Source: Arenicola marina (lineage: Eukaryota; Annelida; Polychaeta; Arenicolidae). Taken from it: DNA of 64,000 bases. Below, one piece after another: positions 1 to 64,000 of the stretch. Each line of letters begins with the position of its first letter. The first letter of the stretch is position 1. The translations under genes and the position numbers were made by a program. The notes below the pieces were generated by a model. That model saw only the letters and a list, made by a program, of their open reading frames with translations, had not been told where the DNA came from and made no database searches. The DNA lies in contig OZ025252.1 in NCBI GenBank assembly GCA_964019135.1, positions 48,210,959-48,274,958 on the forward strand, given 5' to 3'.

Positions 1-450
1 GTCAGGCTCCACCTCTACCAATGGGTGGAAGTCTCATTGACATGTGTTAAGGGGGTGGCTCCACCTCTACCAATGGGTGGAAGTCTCATTGACATGTGTT
101 CGGGGTCGGGCTCCACCTCTACCAATGGGTGGAAGTGTCACTGACATGTGTTTGGGGTCGGGCTCCACCTCTACCAATGGCTGGAAGTCTCACTGACATG
201 TGTTTGGGGTCGGGCTCCACCTGTGCCAATGGGTGGAAGTCTCACTGACATGTGTTTGGGGTCGGGCTCCACCTCTACCAATGGGTGGAAGTCTCACTGA
301 CATGTGTTTGGGGTCGGGCTCCACGTGTGCCAATGGTTGGAAGTCTCACTGACATGTGTTTGGAGTCGGGCTTCACCTCTACCAATGGGTGGAAGTCTCA
401 CTGACATGTGTTTGGGGTCGGGCTCCACCGGTGCCAATGGGTACGTCGTA
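1..450. repeat. Minisatellite, 52-bp unit
   Basis: About 8.5 copies of a unit containing CCACCTCTACCAATGGGTGG and CTGACATGTGTTTGGGGTCG, cut by the left edge. Upstream of gene A; no gene seen. Confidence 0.93.
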
Positions 451-817
451 CAAGACTCAGACTAAATGTCTCTTCTCGCAAATAGAAAGGCGATACATCC
501 GGAGACTTGGCTCTTTTTTACCTTGACGATTATCATTATATGCCCTACAGGTTAACGTGTCCTACTCAGCTAACCAACTTCCACGATATTAATGAAAACA
601 CTCCACAATGAGACATTTACAGATACTCTTTTCTGTTTCAGTAAACATCACATGGATTAATAAATTTCACGTTCAAACTGTGATATTTGGTTGCCCAAGA
701 GATATCCTCCACGGGGATATCACTGGTGAATGGACATAATTTACCATGCACATAGCACAAGACATCTATAATACAATAACAAAAACCGTGGAAATAATTA
801 AAGATTTGGCGACACCC
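451..817. other. Unique sequence, no gene recognised
   Basis: AT-rich flank between two arrays. No exon, RNA gene or repeat could be supported. If gene A has a promoter or 5' UTR exon close by, it could lie here, but no core promoter motif stands out. Confidence 0.5.
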
Positions 818-1545
818 CAGTTTGTCTGGATCCCATACCCGCCCCAGTTTGTCTGGATCCCACACCTGCCCCCGTTTGTCTGGATCTCAGACCTACCCCA
901 GTTTGTCTGGATCCCACCACGGCCCCAGTTTGTTTGTCTGGATCCCACCCCGACCCCAGTTTGTCTGTCTGGATCCCACACCGGCCCTAGTTTGTCTGGA
1001 TCCCACACCGGCCCCAGTTTGTCTGGATCCCACACCGGCCCCAGTTTGTCTGGATCCCACACCGGCCCCAGTTTGTCTGGATCCCACACCCACCCCAGTT
1101 TGTCTGGATCCCACACCGGCACCAGTTTGTCTGGATCCCACACCGGCCCCAGTTTGTCTGGATCCCACACCGGCCCCAGTTTGTCTGGATCCCACACCGG
1201 CCACGGTTTGTCTAGATCCCACACCGGCCACAGTTTGTCTGGATCCCATACCGGCCCCAGTTTGTCTGGATTCCACACCTACCCCAGTTTGTCTGGATCC
1301 AACCCCGGCCCCAGTTTGTCTGGATCCCACCCCGGCCCCAGTTTGTCTGTCTGGATCCCACCCCGGCCCCAGTTTGTCTGTCTGGATCCCACACCGGCCC
1401 CAGTTTGTCTGGATCCCACACCGGCCCCAGTTTGTCTGGATCCCACACCGGCCCCAGTTTGTCTGGATCCCACACCGGCCCCAGTTTGTCTGGATCCCAC
1501 ACCGGCCACAGTTTGTCTGGATCGCACACCGGCCCCAGTTTCCCA
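818..1545. repeat. Minisatellite, 27-bp unit
   Basis: About 26 copies of GTTTGTCTGGATCCCACACC plus GGCCCCA, with some 4-bp TGTC insertions. It ends about 100 bp before the gene A start codon. The unit is 9 codons long, so several frames stay open; none is taken as coding. Confidence 0.93.
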
Positions 1546-1644
1546 TCCACGATACACACAGGTACAGTTCACCGACAACCTTACAGTGTATCATTACACC
1601 TGTTATACACCTTCCCCTCTAGGTGTCGCCACAGCAGCAGCGGC

Positions 1645-1744
1645 ATGCATTCGGACGTCCTGCTGATCCGGATAACGTCCGGGAGTCTCTGGATCACGGT
1701 CCTCGGAGTGCTGATCACCGCGTGTATCCAGGTCAACGGACAGA
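1645..1744 (+). CDS. Gene A exon 1: start codon and signal peptide
   Basis: The ATG opens a 33-residue stretch with a hydrophobic core ([13 protein letters not shown]) and ends before donor GTAAGG in phase 1. This is the first in-frame ATG. A possible acceptor (CCCTCTAG at 1615-1622) lies just upstream, so the 5' UTR may continue into another exon. Exon 1 of gene B (54482-54566) has the same role and the same phase. Confidence 0.75.
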
Positions 1745-4700
1745 GTAAGGACCACGTGATTACTTTGCCCTCGCGGTGTTAGTGTCGTGTCTCCCGACAC
1801 GCGTCCTATTCAGTGTAAATGATGAGTTATAAGGCGTGAATATTTTATCTGTCACCTGCTGCGGAGCCAAATTCAATACAGTGGATAGACTATTTCGCAT
1901 GCATCTGTTCATGTAGGATGGAATGAGTACGATACTGATTACAATGTCTTGTGTGATAACGATGAATGTCGGAATGTAGAGTGGGTGCCATGATGGAGAA
2001 ATAGGGTGGGTGTTTATTATTTTCTAATTTAAAATAAAATTTCAACTTTGTAGGACCTGAATATCCTCTAATTTTGATATATTTAGTTGTTTGGAATAGG
2101 TTCTTTTGGATCTTTGCTATCGGTTTGCTTTGATACCACCCCCAAACTAATAGCCCATAATTAAGACACCATAATATGGATGATTTATATAGCAACAGTA
2201 ATATGGGTTGTGGTATGTCTTGCTTAACACAGTGTAGGCATGCCATGTGAGGTGATTATCAATTGTTGCTCTCAAGAGACTAAAACACATTCTAGCTGCA
2301 TAGTTTGTTTGGGAAATACCCCAAAAAATTTTTTTTTCAGTATTTAGAAATAACCTATTTTCCCGTTACCCTGCTTTATTTATTGGTATTAACTTCGCTA
2401 TTTAAGTACATACGGAAAACTACCAGTGACTGGTTGATAATGAGGTGTAGAGGTTCACTGATGGCGTCTTTAAAGGGTTTTGCAAGATATTCCATCATGG
2501 ACAGAACTAGGTTTCAGTTTCAGTTCGTTTATTCTATTTAGGACATCTTTGATGTTTGTGGGTATAAACCTGTTTGATATTTAACGAGTATTTTATCGAC
2601 ATAGGTCCGAAATTGGCCGATAAAAATCATTTAGCCAATAGCTGAAGAATCCTTGTAATAAATGAAATGACATGTGAGATGTTGTATTCAGACTAGCCAT
2701 TTCAAGCCGTTGGTCATTATCAGACTAGTCATTGCAACCCGTTGGTCATTATCAGACTAGTAATTTCAACCCGTTGGTCATTATCAAACTAGTAATTTCA
2801 ACCCGTTGGTCATTATCAAACTAGTCATTTCAACCCGTTGGTCATTATCAGACTAGTCATTTCAAGCCGTTGGTCATTATCAGACTAGTCATTTCAAGTC
2901 GTTGGTCATTATCAGACTAGTCATTTCAAGTCGTTGGTCATTATCAGTATAGTCATTTCAAGTCGTTGGTCATTATCAGACTAGTCATTTCAAGTCGTTG
3001 GTCATTATCAGACTAGCCATTTCAAGTCGTTGGTCAGTATCAGACTAGTCATTTCAAGTCGTTGGTCATTATCACACTAGTCATTTCAAGTCGTTGGTCA
3101 TTATCAGACTAGTCATTTCAAGTCGTTGGTCATTATCAGACTAGTCATTTCAAGTCGTTGGTCATTATCAGACTAGTCATTTCAAGTCGTTGGTCATTAT
3201 CAGACTAGTCATTTCAAGTCGTTGGTCATTATCAGACTAGCCATTTCAAGTCGTTGGTCATTATCAGACTAGTCATTTCAAGTCGTTGGTCATTATCAGA
3301 CTAGCCATTTCAAGTCGTTGGTCATTATCAGACTAGTCATTTCAAGTCGTTGGTCATTATCAGACTAGTCATTTCAACCCGTTAACGTCATTATCAATTC
3401 GCTAATTATGATCAGACTATAAACCCGTTAGTTATGACTGGACAAGTGACCCCCCCCCCACCCCTACCCCCCCCCCCCTGCAGTGGAGTAGTATGTAGTA
3501 CATGAGGGTGTTCGGCTGTTGCAGCATGCATCAGCGGGAATGCCGTCGGTCCCGATATTATTGACAGACCCAATGACGTCACGGCCGTCCAGGACGAACA
3601 ATTCCTCGCCATCGACCAAGACATCGGTTGCCATGGCACCGTCCGGGTCAGTAACACGCCGCTCATTGTGAAGCTTAACTTATGACGCGATATGTATGTT
3701 GTTTTGTTCCACTCGCTTATCTTCCCTGTATGACATTCATGTCATGTGTAGATGTGTGTCTTCCCTGTATGACATTCATGTCATGTGTAGATGTGTGTCT
3801 TCCCTGAATGACCTTCATGTCATGTGTATATGTGTGTCTTCCCTGTATGACATTCATGTCATGTGTAGATGTGTGTCTTCCCTGAATGACCTTCATGTCA
3901 TGTGTAGATGTGTGTCTTCCCGGTATGACATTCATGTCATGTGTAGATGTGTGTCTTCCCTGTATGACATTCATGTCATGTGTAGATGTGTGTCTTCCCT
4001 GTATGACATTCATGTCATGTGCAGATGTGTGTCTTCCCTGAATGACCTTCATGTCATGTGTAGATGTGTGTCTTCCCGGTATGACATTCATGTCATGTGT
4101 AGATGTGTGTCTTCCCTAAATGACCTTCATGTCATATGTAGATGTGTGTCTTCCCTGTATGACATTCATGTCATGTGTAGATGTGTCTTCCCTGTATGAC
4201 ATTCATGTCATGCGTAGATGTGTCTTCCCTGTATGACATTCATGTCATGTGTAGATGTGTGTCTTCCCTGTATGACATTCATGTCATGTGTAGATGTGTG
4301 TCTTCCCTGTATGACATTCATGTCATGTGTAGATGTGTGTCTTCCCTGTATGACATTCATGTCATGTGTAGATGTGTGTCTTCCCTGTATGACATTCATG
4401 TCATGTGTAGATGTGTGTCTTCCCTGTATGACATTCATGTCATGTGCAGATGTGTGTCTTCCCTGAATGACCTTCATGTCATGTGTAGATGTGTGTCTTC
4501 CCGGTATGACATTCATGTCATGTGTAGATGTGTGTCTTCCCTAAATGACCTTCATGTCATATGTAGATGTGTGTCTTCCCTGTATGACATTCATGTCATG
4601 TGTAGATGTGTCTTCCCTGTATGACATTCATGTCATGTGCAGATGTGTGTCTTCCCTGTATGACATTCATGTCATGCGTAGATGTGTCTTCCCTGTATGA

Positions 4701-7700
4701 CATTCATGTCATGTGTAGATGTGTGTCTTCCCTGTGTGACATTCATGTCATGTGTAGATGTGTGTCTTCCCTGTATGACATTCATGTCATGTGCAGATGT
4801 GTGTCTTCCCTGAATGACCTTCATGTCATGTGTAGATGTGTGTCTTCCCGGTATGACATTCATGTCATGTGTAGATGTGTGTCTTCCCTAAATGACCTTC
4901 ATGTCATATGTAGATGTGTGTCTTCCCTGTATGACATTCATGTCATGTGTAGATGTGTCTTCCCTGTATGACATTCATGTCATGTGTAGATGTGTGTCTT
5001 CCCTGTATGACATTCATGTCATGTGTAGATGTGTGTCTTCCCTGAATGACCTTCATGTCATGTGTAGATGTGTGTCTTCCCTGTATGACATTCATGTCAT
5101 GTGTAGATGTGTGTCTTCCCTGAATGACCTTCATGTCATGTGTAGATGTGTGTCTTCCCGGTATGACATTCATGTCATGTGTAGATGTGTGTCTTCCCTG
5201 TATGACATTCATGTCATGTGTAGATGTGTGTCTTCCCTGTATGACATTCATGTCATGTGCAGATGTGTGTCTTCCCTGAATGACCTTCATGTCATGTGTA
5301 GATGTGTGTCTTCCCGGTATGACATTCATGTCATGTGTAGATGTGTGTCTTCCCTAAATGACCTTCATGTCATATGTAGATGTGTGTCTTCCCTGTATGA
5401 CATTCATGTCATGTGTAGATGTGTGTCTTCCCTGAATGACCTTCATGTCATGTGTATATGTGTGTCTTCCCTGTATGACATTCATGTCATGTGTAGATGT
5501 GTGTCTTCCCTGAATGACCTTCATGTCATGTGTAGATGTGTGTCTTCCCGGTATGACATTCATGTCATGTGTAGATGTGTGTCTTCCCTGTATGACATTC
5601 ATGTCATGTGTAGATGTGTGTCTTCCCTGTATGACATTCATGTCATGTGCAGATGTGTGTCTTCCCTGAATGACCTTCATGTCATGTGTAGATGTGTGTC
5701 TTCCCGGTATGACATTCATGTCATGTGTAGATGTGTGTCTTCCCTAAATGACCTTCATGTCATATGTAGATGTGTGTCTTCCCTGTATGACATTCATGTC
5801 ATGTGTAGATGTGTCTTCCCTGTATGACATTCATGTCATGCGTAGATGTGTCTTCCCTGTATGACATTCATGTCATGTGTAGATGTGTGTCTTCCCTGTA
5901 TGACATTCATGTCATGTGTAGATGTGTGTCTTCCCTGTATGACATTCATGTCATGTGTAGATGTGTGTCTTCCCTGTATGACATTCATGTCATGTGTAGA
6001 TGTGTGTCTTCCCTGTATGACATTCATGTCATGTGTAGATGTGTGTCTTCCCTGTATGACATTCATGTCATGTGCAGATGTGTGTCTTCCCTGAATGACC
6101 TTCATGTCATGTGTAGATGTGTGTCTTCCCGGTATGACATTCATGTCATGTGTAGATGTGTGTCTTCCCTAAATGACCTTCATGTCATATGTAGATGTGT
6201 GTCTTCCCTGTATGACATTCATGTCATGTGTAGATGTGTCTTCCCTGTATGACATTCATGTCATGTGCAGATGTGTGTCTTCCCTGTATGACATTCATGT
6301 CATGCGTAGATGTGTCTTCCCTGTATGACATTCATGTCATGTGTAGATGTGTGTCTTCCCTGTGTGACATTCATGTCATGTGTAGATGTGTGTCTTCCCT
6401 GTATGACATTCATGTCATGTGCAGATGTGTGTCTTCCCTGAATGACCTTCATGTCATGTGTAGATGTGTGTCTTCCCGGTATGACATTCATGTCATGTGT
6501 AGATGTGTGTCTTCCCTAAATGACCTTCATGTCATATGTAGATGTGTGTCTTCCCTGTATGACATTCATGTCATGTGTAGATGTGTCTTCCCTGTATGAC
6601 ATTCATGTCATGTGTAGATGTGTGTCTTCCCTGTATGACATTCATGTCATGTGTAGATGTGTGTCTTCCCTGAATGACCTTCATGTCATGTGTAGATGTG
6701 TGTCTTCCCTGTATGACATTCATGTCATGTGTAGATGTGTGTCTTCCCTGAATGACCTTCATGTCATGTGTAGATGTGTGTCTTCCCGGTATGACATTCA
6801 TGTCATGTGTAGATGTGTGTCTTCCCTGTATGACATTCATGTCATGTGTAGATGTGTGTCTTCCCTGTATGACATTCATGTCATGTGCAGATGTGTGTCT
6901 TCCCTGAATGACCTTCATGTCATGTGTAGATGTGTGTCTTCCCGGTATGACATTCATGTCATGTGTAGATGTGTGTCTTCCCTAAATGACCTTCATGTCA
7001 TATGTAGATGTGTGTCTTCCCTGTATGACATTCATGTCATGTGTAGATGTGTCTTCCCTGTATGACATTCATGTCATGTGCAGATGTGTGTCTTCCCTGT
7101 ATGACATTCATGTCATGCGTAGATGTGTCTTCCCTGTATGACATTCATGTCATGTGTAGATGTGTGTCTTCCCTGTATGACATTCATGTCATGTGTAGAT
7201 GTGTGTCTTTCCTGTATGACATTCATGTCATGTGTAGATGTGTGTCTTCCCTGTATGACATTCATGTCATGTGTAGATGTGTGTCTTCCCTGTATGACAT
7301 TCATGTCATGTGTAGATGTGTGTCTTCCCTGTATGACATTCATGTCATGCGTAGATGTGTCTTCCCTGTATGACATTCATGTCATGTGTAGATGTGTGTC
7401 TTCCCTGTATGACATTCATGTCATGTGTAGATGTGTGTCTTCCCTGTATGACATTCATGTCATGTGCAGATGTGTGTCTTCCCTGAATGACCTTCATGTC
7501 ATGTGTAGATGTGTGTCTTCCCGGTATGACATTCATGTCATGTGTAGATGTGTGTCTTCCCTAAATGACCTTCATGTCATATGTAGATGTGTGTCTTCCC
7601 GGTATGACATTCATGTCATGTGTAGATGTGTCTTCCCTGTATGACATTCATGTCATGTGCAGATGTGTGTCTTCCCTGTATGACATTCATGTCATGCGTA

Positions 7701-10700
7701 GATGTGTCTTCCCTGTATGACATTCATGTCATGTGTAGATGTGTGTCTTCCCTGTATGACATTCATGTCATGTGTAGATGTGTGTCTTCCCTGTATGACA
7801 TTCATGTCATGTGCAGATGTGTGTCTTCCCTGAATGACCTTCATGTCATGTGTAGATGTGTGTCTTCCCGGTATGACATTCATGTCATGTGTAGATGTGT
7901 GTCTTCCCTAAATGACCTTCATGTCATATGTAGATGTGTGTCTTCCCTGTATGACATTCATGTCATGTGTAGATGTGTCTTCCCTGTATGACATTCATGT
8001 CATGTGCAGATGTGTGTCTTTAATGTATGACATTCATGTCATGTGTAGATGTGTGTCTTCCCTGAATGACCTTCATGTCATGTGTAGATGTGTGTCTTCC
8101 CTGTATGACATTCATGTCATGTGTAGATGTGTCTTTCCTGTATGACATTCATGTCATGTGTAGATGTGTGTCTTCCCTGTTTGACCTTCATGTCATGTGT
8201 AAAGGTGTGTTTTCCCTGTATGACATTCATGTCATGTGTAAAGGTGTGTTTTCCCTGTATGACATTCATGTCATGTGTAAAGGTGTGTTTTCCCTGTATG
8301 ACATTCATGTCATGTGTAAAGGTGTGTTTCCCTGTATGACATTCATGCCATGTGTTGATATGTGTCTGAATTTATGGGTATTAATTATGCGGATTAATTA
8401 TGCATCATTAGTATAGTTTTACCGCAACTTTAGGCTTGGTCCGATAGGCTTTGACACATCGATGGAGGCCTGCTACAAGCCTCATCACGTGACACTGTTA
8501 TTGCAGGCCTGGACCTTCTATTACAATGGCTTGGACTGTCACCCGATGACCTTCCAAATATGGCGGCCAACAACGGGCGGTTACATCCTGGTGGGTCAGA
8601 ATGTGAAGGACGACTCCATATGTTCACAAGGAATAGAAGGTGGGTTACCTCCTGGTGGGACAGAATGTGAGGGACGACTCCATCTGTTCACACAGAATAG
8701 CAGGTGGGTTACATCCTGGTGGGTCAGAATGTGAGGGACGACTCCATCTGTTCACACGGAATACCAGGTGGGTTACATCCTGGTGGGTCAGAATGTGAGG
8801 GACGACTCCATCTGTTCAAGCGGAACACCAGGTGGGTTACATCCTGGTGGGTCAGAATGTGAGGGACGACTCCATCTGTTCACACAATATACCAGGTGGG
8901 TTACATCCTGGTGGGTCAGAATGTGAGGGACGACTCCATCTGTTCACACGGAATACCAGGTGGGTTACATCCTGGTGGGTCAGAATGTGAGGGACGACTC
9001 CATCTGTTCAAGCGGAACACCAGGTGGGTTACATCGCGGTGGGTCAGAATGTGAGGGACGACTCCATCTGTTCACACCATATAGCAGGTGGGTTACATCC
9101 TGGTAGGTCAGAATGCGAAGGACGACTTCATCTGTTCACACGGAATAGCAGGTGGGTTACATCCTGGTGGGTCAGAATGTGAAGGACGGCTCCATCTGTT
9201 CAAGCGTAATACCAGGTGGGTTACATCCTGGTGGGTCAGAATGTGAGGGACGACTCCATCTGTTCAAGCGGAACACCAGGTGGGTTACATCGCGGTGGGT
9301 CAGAATGTGAGGGACGACTCCATCTCTTCACACAATATACCAGGTGGGTTACAACCTGGTGGGTCAGAATGTGAGTGACGACTCCATCTTTTCACACAAT
9401 ATACCAGGTGGTTAGATCCTGGTGGGTCAGAATGTGAAGGACGACTCCATCTGTTCACAAGGAATAGCAGGTGGGTTACATCCTGGTGGGTCAAAATGTG
9501 AAGGACGACTCCATCTGTTCAAGCGTAATACCAGGTGGGTTACATCCTGGTGGGTCAGAATGTGAGGGACGACTCCATCTGTTCAAGCGGAACACCAGGT
9601 GGGTTACATCGCGGTGGGTCAGAATGTGAGGGACGACTCCATCTCTTCACACAATATACCAGGTGGGTTACAACCTGGTGGGTCAGAATGTGAAGGACGA
9701 CTCCATCTGTTCACACGGATAAGCAGGTGGGTTACATCCTTGTGGGTCAGAATGTGAAGGACGACTCCATCTGTTCACACGGATCAGCAGGTGGGTTACA
9801 TCTTTGTGGGTCAAAATGTGAGGGACAACTCCATCTGCTCACAGGAAATAGCAGGTGGGTTACATCCTTGTGGGTCAGAATGTGAAGGACGACTCCATCT
9901 GTTCACACGGATAAGCAGGTGGGTTACATCCTTGTGGGTCAGAATGTGATGGACGACTCCATCTGTTCACACGGATAAGCAGGTGGGTGACATCTTGGTG
10001 GGTCAGAATGTGAAGGACGACTCCATCTGTTCACACGGAATAACAGGTGGGTTACATCCTGGTGGGTCAGAATGTGAGGGACGACTCCATCTGTTCACAC
10101 GGATAAGCAGGTGGGTGACATCTTGGTGGGTCAGAATGTGAAGGACGACTCCATCTGTTCACACGGAATAGCAGGTGGGTTACATCCTGGTTCAGTCAGA
10201 ATGTGAAGGACGGCTCCAACTGTTCACACAGTATACCAGGTGGGTTACATCCTGGTGGGTCAGAATATGAAGGACGACTCTATCTGTTCACACGGAATAG
10301 CAGGTGGGTTACATCCTGGTGGGTTAGAATGTGGGGGATGACTCCATCTGTTCACACAATGTACCAGGTGGGTAGCATCCTGGTGGGTCACAATGTGAGG
10401 GACGACTCCATCTTTTCACACGTAATAGCAGGTGGGTTACATCCTGGTGGGTCAGAATGTGAGTGACGATTCCATCTGTTCACACAATATACCAGGTGGG
10501 TTACATCCTGGTGGGTCAGAATGTGAAGGACGACTCCATCTGTTCATACAATATACCAGGTGGGTTACATCATGGAGGGTCAGAATGTGAAGGACGACTC
10601 CATCTGTTCACACAATATACCAGGTAGGTTACATCCTGGTGGGTCAGAATGTAAAGGACGACTTCATCTGTTCATACAATATACCAGGTGGGTTACATCA

Positions 10701-13700
10701 TGGAGGGTCAGAATGTGAAGGACGACTCCATCTGTTCACACAATATACCAGGTAGGTTACATCCTGGTGGGTCAGAATATGAAGGACGACTCTATCTGTT
10801 CACACGGAATAGCAGGTGGGTTACATCCTGGTGGGTTAGAATGTGGGGGATGACTCCATCTGTTCACACAATGTACCAGGTGGGTAGCATCCTGGTGGGT
10901 CACAATGTGAGGGACGACTCCATCTTTTCACACGTAATAGCAGGTGGGTTACATCCTGGTGGGTCAGAATGTGAGTGACGATTCCATCTGTTCACACAAT
11001 ATACCAGGTGGGTTACATCCTGGTGGGTCAGAATGTGAAGGACGACTCCATCTGTTCATACAATATACCAGGTGGGTTACATCATGGAGGGTCAGAATGT
11101 GAGTGACGATTCCATCTGTTCACACAATATACCAGATGGGTAGCATCCTGGTGGGTCAGAATGTGAGGGACGACTCCATCTGTTCACAAAATATACCAGG
11201 TGGGTTACATCCTGGTGGGACAGAACGCGAGGGACGACTCCATCTGTTCACACGGAATAGCAGGTGGGTTACATCCTGGTGGGTCAGAATGTGAAGGACG
11301 ACTCCATCAGTTCGCACGGAATACCAGGTGGGTTACAGCCTGGTAGCTCAGAATGTGAGTGACGACTCCATCTTTTCACACAATATACCAGGTGGTTAGA
11401 TCCTGGTGGGTCAGAATGTGAAGGACGACTCCATCTGTTCACACGGATAAGCAGGTGGGTGACATCTTGGTGGGTCAGAATGTGAAGGACGACTCCATCT
11501 GTTCACACGGAATAGCAGGTGGGTTACATCCTGGTTTAGTCAGAATGTGAAGGACGGCTCCAACTGTTCACACAATATACCAGGTGGGTTACATCCTGGT
11601 GGGTCAGAATATGAAGGACGACTCCATCTGTTCACACAATATACCAGGTGGGTAGCATCCTGGTGGGTCACAATGTGAGGGACGACTCCATCTTTTCACA
11701 CGTAATAGCAGGTGGGTTACATCCTGGTGGGTCAGAATGTGAGTGACGATTCCATCTGTTCACACAATATACCAGATGGGTTACATCCTGGTGGGTCAGA
11801 ATGTGAAGGACGACTCCATCTGTTCACACAATATACCAGGTGGGTTACATCCTGGAGGGTCAGAATGTGAAGGACGACTCCATCTGTTCACACAATATAC
11901 CAGGTAGGTTACATCCTGGTGGGTCAGAATGTAAAGGACGACTTCATGTGTTCACACAATATCCCAGATGGGTAGCATCCTGGTGGGTCAGAATGTGAGG
12001 GACGACTCCATCTGTTCACACAATATACCAGGTGGGTTACATCCTGGTGGGTCAGAATGTGAGTGACGACTCCATCTGTTCACACGGATAAGCAGGTGGT
12101 TAGATCCTGGTGGGTCAGAATGTGAAGGACGACTCCATCTGTTCACACGGATAAGCAGGTGGGTGACATCTTGGTGGGTCAGAATGTGAAGGACGACTCC
12201 ATCTGTTCACACGGAATAGCAGGTGGGTTACATCCTGGTTTAGTCAGAATGTGAAGGACGGCTCCAACTGTTCACACAATATACCAGGTGGGTTACATCC
12301 TGGTGGGTCAGAATATGAAGGACGACTCCATCTGTTCACACAATATACCAGGTGGGTAGCATCCTGGTGGGTCACAATGTGAGGGACGACTCCATCTTTT
12401 CACACGTAATAGCAGGTGGGTTACATCCTGGTGGGTCAGAATGTGAGTGACGATTCCATCTGTTCACACAATATACCAGGTGGGTTACATCCTGGTGGGT
12501 CAGAATGTGAAGGACGACTCCATCTGTTCACACAATATACCAGGTGGGTTACATCCTGGAGGGTCAGAATGTGAAGGACGACTCCATCTGTTCACACAAT
12601 ATACCAGGTAGGTTACATCCTGGTGGGTCAGAATGTAAAGGACGACTTCATGTGTTCACACAATATCCCAGATGGGTAGCATCCTGGTGGGTCAGAATGT
12701 GAGGGACGACTCCATCTGTTCACACAATATACCAGGTGGGTTACATCCTGGTGGGTCAGAATGTGAGGGACGACTCCATCTGTTCACACGGAATAGCAGG
12801 TGGGTTACATCCTGGTGGGTCAGAATGTGAGGGACGACTCCATCTGTTCACACAATATACCAGGTGGGTTACATCCTGGTGGGTCAGAATGTGAAGGACG
12901 ACTCCATCTGTTCACACGGAATAGCAGGTGGGTTACATCCTGGTGGGTCAGAATGTGAGTGACGACTCCATCTGTTCACACATTATACCAGGTGGGTTAC
13001 ATCCTGGTGGGTCAGAATGTGAAGGACGACACCATCTGTTCACACAATATACCAGGTGGGTTACATCCTGGAGGGTCAGAATGTGAAGGACGACTCCATC
13101 TGTTCACACAATATACCAGATGGGTTACATCCTGGAGGGTCAGAATGTGAAGGACGACTCCATCTGTTCACACAATATACCAGGTGGGTTACATCCTGGT
13201 GGGTCAGAATGTGAAGGACGACTTCATGTGTTCACACAATATACCAGATGGGTAGCATCCTGGTGGGTCACAATGTGAGGGAAGACTCCATCTGTTCACA
13301 CGGAATAGCAGATGGGTTACATCCTGGTGGGTCAGAATGTGAGGGACGGCTCCATCTGTTCACACAATATACCAGGTGGGTTACATCCTGGTGGGTTAGA
13401 ATGTGAAGGACGACTTCATCTGTTCACACCGAATAGCAGTTGGGTTACATCCTGGTCGGTCAGAATGTGTTGGACGGCTCCATCTGTTCACCCAATACAC
13501 CAGGTGGGTTACATCCTGGTGGGTCAGAATGTGAGGGACTACTCCATCTGTTCACACAATATACCAAGTGGGTTACATCCTGGTGGGTCAGAATGTGAGG
13601 GACGACTCCATCTGTTGACACAATATACCAGGTAGGTTACATTCTGGTGGGTCAGAATGTGAAGGACGAGTCCATCTCTTCACACCATATACCAGGTAGG

Positions 13701-16700
13701 TTACATCCTGGTGGGTCAGAATGTGAGGGACGACTCCATCTGTTCACACAATATACCAGGTGGGTTACATCCTGGTGGGTCAGAATGTGAAGGACGACTC
13801 CATCTGTTCACACAATATACCAGGGGGTTACATCCTGGTGGGTCAGATTGTGAAGGACGACTCCATCCGTTCACACGGAATAGCAGGTGGGTTACATCCT
13901 GGTGGGTCAGAATGTGAGGGACGACTCCATCTGTTCACGCAATATACCATGTGGGTTACATCCTGGTGGGTCAGAATGTGAGGGACTACTCCATCTGTTC
14001 ACACAATATACCAGGTGGGTTACATCCTGGTGGGTCAGAATGTGAAGGACGACTCCATCTGTTCACACAATATACCAGGTAGGTTACATCCTGGTGGGTC
14101 AGAATGTGAAGGACGACTCTATGTGTTCACACAATATACCAGGTGGGTTACATCTTGGTGGGTCAGAATATGAAGGATGACTCCATCTGTTCACACAATA
14201 TAAACAGGTGGGTTACATCCTGGTGGGTCAGAATGTGAAGGACGACTCCATCTGTTCACACAATATACCAGGTGGGTTACATCCTGGTGGGTTAGAATGT
14301 GAGGGACGACTCCATCTGTTCACACAATATAAACAGGTGGGTTACATCCTGGTTGGTCAGAATGTGAGGGACGACTCCATCTGTTCACACAATATATCGG
14401 GTGGATTACATCCTGGTGGGTCAGATTGTGAAGGACGACTCCTTCTGTTCACACAATATACCAGGTGGGTTACATCCTTGTGGGTCAGAATGTGAAGGAC
14501 GACTCCATCTGTTCACACAATATACCAGGTGGGTTACATCCTGGTGGATCGGATTGTGAAGGACGACTCCATCTGTTCACACGGAATAGCAGGTGGGTAA
14601 CATCCTGGTGGGTCAGAATGTGAGGGACGACTCCATCTGTTCACGCAATATACCAGGTGGGTTACATCCTGGTGGGTCAGAATGTGAGGGACTACTCCAT
14701 CTGTTCACACAATATACCAGGTGGGTTACATCCTGGTGGGTCAGAATGTGAAGGACGACTCCATCTGTTCACACAATATACCAGGTAGGTTACATCCTGG
14801 TGGGTCATAATGTGAAGGACGACTCTATGTGTTCACACAATAAACCAGGTGGGTTACATCCTGGTGGGTCAGAATATGAGGGACGACTCCATCTGTTCAC
14901 ACAATATAAACAGGTGGGTTACATCCTGGTGGGTCAGAATGTGAAGGACGACTCCATCTGTTCACACAATATACCAGGTGGGTTACATCCTGGTGGGTCA
15001 GAATGCGAGAGACGACTCCATCTGTTCACACAATATAAACAGGTGGGTTACATCCTGGTTGGTCAGAATGTGGGGGACGACTCCATCTGTTCACACAATA
15101 TACCAGGTGGATTACATCCTGGTGGGACAGAATGTGAAGGACGACTCCTTCTGTTCACACGATATACCAGGTGGGTTGCATCCTGGTGGGTCAGAATGTG
15201 ACGGACAACTCCATCTGTTCACAGACTATACCAGGTGGGTTACATCCTGGTGGGTCAGAATGTGAGAGACGACTCCATCTGTTCACACAATATAACAGAT
15301 GGGTTACACCCTGGTGGGTCAGAATGTGAAGAACGACTCCATCTGTTCACACGGAATAGCAAGTGGGTTACATCTTGGTAGGTCAGAATGTGAGGGACGA
15401 CTCCATCTGTTCACACAATATACCAGGTGGGTTACATCCTGGTGGGTCAGAATGTGAAGGACGACTCCATCTGTTCACACGGAATAGCAGGTGGGTTACA
15501 TCCTTGTGGGTCAGAATGTGAAGGACGGCTCCATCTGTTCACGCGGAATAGCAGGTGGGTAACACGCTGGTCGGTCAGAATGTGAGGGACGACTCCATCT
15601 GTTCACACGGAATAGCAGGTGGTTTACATCCTGGTTTAGTCAGAATGTGAAGGACGACTTCATCTGTTCACACGGAATAGCAGGTGGGTTACATTCTGGT
15701 GGGTCAGAATGTGAAGGACGACTTCATCTGTTCACACGGAATAGCAGGAGGGTTACATCCTGGTGGGTCAGAACTTTAGGGATGACTCCATCTGTTCACA
15801 CGGAATAGCAGGTGGGTTACATTCTGGTGGGTCAGAATGTGAAGGACGACTTCATCTGTTCACACGGAATAGCAGGTGGGTTACATCCTGGTGGGTCAGA
15901 ACTTTAGGGACGACTCCATCTGTTCACACGGAATAGCAGGTGGGTTACATTCTGGTGGGTCAGAATGTGAAGGACGACTTCATCTGTTCACACGGAATAG
16001 CAGGTGGGTTGCATCCTGGTGGGTCAGAACTTTAGGGACGACTCCATCTGTTCACACGGAATAGCAGGTGGGTTACATTAGCAGGTGGGTTACATTCTGG
16101 TGGGTCAGAATGTGAAGGACGACTTCATCTGTTCACACGGAATAGCAGGTGGGTTACATCCTGGTGGGTCAGAACTTTAGGGACGACTCCATCTGTTCAC
16201 ACGGAATAGCAGGTGGGTTACATTCTGGTGGGTCAGAATGTGAAGGACGACTTCATCTGTTCACACGGAATAGCAGGTGGGTTACATCCTGGTGGGTCAG
16301 AACTTTAGGGACGACTCCATCTGTTCACACGGAATAGCAGGTGGCTTCACATTCCTACGTCCTGGTGGGGTCAAAATGCGAAGGACGACTCCATGTGTTC
16401 ACACAATATACCAGGTGGGTTACATCCTGGTGGGTTAGAATGTGAAGGACGACTTCGTCTGTTCACACGGAATAGCAGGTAGGTTACATCCTGGTGCGTG
16501 CGCTGGTCCTTCAGATGGTATAACAATGGTATTTGACATTGACGTCACCCATTATTAGCATGTTATACAATCTTTGCGCCATCATATAATATTCGTTATT
16601 TCCGCCTTTCACTCAGGTGTCGTCAACGTGCTTCTGATGGTCGCGGATTATATCCAAGTCCAGCCCGGCGATGTCTATGGCTGGTGAGTGGCCTTCTCCT

Positions 16701-19700
16701 CTCCCGGTCACTCTCAACCACGTGTTTGTGGGTCCGGATCCCCCTTCCAGGCCTTGTACTTATTCCTTCTGGATCCCGCTCTTATGGCTCGCTATAATGT
16801 ATGTGTCAGCCTGGATCCGCATCTCGCTAGCACTACTCCGCACATCAAAGGTCCTGCCCCACGCTTCAAATCTGGAGCATGTTTAACCCATTCAGCCTTC
16901 ATCGTCCCTGGAGGAACCCTGACTCAATTTAGCCTGTGCACAAAAACATCAATTCATTTTATTTCGTTGATCTCTCGTTCTGGATCATGCATAGCATGGC
17001 ATATATAAATATATCTACATGTCTCGATCAATCTCTCAACCCAGTTTACCACCAGATATTATCTAACCTTTGGGATCACCAGGATCTACATCTATATTTG
17101 TTACCGTGTCCAACTGTCCCGCATTTCCTAAGCTTGGGCTTGGCTCCAGGAGAGACGACCAAACCATCCCGACGGTCACTCGGGTGATCCCGTACAACGA
17201 GGCGCTCTCTGGATCCGGACAGTACGGCCAGGTCCTGATCCTGGAGAAGTCGGCCGCATCCTGCTCCGGAACCCCCGGCCAGACGTGCCCCTGGGTGCCC
17301 GTCCAGGCCGGCGGGGAGGCCAAGGTCACAGTCCGAGATTACTCACTGATTGCGGTAGTGCAAGAAGGTCAGTGTCCGGCGCGGTATGGCCGTCAGGGTG
17401 GAACAAAACACAGGTCCCGAACAATTAAAGTCGGTTATTACATACCAACCCTTTCTGTCGTCTGTTTTTAGTGTATTTCACAGTTCAAATATAAGCTTAA
17501 TTAAAAAATAATAATCATTGAGGCCATTTTCTGTTCGTATTTGAGTTGTCGCGCTGGCCCACGGTAACCTGTTCTCCCTCTCCCACCTGACTGGTGACCC
17601 ACCCTCCCTCCCGCCCTCCAGGGGTGCCGCCCTACTTCAGCAACCTGCCGGCCACCGCACCGCTGTACGAGAACGAGGCTGCAGGGACGCTGGTGTACAA
17701 GGTGGAGGGCTTCAACTCCTTCAGCGCGACGACGGCCGTGCCGCCCGACCTGGTGTACACCCTGAAGACCGCCACGCCACCGGCTACCGCCTGCGATATC
17801 ACTGACTTCGCCATCGACGCCGGTACAGGTAGGCGCGGCTTGATCCAATTGTGCATGATATTATATATTGCTTTTATTGTTGGCGCCATGTCACCTCACA
17901 TGCGGACCGCAAGACAGTCATCAAAACTGTACTTGTATTAAAGTTATTATTCAGTATTATAGTTATTATTACTAATTAATATGGTTTGTCCAGTGCTTGT
18001 TTGATTGTCATTTCCACTGACAGGCGAGATCACAACAACGGGGCCCCTTGACCACGAGACGGCGCCGTCAACATGTGTACTTGAGATCCAGGTCATAGAG
18101 GACCCGGCGACACCGTTACTAGAGACTCTGACGGTGGAGATCCTGGACGTGAACGAGCCGCACGACCTGACAGGACTGCCCGCCACCGTCGTCCTGGACG
18201 CGGCCATCGACAACACCGGGTTCACGGTAACTAGAGTCAACACCGGATTGTAATACCACTTGGCAATTACAAGTATAACACACATGTTATATTGCTTTAA
18301 TAGAAATATTATAGGATGACTGTTGAATAAATCATGCATAACCGTAATACATTGCACAGAAATTCAAATTTGATAATTGTTGTGGTTCACATAATTCTCT
18401 AATATCATTAAATTTGGAATACTTATGGTGTCAGCTTCTGGGCTGTGCGTAATGCTTAACTAACACAGGATTATAACTGACGAACCAGTGGATTATGAGT
18501 CCATCTTGTAACCATCGAGTGAACACGTCGTTTTGCCCATACTATCTGTTTTTCTTCGCTTTATGATAGTAGTTGTGTCACCTACCTCCGCTGGGCGCTG
18601 CACTAGTTGGCTTGAATTTGAGATTTTGTTCATTATGGATACATATAATACACATGCAATTTATGTCTATAGGTAATAGATTTGGATTTTTCTGATCTTG
18701 ACGACTCGGGAAGCGTCTTGGGTGGCCCGATCACTTTCCACATGCAGTACTCCACTCCACCCAACGCCCCCGTCACCCTGAACGCTAACACAGGTAGGTG
18801 GTGCCTTACCACGTACAGTACTCCACTCCACCCAACGCCCCCGTCACCCTGAACGCTAACACAGGTAGGTGGTGCCTTACCACGTACAGTACTCCACTCC
18901 ACCCAACGCCCCCGTCACCCTGAACGCTAACACAGGTAGGTGGTGCCTTACCACATACAGTACTCCACTCCACCCAACGCCCCCGTCACCCTGAACGCTA
19001 ACACAGGTAGGTGGCGCCTTACCACGTACAGTACTCCACTCCACCCAACGCCCCCGTCACCCTGAACGCTAACACAGGTAGGTGGTGCCTTACCACGTAC
19101 AGTACTCCACTCCACCCAACGCCCCCGTCACCCTGAACGCTAACACAGGTAGGTGGTGCCTTACCACGTACAGTACTCCACTCCACCCAACGCCCCCGTC
19201 ATCCTGAACGCTAACACAGGTAGGTGGTGCCTTACCACGTACAGTACTCCACTCCACCCAACGCCCCCGTCACCCTGAACGCTAACACAGGTAGGTGGTG
19301 CCTTACCACGTACAGTACTCCACTCCACCCAACGCCCCCGTCACCCTGAACGCTAACACAGGTAGGTGGTGCCTTACCACGTACAGTACTCCACTCCACC
19401 CAACGCCCCCGTCACCCTGAACGCTAACACAGGTAGGTGGTGCCTTACCACGTACAGTACTCCACTCCACCCAACGCCCCCGTCACCCTGAACGCTAACA
19501 CAGGTAGGTGGTGCCTTACCACGTACAGTACTCCACTCCACCCAACGCCCCCGTCACCCTGACCGCTAACACAGGTAGGTGGTGCCTTACCACGTACAGT
19601 ACTCCACTCCACCCAACGCCCCCGTCACCCTGAACGCTAACACAGGTAGGTGGTGCCTTACCACGTACAGTACTCCACTCCACCCAACGCCCCCGTCACC

Positions 19701-22700
19701 CTGAACGCTAACACAGGTAGGTGGTGCCTTACCACGTACAGTACTCCACTCCACCCAACGCCCCCGTCACCCTGAACGCTAACACAGGTAGGTGGTGCCT
19801 AATTTTTTGTCCTGATATCTAAATACAAGTATTGATATAAACGTCGTCACATGACGTTTTGCATCTCAATTTTAATGAGAAATTTATCAGTGTAACTGGA
19901 AAATAATAATATGAGTTACTCCACGTGTGTGTTCATGTTCATGCCTGGTGTGTTGTCCTGTGGCTCCACCAGGTAAGATCACCGTGAGCCAGGACCTGGA
20001 TGACTGGCTCTCCCCGCTGTACTTCACCGTCGGGTACGTGGCTGCGGACTCGGACTTCTACTCGGGACCGAAGGAGCTGACGATCCTGATCACCAACATC
20101 CGCCAGCCCCCCATCCTCACCAACCTGGAGGCCACCGTCACCGTCCCGGAGGACGTCCTGGGAATCCCTAACGATGTCATCTACGATGTAAGAGCTTTCC
20201 GTAACTTGTCCCATGTAGGCCCTGTAGACAATCTCCCGGCAGAGGTCGCTCGTTCCTCACGTCATATATCCTTTGCCCCACGTAAAAACCCATTTATTGG
20301 TCGTGGGGTGGGTCGTGGGGTCACGCACGTTTTTCGAGGATTTTTTAGCTTGAATTTTACAATTTGGACGCATCATTTAAACAATGTAGCCTTCTCGTTA
20401 TTGTTGATCACATTTGTGAAATTAAGTGAAAAGCCCGTAATTTCAAAATGACTCATTAAAACATTAAATAGCTGCACGCCTTTGACCTCGATCGAACTTA
20501 AAATCTATTTCGCAAATAACATGGCGGGAAATTAATCAACATAGAATGAGTTTATCCGGGGCGGTACTATTTAGGACGCCCTCTGCCGGGTGATCGACGA
20601 AGCTATATAAATAACTACAAATTTATTTCTGGCGTTCTTTGTAAACTAAAAGGTTCGTAATCGATCGATTAATGTTTCGGGTTCTCTAATATCTTATTTG
20701 AGCGTTATCTGAAAAGTGGGAGATGTTTCCATGAAGAACATTCTATTGATATTTTAGTCGGTCTATGTAAACCTATATATGACTGCAAATGAGCTCGTAA
20801 CCTCTTTGTGTAAACTAATTGTACTGGTTGTAATTAGTTTGTAATTGATCGATAAAAGATACGGCTTCATGTATTATCAGCTTGATATCTTGATGCACTG
20901 TTCTGTTGTTGTTTTCTGCGATGTGGGGAATTCCATAGGAATTCAACGTCACCATGGTAACAGTGGGCGTCATTCAATCTCTTTCATATCGATGCATGAT
21001 CTGACCATTTAACGCATGCGCGGTATCGTTTCCGGTGAAATGGACAGGTGAATGGCAAGCTTTTGCCTGACAACCGCGGCGGCGGTAAACGCTTCAACAT
21101 CACACAAGTCTACCCGCTGACGACTCAACAAGGCATATTTACAATCAATGAATTCAGTAAGTCTCCCCTTGCTCCCCAACTTCCCTCTCAACAGGACGCC
21201 CGCTATTTGGTCTCTACATTACAGCCGCAAGTTTGTGTGTTTCTGTGTGACAGGTGGATGGGCAGGAGGTACCAAGTGACAGCAGGGGAACACCTTTGGA
21301 CTTTGCCATCGCCGAAGTCTTCCCCAGAACTGCTGCTGCCGACTTGTTCACAATAGACACCAGTAAGTGGGACGGCTGCCATGGTTACCAGGCCAGCGCT
21401 CCCTGCTACTCACCCCAAACAGAGTTCTGATTTCCACAGTTCGGCATCTGACTGCGCCACAGTTCGGAAGCTGTGCTGTAGTTCGGCATTCTGCTCTGGT
21501 GACGTCATGGTTATTATATAAAGCCTTTGACAGCATGGAACTCTCCTCCACCAATCAACCACACCGCCACGGTGGCGGTCGCCACACCCCCTGTGGTGCC
21601 TGGGTGATTGTGTGACTCTCCTCCACCAATCAACCACACCGCCACGGTAGCGGTCGCCACACCCCCTGTGGTACCTGGGTGATTGTGTGACTCTCCTCCA
21701 CCAATCAACCACACCGCCACGGTAGCGGTCGCCACACCCCCTGTGGTACCTGGGTGATTGTGTGACTCTCCTCCACCAATCAACCACACCGCCACGGTAG
21801 CGGTCGCCACACCCCCTGTGGTACCTGGGTGATTGTGTGACTCTCCTCCACCAATCAACCACACCGCCACGGTAGCGGTCGCCACACCCCCTGTGGTGCC
21901 TGGGTGATTGTGTGACTCTCCTCCACCAATCAACCACACCGCCACGGTGGCGGTCGCCACACCCACTGTGGTGCCTGGGTGATTGTGTGACTCTCCTCCA
22001 CCAATCAACCACACCGCCACGGTGGCGGTCGCCACACCCCCTGTGGTGCCTGGGTGATTGTGTGACTCTCCTCCACCAATCAACCACACCGCCACGGTAG
22101 CGGTCGCCACACCCCCTGTGGTGCCTGGGTGATTGTGTGACTCTCCTCCACCAATCAACCACACCGCCACGGTGGCGGTCGCCACACCCACTGTGGTGCC
22201 TGGGTGATTGTGTGACTCTCCTCCACCAATCAACCACACCGCCACGGTAGCGGTCGCCACACCCCCTGTGGTGCCTGGGTGATTGTGTGACTCTCCTCCA
22301 CCAATCAACCACACCGCCGCGGTGTCGGTCGCCACACCCCCTGTGGTGCCTGGGTGATTGTGTGACTCTCCTCCACCAATCAACCACACCGCCACGGTAG
22401 CGGTCGCCACACCCCCTGTGGTGCCTGGGTGATTGTGTGACTCTCCTCCACCAATCAACCACACCGCCACGGTAGCGGTCGCCACACCCCCTGTGGTGCC
22501 TGGGTGATTGTGTGACTCTCCTCCACCAATCAACCACACCGCCACGGTAGCGGTCGCCACACCCCCTGTGGTGCCTGGGTGATTGTGTGACTCTCCTCCA
22601 CCAATCAACCACACCGCCACGGTAGCGGTCGCCACACCCCCTGTGGTGCCTGGGTGATTGTGTGACTCTCCTCCACCAATCAACCACACCGCCACGGTGG

Positions 22701-25700
22701 CGGTCGCCACACCCCCTGTGGTGCCTGGGTGATTGTGTGACTCTCCTCCACCAATCAACCACACCGCCACGGTGGCGGTCGCCACACCCCCTGTGGTGCC
22801 TGGGTGATTGTGTGACTCTCCTCCACCAATCAACCACACCGCCACGGTGTCGGTCGCCACACCCCCTGTGGTGCCTGGGTGATTGTGTGACTCTCCTCCA
22901 CCAATCAACCACACCGCCACGGTAGCGGTCGCCACACCCCCTGTGGTGCCTGGGTGATTGTGTGACTCTCCTCCACCAATCAACCACACCGCCGCGGTGG
23001 CGGTCGCCACACCCCCTGTGGTGCCTGGGTGATTGTGTGACTCTCCTCCACCAATCAACCACACCGCCACGGTAGCGGTCGCCACACCCCCTGTGGTGCC
23101 TGGGTGATTGTGTGACTCTCCTCCACCAATCAACCACACCGCCACGGTGGCGGTCGCCACACCCCCTGTGGTGCCTGGGTGATTGTGTGACTCTCCTCCA
23201 CCAATCAACCACACCGCCACGGTGTCGGTCGCCACACCCCCTGTGGTGCCTGGGTGATTGTGTGACTCTCCTCCACCAATCAACCACACCGCCACGGTAG
23301 CGGTCGCCACACCCCCTGTGGTGCCTGGGTGATTGTGTGACTCTCCTCCACCAATCAACCACACCGCCGCGGTAGCGGTCGCCACACCCCCTGTGGTGCC
23401 TGGGTGATTGTGTGACTCTCCTCCACCAATCAACCACACCGCCACGGTAGCGGTCGCCACACCCCCTGTGGTGCCTGGGTGATTGTGTGACTCTCCTCCA
23501 CCAATCAACCACACCGCCACGGTAGCGGTCGCCACACCCCCTGTGGTGCCTGGGTGATTGTGTGACTCTCCTCCACCAATCAACCACACCGCCACGGTAG
23601 CGGTCGCCACACCCCCTGTGGTGCCTGGGTGATTGTGTGACTCTCCTCCACCAATCAACCACACCGCCACGGTGGCGGTCGCCACACCCCCTGTGGTGCC
23701 TGGGTGATTGTGTGACTCTCCTCCACCAATCAACCACACCGCCACGGTGGCGGTCGCCACACCCCCTGTGGTGCCTGGGTGATTGTGTGACTCTCCTCCA
23801 CCAATCAACCACACCGCCACGGTAGCGGTCGCCACACCCCCTGTGGTGCCTGGGTGATTGTGTGACTCTCCTCCACCAATCAACCACACCGCCACGGTAG
23901 CGGTCGCCACACCCACTGTGGTGCCTGGGTGATTGTGTGACTCTCCTCCACCAATCAACCACACCGCCGCGGTAGCGGTCGCCACACCCCCTGTGGTACC
24001 TGGGTGATTGTGTGACTCTCCTCCACCAATCAACCACACCGCCACGGTAGCGGTCGCCACACCCCCTGTGGTGCCTGGGTGATTGTGTGACTCTCCTCCA
24101 CCAATCAACCACACCGCCACGGTAGCGGTCGCCACACCCCCTGTGGTGCCTGGGTGATTGTGTGACTCTCCTCCACCAATCAACCACACCGCCACGGTAG
24201 CGGTCGCCACACCCACTGTGGTGCCTGGGTGATTGTGTGACTCTCCTCCACCAATCAACCACACCGCCGCGGTAGCGGTCGCCACACCCCCTGTGGTACC
24301 TGGGTGATTGTGTGACTCTCCTCCACCAATCAACCACACCGCCACGGTAGCGGTCGCCACACCCCCTGTGGTGCCTGGGTGATTGTGTGACTCTCCTCCA
24401 CCAATCAACCACACCGCCACGGTGGCGGTCGCCACACCCCCTGTGGTACCTGGGTGATTGTGTGACTCTCCTCCACCAATCAACCACACCGCCACGGTAG
24501 CGGTCGCCACACCCCCTGTGGTGCCTGGGTGATTGTGTGACTCTCCTCCACCAATCAACCACACCGCCACGGTGGCGGTCGCCACACCCCCTGTGGTGCC
24601 TGGGTGATTGTGTGACTCTCCTCCACCAATCAACCACACCGCCACGGTAGCGGTCGCCACACCCCCTGTGGTGCCTGGGTGATTGTGTGACTCTCCTCCA
24701 CCAATCAACCACACCGCCACGGTAGCGGTCGCCACACCCCCTGTGGTGCCTGGGTGATTGTGTGACTCTCCTCCACCAATCAACCACACCGCCACGGTAG
24801 CGGTCGCCACACCCCCTGTGGTGCCTGGGTGATTGTGTGACTCTCCTCCACCAATCAACCACACCGCCGCGGTAGCGGTCGCCACACCCCCTGTGGTGCC
24901 TGGGTGATTGTGTGACTCTCCTCCACCAATCAACCACACCGCCACGGTAGCGGTCGCCACACCCCCTGTGGTGCCTGGGTGATTGTGTGACTCTCCTCCA
25001 CCAATCAACCACACCGCCACGGTAGCGGTCGCCACACCCACTGTGGTGCCTGGGTGATTGTGTGACTCTCCTCCACCAATCAACCACACCGCCGCGGTGG
25101 CGGTCGCCACACCCCCTGTGGTGCCTGGGTGATTGTGTGACTCTCCTCCACCAATCAACCACACCGCCACGGTGGCGGTCGCCACACCCCCTGTGGTACC
25201 TGGGTGATTGTGTGACTCTCCTCCACCAATCAACCACACCGCCACGGTAGCGGTCGCCACACCCCCTGTGGTGCCTGGGTGATTGTGTGACTCTCCTCCA
25301 CCAATCAACCACACCGCCACGGTGGCGGTCGCCACACCCCCTGTGGTGCCTGGGTGATTGTGTGACTCTCCTCCACCAATCAACCACACCGCCACGGTAG
25401 CGGTCGCCACACCCCCTGTGGTGCCTGGGTGATTGTGTGACTCTCCTCCACCAATCAACCACACCGCCGCGGTAGCGGTCGCCACACCCCCTGTGGTGCC
25501 TGGGTGATTGTGTGACTCTCCTCCACCAATCAACCACACCGCCGCGGTAGCGGTCGCCACACCCCCTGTGGTGCCTGGGTGATTGTGTGACTCTCCTCCA
25601 CCAATCAACCACACCGCCGCGGTAGCGGTCGCCACACCCCCTGTGGTGCCTGGGTGATTGTGTGACTCTCCTCCACCAATCAACCACACCGCCACGGTGG

Positions 25701-28700
25701 CGGTCGCCACACCCCCTGTGGTACCTGGGTGATTGTGTGACTCTCCTCCACCAATCAACCACACCGCCACGGTGGCGGTCGCCACACCCCCTGTGGTGCC
25801 TGGGTGATTGTGTGACTCTCCTCCACCAATCAACCACACCGCCACGGTAGCGGTCGCCACACCCCCTGTGGTGCCTGGGTGATTGTGTGACTCTCCTCCA
25901 CCAATCAACCACACCGCCACGGTGGCGGTCGCCACACCCCCTGTGGTGCCTGGGTGATTGTGTGACTCTCCTCCACCAATCAACCACACCGCCACGGTAG
26001 CGGTCGCCACACCCCCTGTGGTGCCTGGGTGATTGTGTGACTCTCCTCCACCAATCAACCACACCGCCACGGTAGCGGTCGCCACACCCCCTGTGGTGCC
26101 TGGGTGATTGTGTGACTCTCCTCCACCAATCAACCACACCGCCGCGGTAGCGGTCGCCACACCCCCTGTGGTGCCTGGGTGATTGTGTGACTCTCCTCCA
26201 CCAATCAACCACACCGCCACGGTAGCGGTCGCCACACCCCCTGTGGTGCCTGGGTGATTGTGTGACTCTCCTCCACCAATCAACCACACCGCCACGGTAG
26301 CGGTCGCCACACCCACTGTGGTGCCTGGGTGATTGTGTGACTCTCCTCCACCAATCAACCACACCGCCGCGGTGGCGGTCGCCACACCCCCTGTGGTGCC
26401 TGGGTGATTGTGTGACTCTCCTCCACCAATCAACCACACCGCCACGGTAGCGGTCGCCACACCCCCTGTGGTGCCTGGGTGATTGTGTGACTCTCCTCCA
26501 CCAATCAACCACACCGCCACGGTGTCGGTCGCCACACCCCCTGTGGTGCCTGGGTGATTGTGTGACTCTCCTCCACCAATCAACCACACCGCCACGGTGG
26601 CGGTCGCCACACCCCCTGTGGTGCCTGGGTGATTGTGTGACTCTCCTCCACCAATCAACCACACCGCCACGGTAGCGGTCGCCACACCCCCTGTGGTGCC
26701 TGGGTGATTGTGTGACTCTCCTCCACCAATCAACCACACCGCCGCGGTAGCGGTCGCCACACCCCCTGTGGTGCCTGGGTGATTGTGTGACTCTCCTCCA
26801 CCAATCAACCACACCGCCACGGTAGCGGTCGCCACACCCCCTGTGGTACCTGGGTGATTGTGTGACTCTCCTCCACCAATCAACCACACCGCCACGGTAG
26901 CGGTCGCCACACCCCCTGTGGTGCCTGGGTGATTGTGTGACTCTCCTCCACCAATCAACCACACCGCCACGGTGGCGGTCGCCACACCCCCTGTGGTGCC
27001 TGGGTGATTGTGTGACTCTCCTCCACCAATCAACCACACCGCCACGGTGGCGGTCGCCACACCCCCTGTGGTGCCTGGGTGATTGTGTGACTCTCCTCCA
27101 CCAATCAACCACACCGCCGCGGTGGCGGTCGCCACACCCCCTGTGGTGCCTGGGTGATTGTGTGACTCTCCTCCACCAATCAACCACACCGCCACGGTAG
27201 CGGTCGCCACACCCCCTGTGGTGCCTGGGTGATTGTGTGACTCTCCTCCACCAATCAACCACACCGCCACGGTAGCGGTCGCCACACCCCCTGTGGTGCC
27301 TGGGTGATTGTGTGACTCTCCTCCACCAATCAACCACACCGCCACGGTAGCGGTCGCCACACCCCCTGTGGTGCCTGGGTGATTGTGTGACTCTCCTCCA
27401 CCAATCAACCACACCGCCACGGTGGCGGTCGCCACACCCCCTGTGGTGCCTGGGTGATTGTGTGACTCTCCTCCACCAATCAACCACACCGCCGCGGTAG
27501 CGGTCGCCACACCCCCTGTGGTGCCTGGGTGATTGTGTGACTCTCCTCCACCAATCAACCACACCGCCACGGTAGCGGTCGCCACACCCCCTGTGGTGCC
27601 TGGGTGATTGTGTGACTCTCCTCCACCAATCAACCACACCGCCACGGTAGCGGTCGCCACACCCCCTGTGGTGCCTGGGTGATTGTGTGACTCTCCTCCA
27701 CCAATCAACCACACCGCCGCGGTAGCGGTCGCCACACCCCCTGTGGTGCCTGGGTGATTGTGTGACTCTCCTCCACCAATCAACCACACCGCCACGGTAG
27801 CGGTCGCCACACCCCCTGTGGTGCCTGGGTGATTGTGTGACTCTCCTCCACCAATCAACCACACCGCCACGGTAGCGGTCGCCACACCCCCTGTGGTGCC
27901 TGGGTGATTGTGTGACTCTCCTCCACCAATCAACCACACCGCCACGGTGGCGGTCGCCACACCCCCTGTGGTGCCTGGGTGATTGTGTGACTCTCCTCCA
28001 CCAATCAACCACACCGCCGCGGTGGCGGTCGCCACACCCCCTGTGGTGCCTGGGTGATTGTGTGACTCTCCTCCACCAATCAACCACACCGCCACGGTGG
28101 CGGTCGCCACACCCCCTGTGGTGCCTGGGTGATTGTGTGACTCTCCTCCACCAATCAACCACACCGCCGCGGTAGCGGTCGCCACACCCCCTGTGGTGCC
28201 TGGGTGATTGTGTGACTCTCCTCCACCAATCAACCACACCGCCACGGTAGCGGTCGCCACACCCCCTGTGGTGCCTGGGTGATTGTGTGACTCTCCTCCA
28301 CCAATCAACCACACCGCCACGGTGGCGGTCGCCACACCCCCTGTGGTGCCTGGGTGATTGTGTGACTCTCCTCCACCAATCAACCACACCGCCACGGTGG
28401 CGGTCGCCACACCCCCTGTGGTGCCTGGGTGATTGTGTGACTCTCCTCCACCAATCAACCACACCGCCGCGGTGGCGGTCGCCACACCCCCTGTGGTGCC
28501 TGGGTGATTGTGTGACTCTCCTCCACCAATCAACCACACCGCCACGGTGGCGGTCGCCACACCCCCTGTGGTGCCTGGGTGATTGTGTGACTCTCCTCCA
28601 CCAATCAACCACACCGCCGCGGTAGCGGTCGCCACACCCCCTGTGGTGCCTGGGTGATTGTGTGACTCTCCTCCACCAATCAACCACACCGCCACGGTAG

Positions 28701-31700
28701 CGGTCGCCACACCCACTGTGGTGCCTGGGTGATTGTGTGACTCTCCTCCACCAATCAACCACACCGCCACGGTAGCGGTCGCCACACCCCCTGTGGTGCC
28801 TGGGTGATTGTGTGACTCTCCTCCACCAATCAACCACACCGCCACGGTAGCGGTCGCCACACCCACTGTGGTGCCTGGGTGATTGTGTGACTCTCCTCCA
28901 CCAATCAACCACACCGCCACGGTGGCGGTCGCCACACCCCCTGTGGTGCCTGGGTGATTGTGTGACTCTCCTCCACCAATCAACCACACCGCCGCGGTAG
29001 CGGTCGCCACACCCCCTGTGGTGCCTGGGTGATTGTGTGACTCTCCTCCACCAATCAACCACACCGCCACGGTAGCGGTCGCCACACCCACTGTGGTGCC
29101 TGGGTGATTGTGTGACTCTCCTCCACCAATCAACCACACCGCCGCGGTAGCGGTCGCCACACCCCCTGTGGTACCTGGGTGATTGTGTGACTCTCCTCCA
29201 CCAATCAACCACACCGCCACGGTAGCGGTCGCCACACCCACTGTGGTGCCTGGGTGATTGTGTGACTCTCCTCCACCAATCAACCACACCGCCACGGTAG
29301 CGGTCGCCACATCCCCTGTGGTACCTGGGTGATTGTGTGACTCTCCTCCACCAATCAACCACACCGCCGCGGTGGCGGTCGCCACACCCCCTGTGGTGCC
29401 TGGGTGATTGTGTGACTCTCCTCCACCAATCAACCACACCGCCACGGTAGCGGTCGCCACACCCACTGTGGTGCCTGGGTGATTGTGTGACTCTCCTCCA
29501 CCAATCAACCACACCGCCACGGTGGCGGTCGCCACACCCCCTGTGGTACCTGGGTGATTGTGTGACTCTCCTCCACCAATCAACCACACCGCCACGGTGG
29601 CGGTCGCCACATCCCCTGTGGTGCCTGGGTGATTGTGTGACTCTCCTCCACCAATCAACCACACCGCCGCGGTGGCGGTCGCCACACCCCCTGTGGTGCC
29701 TGGGTGATTGTGTGACTCTCCTCCACCAATCAACCACACCGCCACGGTGGCGGTCGCCACACCCCCTGTGGTACCTGGGTGATTGTGTGACTCTCCTCCA
29801 CCAATCAACCACACCGCCACGGTGGCGGTCGCCACATCCCCTGTGGTGCCTGGGTGATTGTGTGACTCTCCTCCACCAATCAACCACACCGCCGCGGTAG
29901 CGGTCGCCACACCCCCTGTGGTGCCTGGGTGATTGTGTGACTCTCCTCCACCAATCAACCACACCGCCACGGTGGCGGTCGCCACACCCCCTGTGGTGCC
30001 TGGGTGATTGTGTGACTCTCCTCCACCAATCAACCACACCGCCACGGTAGCGGTCGCCACACCCACTGTGGTGCCTGGGTGATTGTGTGACTCTCCTCCA
30101 CCAATCAACCACACCGCCGCGGTAGCGGTCGCCACACCCCCTGTGGTGCCTGGGTGATTGTGTGACTCTCCTCCACCAATCAACCACACCGCCGCGGTGG
30201 CGGTCGCCACATCCCCTGTGGTGCCTGGGTGATTGTGTGACTCTCCTCCACCAATCAACCACACCGCCGCGGTAGCGGTCGCCACACCCACTGTGGTGCC
30301 TGGGTGATTGTGTGACTCTCCTCCACCAATCAACCACACCGCCACGGTAGCGGTCGCCACACCCACTGTGGTGCCTGGGTGATTGTGTGACTCTCCTCCA
30401 CCAATCAACCACACCGCCACGGTAGCGGTCGCCACACCCCCTGTGGTGCCTGGGTGATTGTGTGACTCTCCTCCACCAATCAACCACACCGCCACGGTAG
30501 CGGTCGCCACACCCACTGTGGTGCCTGGGTGATTGTGTGACTCTCCTCCACCAATCAACCACACCGCCGCGGTAGCGGTCGCCACACCCCCTGTGGTGCC
30601 TGGGTGATTGTGTGACTCTCCTCCACCAATCAACCACACCGCCGCGGTGGCGGTCGCCACATCCCCTGTGGTGCCTGGGTGATTGTGTGACTCTCCTCCA
30701 CCAATCAACCACACCGCCGCGGTAGCGGTCGCCACACCCACTGTGGTGCCTGGGTGATTGTGTGACTCTCCTCCACCAATCAACCACACCGCCACGGTAG
30801 CGGTCGCCACACCCACTGTGGTGCCTGGGTGATTGTGTGACTCTCCTCCACCAATCAACCACACCGCCACGGTAGCGGTCGCCACATCCCCTGTGGTACC
30901 TGGGTGATTGTGTGACTCTCCTCCACCAATCAACCACACCGCCACGGTAGCGGTCGCCACACCCCCTGTGGTACCTGGGTGATTGTGTGACTCTCCTCCA
31001 CCAATCAACCACACCGCCACGGTAGCGGTCGCCACACCCACTGTGGTGCCTGGGTGATTGTGTGACTCTCCTCCACCAATCAACCACACCGCCACGGTGG
31101 CGGTCGCCACACCCCCTGTGGTACCTGGGTGATTGTGTGACTCTCCTCCACCAATCAACCACACCGCCACGGTAGCGGTCGCCACATCCCCTGTGGTGCC
31201 TGGGTGATTGTGTGACTCTCCTCCACCAATCAACCACACCGCCACGGTGGCGGTCGTCACACCCCCTGTGGTGCCTGGGTGATTGTGTGACTCTCCTCCA
31301 CCAATCAACCACACCGCCGCGGTAGCGGTCGCCACACCCCCTGTGGTACCTGGGTGATTGTGTGACTCTCCTCCACCAATCAACCACACCGCCACGGTAG
31401 CGGTCGCCACATCCCCTGTGGTACCTGGGTGATTGTGTGACTCTCCTCCACCAATCAACCACACCGCCACGGTGGCGGTCGCCACATCCCCTGTGGTACC
31501 TGGGTGATTGTGTGACTCTCCTCCACCAATCAACCACACCGCCACGGTGTTGGTCGCCACACCCCCTGTGGTGCCTGGGTGATTGTGTGACTCTCCTCCA
31601 CCAATCAACCACACCGCCACGGTGGCGGTCGCCACACCCCCTGTGGTACCTGGGTGATTGTGTGACTCTCCTCCACCAATCAACCACACCGCCACGGTAG

Positions 31701-34700
31701 CGGTCGCCACATCCCCTGTGGTACCTGGGTGATTGTGTGACTCTCCTCCACCAATCAACCACACCGCCACGGTAGCGGTCGCCACACCCACTGTGGTGCC
31801 TGGGTGATTGTGTGACTCTCCTCCACCAATCAACCACACCGCCACGGTAGCGGTCGCCACATCCCCTGTGGTACCTGGGTGATTGTGTGACTCTCCTCCA
31901 CCAATCAACCACACCGCCACGGTGGCGGTCGCCACACCCACTGTGGTGCCTGGGTGATTGTGTGACTCTCCTCCACCAATCAACCACACCGCCACGGTAG
32001 CGGTCGCCACACCCCCTGTGGTGCCTGGGTGATTGTGTGACTCTCCTCCACCAATCAACCACACCGCCGCGGTGGCGGTCGCCACACCCCCTGTGGTGCC
32101 TGGGTGATTGTGTGACTCTCCTCCACCAATCAACCACACCGCCACGGTGGCGGTCGCCACACCCACTGTGGTGCCTGGGTGATTGTGTGACTCTCCTCCA
32201 CCAATCAACCACACCGCCACGGTGGCGGTCGCCACACCCACTGTGGTGCCTGGGTGATTGTGTGACTCTCCTCCACCAATCAACCACACCGCCGCGGTGG
32301 CGGTCGCCACACCCCCTGTGGTGCCTGGGTGATTGTGTGACTCTCCTCCACCAATCAACCACACCGCCACGGTGGCGGTCGCCACACCCCCTGTGGTGCC
32401 TGGGTGATTGTGTGACTCTCCTCCACCAATCAACCACACCGCCACGGTGGCGGTCGCCACATCCCCTGTGGTACCTGGGTGATTGTGTGACTCTCCTCCA
32501 CCAATCAACCACACCGCCACGGTAGCGGTCGCCACACCCCCTGTGGTGCCTGGGTGATTGTGTGACTCTCCTCCACCAATCAACCACACCGCCACGGTGG
32601 CGGTCGCCACACCCCCTGTGGTGCCTGGGTGATTGTGTGACTCTCCTCCACCAATCAACCACACCGCCACGGTGGCGGTCGCCACATCCCCTGTGGTACC
32701 TGGGTGATTGTGTGACTCTCCTCCACCAATCAACCACACCGCCACGGTAGCGGTCGCCACACCCACTGTGGTGCCTGGGTGATTGTGTGACTCTCCTCCA
32801 CCAATCAACCACACCGCCGCGGTGGCGGTCGCCACACCCCCTGTGGTGCCTGGGTGATTGTGTGACTCTCCTCCACCAATCAACCACACCGCCGCGGTAG
32901 CGGTCGCCACACCCCCTGTGGTGCCTGGGTGATTGTGTGACTCTCCTCCACCAATCAACCACACCGCCGCGGTAGCGGTCGCCACACCCCCTGTGGTACC
33001 TGGGTGATTGTGTGACTCTCCTCCACCAATCAACCACACCGCCACGGTAGCGGTCGCCACACCCCCTGTGGTGCCTGGGTGATTGTGTGACTCTCCTCCA
33101 CCAATCAACCACACCGCCACGGTAGCGGTCGCCACACCCACTGTGGTGCCTGGGTGATTGTGTGACTCTCCTCCACCAATCAACTACACCGCCACGGTGG
33201 CGGTCGCCACATCCCCTGTGGTACCTGGGTGATTGTGTGACTCTCCTCCACCAATCAACTACACCGCCACGGTGGCGGTCGCCACATCCCCTGTGGTACC
33301 TGGGTGATTGTGTGACTCTCCTCCACCAATCAACCACACCGCCACGGTGGCGGTCGCCACATCCCCTGTGGTACCTGGGTGATTGTGTGACTCTCCTCCA
33401 CCAATCAACCACACCGCCACGGTAGCGGTCGCCACACCCACTGTGGTGCCTGGGTGATTGTGTGACTCTCCTCCACCAATCAACCACACCGCCACGGTGG
33501 CGGTCGCCACACCCCCTGTGGTACCTGGGTGATTGTGTGACTCTCCTCCACCAATCAACCACACCGCCACGGTAGCGGTCGCCACACCCACTGTGGTGCC
33601 TGGGTGATTGTGTGACTCTCCTCCACCAATCAACCACACCGCCGCGGTGGCGGTCGCCACACCCCCTGTGGTACCTGGGTGATTGTGTGACTCTCCTCCA
33701 CCAATCAACCACACCGCCACGGTAGCGGTCGCCACACCCCCTGTGGTGCCTGGGTGATTGTGTGACTCTCCTCCACCAATCAACCACACCGCCACGGTAG
33801 CGGTCGCCACACCCACTGTGGTGCCTGGGTGATTGTGTGACTCTCCTCCACCAATCAACCACACCGCCACGGTAGCGGTCGCCACACCCACTGTGGTGCC
33901 TGGGTGATTGTGTGACTCTCCTCCACCAATCAACCACACCGCCGCGGTGGCGGTCGCCACACCCCCTGTGGTGCCTGGGTGATTGTGTGACTCTCCTCCA
34001 CCAATCAACCACACCGCCACGGTAGCGGTCGCCACACCCCCTGTGGTGCCTGGGTGATTGTGTGACTCTCCTCCACCAATCAACCACACCGCCACGGTGG
34101 CGGTCGCCACACCCCCTGTGGTGCCTGGGTGATTGTGTGACTCTCCTCCACCAATCAACCACACCGCCACGGTGGCGGTCGCCACACCCCCTGTGGTGCC
34201 TGGGTGATTGTGTGACTCTCCTCCACCAATCAACCACACCGCCACGGTAGCGGTCGCCACACCCCCTGTGGTGCCTGGGTGATTGTGTGACTCTCCTCCA
34301 CCAATCAACCACACCGCCACGGTAGCGGTCGCCACATCCCCTGTGGTGCCTGGGTGATTGTGTGACTCTCCTCCACCAATCAACCACACCGCCGCGGTGG
34401 CGGTCGCCACATCCCCTGTGGTGCCTGGGTGATTGTGTGACTCTCCTCCACCAATCAACCACACCGCCACGGTAGCGGTCGCCACACCCCCTGTGGTGCC
34501 TGGGTGATTGTGTGACTCTCCTCCACCAATCAACCACACCGCCGCGGTAGCGGTCGCCACACCCCCTGTGGTGCCTGGGTGATTGTGTGACTCTCCTCCA
34601 CCAATCAACCACACCGCCGCGGTGGCGGTCGCCACACCCCCTGTGGTGCCTGGGTGATTGTGTGACTCTCCTCCACCAATCAACCACACCGCCACGGTAG

Positions 34701-37700
34701 CGGTCGCCACATCCCCTGTGGTGCCTGGGTGATTGTGTGACTCTCCTCCACCAATCAACCACACCGCCACGGTAGCGGTCGCCACACCCACTGTGGTACC
34801 TGGGTGATTGTGTGACTCTCCTCCACCAATCAACCACACCGCCACGGTGGCGGTCGCCACACCCCCTGTGGTGCCTGGGTGATTGTGTGACTCTCCTCCA
34901 CCAATCAACCACACCGCCACGGTAGCGGTCGCCACACCCCCTGTGGTGCCTGGGTGATTGTGTGACTCTCCTCCACCAATCAACCACACCGCCGCGGTAG
35001 CGGTCGCCACACCCCCTGTGGTACCTGGGTGATTGTGTGACTCTCCTCCACCAATCAACCACACCGCCACGGTAGCGGTCGCCACACCCACTGTGGTGCC
35101 TGGGTGATTGTGTGACTCTCCTCCACCAATCAACCACACCGCCACGGTAGCGGTCGCCACACCCCCTGTGGTACCTGGGTGATTGTGTGACTCTCCTCCA
35201 CCAATCAACCACACCGCCGCGGTAGCGGTCGCCACACCCACTGTGGTGCCTGGGTGATTGTGTGACTCTCCTCCACCAATCAACCACACCGCCACGGTAG
35301 CGGTCGCCACACCCACTGTGGTGCCTGGGTGATTGTGTGACTCTCCTCCACCAATCAACCACACCGCCACGGTAGCGGTCGCCACACCCCCTGTGGTACC
35401 TGGGTGATTGTGTGACTCTCCTCCACCAATCAACCACACCGCCGCGGTAGCGGTCGCCACACCCCCTGTGGTGCCTGGGTGATTGTGTGACTCTCCTCCA
35501 CCAATCAACCACACCGCCGCGGTGGCGGTCGCCACATCCCCTGTGGTGCCTGGGTGATTGTGTGACTCTCCTCCACCAATCAACCACACCGCCACGGTAG
35601 CGGTCGCCACACCCCCTGTGGTGCCTGGGTGATTGTGTGACTCTCCTCCACCAATCAACCACACCGCCACGGTAGCGGTCGCCACATCCCCTGTGGTGCC
35701 TGGGTGATTGTGTGACTCTCCTCCACCAATCAACCACACCGCCACGGTAGCGGTCGCCACACCCACTGTGGTGCCTGGGTGATTGTGTGACTCTCCTCCA
35801 CCAATCAACCACACCGCCACGGTAGCGGTCGCCACACCCACTGTGGTACCTGGGTGATTGTGTGACTCTCCTCCACCAATCAACCACACCGCCACGGTGG
35901 CGGTCGCCACACCCACTGTGGTACCTGGGTGATTGTGTGACTCTCCTCCACCAATCAACCACACCGCCACGGTAGCGGTCGCCACACCCCCTGTGGTACC
36001 TGGGTGATTGTGTGACTCTCCTCCACCAATCAACCACACCGCCACGGTAGCGGTCGCCACATCCCCTGTGGTGCCTGGGTGATTGTGTGACTCTCCTCCA
36101 CCAATCAACCACACCGCCACGGTAGCGGTCGCCACACCCCCTGTGGTACCTGGGTGATTGTGTGACTCTCCTCCACCAATCAACCACACCGCCACGGTAG
36201 CGGTCGCCACACCCCCTGTGGTACCTGGGTGATTGTGTGACTCATCGAACCAATGAATGAGCAAATATGTACATTCTTTCATTGAACAACTTACATCAGC
36301 CGATAACTCTGATCAAAGATGTGCTGTTTATATCGTTGCTTGTTGATTTGTGACTTGATTTTCTTTGCGAATGACAATAATAACCATAGTTATATGTTGA
36401 TATTATCTTGAAGTTAATTGAACTTTTTGCTGAACAAAATATATGCGCGGGATTCACACGATATCTCCGAATCATTCTTTGCTTATAATCGATATCGACC
36501 TCCTATTTAATCAAGGTGTACATCGATACAAACAGTGATTTATTTATATATATATTTATATTGAATTATATAGTAATTGCCAGTATAACACTTATATAAT
36601 GTTAACAATATTAGAATGTATGTTGTATAGATCACGCAATGCATAACCCTAATGCATGAGAGGAACATTCATGTTTGACAAATACTCTGATTCGCTTAAT
36701 GCTATAATGTCATTCAGTTTGGAATAGTCTTGGTGACCACACTATATCTTGGTGACCACACTATGTCTTGGTGACCACACTATGTCTTGGTGACCACACT
36801 ATGTCTTGGTGACAACACTATGTCTTGGTGACCACACTATGTCTTGGTGACCACACTATGTCTTGGTGGGTCATCATCGCAAGCTTTTTGGGCGGATTAA
36901 CACTGGATTAACACTGGGGTAACAGTAGATTAGCACATCAAAACTGAACAAATACATGTGACACTGGAACGCCTTGTCCACAACAACAGATATTTGTCAT
37001 ATCGTAAGAAGAACTCATTCTATTACAAACATCACAAATAGTCATGGAACTCCTGCCTCTTAGTGAGTCAAATCCACTGGTGACGTCATTCCATGGTTCT
37101 CTCACGACATAATTTTTCTGTAATGTAGTGGGTTTGAGTCATAAGGACGTGGATTTTACATAAGTTAATGACCTCGGAAAACGACATTACCGGATAACAA
37201 TGGGTCCTCGGGCTTCGCCCTCGGACTCCATTATTATCCGGTAATGTCGTGTTCCCCGGACATTAAGGTAAGCCACCCATAATGAGCCTCGGCGATTTTG
37301 AGCAGATATCGGTAAACATCGGCAAACATCTTAATGAAACAAATCCCTAACTCGTTACGTCATTCACAGGGAATCCCCAATTCGTAACGTCATTCACAGG
37401 GTATTTCACCGAGAATGGCCATTCGTGATAAATTCCGAATATTCAAGAAAAAAACATGGAGAAAACGTGTAAATAGTTCAGAAAACATTCGTGTAGATCA
37501 TAATTATATCGGAGACCATTATATATAACCAGATTTATTAAAATGTGAACACAAGGCGTAAATTACTGATAATTGGTGTGAAATAAGCTGCTCCAAAAAA
37601 TACTTCTGAAGTAACATTTTCAAGCTTCAGGACGTGTTTCTCGGGAAATTTGCACGGCTACCTATATTTTTCGTTGTCCTAAGTGTCCTAAATATTCACC

Positions 37701-40700
37701 AGAAGGTGTGTAATTGGGTATACTTTTATAAAAAAATCACAATTACAGAGTTCTTTTACCTTGCTATTATGGGTGGCTTACCTTAACTTATACGTAAACC
37801 CCTCTTTTATTGCATGTCTATGTCCGGTGGTACCTTCCCTGCAGCCCCAGTCTTCCTTTCAGATGGCGAAGTGTCCCACATGGTCAACCCTGGCTTCGAC
37901 TATTTCGGGGTCACCAATGTGTATGACGTGGAGATCGAGGTCAGGAACAACGACCTCCTGTTCACCAGCGACCCGAAGAACCTCACCGTAGAGATCACGT
38001 GGGTCAACCAGCCGCCGTACTTCACGACCTTGACCTACGCGGCCACCATTAACGAGTCAGAGGTACAGACGCCAGCCAATCACGTGACCGCAACGCACCG
38101 GTTATACAAACCACTGACATCGCCTTGCCAGATTTCACTCAAGTTAAGAACCAACCAGAACCATGCTTAGCGCACCTTTTTTACCCTTAAAGATCCGAAG
38201 AAAAACATGCTAAGTAGAAGAGGCAGTAGCTGTGATCAGATCACCAGTTGCTAATGAAAGCTCCGCTTCTAACCGCAGCTATTTACCGCATATATCTAGT
38301 AATCAAATATGTAATTGGGGGACTGTGGCCTTGTTGTTGCTGATGGTAGTGCTATGACTGGGCGCCGTGTTTCAGCCTATAGGGACGGCGCTGCCCGGGG
38401 TGAACCTTGCGAACTGGGACCGGGACACACCGGTGGGGGACTGTGGCCTTGTTGTTTCATCCCATAGGGACGGCGCTGCCCGGGGTGAGCCTGGCGAGCT
38501 GGGACCGGGACATACCGGTGGGGGACTGTGGCCTTGTTGTTGCTGATGGTAGTGCTATGACTGGGCGCCGTGTTTCAGCCCATAGGGACGGCGCTGCCCG
38601 GGCTGAGCCTGGCGAGTTGGGACCGGGACACACCGGTGGGGGACTGGATCGTCTACTCCATCTACCTGGACGGCAGTGCCTTCTTTGTCGCCGACAACAC
38701 CACAAACAAGGTCCTGGTAGACTTTATCATCACACTCTCACCAGGTCAGTCGCCGATATTAACAGTGTGGTGCCAAGGCGTACACTACATGAACGACGCT
38801 ATTAACATTGTGGTGCCAAGGCGTTCACTGCATGAACGCCGCTATTAACATTGTGGTGCCAAGGCGTACACTACATGGACGCCGCTATTAACATTGTGGT
38901 GTCAAGGTGTACACTACATGAACGACGCTATTAACATTGTGGTGTCAAGGTGTAGACTACATGAACGACGCTATTAACATTGTGGTGTCAAGGCGTACAC
39001 TACATGAACGACGCTATTAACATTGTGGTGTCAAGGCGTACACTACATGAACGACGCTATTAACATTCTGGTGTCAAGGCGTACACTACATGAACACAGC
39101 GTGAACGTCATAATGATATGTCACTGGCTTTATGCCATCCATGCGATGGTAAGACATGGACGCTATTGTGTTTGGTTATATTGCACATGGTGGTGCATAC
39201 GTGACTGCACAATATGGACGTTACAATGTTTGTTTTATTCCCTCTAGGGGAGTACACGCGAGTGTTCGATATGGACGTTACAATGGTTGTTTCATTCGAT
39301 CTAGGAGAGTACACGCGAGTGTTCGATATGGACGTTACAATGGTTGTTTCATTCGATCTAGGGGAGTACACGCGAATCTACAACATGAACGTTACAGTGG
39401 TGGACTCGTTCGGCGAGTTATCGGTAAAGGACGCCACCCTCAAGGTGACTGTTGTGGACATCAACGACCATTCGCCGGTGTTCAACCCGACGACCTACGC
39501 GGGAGCAGTGACGGGTGAGTGGAGGATGCACAGCCAGGCCACAGCAGCCTTCCAGTTACCACTGCTGCAGTGGCGACCATGACATGGTGCTGTTGTCTGG
39601 CTACCACCATGATGTCTTGAACATCGGCATGAGCGAAACTAAACCGGTGGTCGATTTAAACAGAAGCGATTTAAATGCAGGTTTCGTATCGCCAAACCTA
39701 ACATGTATCATGTCAGCACATCAACGCGGTTAAGAGACAATGCGAAAACAGAGGTGAATGACAATTACGACCTTGACCTTGACCTTGATCGTGACCTTGA
39801 ACGGTGTTGCAGAGGACAAGCAGGGTCCGGCGCCGACTGGGGTCACCGTCTCGGCCACGGATGAAGACGGCGGGATTAACGCCGAGATCACGTACAGCAT
39901 TCTGGAACCGGAGGCGGACCTCTACTTCCAGGTCAGGAAGGGAGGGGAGTGGGGGCGGACCTCTACTTCCAGGTCAGGAGGGGAGGGGAGTGGGGGCGGA
40001 CCTCTACTTCCAGGTCAGGAGGGGAGGGGGAGTGGGAGCGGACCTCTACTTCCAGGTCAGGAGGGGAGGAGAGTGGGGGCGGATCTCTACTTCCAGGTCA
40101 GGAGGGGAGGAGAGTGGGGGCGGATCTCTACTTCCAGGTCAGGAGGGGAGGGGAGTGGGGATGGACCTCTACTTCCAGGTCAGGAGGCGAGTGGGGGCGG
40201 ACCTCTTCTTCCAGGTCAGGAGGGGAGGGGAGCGGGGGCGGACCTCTACTTCCAGGTCAGGAGGGGAGGGGATGGGGGGGACCTCTACTCCCAGGTCAGG
40301 AGGGGAGGGGAGTGGAGGCGGACCTCTACTTCCAGTTCATGGATCAGAACTTCAGTTTCTGTTTGGGGGGGCTCCACGATGCGAGAGACAAAAACGGCAG
40401 TGATGTTCGAATTTTGATGACGTATTACTCAAGAAAGCCAGGCTTTCTCACGAGAGATGCACCAGTTTGAACAAAACAATTAAGTGGCTTAAAGTTATTT
40501 GTGGTTATTTGTTATTTGTGGTTATCAAAGAAGTTGCGGAATAATGTTTACTTTAATAATATTTAAATAATGTTTTGCTAGTTTTGTTTTTATATTCTGT
40601 TTATTCTGCTGGACATTTAAGAGACAAGATCATATACAAATATGAAATATATATAAACTAGATTTCATTCACGAAACTAAACTGTTTATTACACCTGCCG

Positions 40701-43700
40701 AATGACGCTATCACTGATCAGTCCCTGTCAGTACATCGCGTGGGTTTGGCCTATTGCCTGTGGTAACCACTGGATATTCCCACCTCCCAGGTTGACTCGT
40801 CTGGCGTTGTCACCGGCAAACAACCCATCGATTACGCAATATACAAAAATTTCACCTTCACGGTGGTCGCTAAGGACGGTGGGACGCCATCCCTGAACGA
40901 CACCGCCACAGTCTTCATAGAGGTCATGGAGGTCAACGCGCATGCGCCGTACTTTGACCCCGACTTCCAGAGTATTGACCTTCGCTCAGACACGTCCATG
41001 AACATGGTCGCCACCACCGTCTTGGCTCACGACGCAGATTCGGGTAGACGTCATCTATATGATCCTCAACAGTATCAGTGACATGACGAGAGAGACGCTG
41101 CCCAGCATGACGTCATATATCATGGCTAGATTGTATTATTGTTCTTCCATGTTGTTGCAAAACACTAAAAGATGAAATGACATTAACACTAAAGTATAAT
41201 AATTCGAAACAACAAAACTTATTGGTATTTCTAACTCCATATTGAGCATCGTAAGATAAAATGGCATAACACGAGAAATATTTGTCCTTGGATGCAGACG
41301 CCGTGAACAAGGTCACGTACTACTACCTCGTCATCCAATCCGACTTTGGTCTCGATGGCAGCAGTGGTGACGTCACAGTGGCCAAGTACCTCGTGGCCTA
41401 TAAGAAGTATCTGCTGTACATCAGCGCCAGGGACTTTGGTACTCCGGAGTACTTCTCCGAGTAAGTACATAAATGTTAAATATTATTGTTCTGATTTGCT
41501 CTTTGATAAGTTATCCAATTATTGGCAATGATAGCTGAAAGTTAGTCTATAACTTTAACATGTACATTAGATCAGTGTTTCTACTCTGCACTCTATCCTA
41601 AGCATATAATATTAACCCTTTTGTGCCCACGCTCCGTGTATCCCTATGTCTCTCCGGATAGACACGTACTACCCGTCGCGCCATATCATTAACATGTACC
41701 ATTAACCCTTTGGTGCCCGCGTTCCTTGCAGGCCCATGTCTCTCCGGATAGACACGTACTACCCGTCGCGCCATATCATTAACATGTACCATTAACCCTT
41801 TGGTGCCCACTCTCCTCGCAGCCCCATGTCTCTCCGGATAGACACCTACTACCCGTCGCGCCACCTGGTGGACATATCGATGCGGATTCCGCTGGCGGAG
41901 TTTGAGCAGAGTCAAGATCGGTTCCTGGCGCAACTGAATGTGCTCCTGGCTCCCTGGACCGTCCGCATGGAGAGCTCCCGATCGGACGGCGACTCGTGAG
42001 TCCGGCTCAGGCATTTAAGTCACTGGTTCTGGTACCTGTCTCGTAGTATGCAAAGAGAGAGACGTGTTAAGTTGAGAGAGGGTGTGGTACGACTGCATCA
42101 GTATCACCACCCCAGTGGTCGAACAAGGTTTGAACAGGATTGTGTGTGTGGGGTGCTGGCGGTGGTGCTGGCGGTGGTGCTGGCGGTGGTGCTGGCGGTG
42201 GTGCTGGCGGTGGTGCTGGCGGTGGTGCTGGCGGTGGAGCTGGCGGTGGTGCTGGCGGTGGTGCTGGCGGTGGTGCTGGCGGTGGTGCTGGCGGTGGTGT
42301 TGGCGGTGGTGCTAGTGTTGGTACTGGTGGTGGTGATGGTGATAGGGATGGGGGTGGTTGTGGTGGTGATGGTGATAGGGATGGGGGTGGTTGTGGTGGT
42401 GATGGTGATAGGGATGGGGGTGGTGATGGTGATAGGGATGGGGGTGGTGATGGTGATAGGGATGGGGGTGGTGATGGTGGTGATGGTGATAGGAATGGGG
42501 GTGGTTGTGGTGGTGATGGTGATAGGAATGGGGGTGGTTGTGGTGGTGATGGTGATAGGAATGGGGGTGGTTGTGGTGGTGATGGTGATAGGGATGGGGG
42601 TGGTGATGGTGGTGATGGTGATAGGAATGGGGGTGGTTGTGGTGGTGATGGTGATAGGAATGGGGGTGATTGTGGTGGTGATGGTGATAGGAATGGGGGT
42701 GGTGATGGTGATAGGGATGGGGGTGGTGATGGTGATAGGGATGGGGGTGGTGATGGTGATAGGGATGGGGGTGGTGATGGTGATAGGGATAGGGGTGGTG
42801 ATGGTGATAGGGATGGGGGTGGTGATGGTGGTGATGGTGATAGGAATGGGGGTGGTTGTGGTGGTGATGGTGATAGGAATGGGGGTGGTTGTGGTGGTGA
42901 TGGTGATAGGAATGGGGGTGGTTGTGGTGGTGATGGTGATAGGAATGGGGGTGGTTGTGGTGGTGATGGTGATAGGGATGGGGGTGGTGATGGTGGTGAT
43001 GGTGATAGGGATGGGGGTGGTGATGGTGATAGGGATGGGGGTGGTGATGGTGGTGATGGTGATAGGGATGGGGGTGGTGATGGTGATAGGGATGGGGGTG
43101 GTGATGGTGGTGATGGTGATAGGAATGGGGGTGGTTGTGGTGGTGATGGTGATAGGAATGGGGGTGGTTGTGGTGGTGATGGTGATAGGAATGGGGGTGG
43201 TTGTGGTGGTGATGGTGATAGGAATGGGGGTGGTTGTGGTGGTGATGGTGATAGGGATGGGGGTGGTGATGGTGATAGGGATGGGGGTGGTGATGGTGAT
43301 AGGGATGGGGGTGGTGATGGTGGTGATGGTGATAGGAATGGGGGTGGTTGTGGTGGTGATGGTGATAGGGATGGTGGTGGTGATGGTGATAGGGATGGGG
43401 GTGGTGATGGTGATAGGGATGGGGGTGGTGATGGTGGTGATGGTGATAGGAATGGGGGTGGTTGTGGTGGTGATGGTGATAGGGATGGGGGTGGTGATGG
43501 TGAAAGGGATGGGGGTGGTGATGGTGATAGGGATGGGGGTGGTGATGGTGATAGGGATGGGGGTGGTGATGGTGATAGGGATGGGGGTGGTGATGGTGAT
43601 AGGGATGGGGGTGGTGATGGTGGTGATGGTGATAGGGATGGGGGTGGTGATGGTGGTGATGGTGATAGGAATGGGGGTGGTTGTGGTGGTGATGGTGATA

Positions 43701-46700
43701 GGGATGGTGGTGGTGATGGTGATAGGGATGGGGGTGGTGATGGTGATAGGGATGGGGGTGGTGAAGGTGGTGATGGTGATAGGAATGGGGGTGGTTGTGG
43801 TGGTGATGGTGATAGGAATGGGGGTGGTTGTGGTGGTGATGTTGATAGGGATGGGGGTGGTGATGGTGAAAGGGATGGGGGTGGTGATGGTGATAGGGAT
43901 GGGGGTGGTGATGGTAATAGGGATGGGGGTGGTGATGGTGGTGATGGTGATAGGGATGGGGGTGGTGATGGTGGTGATGGTGATAGGAATGGGGGTGGTT
44001 GTGGTGGTGATGGTGATAGGAATGGGGGTGGTTGTGGTGGTGATGGTGATAGGGATGGGGGTGGTGATGGTGATAGGGATGGGGGTGGTGATGGTGGTGA
44101 TGGTGATAGGGATGGGGGTGGTGATGGTGGTGATGGTGATAGGAATGGGGGTGGTTGTGGTGGTGATGGTGATAGGAATGGGGGTGGTTGTGGTGGTGAT
44201 AGAGATGGTGGGGGAGGGGGTGTACGACTTTTTTGGGGGGTCTCTAAGAGCGAAACGATTGTGAACATTTGATGCCAGGACTATCCACAAACGCGACAAG
44301 GTTTTATGATCGTATTTCTATATTATTTAGGTCTGTGGCCACCATCTACGCCATCAGAAGCGATCTGCCAGACCAGAAAGAAAACCAAGCCTTAGATAAG
44401 GACTTCATAGATAAGAACGATTTGATGGAGAGACTGCGGGTTAATATGTACGGTAAGTGAAGCACGGCATTTTAGAAAGATTCATGAGATCTTCAGAAAA
44501 TAAGTATGGATTATTTTTGTCATGTTAATTATATGCTTTAAATTGATCATACTCTTTAATACTCATATGTATATTTATAATATGCATTAGAATAATGTTC
44601 TTTACATTAATAACTCTTGACATCAACAACACTTGACATTAATAACTCTTGACATTAATAACTCTTGCCATTAATAACTCTTGCCATTAATAACTCTTTA
44701 CATTAATAACTCTTTGACATTAATAACTCTTGACATTAATAACTCTTGACATCAATAACTCTTTACATTAATAATACTTCTGACATTAATACTACGGTTA
44801 ATAGCAATAACAGCTGTCGTGTGACTATGGTGCCGGTCTCCAGGGACGCCAAACGACGAGTTGCTGGGTCCGGACTTTGCTGAGTGGCAGCCGTACAAGG
44901 TGGAGCCCCGCTACCCCAACTGGATCCTGGAGACTCCGGGGGGTATCGCCTTCCTCAGCATCCTCTGCATCCTGCTGGCCGCCGGGATCGTCACCCTCTT
45001 CACCCTGCTGGCCCGCCGCTACGGGTGGGGCTGCTTCAAGGGCAAGTGAGTAACCCAGAGCGGCACATACACCCTGCTGGCCCGCCGCTACGGGTGGGGG
45101 TGCTTCAAGGGCAAGTGAGTAACCCAGGGCGGCACATACACCCTGCTGGCCCGCCGCTACGGGTGGGGGTGCTTCAAGGGCAAGTGAGTAACCCAGAGCG
45201 GCACATACACCCTGCTGGCCCGCCGCTACGGGTGGGGGTGCTTCAAGGGCAAGTGAGTAACCCAGAGCGGCACATACACCCTGCTGGCCCGCCGCTACGG
45301 GTGGGGGTGCTTCAAGGGCAAGTGAGTAACCCAGAGCGGCACATACACCCTGCTGGCCCGCCGCTACGGGTGGGGCTGCTTCAAGGGCAAGTGAGTAACC
45401 CAGAGCGGCACATACACCCTGCTGGCCCGCCGCTACGGGTGGGGGTGCTTCAAGGGCAAGTGAGTAACCCAGAGCGGCACATACACCCTGCTGGCCCGCC
45501 GCTACGGGTGGGGGTGCTTCAAGGGCAAGTGAGTAACCCAGAGCGGCACATACACCCTGCTGGCCCGCCGCTACGGGTGGGGGTGCTTCAAGGGCAAGTG
45601 AGTAACCCAGAGCGGCACATACACCCTGCTGGCCCGCCGCTACGGGTGGGGGTGCTTCAAGGGCAAGTGAGTAACCCAGAGCGGCACATACACCCTGCTG
45701 GCCCGCCGCTACGGGTGGGGGTGCTTCAAGGGCAAGTGAGTAACCCAGGGCGGCACATACACCCTGCTGGCCCGCCGCTACGGGTGGGGCTGCTTCAAGG
45801 GCAAGTGAGTAACCCAGAGCGGCACATACACCCTGCTGGACCGCCGCTACGGGTGGGGGTGCTTCAAGGGCAAGTGAGTAACCCAGAGCAGCACATACAC
45901 CCTGCTGGCCCGCCGCTACGGGTGGGGGTGCTTCAAGGGCAAGTGAGTAACCCAGAGCGGCACATACACCCTGCTGGCCCGCCGCTACGGGTGGGGGTGC
46001 TTCAAGGGCAAGTGAGTAACCCAGGGCGGCACATACACCCTGCTGGCCCGCCGCTACGGGTGGGGCTGCTTCAAGGGCAAGTGAGTAACCCAGAGCGGCA
46101 CATACACCCTGCTGGCCCGCCGCTACGGGTGGGGGTGCTTCAAGGGCAAGTGAGTAACCCAGGGCGGGACATACACCCTGCTGGCCCGCCGCTACGGGTG
46201 GGGGTGCTTCAAGGGCAAGTGAGTAACCCAGAGCGGCACATACACCCTGCTGGCCCGCCGCTACGGGTGGGGCTGCTTCAAGGGCAAGTGAGTAACCCAG
46301 AGCGGCACATACACCCTGCTGGACCGCCGCTACGGGTGGGGGTGCTTCAAGGGCAAGTGAGTAACCCAGAGCGGCACATACACCCTGCTGGCCCGCCGCT
46401 ACGGGTGGGGGTGCTTCAAGGGCAAGTGAGTAACCCAGAGCGGCACATACACCCTGCTGGCCCGCCGCTACGGGTGGGGCTGCTTCAAGGGCAAGTGAGT
46501 AACCCAGAGCGGCACATACACCCTGCTGGCCCGCCGCTACGGGTGGGGCTGCTTCAAGGGCAAGTGAGTAACCCAGAGCGGCACATACACCCTGCTGGCC
46601 CGCCGCTACGGGTGGGGGTGCTTCAAGGGCAAGTGAGTAACCCAGAGCGGCACATACACCCTGCTGGCCCGCCGCTACGGGTGGGGCTGCTTCAAGGGCA

Positions 46701-48848
46701 AGTGAGTAACCCAGAGCGGCACATACACCCTGCTGGCCCGCCGCTACGGGTGGGGGTGCTTCAAGGGCAAGTGAGTAACCCAGAGCGGCACATACACCCT
46801 GCTGGCCCGCCGCTACGGGTGGGGGTGCTTCAAGGGCAAGTGAGTAACCCAGAGCGGCACATACACCCTGCTGGCCCGCCGCTACGGGTGGGGCTGCTTC
46901 AAGGGCAAGTGAGTAACCCAGGGCGGCACATACACCCTGCTGGCCCGCCGCTACGGGTGGGGGTGCTTCAAGGGCAAGTGAGTAACCCAGGGCGGCACAT
47001 ACACCCTGCTGGCCCGCCGCTACGGGTGGGGGTGCTTCAAGGGCAAGTGAGTAACCCAGGGCGGCACATACACCCTGCTGGCCCGCCGCTACGGGTGGGG
47101 GTGCTTCAAGGGCAAGTGAGTAACCCAGGGCGGCACATACACCCTGCTGGCCCGCCGCTACGGGTGGGGGTGCTTCAAGGGCAAGTGAGTAACCCAGGGC
47201 GGCACATACACCCTGCTGGCCCGCCGCTACGGGTGGGGCTGCTTCAAGGGCAAGTGAGTAACCCAGAGCGGCACATACACCCTGCTGGCCCGCCGCTACG
47301 GGTGGGGGTGCTTCAAGGGCAAGTGAGTAACCCAGGGCGGCACATACACCCTGCTGGCCCGCCGCTACGGGTGGGGCTGCTTCAAGGGCAAGTGAGTAAC
47401 CCAGAGCGGCACATACACCCTGCTGGCCCGCCGCTACGGGTGGGGGTGCTTCAAGGGCAAGTGAGTAACCCAGAGCGGCACATACACCCTGCTGGCCCGC
47501 CGCTACGGGTGGGGGTGCTTCAAGGGCAAGTGAGTAACCCAGGGCGGCACATACACCCTGCTGGCCCGCCGCTACGGGTGGGGCTGCTTCAAGGGCAAGT
47601 GAGTATCCCAGGGCGGCACATACACCCTGCTGGCCCGCCGCTACGGGTGGGGACCCAGACCAGAGCCACTGCTTTCTCAGTCTCTCTATATATATATTAC
47701 TAGATACTTAATGCCTCAGAATGTCAGTACAACAATTTGGTCTCCCCGTTTGTTTACAGACAGAACAAAAAGGAAATGACGTAAAAATGGCCAGCTTAAC
47801 ATGACATTATTTCTGCTCTGCCCCTCCCCCCATACGCCAGGACCGCCCCCGCGAAACGCACCCCCAGCCGGCCTCCGCCCTCTGGGGACGACGAGTTCAA
47901 GCTGCGCTATGACACCAAGACAGACAAGGCGAAGGGGGCGGCCTTCGTGGCCGCCGGCCCCGTGGTCGTCCCCTCCGGCCCCAAGGGAGCTACCCCCGGG
48001 GGCAACCCCCTCGTGACCTACCCCAACACGCGCCCCGCACCCCCACCCAAGCCGCCGGTACCCCCACCGCCCCCGCCGCCACCCAAACCAAGGTACGTGG
48101 AGAGATATGACTTACAGAGAAATAGTAATGTCAATCATTGACAACACAGATATGTCTTATAGATGAGTAGTAATGTCAATCATTCGCAGCAGAGATATCA
48201 CTTACAGAGAAATAGTAATGTCAATCATTGACAACTCAGATATGTCTTATAGATGAGTAGTAATGTCAATCATTTACAGCAGAGATATTACTTACAGAGA
48301 AGTAGTAATGTCAGTCATTCACAGCAGAGATATTACTTACAGAGAGAAGTAATGTCAATCATTTACAGCAGAGATATTACTTACAGAGAAGTAGTAATGT
48401 CAATCATTCACAGCAGAGATATTACTTACAGAGAGTAGTAATGTCAATCATTTACCGCCGAGATATTACTTACAGAGAAGTAGTAATGTCAATCATTCAC
48501 AGCAGAGATGTTACTTACAGAGAAGTAGTAATGTCAATCATTGACAACAGAGATATCACTTAGTATGGATTTTATATGTCCTGAATATATTTTCTCATTG
48601 TTTTCACAATCGACCACTCTCCAAGTTATACTGCCCATGCTCTCCACTGTCGTGACGCCACTCCTCTGCCACGTGGTGCTGGCGCTGTTCACCCCGCTCC
48701 ACCCTTTCCTTCCAGCAGCGGGATGCGGGCATCCATGGCCGAAACTGATCCGGACAGAAGTCCCGGACTTCCGGCGGTCCAGGTTCCGGAAGCACCGACC
48801 TTCACATCGCCGTCAAGGCCATTGCCCTACGGTTACGGGGCCGCTTGA
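1645..48848 (+). CDS. Gene A: cadherin-family single-pass membrane receptor (whole gene, 21 coding exons per transcript)
   Basis: I joined exons by GT/AG sites, matching phase and protein homology. The joined CDS is 3450 nt (1149 aa plus stop) and every junction is phase-consistent. Predicted order: signal peptide (aa 1-33); N-terminal Cys-containing domain (34-213); six cadherin repeats (about 215-327, 328-435, 436-554, 555-664, 665-769, 770-857) carrying [22 protein letters not shown] and AKDGGTP motifs; a membrane-adjacent region (858-988); a transmembrane helix (about 989-1011); a basic then proline-rich tail (1012-1149). Cadherins mediate calcium-dependent adhesion outside the cell. No catenin-binding region is recognisable in the tail, so it is not a classical cadherin. 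The membrane-adjacent region recalls the MAD domain of CDH23/PCDH15, which is a weak similarity by eye. Some linker motifs (ITNIRQ, ITWVNQ) depart from the calcium-binding consensus. A tandem paralogue follows at 54482. Confidence 0.85.
1890..2330 (-). mobile_element. LINE fragment: C-terminal end of a non-LTR reverse transcriptase
   Basis: Minus-strand translation gives [21 protein letters not shown], then a K-rich stretch, ending near [12 protein letters not shown]. This matches the thumb/C-terminal part of LINE reverse transcriptases (LY.S.I...L.YG...WG and H..HTR). Just upstream, in another frame, is TIDNHLTW, matching the conserved D..LTW block, so at least one frameshift separates the parts. 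It is truncated and dead. It sits in intron 1 of gene A, antisense. LINE clade not assigned. Confidence 0.75.
2690..3395. repeat. Minisatellite, 32-bp unit
   Basis: About 22 copies of GACTAGTCATTTCAAGTCGT plus TGGTCATTATCA in intron 1 of gene A, ending about 130 bp before exon 2. The early copies are more divergent than the later ones. A poly-C tract (3449-3479) follows. Confidence 0.93.
3525..3646 (+). CDS. Gene A exon 2: N-terminal domain, first part
   Basis: Acceptor TGTTGCAG, donor GTCAGT, phases 1/0. It encodes TCISGNAVG...DRPNDVT...GCHGTVR. The paralogous exon at 55848-55978 encodes CIGDVIGSDVIYRPNHVT...DCHGVIE, with the two cysteines, RPN.VT and CHG kept. The domain is unknown to me by name. 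The conserved cysteines suggest a disulphide-bonded extracellular fold. Confidence 0.82.
3717..8360. repeat. Minisatellite, 39-bp unit with 1628-bp higher-order repeat
   Basis: About 119 copies of CTTCCCTGTATGACATTCAT plus GTCATGTGTAGATGTGTGT in intron 2 of gene A, with 37-bp variants. Each unit holds the palindrome ATGACAT-TC-ATGTCAT. Variant patterns recur 1628 bp apart (the rare TGTATATG variant at 3823 and 5451; the blocks at 4181 and 5809), showing large block duplication. The last copies (8195-8340) switch to an AAAGGTGTGTTT variant. Open frames across it are by-products of 39 = 3 x 13. Confidence 0.95.
8507..8639 (+). CDS. Gene A exon 3: N-terminal domain, QIWRP/YILVGQN segment
   Basis: Acceptor TTATTGCAG, donor GTGGGT, phases 0/1. 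It encodes [20 protein letters not shown] then [10 protein letters not shown]. The paralogous exon (59504-59660) has CHPITMQVWRP...YVLIGQN. Similar WRP/LVGQN segments occur, as far as I recall, in the N-terminal regions of other invertebrate surface proteins; I cannot name the family. The last 60 nt of this exon plus 4 nt of intron are the founding unit of the 64-bp minisatellite that follows. Only the first donor keeps a productive frame: read-through reaches a stop at about 8734. Confidence 0.83.
8580..16497 (+). repeat. Minisatellite, 64-bp unit derived from the end of gene A exon 3 and its donor site
   Basis: About 123 copies filling intron 3. The unit is GGTTACATCCTGGTGGGTCA through GGACGACTCC to AATAGCAG|GTGG, that is 60 nt of exon 3 (coding [12 protein letters not shown]...) plus 4 nt of intron. 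Almost every copy keeps CAG|GTGGGT, a donor-like site. Two main classes differ in the end (CGGAATAGCA or CAATATACCA). Block repeats include a dimer near 15640-16340 and a roughly 700-bp block at 11.4-12.0 and 12.1-12.7 kb. Confidence 0.95.
16498..16616. other. Unique end of intron 3
   Basis: About 120 bp between array and exon 4, with a T/C-rich tract before the acceptor. Its shortness means no room for a counterpart of gene B exon 4 here. Confidence 0.6.
16617..16683 (+). CDS. Gene A exon 4: N-terminal domain, VQPGDVYGW segment
   Basis: Acceptor TTTCACTCAG, donor GTGAGT, phases 1/2, 67 nt. It encodes [20 protein letters not shown] followed by YGW. The gene B exon at 60646-60712 is also 67 nt with the same phases and encodes VVSFHIPNQDRLPVQPGDIY then GW. 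The match in length, phase and motif makes the call secure although the exon is short. Confidence 0.83.
17150..17367 (+). CDS. Gene A exon 5: end of N-terminal domain
   Basis: Acceptor TTGGCTCCAG, donor GTCAGT, phases 2/1. It encodes [19 protein letters not shown]...[10 protein letters not shown]...CPWVPVQ...[12 protein letters not shown]. Gene B exon 63433-63632 gives VDRGNTVGV...YDEGL...LVLPSASC...CAWLPG...IRDYSLQAILSQ, with the same phases. Two cysteines and RDYSL are conserved. Confidence 0.85.
17622..17828 (+). CDS. Gene A exon 6: cadherin repeat 1, first half
   Basis: Acceptor CCGCCCTCCAG, donor GTAGGC, phases 1/1. It encodes [19 protein letters not shown], then [11 protein letters not shown] and DFAIDAGTG. 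The opening P.YF.NLP and the YENE...GT.VY pattern are standard for the first strands of a cadherin repeat. Confidence 0.87.
18024..18226 (+). CDS. Gene A exon 7: cadherin repeat 1 end, repeat 2 start
   Basis: Acceptor CCACTGACAG, donor GTAACT, phases 1/0. It encodes [13 protein letters not shown], then [14 protein letters not shown], matching cadherin GxIxTxxxLDxE and the linker motif DxNE. Repeat 2 starts with [19 protein letters not shown]. Confidence 0.88.
18258..18430. repeat. Dispersed intronic repeat, copy 1
   Basis: Intron 7 partner of 36576-36740, with the same order of conserved words. The two copies are clearly diverged. Confidence 0.6.
18673..18793 (+). CDS. Gene A exon 8: cadherin repeat 2, middle
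   Basis: Acceptor TGTCTATAG, donor GTAGGT, phases 0/1. It encodes [20 protein letters not shown] then [17 protein letters not shown]. The DLDDSG resembles the DxD calcium motif. The last 49 nt of the exon and the first 22 nt of the intron form the 71-bp unit of the array that follows. I take the first donor as the real one because downstream copies break the frame. Confidence 0.85.
18745..19797 (+). repeat. Minisatellite, 71-bp unit derived from the end of gene A exon 8 and its donor site
   Basis: The donor GTAGGT at 18794 recurs every 71 bp to 19788, i.e. 15 donors. The unit is 49 nt of exon (CAGTACTCCACTCCACCC to GCTAACACAG) plus 22 nt of intron (GTAGGTGGTGCCTTACCACG). Copies are almost identical, so the amplification is recent or homogenised. 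Confidence 0.96.
19973..20187 (+). CDS. Gene A exon 9: cadherin repeat 2 end, repeat 3 start
   Basis: Acceptor GGCTCCACCAG, donor GTAAGA, phases 1/0. It encodes [12 protein letters not shown], then [24 protein letters not shown] and [11 protein letters not shown]. The linker ITNIRQPP replaces the usual DxNDxxP, so calcium binding at this joint may be weak or absent. Confidence 0.87.
20188..21047. other. Intron 9 of gene A, unique sequence
   Basis: AT-rich, with no array. Nothing beyond short AT-rich palindromes such as ATCGATCGATTAAT is visible. Confidence 0.5.
21048..21156 (+). CDS. Gene A exon 10a: cadherin repeat 3 segment, one of two mutually exclusive exons
   Basis: Acceptor AAATGGACAG, donor GTAAGT, phases 0/1, 109 nt. 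It encodes [12 protein letters not shown] then [20 protein letters not shown]. It aligns end to end with exon 10b (V.G...P..RG...F.I..V.P.T....FTI), has the same length and phases and lies 97 bp away. Including both would shift the frame, so only one can be used per transcript. Confidence 0.78.
21254..21362 (+). CDS. Gene A exon 10b: cadherin repeat 3 segment, alternative to exon 10a
   Basis: Acceptor TGTGTGACAG, donor GTAAGT, phases 0/1, 109 nt. It encodes [20 protein letters not shown] then [16 protein letters not shown]. It is interchangeable with exon 10a. The donor lies about 180 bp before the giant 75-bp array. Which copy is ancestral cannot be told from this window; gene B would have to be followed past the right edge. 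Confidence 0.8.
21542..36242. repeat. Giant 14.7-kb minisatellite, 75-bp unit
   Basis: About 196 copies of CTCTCCTCCACCAATCAACC, ACACCGCCACGGTAGCGGTC, GCCACACCCCCTGTGGTGCC, TGGGTGATTGTGTGA in intron 10 of gene A. No length change was seen; nearly all differences fall at four places: CCACGG/CCGCGG, GGTAGC/GGTGGC/GGTGTC, CCCCCT/CCCACT/TCCCCT, GGTGCC/GGTACC. Core ACCGCCAC-G-GTGGCGGT is a perfect palindrome in one variant. A six-unit (450 bp) block recurs near 30.1 and 30.55 kb. The unit is 25 codons and open in several frames. I do not regard any as a gene. Confidence 0.97.
36576..36740. repeat. Dispersed intronic repeat, copy 2
   Basis: Shares an ordered series of words with intron 7 at 18258-18430: AGTATAACAC, ATGCATAACC.TAAT, ATTCA..TTTGA, TTTGGAATA..T.GGTG. 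Type unknown: either a worn transposon or a relic of intron duplication. Confidence 0.6.
36728..36868. repeat. Short tandem array, 19-bp unit
   Basis: About eight copies of CTTGGTGACCACACTATGT, one with a C-to-A change. Confidence 0.9.
37165..37266. mobile_element. Foldback element flanked by TTAA
   Basis: Starts TTAATG and ends CATTAA. The arms share ACGACATTACCGGATAA and then AATGG, with loop GGGCTTCGCCC. The inverted arms are about 45 bp with a few mismatches. It ends on the same TTAA that begins the neighbouring MITE. Confidence 0.75.
37263..37786. mobile_element. MITE with TTAA target duplication and 17-bp inverted ends
   Basis: TTAA at 37263-37266 and 37783-37786 enclose a 516-bp segment that starts GGTAAGCCACCCATAAT and ends with its exact reverse complement. 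No coding sequence inside. TTAA duplication is typical of piggyBac-type transposases, although the ends do not start with the usual CCC, so the family is open. It is just upstream of exon 11. Confidence 0.78.
37845..38062 (+). CDS. Gene A exon 11: cadherin repeat 3 end, repeat 4 start
   Basis: Acceptor CTTCCCTGCAG, donor GTACAG, phases 1/0. It encodes [20 protein letters not shown], then [27 protein letters not shown] and AATINESE. The exon carries the closing strands of repeat 3 and the opening of repeat 4 (N.PPYF......INE). Confidence 0.87.
38319..38645 (+). repeat. Imperfect tandem copies of the acceptor and start of gene A exon 12
   Basis: Three copies of the exon start (CCCATAGGGACGGCGCTGCC to CACACCGGTGGGGGACT) at 38373, 38458 and 38579. 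The first and third are preceded by GCCGTGTTTCAG; the middle one has TTTCAT in place of the acceptor. Only the third continues into the rest of exon 12. Confidence 0.88.
38579..38744 (+). CDS. Gene A exon 12: cadherin repeat 4, middle
   Basis: Acceptor GCCGTGTTTCAG, donor GTCAGT, phases 0/1. It encodes [20 protein letters not shown], then [23 protein letters not shown]...DRD.......YSI is the cadherin B-C strand pattern. Two degenerate copies of the acceptor and exon start lie upstream (38319-38540). They break off after GGGGGACT, so I treat this last copy as real. Confidence 0.85.
38755..39100. repeat. Minisatellite, 43-bp unit
   Basis: About eight copies of ATTAACATTGTGGTGCCAAG plus GCGTACACTACATGAACGAC in intron 12, starting about 10 bp after the exon 12 donor. 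Confidence 0.92.
39231..39401 (+). repeat. Three-copy repeat of the acceptor and start of gene A exon 13, 57-bp unit
   Basis: AG acceptors end at 39247, 39304 and 39361, each followed by GGGAGTACACGCGA or a close variant and ...ATGGACGTTACA. The unit is 19 codons and open in the cadherin frame. Confidence 0.92.
39362..39514 (+). CDS. Gene A exon 13: cadherin repeat 4 end, repeat 5 start
   Basis: Acceptor TTCGATCTAG, donor GTGAGT, phases 1/1. It encodes [55 protein letters not shown] is the textbook cadherin linker. Two further acceptors of similar sequence at 57 and 114 nt upstream (exon starts 39305 and 39248) are in frame and open, so forms longer by 19 or 38 aa are possible. I chose the shortest because it fits the usual cadherin spacing. 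Confidence 0.86.
39813..39931 (+). CDS. Gene A exon 14: cadherin repeat 5, first half
   Basis: Acceptor ACGGTGTTGCAG, donor GTCAGG, phases 1/0. It encodes [20 protein letters not shown] then [19 protein letters not shown], the cadherin ATDxDxG...I.YSI motif. The last 18 nt plus 23 nt of intron form the 41-bp array directly downstream. Confidence 0.86.
39914..40335 (+). repeat. Minisatellite, 41-bp unit derived from the end of gene A exon 14 and its donor site
   Basis: About ten copies of GCGGACCTCTACTTCCAG|GT followed by CAGGAGGGGAGGGGAGTGGG. Each carries TTCCAG|GTCAGG. Copies vary in length by a few bases, mostly in the G-rich intron part. Confidence 0.93.
40336..40790. other. Intron 14, unique remainder
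   Basis: AT-rich sequence between the 41-bp array and exon 15. Nothing recognised. Confidence 0.5.
40791..41043 (+). CDS. Gene A exon 15: cadherin repeat 5 end, repeat 6 start
   Basis: Acceptor CACCTCCCAG, donor GTAGAC, phases 0/1. It encodes [50 protein letters not shown] and [17 protein letters not shown] and the linker EVNAHAPYF are clear cadherin signatures. Confidence 0.88.
41298..41460 (+). CDS. Gene A exon 16: cadherin repeat 6, second half
   Basis: Acceptor TTGGATGCAG, donor GTAAGT, phases 1/2. It encodes [20 protein letters not shown] then [22 protein letters not shown] and ARDFGTP match the cadherin NxxxxYxI and AxDxGxP motifs. This is the last recognisable extracellular cadherin repeat. 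Confidence 0.85.
41612..41862 (+). repeat. Three-copy repeat of the acceptor and start of gene A exon 17, about 90-bp unit
   Basis: ATTAACCCTTTGGTGCCC, a pyrimidine stretch, GCAG, then CCCATGTCTCTCCGGATAGA and CTACTACCCGTCGCGCCA. The first copy has lost the AG; the second has CTTGCAG; the third is the real acceptor. Confidence 0.9.
41822..41995 (+). CDS. Gene A exon 17: membrane-adjacent domain, first part
   Basis: Acceptor TCTCCTCGCAG, donor GTGAGT, phases 2/2. It encodes [20 protein letters not shown], then [20 protein letters not shown] and [10 protein letters not shown]. No cadherin motif. The alternating hydrophobic pattern and the position suit the ferredoxin-like membrane-adjacent domain of CDH23/PCDH15 (inference). 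Two partial copies of the acceptor and exon start precede it in a 90-bp repeat. The 41732 copy, if used, reaches a stop within the repeat. Confidence 0.8.
42157..44215. repeat. Compound GGT-rich minisatellite in intron 17
   Basis: A 12-bp block (GCTGGCGGTGGT, about 42157-42320) followed by about 1.9 kb built of GGTGATGGTGATAGGGATGG and GGGTGGTTGTGGTGGTGATG units of 18, 27 and 33 bp type. The plus strand is strongly purine/G-rich with very little C. Several frames stay open because units are multiples of three. Confidence 0.94.
44331..44452 (+). CDS. Gene A exon 18: membrane-adjacent domain, second part
   Basis: Acceptor TATTATTTAG, donor GTAAGT, phases 2/1. It encodes [20 protein letters not shown] then [21 protein letters not shown] predicted helix ([16 protein letters not shown]) follows a strand (SVATIYAI). 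It lies about 65 bp after the end of the GGT-rich array's open frame. Confidence 0.8.
44620..44795. repeat. Short tandem array, 16-bp unit
   Basis: About eleven copies of TTGACATTAATAACTC with small changes, in intron 18 just before exon 19. Confidence 0.9.
44844..45045 (+). CDS. Gene A exon 19: juxtamembrane region and transmembrane helix
   Basis: Acceptor CCGGTCTCCAG, donor GTGAGT, phases 1/2. It encodes [24 protein letters not shown], then the hydrophobic helix [20 protein letters not shown] and a positively charged cytoplasmic start [13 protein letters not shown]. This sets the topology, N-terminus outside. The last 45 nt plus 24 nt of intron are the 69-bp unit repeated about 38 times downstream. 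Reading past the first donor meets TGA at once (AAG TGA GTA). Confidence 0.87.
45001..47652 (+). repeat. Minisatellite, 69-bp unit derived from the end of gene A exon 19 and its donor site
   Basis: About 38 copies: 45 nt of exon (CACCCTGCTGGCCCGCCGCT, ACGGGTGGGG, TGCTTCAAGGGCAA) plus 24 nt of intron (GTGAGTAACCCAGAGCGGCA). Each copy has AA|GTGAGT, a strong donor. The exon base C in GGGGCTGC is mostly G in the copies. A 939-codon open frame over it is not the cadherin frame and is rejected as a gene. Confidence 0.96.
47841..48092 (+). CDS. Gene A exon 20: cytoplasmic tail, proline-rich
   Basis: Acceptor CATACGCCAG, donor GTACGT, phases 2/2. It encodes [35 protein letters not shown], then a glycine/proline stretch ending [19 protein letters not shown]. 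Polyproline runs of this type bind SH3, WW, EVH1 or profilin domains in other proteins, suggesting a link to actin (inference). Confidence 0.83.
48100..48560. repeat. Minisatellite, about 45-bp unit
   Basis: About ten copies of AGAGATATTACTTACAGAGA plus AGTAGTAATGTCAATCATTC in intron 20, starting 8 bp after the exon 20 donor. Each unit carries TTACTTACAG, which looks like a 3' splice site. Confidence 0.9.
48716..48848 (+). CDS. Gene A exon 21: C-terminal end and stop
   Basis: Acceptor CTTTCCTTCCAG, phase 2. It encodes [43 protein letters not shown], then TGA at 48846-48848. The frame is fixed by exon 20. An alternative acceptor 3 nt downstream (CAGCAG) would drop one Ser. The end GYGAA is not a usual PDZ-binding motif. 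Confidence 0.78.
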
Positions 48849-49974
48849 TCACCTGACGGAGGGGGGGGGGGTATAATGCGAGACTTGTGGCCGCCGTATT
48901 TATTTTTGAAAGCTTATAAGCTGTAATATAATCGTTATGCTATATTGATATTGTGTTTACTCCGCGATCAGACGTGTACAATGGTAATAGCACGTTATTT
49001 AAATAGCGAGGCGGTTAACACAGGAGTCACACGGTATTCCGGTGTTTAGTCCACTCACCTACGACAGTGCGCGCAGCGATATGCTGCGCGGCTCTGGGAA
49101 ATAATCCGTCCATTGGAGTCACCCTGAGGTAGCATCAGTGTGCGGCGTGTCTTGCCAAAAAGCCCTGACACTGTCGACACTGGTCACTGGAAAGGAAGGG
49201 CGGGGGGGGGGGGCGGCTTCCAGACGTATTGTTATAGTAATATACTATCCGAATATTTATATGTTTAGAAACAACAGCGGAACTCATAACGCGTTAATAT
49301 TGTGAAGGTTTTAAAGGTGAACTTTTGGAGGTGAAAGGTTTCATTTGGCATTTAAGAAAGATGAAAGTGGTATTAAAGGATAAACTTACAATTCGTGGAT
49401 ATTAAATATTCACTGGACATTCCATTTAATCTGAATGAATAGATTACATGTGTTTATTGTGGCTACCAAACAACATCGCAATCTAATTATTACTTTGACG
49501 CTTTCACCATATACGTTATCACCAGATAATCCGCTAGAGTAATCACAAGCGCAACTAAAACTGATGTCAAATAATTTTCATATCGTTAATTAGGTGACAA
49601 AATAATGTATATTATGCCCGTATATGAAATAATATATTCATAATTAATGTATGTAGAACACATAACCTGCAGATATAACCATTGGCATGCAAATTTCTCA
49701 GGCAGGGAATCTCTCGCGTATCAGTTGGAGCTGCCTTTGGAATGGACGGAAGAAGAGTTGTAATCAATAATATTATTTTTGCCTTAGTGTGCATTTTGGT
49801 TAAACGCTTCCTTTATTTCCTCATGATTTCGATTTTTAGGATTAATTGGTTGACCCCCAGGTGACCTTTCTGGGTGGGTCTTTGCACGCCCTGCGACTTA
49901 TAACAACAGACTTGTTAACCGTGTGGCGTGGCAAAAACAGAATCAGGTATTCTTGCTCAAACAGTATTTTTGTG

Positions 49975-49980
49975 AATAAA
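49975..49980 (+). promoter_or_regulatory. Possible polyadenylation signal AATAAA of gene A
   Basis: AATAAA followed by a T-rich stretch, about 1.1 kb after the gene A stop. The sequence between holds no gene. A weaker ATTAAA-type alternative lies near 49369. Only transcript ends could decide. Confidence 0.35.
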
Positions 49981-50197
49981 GTTTACTTAAATTCTCTCTA
50001 CACACTGCGTTGCTTTGTCTAATCTTGTTGTGCAATAGGATATGTTTCTGTCGTCAGGGTGTCGCCAGGTGACGTCTGACGTCACCCATGACACATTGCC
50101 TCGGGCAATAGGGGGAACCAGGGTGTGTGTGTCAGTAATATTATGCCATTATAGCAATAAGGCGAGTTGGGAGGGCGTTATGCCATTTTATTGGCCC

Positions 50198-50268
50198 TTC
50201 ATCAAGCTGTATTTTCATTAGGCCGAGGGCGGATAATGAAAATAAAGAGCTGCTACAGCTTGATGAAA
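50198..50268. repeat. Foldback sequence
   Basis: TTCATCAAGCTGTA pairs with TACAGCTTGATGAA, and ATTTTCATTA with TAATGAAAAT, around loop GGCCGAGGGCGGA. Possibly a tiny non-autonomous element of the same style as 37165-37266. Confidence 0.6.
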
Positions 50269-50872
50269 TTCCAAATTCTTTTCTTTTTTTGGTTATTGTC
50301 AAAAGGATAAATAGTAAACGATTTGGTTTTCTCGTATGTTTAGAAGTGGAATCTGTCAAGTACTAATACAGTTCTCGGTACATCTGTAAGTGATAGTTAA
50401 TAGTTACGGAAGCGGCCAGAAGGTGGCGCTATGGTAGCGGCCTGGGTGCCGCGGTCATTGAGTAAACGTTTTGTAAGCTAATCGCCCGCCCTGGTCAGCA
50501 TGTGTTGACACCAATCACCATTCACGGGTCTGGAGCCCGGGGACAACCCTCTAAGGAAATCCATATATTGACGTATTGATCGCGACATCAGTTCGATGAC
50601 ACTTAGCGCCCACCGTAATGCTATCCACTGTCAGCCGGGTGCCATGAAGACCCGGGGGCTGGGGGGGCGGGGGGGGGGGGGCAGCTATCTGCAATGGACG
50701 GGGTTCCGTGACACTCGATTAAGGTCAAGGCCTAATGATAAATGACCTCACTAGCGAGGAAGGCGATTGAGCGTCCCCGATCAGTCGAAGTCGAAGTCGA
50801 AGTTCATTACCCAGGGTCTGTAAGGACTGAATGAACGCTTCAAAGCGAGGCATCCAGTCCTGGTGTCTGACC

Positions 50873-51572
50873 ACTACATACTCCGCCATACATACTCCGC
50901 CATACGTACTCCGCCATACATACTCCGCCATACATACTCCGCCATACATACTCCGCCATACATACTCCGCCATACATACTCCGCCATACATACTCCGCCA
51001 TACATATTCCGCCATACATACTCCGCCATACACACTCCGCCATACATACTCCGCCATACATACATACTCCGCCATACATACTCCGCCATACATACTCCGC
51101 CATACATACTCCGCCATACATACTCCGCCATACATACTCCGCCATACATACTCCGCCATACATACTCCGCCATACATATTCCGCCATACATACTCCGCCA
51201 TACATACATACTCCGCCATACATACTCCGCCATACATACTCCGCCATACATATTCCGCCATACATACTCCGCCATATATATTCCGCCATACATACTCCGC
51301 CATACACACTCCGCCATACATACTCCGCCATACATACATACTCCGCCATACATACTCCGCCATACATACTCCGCCATACATACTCCGCCATACATACTCC
51401 GCCATACATATTCCGCCATACATACTCCGCCATACACACTCCGCCATACATACTCCGCCATACATACATACTCCGCCATACATACTCCGCCATACATACT
51501 CCGCCATACATACTCTGCCATACATACTCCACCATATATACTCCGCCATACATACATACTCCGCCATATTGT
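50873..51572. repeat. Minisatellite, 14-bp unit
   Basis: About 49 copies of CTCCGCCATACATA, occasionally with an extra CATA. Intergenic. Open in several frames by chance of length; not coding. Confidence 0.94.
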
Positions 51573-52500
51573 ATTGTCGCTATGTTATTCGCTATATTAA
51601 TTTTCATGTATGACGTTTTAGACTTAATCCAACCCCAAGATCAAACATGACAATATCGCTGGCCCTCATTTAAAGGAAACCGCCCTGTCTGTAGCTCACA
51701 ATACAATTTAGAAGTGACTGCCAGCCATGATTTCGCCGCTTAACCACGCGGCAGCCCTTTTTGAAGGTATGTCCGCGAGTGACCAATCAGGCGGCGATAC
51801 TCTAATTATATTCAAACCGGAAATGACGCCTACTATGTGAGCAAAACGAGAGCGCGTGATCATTGCAAATATAAAATAGCTGCGATTCTAACTCATGTTT
51901 TTTTGACGGAGACAATCGTAGCAAGTGATATATCAATATGTTTGGATGTTTTCTTTCATGAAACACTAAGATCATGGTATACCGCGCGGCTTCGAACTGT
52001 CCCTGTTCATCCGCCACTCGCGGCCCTGATCTCTCGTTTCACGCGTTTCCCCTGAAGGTACCTCCACTGTGAAGAGTACCCTCCGCTAGATAACTTCCAG
52101 TTATAGCGTTAGGCGGCGCCACATGAGGCGACAAAATGTACGTCACTGGCTCCTGCAAAGTGGCGAGTTGCTCGACATTGACGCGGGCCTTAATTTTTCT
52201 CTCTTTACCAGTCGACCGAATCGAAGGGTTAACACCCTGTGTTCTCTCGTCGTGGAGAAGGTAACTGGAGATATCACTGCATGCGTTCCCGACAAGTGGA
52301 GGTCCCTCTCAATGTGTGACAAGGCGTTATAAGTGAAAAGAATGACCATCGATTAGGGATGATTTTGTGTTTGTATTGACACACCGGAGGGTCCCTTGGA
52401 CAGGTTCTTGATCCCCCCCCCCGACCCCCGTCTCTGGCCCACTCACCCTCCCTGTCGTCAATTACGCACAGTGAGCAATTGTACCTAGTTTAATTAGTCC
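51573..52500. other. Intergenic unique sequence
   Basis: No gene seen on either strand. A poly-C tract lies near 52412-52430. Confidence 0.5.
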
Positions 52501-52504
52501 AGGT

Positions 52505-53150
52505 TAGGCAACCATTATACCCTGTCTAGGCAGCCTTTACAGCCGGTCTAGGCAGCCGTTATACCCGGTCTAGGCAGCCGTTATACCCCCACTAGGCAGC
52601 CGTTATACCTGGTCTAGGTAGCTGTTATACCTGGTCTAGGCAGCCGTTATACCCGGTCTAGGTAGCCGTTAAATCCGGTCTAGGCAGCTGTTATACTTAG
52701 TCTAAGTAGCCGTTATACCCGGTCTAGGCAGCTGTTATACCCGGTCTAGGTAGCCGTTATACCCGGTCTAGGCTGCCGTTATACCCGGTCTAGGCAGCCG
52801 TTATACCCGGTCTAGGTAGCCGTTATATCCGGTCTAGGCAGCTGTTATACCCGGTCTAGGTAGCCGTTATACACGGTCTGGGCTGCCGTTATATCCGGTC
52901 TAGGCAGCCGTTATACCCGGTCTAGGTAGCCGTTATACCCGGTCTAGGCTGCCGTTATACCCGGTCTAGGCAGCCGTTATACCCGGTCTAGGTAGCCGTT
53001 ATACCCGGTCTAGGCAGCTTTTATACCCGGTCTAGGTAGCCGTTATACCTGGTCTAGGCTGCCGTTATACCCGGTCTAGGCTGCCGTTATACCCGGTCTA
53101 GGCAGCTGTTATTCCCGGTCTAGGCAGCCGTTATACCCGGTCTAGGCAGC
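52505..53150. repeat. Minisatellite, 22-bp unit
   Basis: About 29 copies of GGTCTAGGCAGCCGTTATAC plus CC, with CAG/TAG/CTG variants alternating in places with a three-unit rhythm. Intergenic. Confidence 0.93.
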
Positions 53151-54481
53151 CACGTGGGGTCATCCAGTCACTTTGACCGCGCTGAGTACAGTCGGCCACA
53201 GAGACCTCATTGCCGGAAGAATGCCAAAGGACCCTGGCGAAGGAATGCAAAACCACCCGAAGAATAGTTTTGCCCGATACTCGGTGCTTGGCGGAGAAGA
53301 ATTCTGACAATGGCACGCGCGGAGACAGAGCAGGATTGTCGAGGACATAAAACTGTCGTGTGACAACATGTGTCATTGTTCACGCCATGAAGGCAGCTGT
53401 GGTCCGCTAGGGACTCACATAGCTACACATGTACCTCCACTGGCATTGGTGCAGGAGGCAGCAAACGAATGCGTTATCTAACATGGACTCAAGCAGGGTA
53501 GTCCGTTTTATTAACACAAGCTTATCTAGGGAATACAAAGACACTCCAAACGCCAGACAGTCATTCACCGAGAAGGTGTGGCTTCATATAACTGATTACA
53601 GGAGTCTCGGCCTTGCTATTACTGACATGTGGAATCCAACGGCCACAGTAATCGTCTCGGGCATCACCTCCGGGACTAAATAAGACTTGTGTAGGTTTAA
53701 TTACTTTGTTCAGACCATAAATATGTCCATTCAATTATAAGTAATCATGGTCGAAAGTGTTCGTCCCGATGGCTCACCCCAAAATCTAAAACTACACATC
53801 TCGGCCATGACATACCAGACGATATGTCAGCTTGTGGTGATAACTGTTTGATCGGTGCTTGTCAGATCATGCTCCCTTGTTCCTTATCAGTGGTGTAGAT
53901 CTTAGAAACAGAAGGACACAGACGTCAGCATGTGACATGTGAACGTCCCTAATGATGTGTATTAGACTCTTGACAGTTATTTACACCTAAGGTACGGCTT
54001 AGCGTCTCAATGTTTGGCGCCCATGTGACAAGGAACAATTTTAGAGTAACTGTTTCTAGTAATTTTGATATATGACTGGTGGCAATGTTCACATGACTAT
54101 AATGTCTATCACACGACACTCGAGAGAAAACATGTCCTTTTGGTGTGCACATTACTTGAAAGAATGTGATTTTATGAGGTAATCAAACGGCAACCAGGAG
54201 ATTAAATGTAATAAGAGCTCGTGTCTTGGCCACCTGCCCCGAAGGCTGGCCAGCAGGTGTCTGTATGACTCACGGTACGTCATTACTGACATCATAGGGC
54301 CATACAGGGCGCGCAGAATATCAGTATTCTGTGTTTTTTTGCTCATTTTTTTCTTCTACAAACATATGTATTGATCGACAAAGCAAGGTTCGTGTATGGT
54401 AGACGCCAGACATGTCCCTTACCCGGTGTCCAGCGGGCTTGCGTTGGCAGTGTGATACCTTACGTACGGCGCGACAACGTC
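53151..54481. other. Sequence upstream of gene B
   Basis: Unique, no coding exon supported. The promoter and 5' UTR of gene B are expected here but no core element can be defended. Confidence 0.5.
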
Positions 54482-54566
54482 ATGTGCGTTTCCCAGCGCG
54501 TCCACGCAGTTACCATAGCAACGGTAACACTAGCCATGTTTAGTGTGTTGCCTCTGCATGCACAAG
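54482..54566 (+). CDS. Gene B exon 1: start codon and signal peptide
   Basis: The ATG at 54482 is the first in its open frame. It encodes MCVSQRVHAVTIATVTLAMF then SVLPLHAQ, a fair signal peptide, and ends before GTAAGG in phase 1 as in gene A exon 1. The donor and the following 30 nt or so are the seed of the array at 54567-55310. Confidence 0.7.
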
Positions 54567-56452
54567 GTAAGGCAATATATCAAGCAATATATCAACTTGT
54601 TAACTTAAAAAGGTAAGGCAATATATCAAGCGATATATCAACTTGTTAACTTAACAAGGTAATGCAATATGTCAAATTGTTAAGGTAACAAGGTAAGGCA
54701 ATATATAAACTTGTTCATGTATCAAGGTAAGGCAATATATCAAGTTGCTAAGGTATCAAGGTAAGGCAATATATCAACTTGTTAAGGTAACAAGGTAAGG
54801 CAATATATCAACTTGTTAGGGTATCAAGGTAAGGCAATATATCAACTTGTTAAGGTATCAAGGCTAGGCAATATATCAACTTGTTAACTTAACGAAGTAA
54901 GGCAATATATCAAGCACTATATCAACTTGTTAACTTAACGAAGTAAGGCAATATATCAAGCACTATATCAACTTGTTAACTTAACGAAGTAAGGCAATAT
55001 ATCAAGCACTATATCTACTTGTTAACTTAACGAAGTAAGGCAATATATCAAGCACTGTATCTACTTGTTAACTTAACGAAGTAAGGCAATATATCAAGCA
55101 CTATATCAACTTGTTAACTTAACGAAGTAAGGCAATATATCAACTTGTTAAGGTAACAAGGTAAGGCAATATATCAACTTGTTAAGGTATCAAGGCTAGG
55201 AAATATATCAACTTGTTCACTTAACGAAGTAAGGCAATATATCAAGCACTATATCAACTTGTTAATGTATCAAGGTAAGGCAATATATCAAGCAATATAT
55301 CAATTTGTTATCAAGCTCACTGTATGTTCTGGTAAATGCCACATTTGATATCAATGTACAATAGTAGCCTGGGCCCAAGGAACCCTACGAAACATATATA
55401 TATAATTTCTATCTTGCTTGTGTAATTGTCGGGCCCAGCTAATATCATGGTTAGAGCGGTATTGTTGATATGTTCATGCTTAAGACTTGAACAAGAAAAG
55501 TTGAAAATATATTGGACTTGTAGACCTTGATGTAATTGTATGTTTAGGCTAGATTAGGTGTTCGCTGGAGAATGAACGCTGGTGTGTGGCGTTACCTGTT
55601 GTACCCCTTACATCAACACCATGATACTGACGCCAGATTAAACAGACATCCGTCTAGGAATATGTCTAGACATGGGTATCATAGGTGTCATCAGCGAACT
55701 GCTGGAATCAACATGGCGGGGGTAGAGTATATATGGCCCCTGTAGCAGTCTCGCTTGTGGTAAGGCAGGCGAAATGTGGGCCACGACCGACCAGTTCTGG
55801 TCGTTATCTCAGTCTCAATAGCTACGAGGATAACTTCTCTGCTGTAGATCCCGCGTGCATTGGTGACGTCATAGGGTCTGACGTTATTTACCGTCCTAAT
55901 CACGTGACATCAAGCGTGAACGACGAAGCTTTCCTGGCCGTCACCAAGGGAACCATTGACTGTCATGGCGTCATCGAGGTCAGAGTTCACTTCCTAAATC
56001 ATCCAACATCTGTTATGTAATCTGCGTCATGCGTGAGCTCTACACCAATTTAAATTATAATATTCTCGTTCTGGTGAAGTTGTACAGAAAGAATATTGCC
56101 CCATGTGCCCCCTTCTTCAGAGAAAGGGGGCCACTTGCCCTTTTTGCACCCTGTGCCCCCCCCCCCCTCCTGGATCCGCCACTGTATATCACTTCAACTA
56201 TCAACTACTGCGACCAGATTTCAATTGGTATTATTAGATACCCGCACTTTCATTACAAGAACTGGTCCGACTCGTTATTAAAGTTGCATATCGAGCCCTT
56301 TTCTGCCATAACTAAAAGAGGTCAAAATACAAACAAAAATTAGTCCTTGAATCGTCCAAAATTTCTTTGTTATGGCGAAAATCGCCGTCGTGTCGATCAG
56401 TTCTGTTTGCGTGTGTGTTTGTTTGTTGTTTCTTATGTCGGTGTGTTCGGTG

Positions 56453-56487
<35 letters not shown>

Positions 56488-59400
56488 GTGTCTGTCTGTC
56501 TGTCTGTCTGTCTGTAGACGCATTATCTGTCGAATGCCTAAAGATACCGTTCTCTTCTTTTACCAAAACATTCCGACAGCCAATCGACAGGTCAAGTTCG
56601 TGAATGGGCAATATAACTCAAAGGTCAAGGTCACGATGACGTCATACGTCCAAAACACATTTTTCGCTCTAGCTCTCTTAATATTGCAGTTAGAGAGCCG
56701 CAATTAGTGTCAAAATACTCAGCTCCTCAAAATCTTTCGCATCACTGACAACAGATTTGACGTAGAATGAAAGGTTTTCGCGTCACAGCCTCTTGAAAAT
56801 TGCAAATTTTGGATTTTTAATTTGTTTTTATCAAGTTTGAGATATCGACTCCGCCTTCTGCACAGACAATGCCACGGCCCACCGTCAGGCTAAGTTCGTA
56901 GATGGGCCGTGTAGGTCAAAGGTCAAGGTCACAGGAATTTTTCGAATTTCGCTTAACCATTGAAAGATAGGACCAAAAAACGGAAAAATCGCTAAACGAC
57001 ACCTTGCGTGAGACATGACATTAGTTTTTGGGCCAAAGCACTATATTAATCAAGGTCACGCTTCCAAGGTCAAGGTCACAACAAGGTCAAGGTCACGAAT
57101 CTTGTTTTTCTTCGTAGCTCCGTTAATATTGGCTCCAGAGATCCGCGGGTTGTCTCACGGTATTCTTCTTAGAGAGGCACAAAAGACGTGTGGTCTCAGA
57201 TTTCACCTCACATTTATAGGTTTCGAGCTATTGGATGGTTAAATTTGACCCGAATAAAAATGGAGAAAAATCGCTGTGCCTAAATAAATGCAGATAGACA
57301 TCCTTTATGTCGTGGAATAGGTACCAATATTACTGACATCATGTGTGCCAAATGCCTTTCAAAACAGACGAGTGCGTTGCACGCAAAAAAACAAAGACAT
57401 TTAACATGGCCGATCCCATTATAAAGCTTCGATACGCCAAATGACTCACGGCGCGGGGACATTTCGGCCTATACTCTGTCAGTAATGCATGTACATAGTC
57501 GGCACTCGCTATATATATTCCAGTTGCACTTATCCCCAGATTTTCGTCTCCTTCTCAAGCTACGCTTGACGTTCTCGTCTGTCTGTCTGTCGTCACGATA
57601 ACTGTCGACCACTTGCAGCTATCGTTGTCAAACTTCGCCAACAGATGCCAGAAGTCTAATCTCAGGTCAAGTTCGTTGCCGGGTGAAATCGGTCAGACGT
57701 CAACGTCACTGTCATGTCATACGTCCAAAACACATTTCCCGGTCCAACTCGCTTAATATTACAGCTAGAAAAACGAAATTAGTGTCTATATACTTAGCCC
57801 CTGAATATATTTCTCGTTTTTGCCATCAAATTTTACGTAGGATCAATAGCTTTCACGCTACAGGCTTTGGACATTTTTTCACACAATTTTTTTTCCTTAA
57901 ATCTCAAAGCGATTGTCGCGAGACTTTCCAGGGACATTAAAGGTGCCGTATGTCAAAAATCATGGTGATCCCATCAATAATGTCGGTTTCCTAGGCGACG
58001 AAAGTCCCCATTATGAAATTTTCCAATGGAAGTTTTTGTCCCTCAGATTTCGACAACTTGCCATACAGGTATCTCAACGCCGCTTGGCAGGGACATTTGG
58101 TCCGCCACCTAGATAGATTACGCCAAAAATTACGGCGATCGAATTCGCAGTATTCGTTTCCAAGGCAACGGAAAATCCCATTATGAAAGATACACATTTT
58201 ACTTTTTTCCCTGTTTGGTGCAGTTATAATGCACATAGCCTCAAGCTACTTGGCACAGACTTCCTAGGTGTTGGCCTTATATATTATGTGGAAGATGAAT
58301 GCAATCGGACCGTTACTTTTTGTTTCCATAGCAAAGCAAAAATGGCCCAATGGTAAAAGATTTTTTTGAAATTGACCATGTGCCCAAAACATAGAAACCT
58401 ATAAGCCACGCAACTCATCTTTGACACAAAGATTACTTAAGATCGTATCTTAAAATCGATTATATTTCAACAACCTGGGTTAAGGGTCAAGGTCGTGACC
58501 TTGACTATTGTAAATGTCCGAAGAGACTTCAAAATGGTATAACGCTCAAAAATCGCCGTATTAGCACTTTTGCGTAAACAATCATTGCAATGGTGAACTA
58601 TACGGCTTTTCCCTTCTCCTATCGCAACACCCCCCTCCCGCACCGCCTTCTTCCTGCCCGCTAATACACACTCGCATGCAAGCTGTGAACCGCTACGCTG
58701 GCGCACACGGCTCAACTCACCCCTCCTCCCCTACCGCACATCCGTACCTATGTGCTGGTGGCCGATCCGCTGCCTGTCAGCAGCTTGCTGCATGGTGCTC
58801 TTATCGTAATGCGAGCGTACCCCCCAGTGACACCCCCCCCCCCCCTGCTATCCCCCCCAGACCCCAATTGAGGTCGAGATGACAGCAATGGCATCGGCAT
58901 GTAAAGCTGCGAAACGCTGTAATTTCTTAAATAATTGGCCCAGAAGATCCCGGTTTGATTTATTATGTTGCAGCGAGACGACCCCCATGCATCAGTCATG
59001 CGTCATCAGACATCTATTTGAGCCATAAGCTCTTAGCCGCCAGGGTGACTTGCCTTGTCTATATTTCACGCATGACAGACTGCCAAATGGAGTCTCTTAG
59101 CCTTGCCCGTGATATGAATTAACCGCAAGTTTTCAACTTAGTGGTAAACGTCATCAGTTTTTGTAGTTCGCGATGCTTTGTTATAAGTAGCAGTGACGCG
59201 ACAGAGTTCTGTGGTGTCCCGGGATAGACACATTTGCCACATCACAGCCAAATCCGCGATGTTTATTAGGTTTCTTAATTTAATCGCGTTTTCTGCAAAT
59301 TGTGATATATATATCGCCTGGGCTTTGATTGTGGCGGGAAAAGCTCGACAAGCAGGTTTAAGCTCTTCTATTGTCAAAAGGATAATTTTTCAGTAGTCTT

Positions 59401-62400
59401 AGAACATCAACTTGCTTTGAGAGATTTATACATACTTGTATTTACTGAATGTTTCCTTGCTTTGCCCGGGTCGTCTCTCGGTGTCCCCGATATGTCTGGT
59501 TAGCGCTGGGATATCTGGGTCGAAGCGGGCGTCGCGTGTCATCCAATCACAATGCAGGTCTGGCGGCCGGTAGGGGGCGCCGCCGACACCTACGTGCTGA
59601 TTGGTCAGAATCACCTGGATGAGGCATTCTGGGATGCCAATTGCTCAGTGTATCCGTATGGTAAGTCCGTGCTGCTTTGGTATAACTGTAACTATGACGA
59701 CTCTATCACTCGTTTCGACATATTGATTAACGTATTTACTATTTAAACAATTAGTTAATGGTTTAACAGTTTCGATTCAAAATCATACGGCTAAATTCTC
59801 TCATAAAACGAAATTTACCTTTAATTTTTTTATTTCCATTTAGTGTTATCACCATTTACGTATTTCCAGGCTGGATGTAAATGAGCTGCTTTAGAAAGGA
59901 AATAAAAGAATACGTACCATAACCTAAATACAGTTAAATGTCTTGTTCATATTGGGACCGGCAGCTCCGACGACCCTGCCGACAACCTCGACATGGACCA
60001 CGTCACCACTGACAACGGGGTGGACCAGCCAGACTGACGTCATCACCATGTCCACTGATGACGTCACTTCTGAGCCCGTGACATATGACGTCACTGGTAA
60101 CACCGTGACATACGTAGCTACTGATGTCACCGTGACATATGACGTCACAAGTGATACCACAACGAGTGACGTCACTAGTGATACTACTACGACTGACGTC
60201 ACTGATAGCACAATGACCCATGTCGTCTCAACGGACGATCTCTCGGCCACTACCCGTGGCACCACTGTAGATGACGTCACTACCTCCGTCACCACCGTAG
60301 ATGACGTCACTACCTCCGTCACTACTGAAGATGACCTGACCACCACGTTCCTCCCGACCACTGACGTCTTTACCACACAACCACCCCCATACATCGGAGG
60401 TGACGTGGTGCTTGAGATCTAATGTCTTCTGCCAATAATTAAACTATTTATGATTAAACTATTTTCGACGCATAAAAAAACCCATTTTGACATCTTTGAT
60501 CAAGTCATCCGGGTTGATTTATCTGACATTGTAACGTCTTGACCTTAGTCTCTCTAAAACTTTCTAATATTATTTATGTACAATTGAAACAAGCGTAGAA
60601 GCTTTGAGGACAACAATGTATTCTATGTTATCTCTTATCTTACAGAGGTGGTCAGCTTCCACATCCCGAACCAGGACCGACTTCCGGTTCAACCCGGAGA
60701 CATCTATGGATGGTGGGTAGTGTGTGGACCTAAAGGTTAGAAGGTGACATCCAGGAGATAAAACTAATGGGTCTGCATTCTAGTTGCAAAATTCTGACAC
60801 AAAAACATGAACATAAAACATTCGCTGACAGGAGGAAAATGAAAAGTCAAATCATTCCTAGGACCACACATATAGCTTTAATTAATTAATTAATTAATTA
60901 ATTAATCGGTTCAGAGCATCAATACGTTTCTATGCGAACGTCCATACAATTATAGCCTATCATGGCAGAAAATATTTGTCCTGACGGCACACCCCAAAGT
61001 CTAAGACTATACATGAACATACATTTTTCACTTGGTCGGCAAGATAATTTAGATGGGCTAATTTAAAGTGCACTAGGACTCGATGGTAAACTACTCTATG
61101 AAAACTTAATTAATTAGTTAATGATTCTGCCCAGGGTTGCCCAGGGCCGCCTAGCGAGTAACAAGACCTGTCCCAGAGTTTACCGGGTTAACACGGTGGC
61201 GCTGCCTAGCGAATGACAAGACCTATAACATGTCTCCCGTTCTGTACCAGGGTTGACCGGGGTAACACGCTAGCGCCGCCTAGCGAGTAACAAGACCTGT
61301 CCCAGGGTTGACCGGGGTAACACGGTGGCGCCGCCAACCGAGTGACAAGACCTATAACATGTCTCCCGTTCTGTCCCAGGGTTGACCGGGGTAACACGGG
61401 GGCGCCGCCTACCGAGTGACAAGACCTATAACATGTCTCCCATTCTGTCCCAGGGTTGACCGGGGTAACACGCTAGCGCCGCCTAGCGAGTAACAAGACC
61501 TGTCCCAGGGTAGACCGGGGTAACACGGTGGCGCCGCCTACCGAGTGACAAGACCTATAACATGCCTCCCGTTCTGCCCTAGGGTTGACCGGGGTAACAT
61601 GGTGGCGCCGCCTAGCGAGTGACAAGACCTATAACATGTCTCCCGTTCTGTCCCAGGGTTGACCGGGGTAACACGGTGGCGCCGCCAACCGAGTGACAAG
61701 ACCTATAACATGTCTCCCGTTCTGTCCCAGGGTTGACCGGGGTAACACGGGGGCGCCGCCTACCGAGTGACAAGACCTATAACATGTCTCCCGTTCTGTC
61801 CCAGGGTTGACCGGGGTAACACGGTGGCGCCGCCTACCGAGTGACAAGACCTATAACATGCCTCCCGTTCTGCCCCAGGGTTGACCGGGTTAACACGGTG
61901 GCGCTGCCTAGCGAATGACAAGACCTATAACATGTCTCCCGTTCTGTACCAGGGTTGACCGGGGTAACACGGTGGCGCCGCCAACCGAGTGACAAGACCT
62001 ATAACATGTCTCCCGTTCTGTCCCAGGGTTGACCGGGGTAAGACGGGGGCGCCGCCTACCGAGTGACAAGACCTATAACATGTCTCCCGTTCTGTCCCAG
62101 GGTTGACCGGGGTAACACGGTGGCGCCGCCTACCGAGTGACAAGACCTATAACATGCCTCCCGTTCTGCCCCAGGGTTGACCGGGGTAACATGGTGGCGC
62201 CGCCTAGCGAGTGACAAGACCTATAACATGTCTTCCGTTCTGCCCCAGGGTTGACCGGGGTAACACGGTGGCGCCGCCTACCGAGTGACAAGACCTATAA
62301 TATGTCTCCCGTCCTGTCCCAGGGTTGACCGGGGTAACACGGTGGCGCCGCCTAGCGAGTGGCAAGACCTATAACATGCCTCCCGTTCTGTCCCAGGGTT

Positions 62401-63632
62401 GACCGGGGTAACACGGTGGCGCCGCCTAGCGAGTGACAAGACCTATAACATGTCTCCCGTTCTGTCCCAGGGTTGACCGGGGTAACACGGTGGCGCCGCC
62501 AACCGAGTGACAAGACCTATAACATGTCTCCCGTTCTGTCCCAGGGTTGACCGGGGTAACACGACGGCGCCGCCTACCGAGTGACAAGACCTATAACATG
62601 TCTCCCGTTCTGTCCCAGGGTTGACCAGGGTAACACGGTGGCGCCGCCTAGCGAGTGACAAGACCTATACCATGTCTCCCGTTCTGTCCTAGGGTTGACC
62701 GAGGTACCACGGTGGCGCCGCCTAGCGAGTGACAAGACCTATAACATGTCTCCCGTTCTGTCCCAGGGTTGACCAGGGTAACACGGTGGCGCCGCCTAGC
62801 GAGTGACAAGACCTATAACATGTCTCCCGTTCTGTACCAGGGTTGACCGGGGTAACACGGTGGCGCCGCCTACCGAGTGACAAGACCTATAACATGCCTC
62901 CCGTTCTGCCCCAGGGTTGACCGGGGTAACACGGTGGCGCCGCCTAGCGAGTGACAAGACCTATAACATGTCTTCCGTTCTGCCCCAGGGTTGACCGGGG
63001 TAACACGGTGGCGCCGCCAACCGAGTGACAAGACCTATAATATGTCTCCCGTTCTGTCCCAGGGTTGACCGGGGTAACACGGTGGCGCCGCCTAGCGAGT
63101 GACAAGACCTATAACATGTCTCCCGTTCTGTCCCAGGGTTGGCCGGGGTAACACGGTGGCGCCGCCTACCGAGTGACAAGACCTATAACATGTCTCCCGT
63201 TCTGTCCCAGGGTTGACCGGGGTAACACGGTGGCGCCGCCTAGCGAGTGACAAGACCTATAACATGTCTCCCGTTCTGTCCCAGGGTTGACCAGGGTAAC
63301 ACGGTGGCGCCGCCTAGCGAGTGACAAGACCTATACCATGTCTCCCGTTCTGTCCTAGGGTGGACCGGGGTAACACGGTGGCGCCGCCTAGCGAGTGACA
63401 AGACCTATAACATGTCTCCTGTTCTGTCCCAGGGTTGACCGGGGTAACACGGTGGGTGTGACCGACACCCGGCTGTTGGCCTACGACGAGGGTCTCCCCA
63501 ACCTGGGCCTGGTGTTGGTTCTACCCTCAGCCTCCTGCCCCCTCACCGTCGGCAAGGAGTGCGCTTGGTTGCCAGGCACGGCCTCCACAGCAACAATAAG
63601 GGACTACTCGCTGCAGGCGATACTAAGCCAAG
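54482..63632 (+). CDS. Gene B: tandem paralogue of gene A (N-terminal part; runs off the right edge)
   Basis: Six exons (54482-54566, 55848-55978, 59504-59660, 59965-60399, 60646-60712, 63433-63632) join in phase to 1075 nt, i.e. 358 aa, and the last ends in phase 1 at a good donor. Five of them match gene A exons 1-5 in order, phase and motif. The fourth, a Thr-rich exon, has no counterpart in gene A. By analogy the cadherin repeats, membrane helix and tail should follow outside the window. Same strand and 5.6 kb behind gene A, so an unequal-crossover tandem duplicate is the simplest origin. The N-terminal domains have diverged well beyond allelic difference. Confidence 0.8.
54562..55310 (+). 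repeat. Array in gene B intron 1 repeating the donor region of exon 1, 34/50-bp units
   Basis: Units of AAG|GTAAGGCAATATATCA with ACTTGTTAAGGTATC or AAGCACTATATCAACTTG. The first copy is the real exon 1 donor (CACAAG|GTAAGG). Only about 4-6 exon bases are repeated, so derivation from the exon edge is less certain than for the others. Confidence 0.85.
55848..55978 (+). CDS. Gene B exon 2: N-terminal domain, first part
   Basis: Acceptor CTCTGCTGTAG, donor GTCAGA, phases 1/0. It encodes DPACIGDVIGSDVIYRPNHV, then NDEAFLAV and TIDCHGVIE, collinear with gene A exon 2 (both Cys, RPN.VT, DE.FLA, CHG). Confidence 0.83.
55979..59503. repeat. Gene B intron 2, rich in dispersed AGGTCA-bearing repeats
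   Basis: Related segments recur at about 56575-56710, 56860-56950 and 57590-57790: CAGGTCAAGTTCGT, then AAGGTCAAGGTCAC, ACGTCATACGTCCAAAACAC, CGCTTAATATT.CAG. Also (TCTG)n at 56455-56515 and a C-rich segment with GGATCCGCCACTG near 56150. No open reading frame typical of a transposase or reverse transcriptase was seen. The style is familiar from bivalve genomes (recollection, not a search). Confidence 0.6.
56455..56515. repeat. (TCTG)n microsatellite
   Basis: About fifteen TCTG/TGTC units with one TGTG interruption. Confidence 0.92.
59504..59660 (+). CDS. Gene B exon 3: N-terminal domain, QVWRP/YVLIGQN segment
   Basis: Acceptor TGTCTGGTTAG, donor GTAAGT, phases 0/1. It encodes RWDIWVEAGVACHPITMQVW, RPVGGAADTYVLIGQNHLDE and AFWDANCSVYPY. 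Homology to gene A exon 3 ([11 protein letters not shown]...YILVGQN) sets the start upstream of the first ATG. Unlike gene A exon 3, its 3' end has not been amplified into an array. Confidence 0.82.
59965..60399 (+). CDS. Gene B exon 4: Thr/Asp/Val-rich mucin-like exon
   Basis: Acceptor GGACCGGCAG, donor GTGACG, phases 1/1, exactly 145 codons, open throughout. It encodes APTTLPTTSTWTTSPLTTG then repeated DVT units (VTYDVTGNTVTYVATDVTVT, TTSDVTSDTTTTDVT, DDVTTSVTT) and ends TTQPPPYIG. The phases fit exons 3 and 5 of gene B. High Thr/Ser content suggests an O-glycosylated stalk inside the N-terminal domain. Because both phases are 1, skipping it would keep the frame, so it may be a cassette exon. 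Eight TGACGTCA octamers lie inside it. Confidence 0.72.
60646..60712 (+). CDS. Gene B exon 5: VQPGDIYGW segment
   Basis: Acceptor ATCTTACAG, donor GTGGGT, phases 1/2, 67 nt, same as gene A exon 4. It encodes EVVSFHIPNQDRLPVQPGDI and YGW. Confidence 0.83.
60713..61130. other. Gene B intron 5, unique start
   Basis: AT-rich, contains (ATTA)n at about 60879-60905. No gene seen. Confidence 0.55.
61131..63452 (+). repeat. Minisatellite, 74-bp unit ending in the acceptor and start of gene B exon 6
   Basis: About 31 copies of GTTGACCGGGGTAACACGGT, GGCGCCGCCTAGCGAGTGAC, AAGACCTATAACATGTCTCC, CGTTCTGTCCCAGG, with a few shorter units near the left end. Each carries a pyrimidine tract and CCCAG|G, and the first about 20 nt of exon 6 (GGTTGACCGGGGTAACACGG). 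The last copy merges into exon 6. Confidence 0.95.
63433..63632 (+). CDS. Gene B exon 6: end of N-terminal domain
   Basis: Acceptor TTCTGTCCCAG, donor GTCAGT, phases 2/1. It encodes VDRGNTVGVTDTRLLAYDEG, LPNLGLVLVLPSASC and WLPGTASTATIRDYSLQAIL. It is collinear with gene A exon 5. The acceptor and about the first 20 nt of the exon form the 3' end of the 74-bp unit repeated about 31 times upstream. The last copy runs into unique exon sequence and is taken as real. Confidence 0.82.
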
Positions 63633-64000
63633 GTCAGTTTATTCTCCTTTGTAGTATATCACTTACCGTCCATGATTACGTGGGTCTCTCGTCTATCGAA
63701 AGGTGACCGGGACACAGAAGGTACCTACTGTCAATCAACACGCAGATAAACTCCACTATATATAACATTATGCCAGAGTGATGGATTAAGACCACTCACA
63801 CATCAAATCGTCCTTCAAGAGATTGGCTGTAATCTCTAACTAAGTGGCTTTAATCTCTAGTTTATGGGCTGTGCTCTCTAATTAATTGGATGGGCTCTCT
63901 AACTAATTGGATGTAATATCTAATTAATTGACTGTAATCTCTAATTAATAGCTTGCCATCTCTAATTAATTGCTTGTAATCTCTAATTAATTGGCTATAA
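63633..64000. repeat. Gene B intron 6 start with degenerate CTCTAATTAATTG repeats
   Basis: From about 63825 to the edge, loose tandem copies of TAATCTCTAATTAATTGGCT, most degenerate at the left. The array is cut by the window edge. Confidence 0.75.

Follow-up and report, generated by a model that had tools for sequence, protein, structure and literature searches.

Eight minisatellite arrays in two neighbouring cadherin-like paralogues, genes A and B, carry a real exon edge together with its splice site (Table 1). They belong to the kind of repeat known in amphioxus as mirages, which is represented here at high density. In all likelihood the copies do not form a working system and are neutral decoys. 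Their most probable history is neutral growth over exon ends, tolerated since the outermost real site stays usable. All positions refer to the window, that is, the whole stretch of 64,000 nucleotides analysed.

Gene models

The 21 exons of gene A are joined in a single open frame, with an AG acceptor and a GT donor at each intron of the exon model and with alternative use of exons 10a and 10b; this frame stays open with the outermost splice sites of the arrays in use. Protein-family searches, one of them with the first 855 of the 1149 residues, assigned the product to the cadherins alone, and exons 2–6 of gene B had no Pfam match at 0.01. In the window, no tRNA gene was found, no Rfam match reached the gathering score, and there was no related viral contig.

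Table 1. Genes, exons and tandem arrays of the window. Arrays are denoted by the gene and exon whose edge they contain.
Feature	Coordinates	Strand	Unit	Copies	Remarks
Gene A, ATG to stop	1645..48848	+			21 coding exons, alternatives 10a/10b; cadherin-superfamily protein, 1149 aa
Gene A exon 3	8507..8639	+			last 61 nt and donor within the 64-bp unit
A3 donor array	8579..16496	+	64 bp	about 123	
A8 donor array	18734..19800	+	71 bp	15	exon 18673–18793
A12 acceptor repeat	38317..38646	+	spacings 118, 85, 118 bp	three edge copies	exon start 38579
A13 acceptor array	39212..39401	+	57 bp	3.3	exon start 39362
A14 donor array	39913..40339	+	41 bp	10.6	exon end 39931
A17 acceptor array	41611..41863	+	90 bp	2.8	exon start 41822; first copy without AG
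A19 donor array	45001..47652	+	69 bp	38.4	exon end 45045
Array at possible gene B exon 1 donor	54562..55310	+	46/34 bp		
Gene B exons 2–6	55848..63632	+			paralogous to the N-terminal portion of gene A; continues beyond the window
B6 acceptor array	61146..63455	+	74 bp (55/129-bp variants)	about 32	exon start 63433

Arrays on exon edges

The initial annotation claimed that at least eight arrays carry a real exon edge of gene A or B. With arrays called by Tandem Repeats Finder (TRF) and compared with the exon model, this holds in all eight cases, four of them donors (A3, A8, A14, A19) and four acceptors (A12, A13, A17, B6). In A12, the TRF row (38368–38541) does not reach the exon; the real copy, which is the third, was located by hand, and the middle edge copy has no AG. 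The array at the possible donor of gene B exon 1, a candidate ninth, contains nine matches to AGGTAAGG and seven to GAAGTAAGG; the putative exon is only a 31-nt frame beginning with ATG, with a compatible phase. Two further arrays, with periods of 43 bp (at 38757) and 45 bp (at 48101), start 12 and 8 nt past donors, respectively, and leave these donors uncovered.

Such an array would arise when a short segment spanning an exon edge is tandemly duplicated by an ordinary error, either unequal exchange or slippage, and is then expanded and partly homogenised. The first copy of a donor array and the last copy of an acceptor array would adjoin the intact exon, and the splice site of that copy would be usable and presumably the one chosen by the spliceosome, with the remaining copies sitting in the intron as inert decoys. 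The arrays would be tolerated because only the intron is lengthened and the outermost site still adjoins the intact exon.

It is very improbable that the arrays have been falsely expanded by the assembly. The A3 copies vary, only four of the 122 full internal copies being identical to the consensus, and the copy in the real exon departs from it at seven of 64 positions. The A8 array, where 11 of 14 copies are identical, is less telling in this respect.

Relation to known systems

The initial annotation knew of no named description of such arrays; in fact, they have been named mirages in amphioxus (PMC3087553, PMC3902484). The amphioxus repeats lie across exon–intron boundaries of the globin genes BflGb6 and BflGb9 (PMC3087553) and of the troponin C and PGBD5 genes (PMC3902484). 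According to papers citing Canestro et al. 2002, the Adh3 mirage shows length polymorphism, even somatic. RT-PCR suggests that genes with published mirages are spliced regularly (PMC3087553). The likeness lies in tandem units, 10 to about 160 bp long, that cover a donor or acceptor boundary, with AG or GT in many copies, not in all. Here the units of all eight arrays contain a boundary of the host gene, and both 5' and 3' boundaries are affected. The difference is in the scale, as we observe eight arrays in two neighbouring genes, with up to about 123 copies, whereas three and six units are reported for BflGb6 and up to seven for PGBD5. The arrays provide a dense natural test of the spliceosome's choice of one site where as many as about 123 similar copies are present.

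Minisatellites at exon–intron boundaries of paralogous genes have also been described in human segmental duplications (PMC2812944). The human repeats can form new introns and cause alternative splicing, whereas here two array-bearing introns are shared with the paralogue, which has no array at the matching edge. Beyond these human cases, no named equivalent outside amphioxus was seen among the matches listed (titles, beginnings of abstracts and some passages). Four other matches were set aside, judging by the same kinds of excerpt: an intronic minisatellite in abalone, with nothing on exon edges in the excerpt (PMC6905558); work on C. elegans that deals with motifs for splicing and with a minisatellite close to alternative exons (PMC4039745); amphioxus huntingtin, where tandem repeats are only mentioned (PMC2206037); and a paper in which "Mirage" is a transposon (PMC7960049).

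Conservation of the splice-site copies

The copies were said to keep the splice-site consensus. This is true of most of them: counting the real site, GT or AG is retained in 112 of 123 copies in A3, 15/15 in A8, 10/11 in A14, 38/38 in A19 and 32/32 in B6, and, as judged from the sequence contexts, in 2/3 copies in A12, 3/3 in A13 and 2/3 in A17. Some copies in A3, A14, A12 and A17 lack it. With a simple matrix built from the window, the scores of the commonest copies in the four donor arrays reach those of the real sites.

These observations might suggest that the copies are kept by selection, either for redundant splice sites, one of the explanations offered initially, or for regulation of splicing. 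The conservation pattern does not support it. In five arrays, the splice dinucleotides are not significantly more conserved than random pairs of adjacent columns (mean 0.982 vs. 0.962, P = 0.168). Of the 87 distinct exonic changes in A3, 68 are nonsynonymous (a proportion of 0.78, with 0.75 expected); in the same array, ten of the 123 copies, the real exon not among them, contain a stop codon, and GT is lost at 11 of 123 sites. The exonic portion of A3, the largest array and the sole one with enough variation, is drifting neutrally and has acquired stops. The A8 and A19 arrays are too uniform for a selection test (the other copies of A19 have 11 synonymous and two nonsynonymous changes, but only one distinct change of each kind), and the copies of A12, A13 and A17 are too few. 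What speaks against the neutral account is B6, where AG is present in 32/32 copies of an array with the mean identity of 94.5%; only 18% of adjacent pairs are equally conserved. On balance, we give very little credence to selection as the force maintaining the copies.

Comparison of the paralogues

Two of the array-bearing introns are shared by the paralogues in both position and phase. The intron between exons 3 and 4 of each gene is located four residues past a shared Cys-Ser, in phase 1 in both genes, as established by a hand count, since the automatic alignment has gaps there. The A4/A5 and B5/B6 introns interrupt the same Trp codon in phase 2. At the matching edges of the paralogue no periodicity is seen, neither at the B3 donor (vs. 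A3) nor at the A5 acceptor (vs. B6).

This bears on the possibility that the arrays represent nascent introns, created when an exon segment with AGGT is tandemly duplicated. Such a route of intron gain is known (PMC3443670, PMC10809524), and, as far as the consulted passages of PMC3443670 go, that system resembles the present one in the tandem duplication of splice-like AGGT; the difference is that introns are gained there, whereas here existing introns are lengthened. A related phenomenon is the dual-specific splice sites in tandem repeats, for instance in UBC (PMC10809524). The A14 unit may be similar to them, in that its AG|GT scores 9.2 both as a donor and as an acceptor. It is the only such unit among the seven tested (A12 being outside the test); the other six carry one kind of site only. 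For the two arrays of eight that can be compared with the paralogue, A3 and B6, the intron is not a new one made of the duplicated segment, being common to both genes, and we reject intron gain in these two cases. As a general explanation of the arrays it is hardly plausible.

Placement of arrays relative to exon edges

The initial annotation suggested a process aimed at exon edges and a comparison with shuffled positions, which we made for the two genes. Merged arrays inside the two gene spans were considered, six arrays outside, including the one at 54562–55310, having been dropped beforehand. Eight of the 26 merged arrays are on edges, with 2.7 expected at random placement (P = 2.7e-3). With periods of at least 40 bp, a cut-off chosen after the data had been seen, there are 8 of 11 arrays with 2.0 expected (P = 9.8e-5), or 7 of 10 with 1.7 expected if A12 is left out (P = 2.6e-4). 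Excluding wholly exonic placements changes the expectations to 3.3 for 26 arrays (P = 8.9e-3) and to 2.4 for 11 arrays (P = 3.3e-4).

Composition may account for much of this excess. Array-collapsed exon sequence has the GC content of 59.2%, compared to 41.2% in the rest, values that would also suit amphioxus. When the null placements are GC-matched and wholly coding ones are omitted, the long-period arrays still show an excess (8/11 vs. 4.5–4.8 expected, P = 0.016–0.026), which is at odds with the purely neutral account, whereas for all 26 arrays the GC-matched test yields eight vs. 5.9 expected (P = 0.17). The latter result weakens the case for targeting.

On the other hand, the GC content fails to predict which edge gains an array: it is 0.60 in exon ends with arrays (n = 8) and 0.58 in those without (n = 44), so that exon ends with arrays are hardly GC-richer. 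This weakens the GC account and pulls in the direction opposite to the GC-matched test of 26 arrays. The larger difference on the intron side (0.57 with arrays vs. 0.47 without) is confounded, since that side lies inside the arrays.

Overall, targeting of arrays to exon edges is weakly supported. We consider it unlikely that a mutational process is focused on exon–intron junctions, making arrays commoner there than the composition predicts; examples would be stalling of replication or transcription, R-loops forming where GC content steps, or recombination in the vicinity of splice sites. The long-period excess, the failure of GC to separate edges with and without arrays, and the start of the 38757 and 48101 arrays just past donors point to such a process; its weak sides are that this is a single locus picked for its striking look, that the 40-bp cut-off is post hoc, and that the GC-matched test over 26 arrays gives P = 0.17. 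GC-rich exons, combined with the removal of duplications that disrupt the coding sequence, would explain most of the edge bias. This calls for caution, as a striking overlap of repeats and exon edges can arise largely from GC-rich exons and selection against coding damage. It is doubtful, if a little less so, that the exon edges here are true hotspots, at which minisatellites arise more readily than GC and selection explain, and that mirages, provided the host is not an amphioxus, are a wider animal phenomenon. If both were true, splice junctions would be among the fastest-changing parts of genes.

Origin of the units

The proposal that the arrays had been amplified independently, rather than spread as one family, is upheld: 11 units, eight from edges and three intronic, are unrelated in sequence. 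Among the 55 pairs, the best one was equalled by 1 of 100 shuffles, and this lowest value, 0.01, is what chance allows over 55 pairs; hence a single spreading family is rejected. We also dismissed a rule of one role per unit, by which donor arrays would contain no acceptors and vice versa. It looked attractive at 6/7 (A12 was not included), but this is the outcome expected by chance; a random unit-sized segment carries a given kind of site only 13–27% of the time. Finally, in line with the neutral account, the period is divisible by three in each of the three wholly coding arrays (27, 30 and 21), compared to 3/8 edge-spanning and 5/12 intronic arrays, although the numbers are small.

Gene models and repeats

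In the rebuilt exon model gene A, one of two neighbouring cadherin-like paralogues on the plus strand, has 21 coding exons and an alternative pair, 10a/10b, with GT-AG at all introns and a single frame of 1149 aa; the exon numbering of the initial annotation matches this model. The gene belongs to the cadherin superfamily (Pfam Cadherin, E 5e-29 for the whole protein, two stretches), a FAT4-type cadherin model scoring below its own cut-off. CELSR1, protocadherins and cadherin-23 are among the solved relatives of aa 1–855, in the best 60 of 148 matched sequences. By eye, a hydrophobic stretch in exon 19 resembles one membrane helix. Exons 10a and 10b are equal in length and phases and encode similar peptides, and judged from sequence they look like mutually exclusive exons.

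Gene B is cut by the window end and continues beyond it. Its exons 2–6 are paralogous to the N-terminal portion of gene A and include an additional Thr-rich exon (B4) for which the gene A model has no equivalent. At a threshold of 0.01, Pfam yields no hit for the partial protein.

Repeats and related features in the window
Feature	Coordinates	Description
Exons 10a / 10b	21048-21156 / 21254-21362	109 nt each, 97 nt apart
Intronic array, 75-bp unit	21540-36243	14.7 kb, 196 copies, 97% matches; downstream of exon pair 10a/10b
43-bp array	38757-39095	starts 12 nt past the exon 12 donor, donor not included
57-bp unit	39212-39401	
45-bp array	48101-48562	starts 8 nt past the exon 20 donor, donor not included
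Array at putative exon B1 donor	54562-55310	9 AGGTAAGG and 7 GAAGTAAGG matches
DNA with many GGTCAAGGTCA-like motifs	55900-58600	
Thr-rich exon B4	60058-60335	27- and 30-bp coding repeats making up part of the exon

Arrays spanning exon edges

Tandem arrays (23 in a hand-merged list) occupy 42.1 of the 64 kb, 15.2 kb of this in eight arrays proposed to hold a true exon edge, that is, an exon–intron boundary with its splice site: the donors of A3, A8, A14 and A19 and the acceptors of A12, A13, A17 and B6. All eight contain it, A12 having been established by hand. The splice dinucleotide, as had also been claimed, is kept in most copies: 112/123 at A3, 15/15 at A8, 10/11 at A14, 38/38 at A19 and 32/32 at B6, counting the real copies, which adjoin the intact exon. 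It is retained in two of three copies at A12, three of three at A13 and two of three at A17. The exon B1 assigned to a candidate ninth array consists of no more than an ATG frame, 31 nt long and fitting in phase. In the 57-bp unit of the A13 array, the intronic part is by eye similar to sequence of exon 13 that lies roughly one period downstream, possibly a short homology behind the first duplication.

For comparison with chance, 57 Tandem Repeats Finder rows were hand-merged into 32 arrays; 26 lie within gene A or gene B exons 2–6 and were tested, while six outside the gene spans, including the one at putative exon B1, were left out. Collapsing every array to a single unit leaves 17,072 nt for the two genes, with 50 junctions and 26% exon. 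Under random placement, eight of the 26 span an edge against 2.7 expected (P=2.7e-3), and for periods of at least 40 bp, a cut set post hoc in a locus selected for its striking look, 8/11 against 2.0 (P=9.8e-5). When wholly exonic placements are barred, the same eight face 3.3 expected among the 26 (P=8.9e-3) and 2.4 among the 11 (P=3.3e-4). When unit GC is matched too, the long-period arrays yield 8/11 against 4.5–4.8 over four settings (P 0.016–0.026), a rerun giving 4.8 (P=0.026), and all arrays 8/26 against 5.9 (P=0.17); this matching is conservative, because the GC richness of a unit comes partly from the exon it contains. With A12 omitted, seven of ten long-period arrays span an edge, where random placement predicts 1.7 and the GC-matched null 4.0 (P=0.031 for the latter). 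Exon ends with and without arrays hardly differ in GC (0.60 vs 0.58). The periods of wholly coding arrays (27, 30, 21) are all multiples of three, as expected if coding damage gets removed; the proportion is 3/8 for the edge-spanning arrays. We attribute the edge overlap mostly to composition and to selection against damage to coding sequence; the residue beyond these is weak.

Age and possible function of the copies

The A3/A4 and B3/B4 introns both lie four residues past a common Cys-Ser in phase 1, by a hand count where the automatic alignment gaps, and the A4/A5 and B5/B6 introns share the same Trp codon in the alignment, in phase 2. No periodicity was found around the B3 donor or the A5 acceptor (best self-match 0.34 and 0.33, vs 0.85 for the A8 control). 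Most simply, the A3 and B6 arrays would have arisen after the paralogue split, in pre-existing introns, the alternative being array loss in one paralogue. The remaining six have no paralogue counterpart inside the window.

In the five arrays with at least ten copies, splice dinucleotides are not significantly more conserved than random adjacent pairs (mean identity 0.982 vs 0.962, P=0.168). At A3, the donor G is present in 92.7% of copies, the unit mean being 92.9%; 68 of 87 distinct changes in the exonic part are nonsynonymous (expectation 0.75), and stops occur in 10/123 copies other than the real exon. B6, with AG in 32/32 copies, points the opposite way, and A8 and A19 show too little variation to judge. 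On the whole the copies behave as neutral sequence, their similarity coming from youth and homogenisation.

The first copy of a donor array and the last of an acceptor array adjoin the intact exon, and in the exon model the open frame results from these outermost sites. Exon definition would give the advantage to the copy that has the opposite site of a real exon as its partner, and the real-exon copy may be chosen in this way. Extra copies would simply lengthen the intron; the array-bearing introns A3-A4 and A19-A20 measure 7977 and 2795 nt. A candidate rule, that units lack the opposite site, held for 6/7 units, not above chance.

Comparison with amphioxus mirages

Tandem repeats spanning exon–intron boundaries, named mirages, are described in excerpts from two reports on the amphioxus Adh3, globin, troponin C and PGBD5 genes, with units of 10–72 bp in Adh3, about 150–160 bp in globins, and 60 and 108 bp in PGBD5; they hit both boundary types, their lengths are unstable, somatically so at Adh3, and by RT-PCR splicing appears regular (PMC3087553, PMC3902484). 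The anatomy of the arrays in genes A and B matches, and by structure we call them mirages. They differ from the cases in those excerpts in density, with eight arrays in two genes, and in copy number, which reaches about 123 here, the excerpts giving values of 3, 6 and at most 7.

Among the other repeats, two units of the 75-bp array folded as RNA give z -2.5 vs shuffles. The DNA rich in GGTCAAGGTCA-like motifs, recognised by eye, is possibly an old dispersed repeat.
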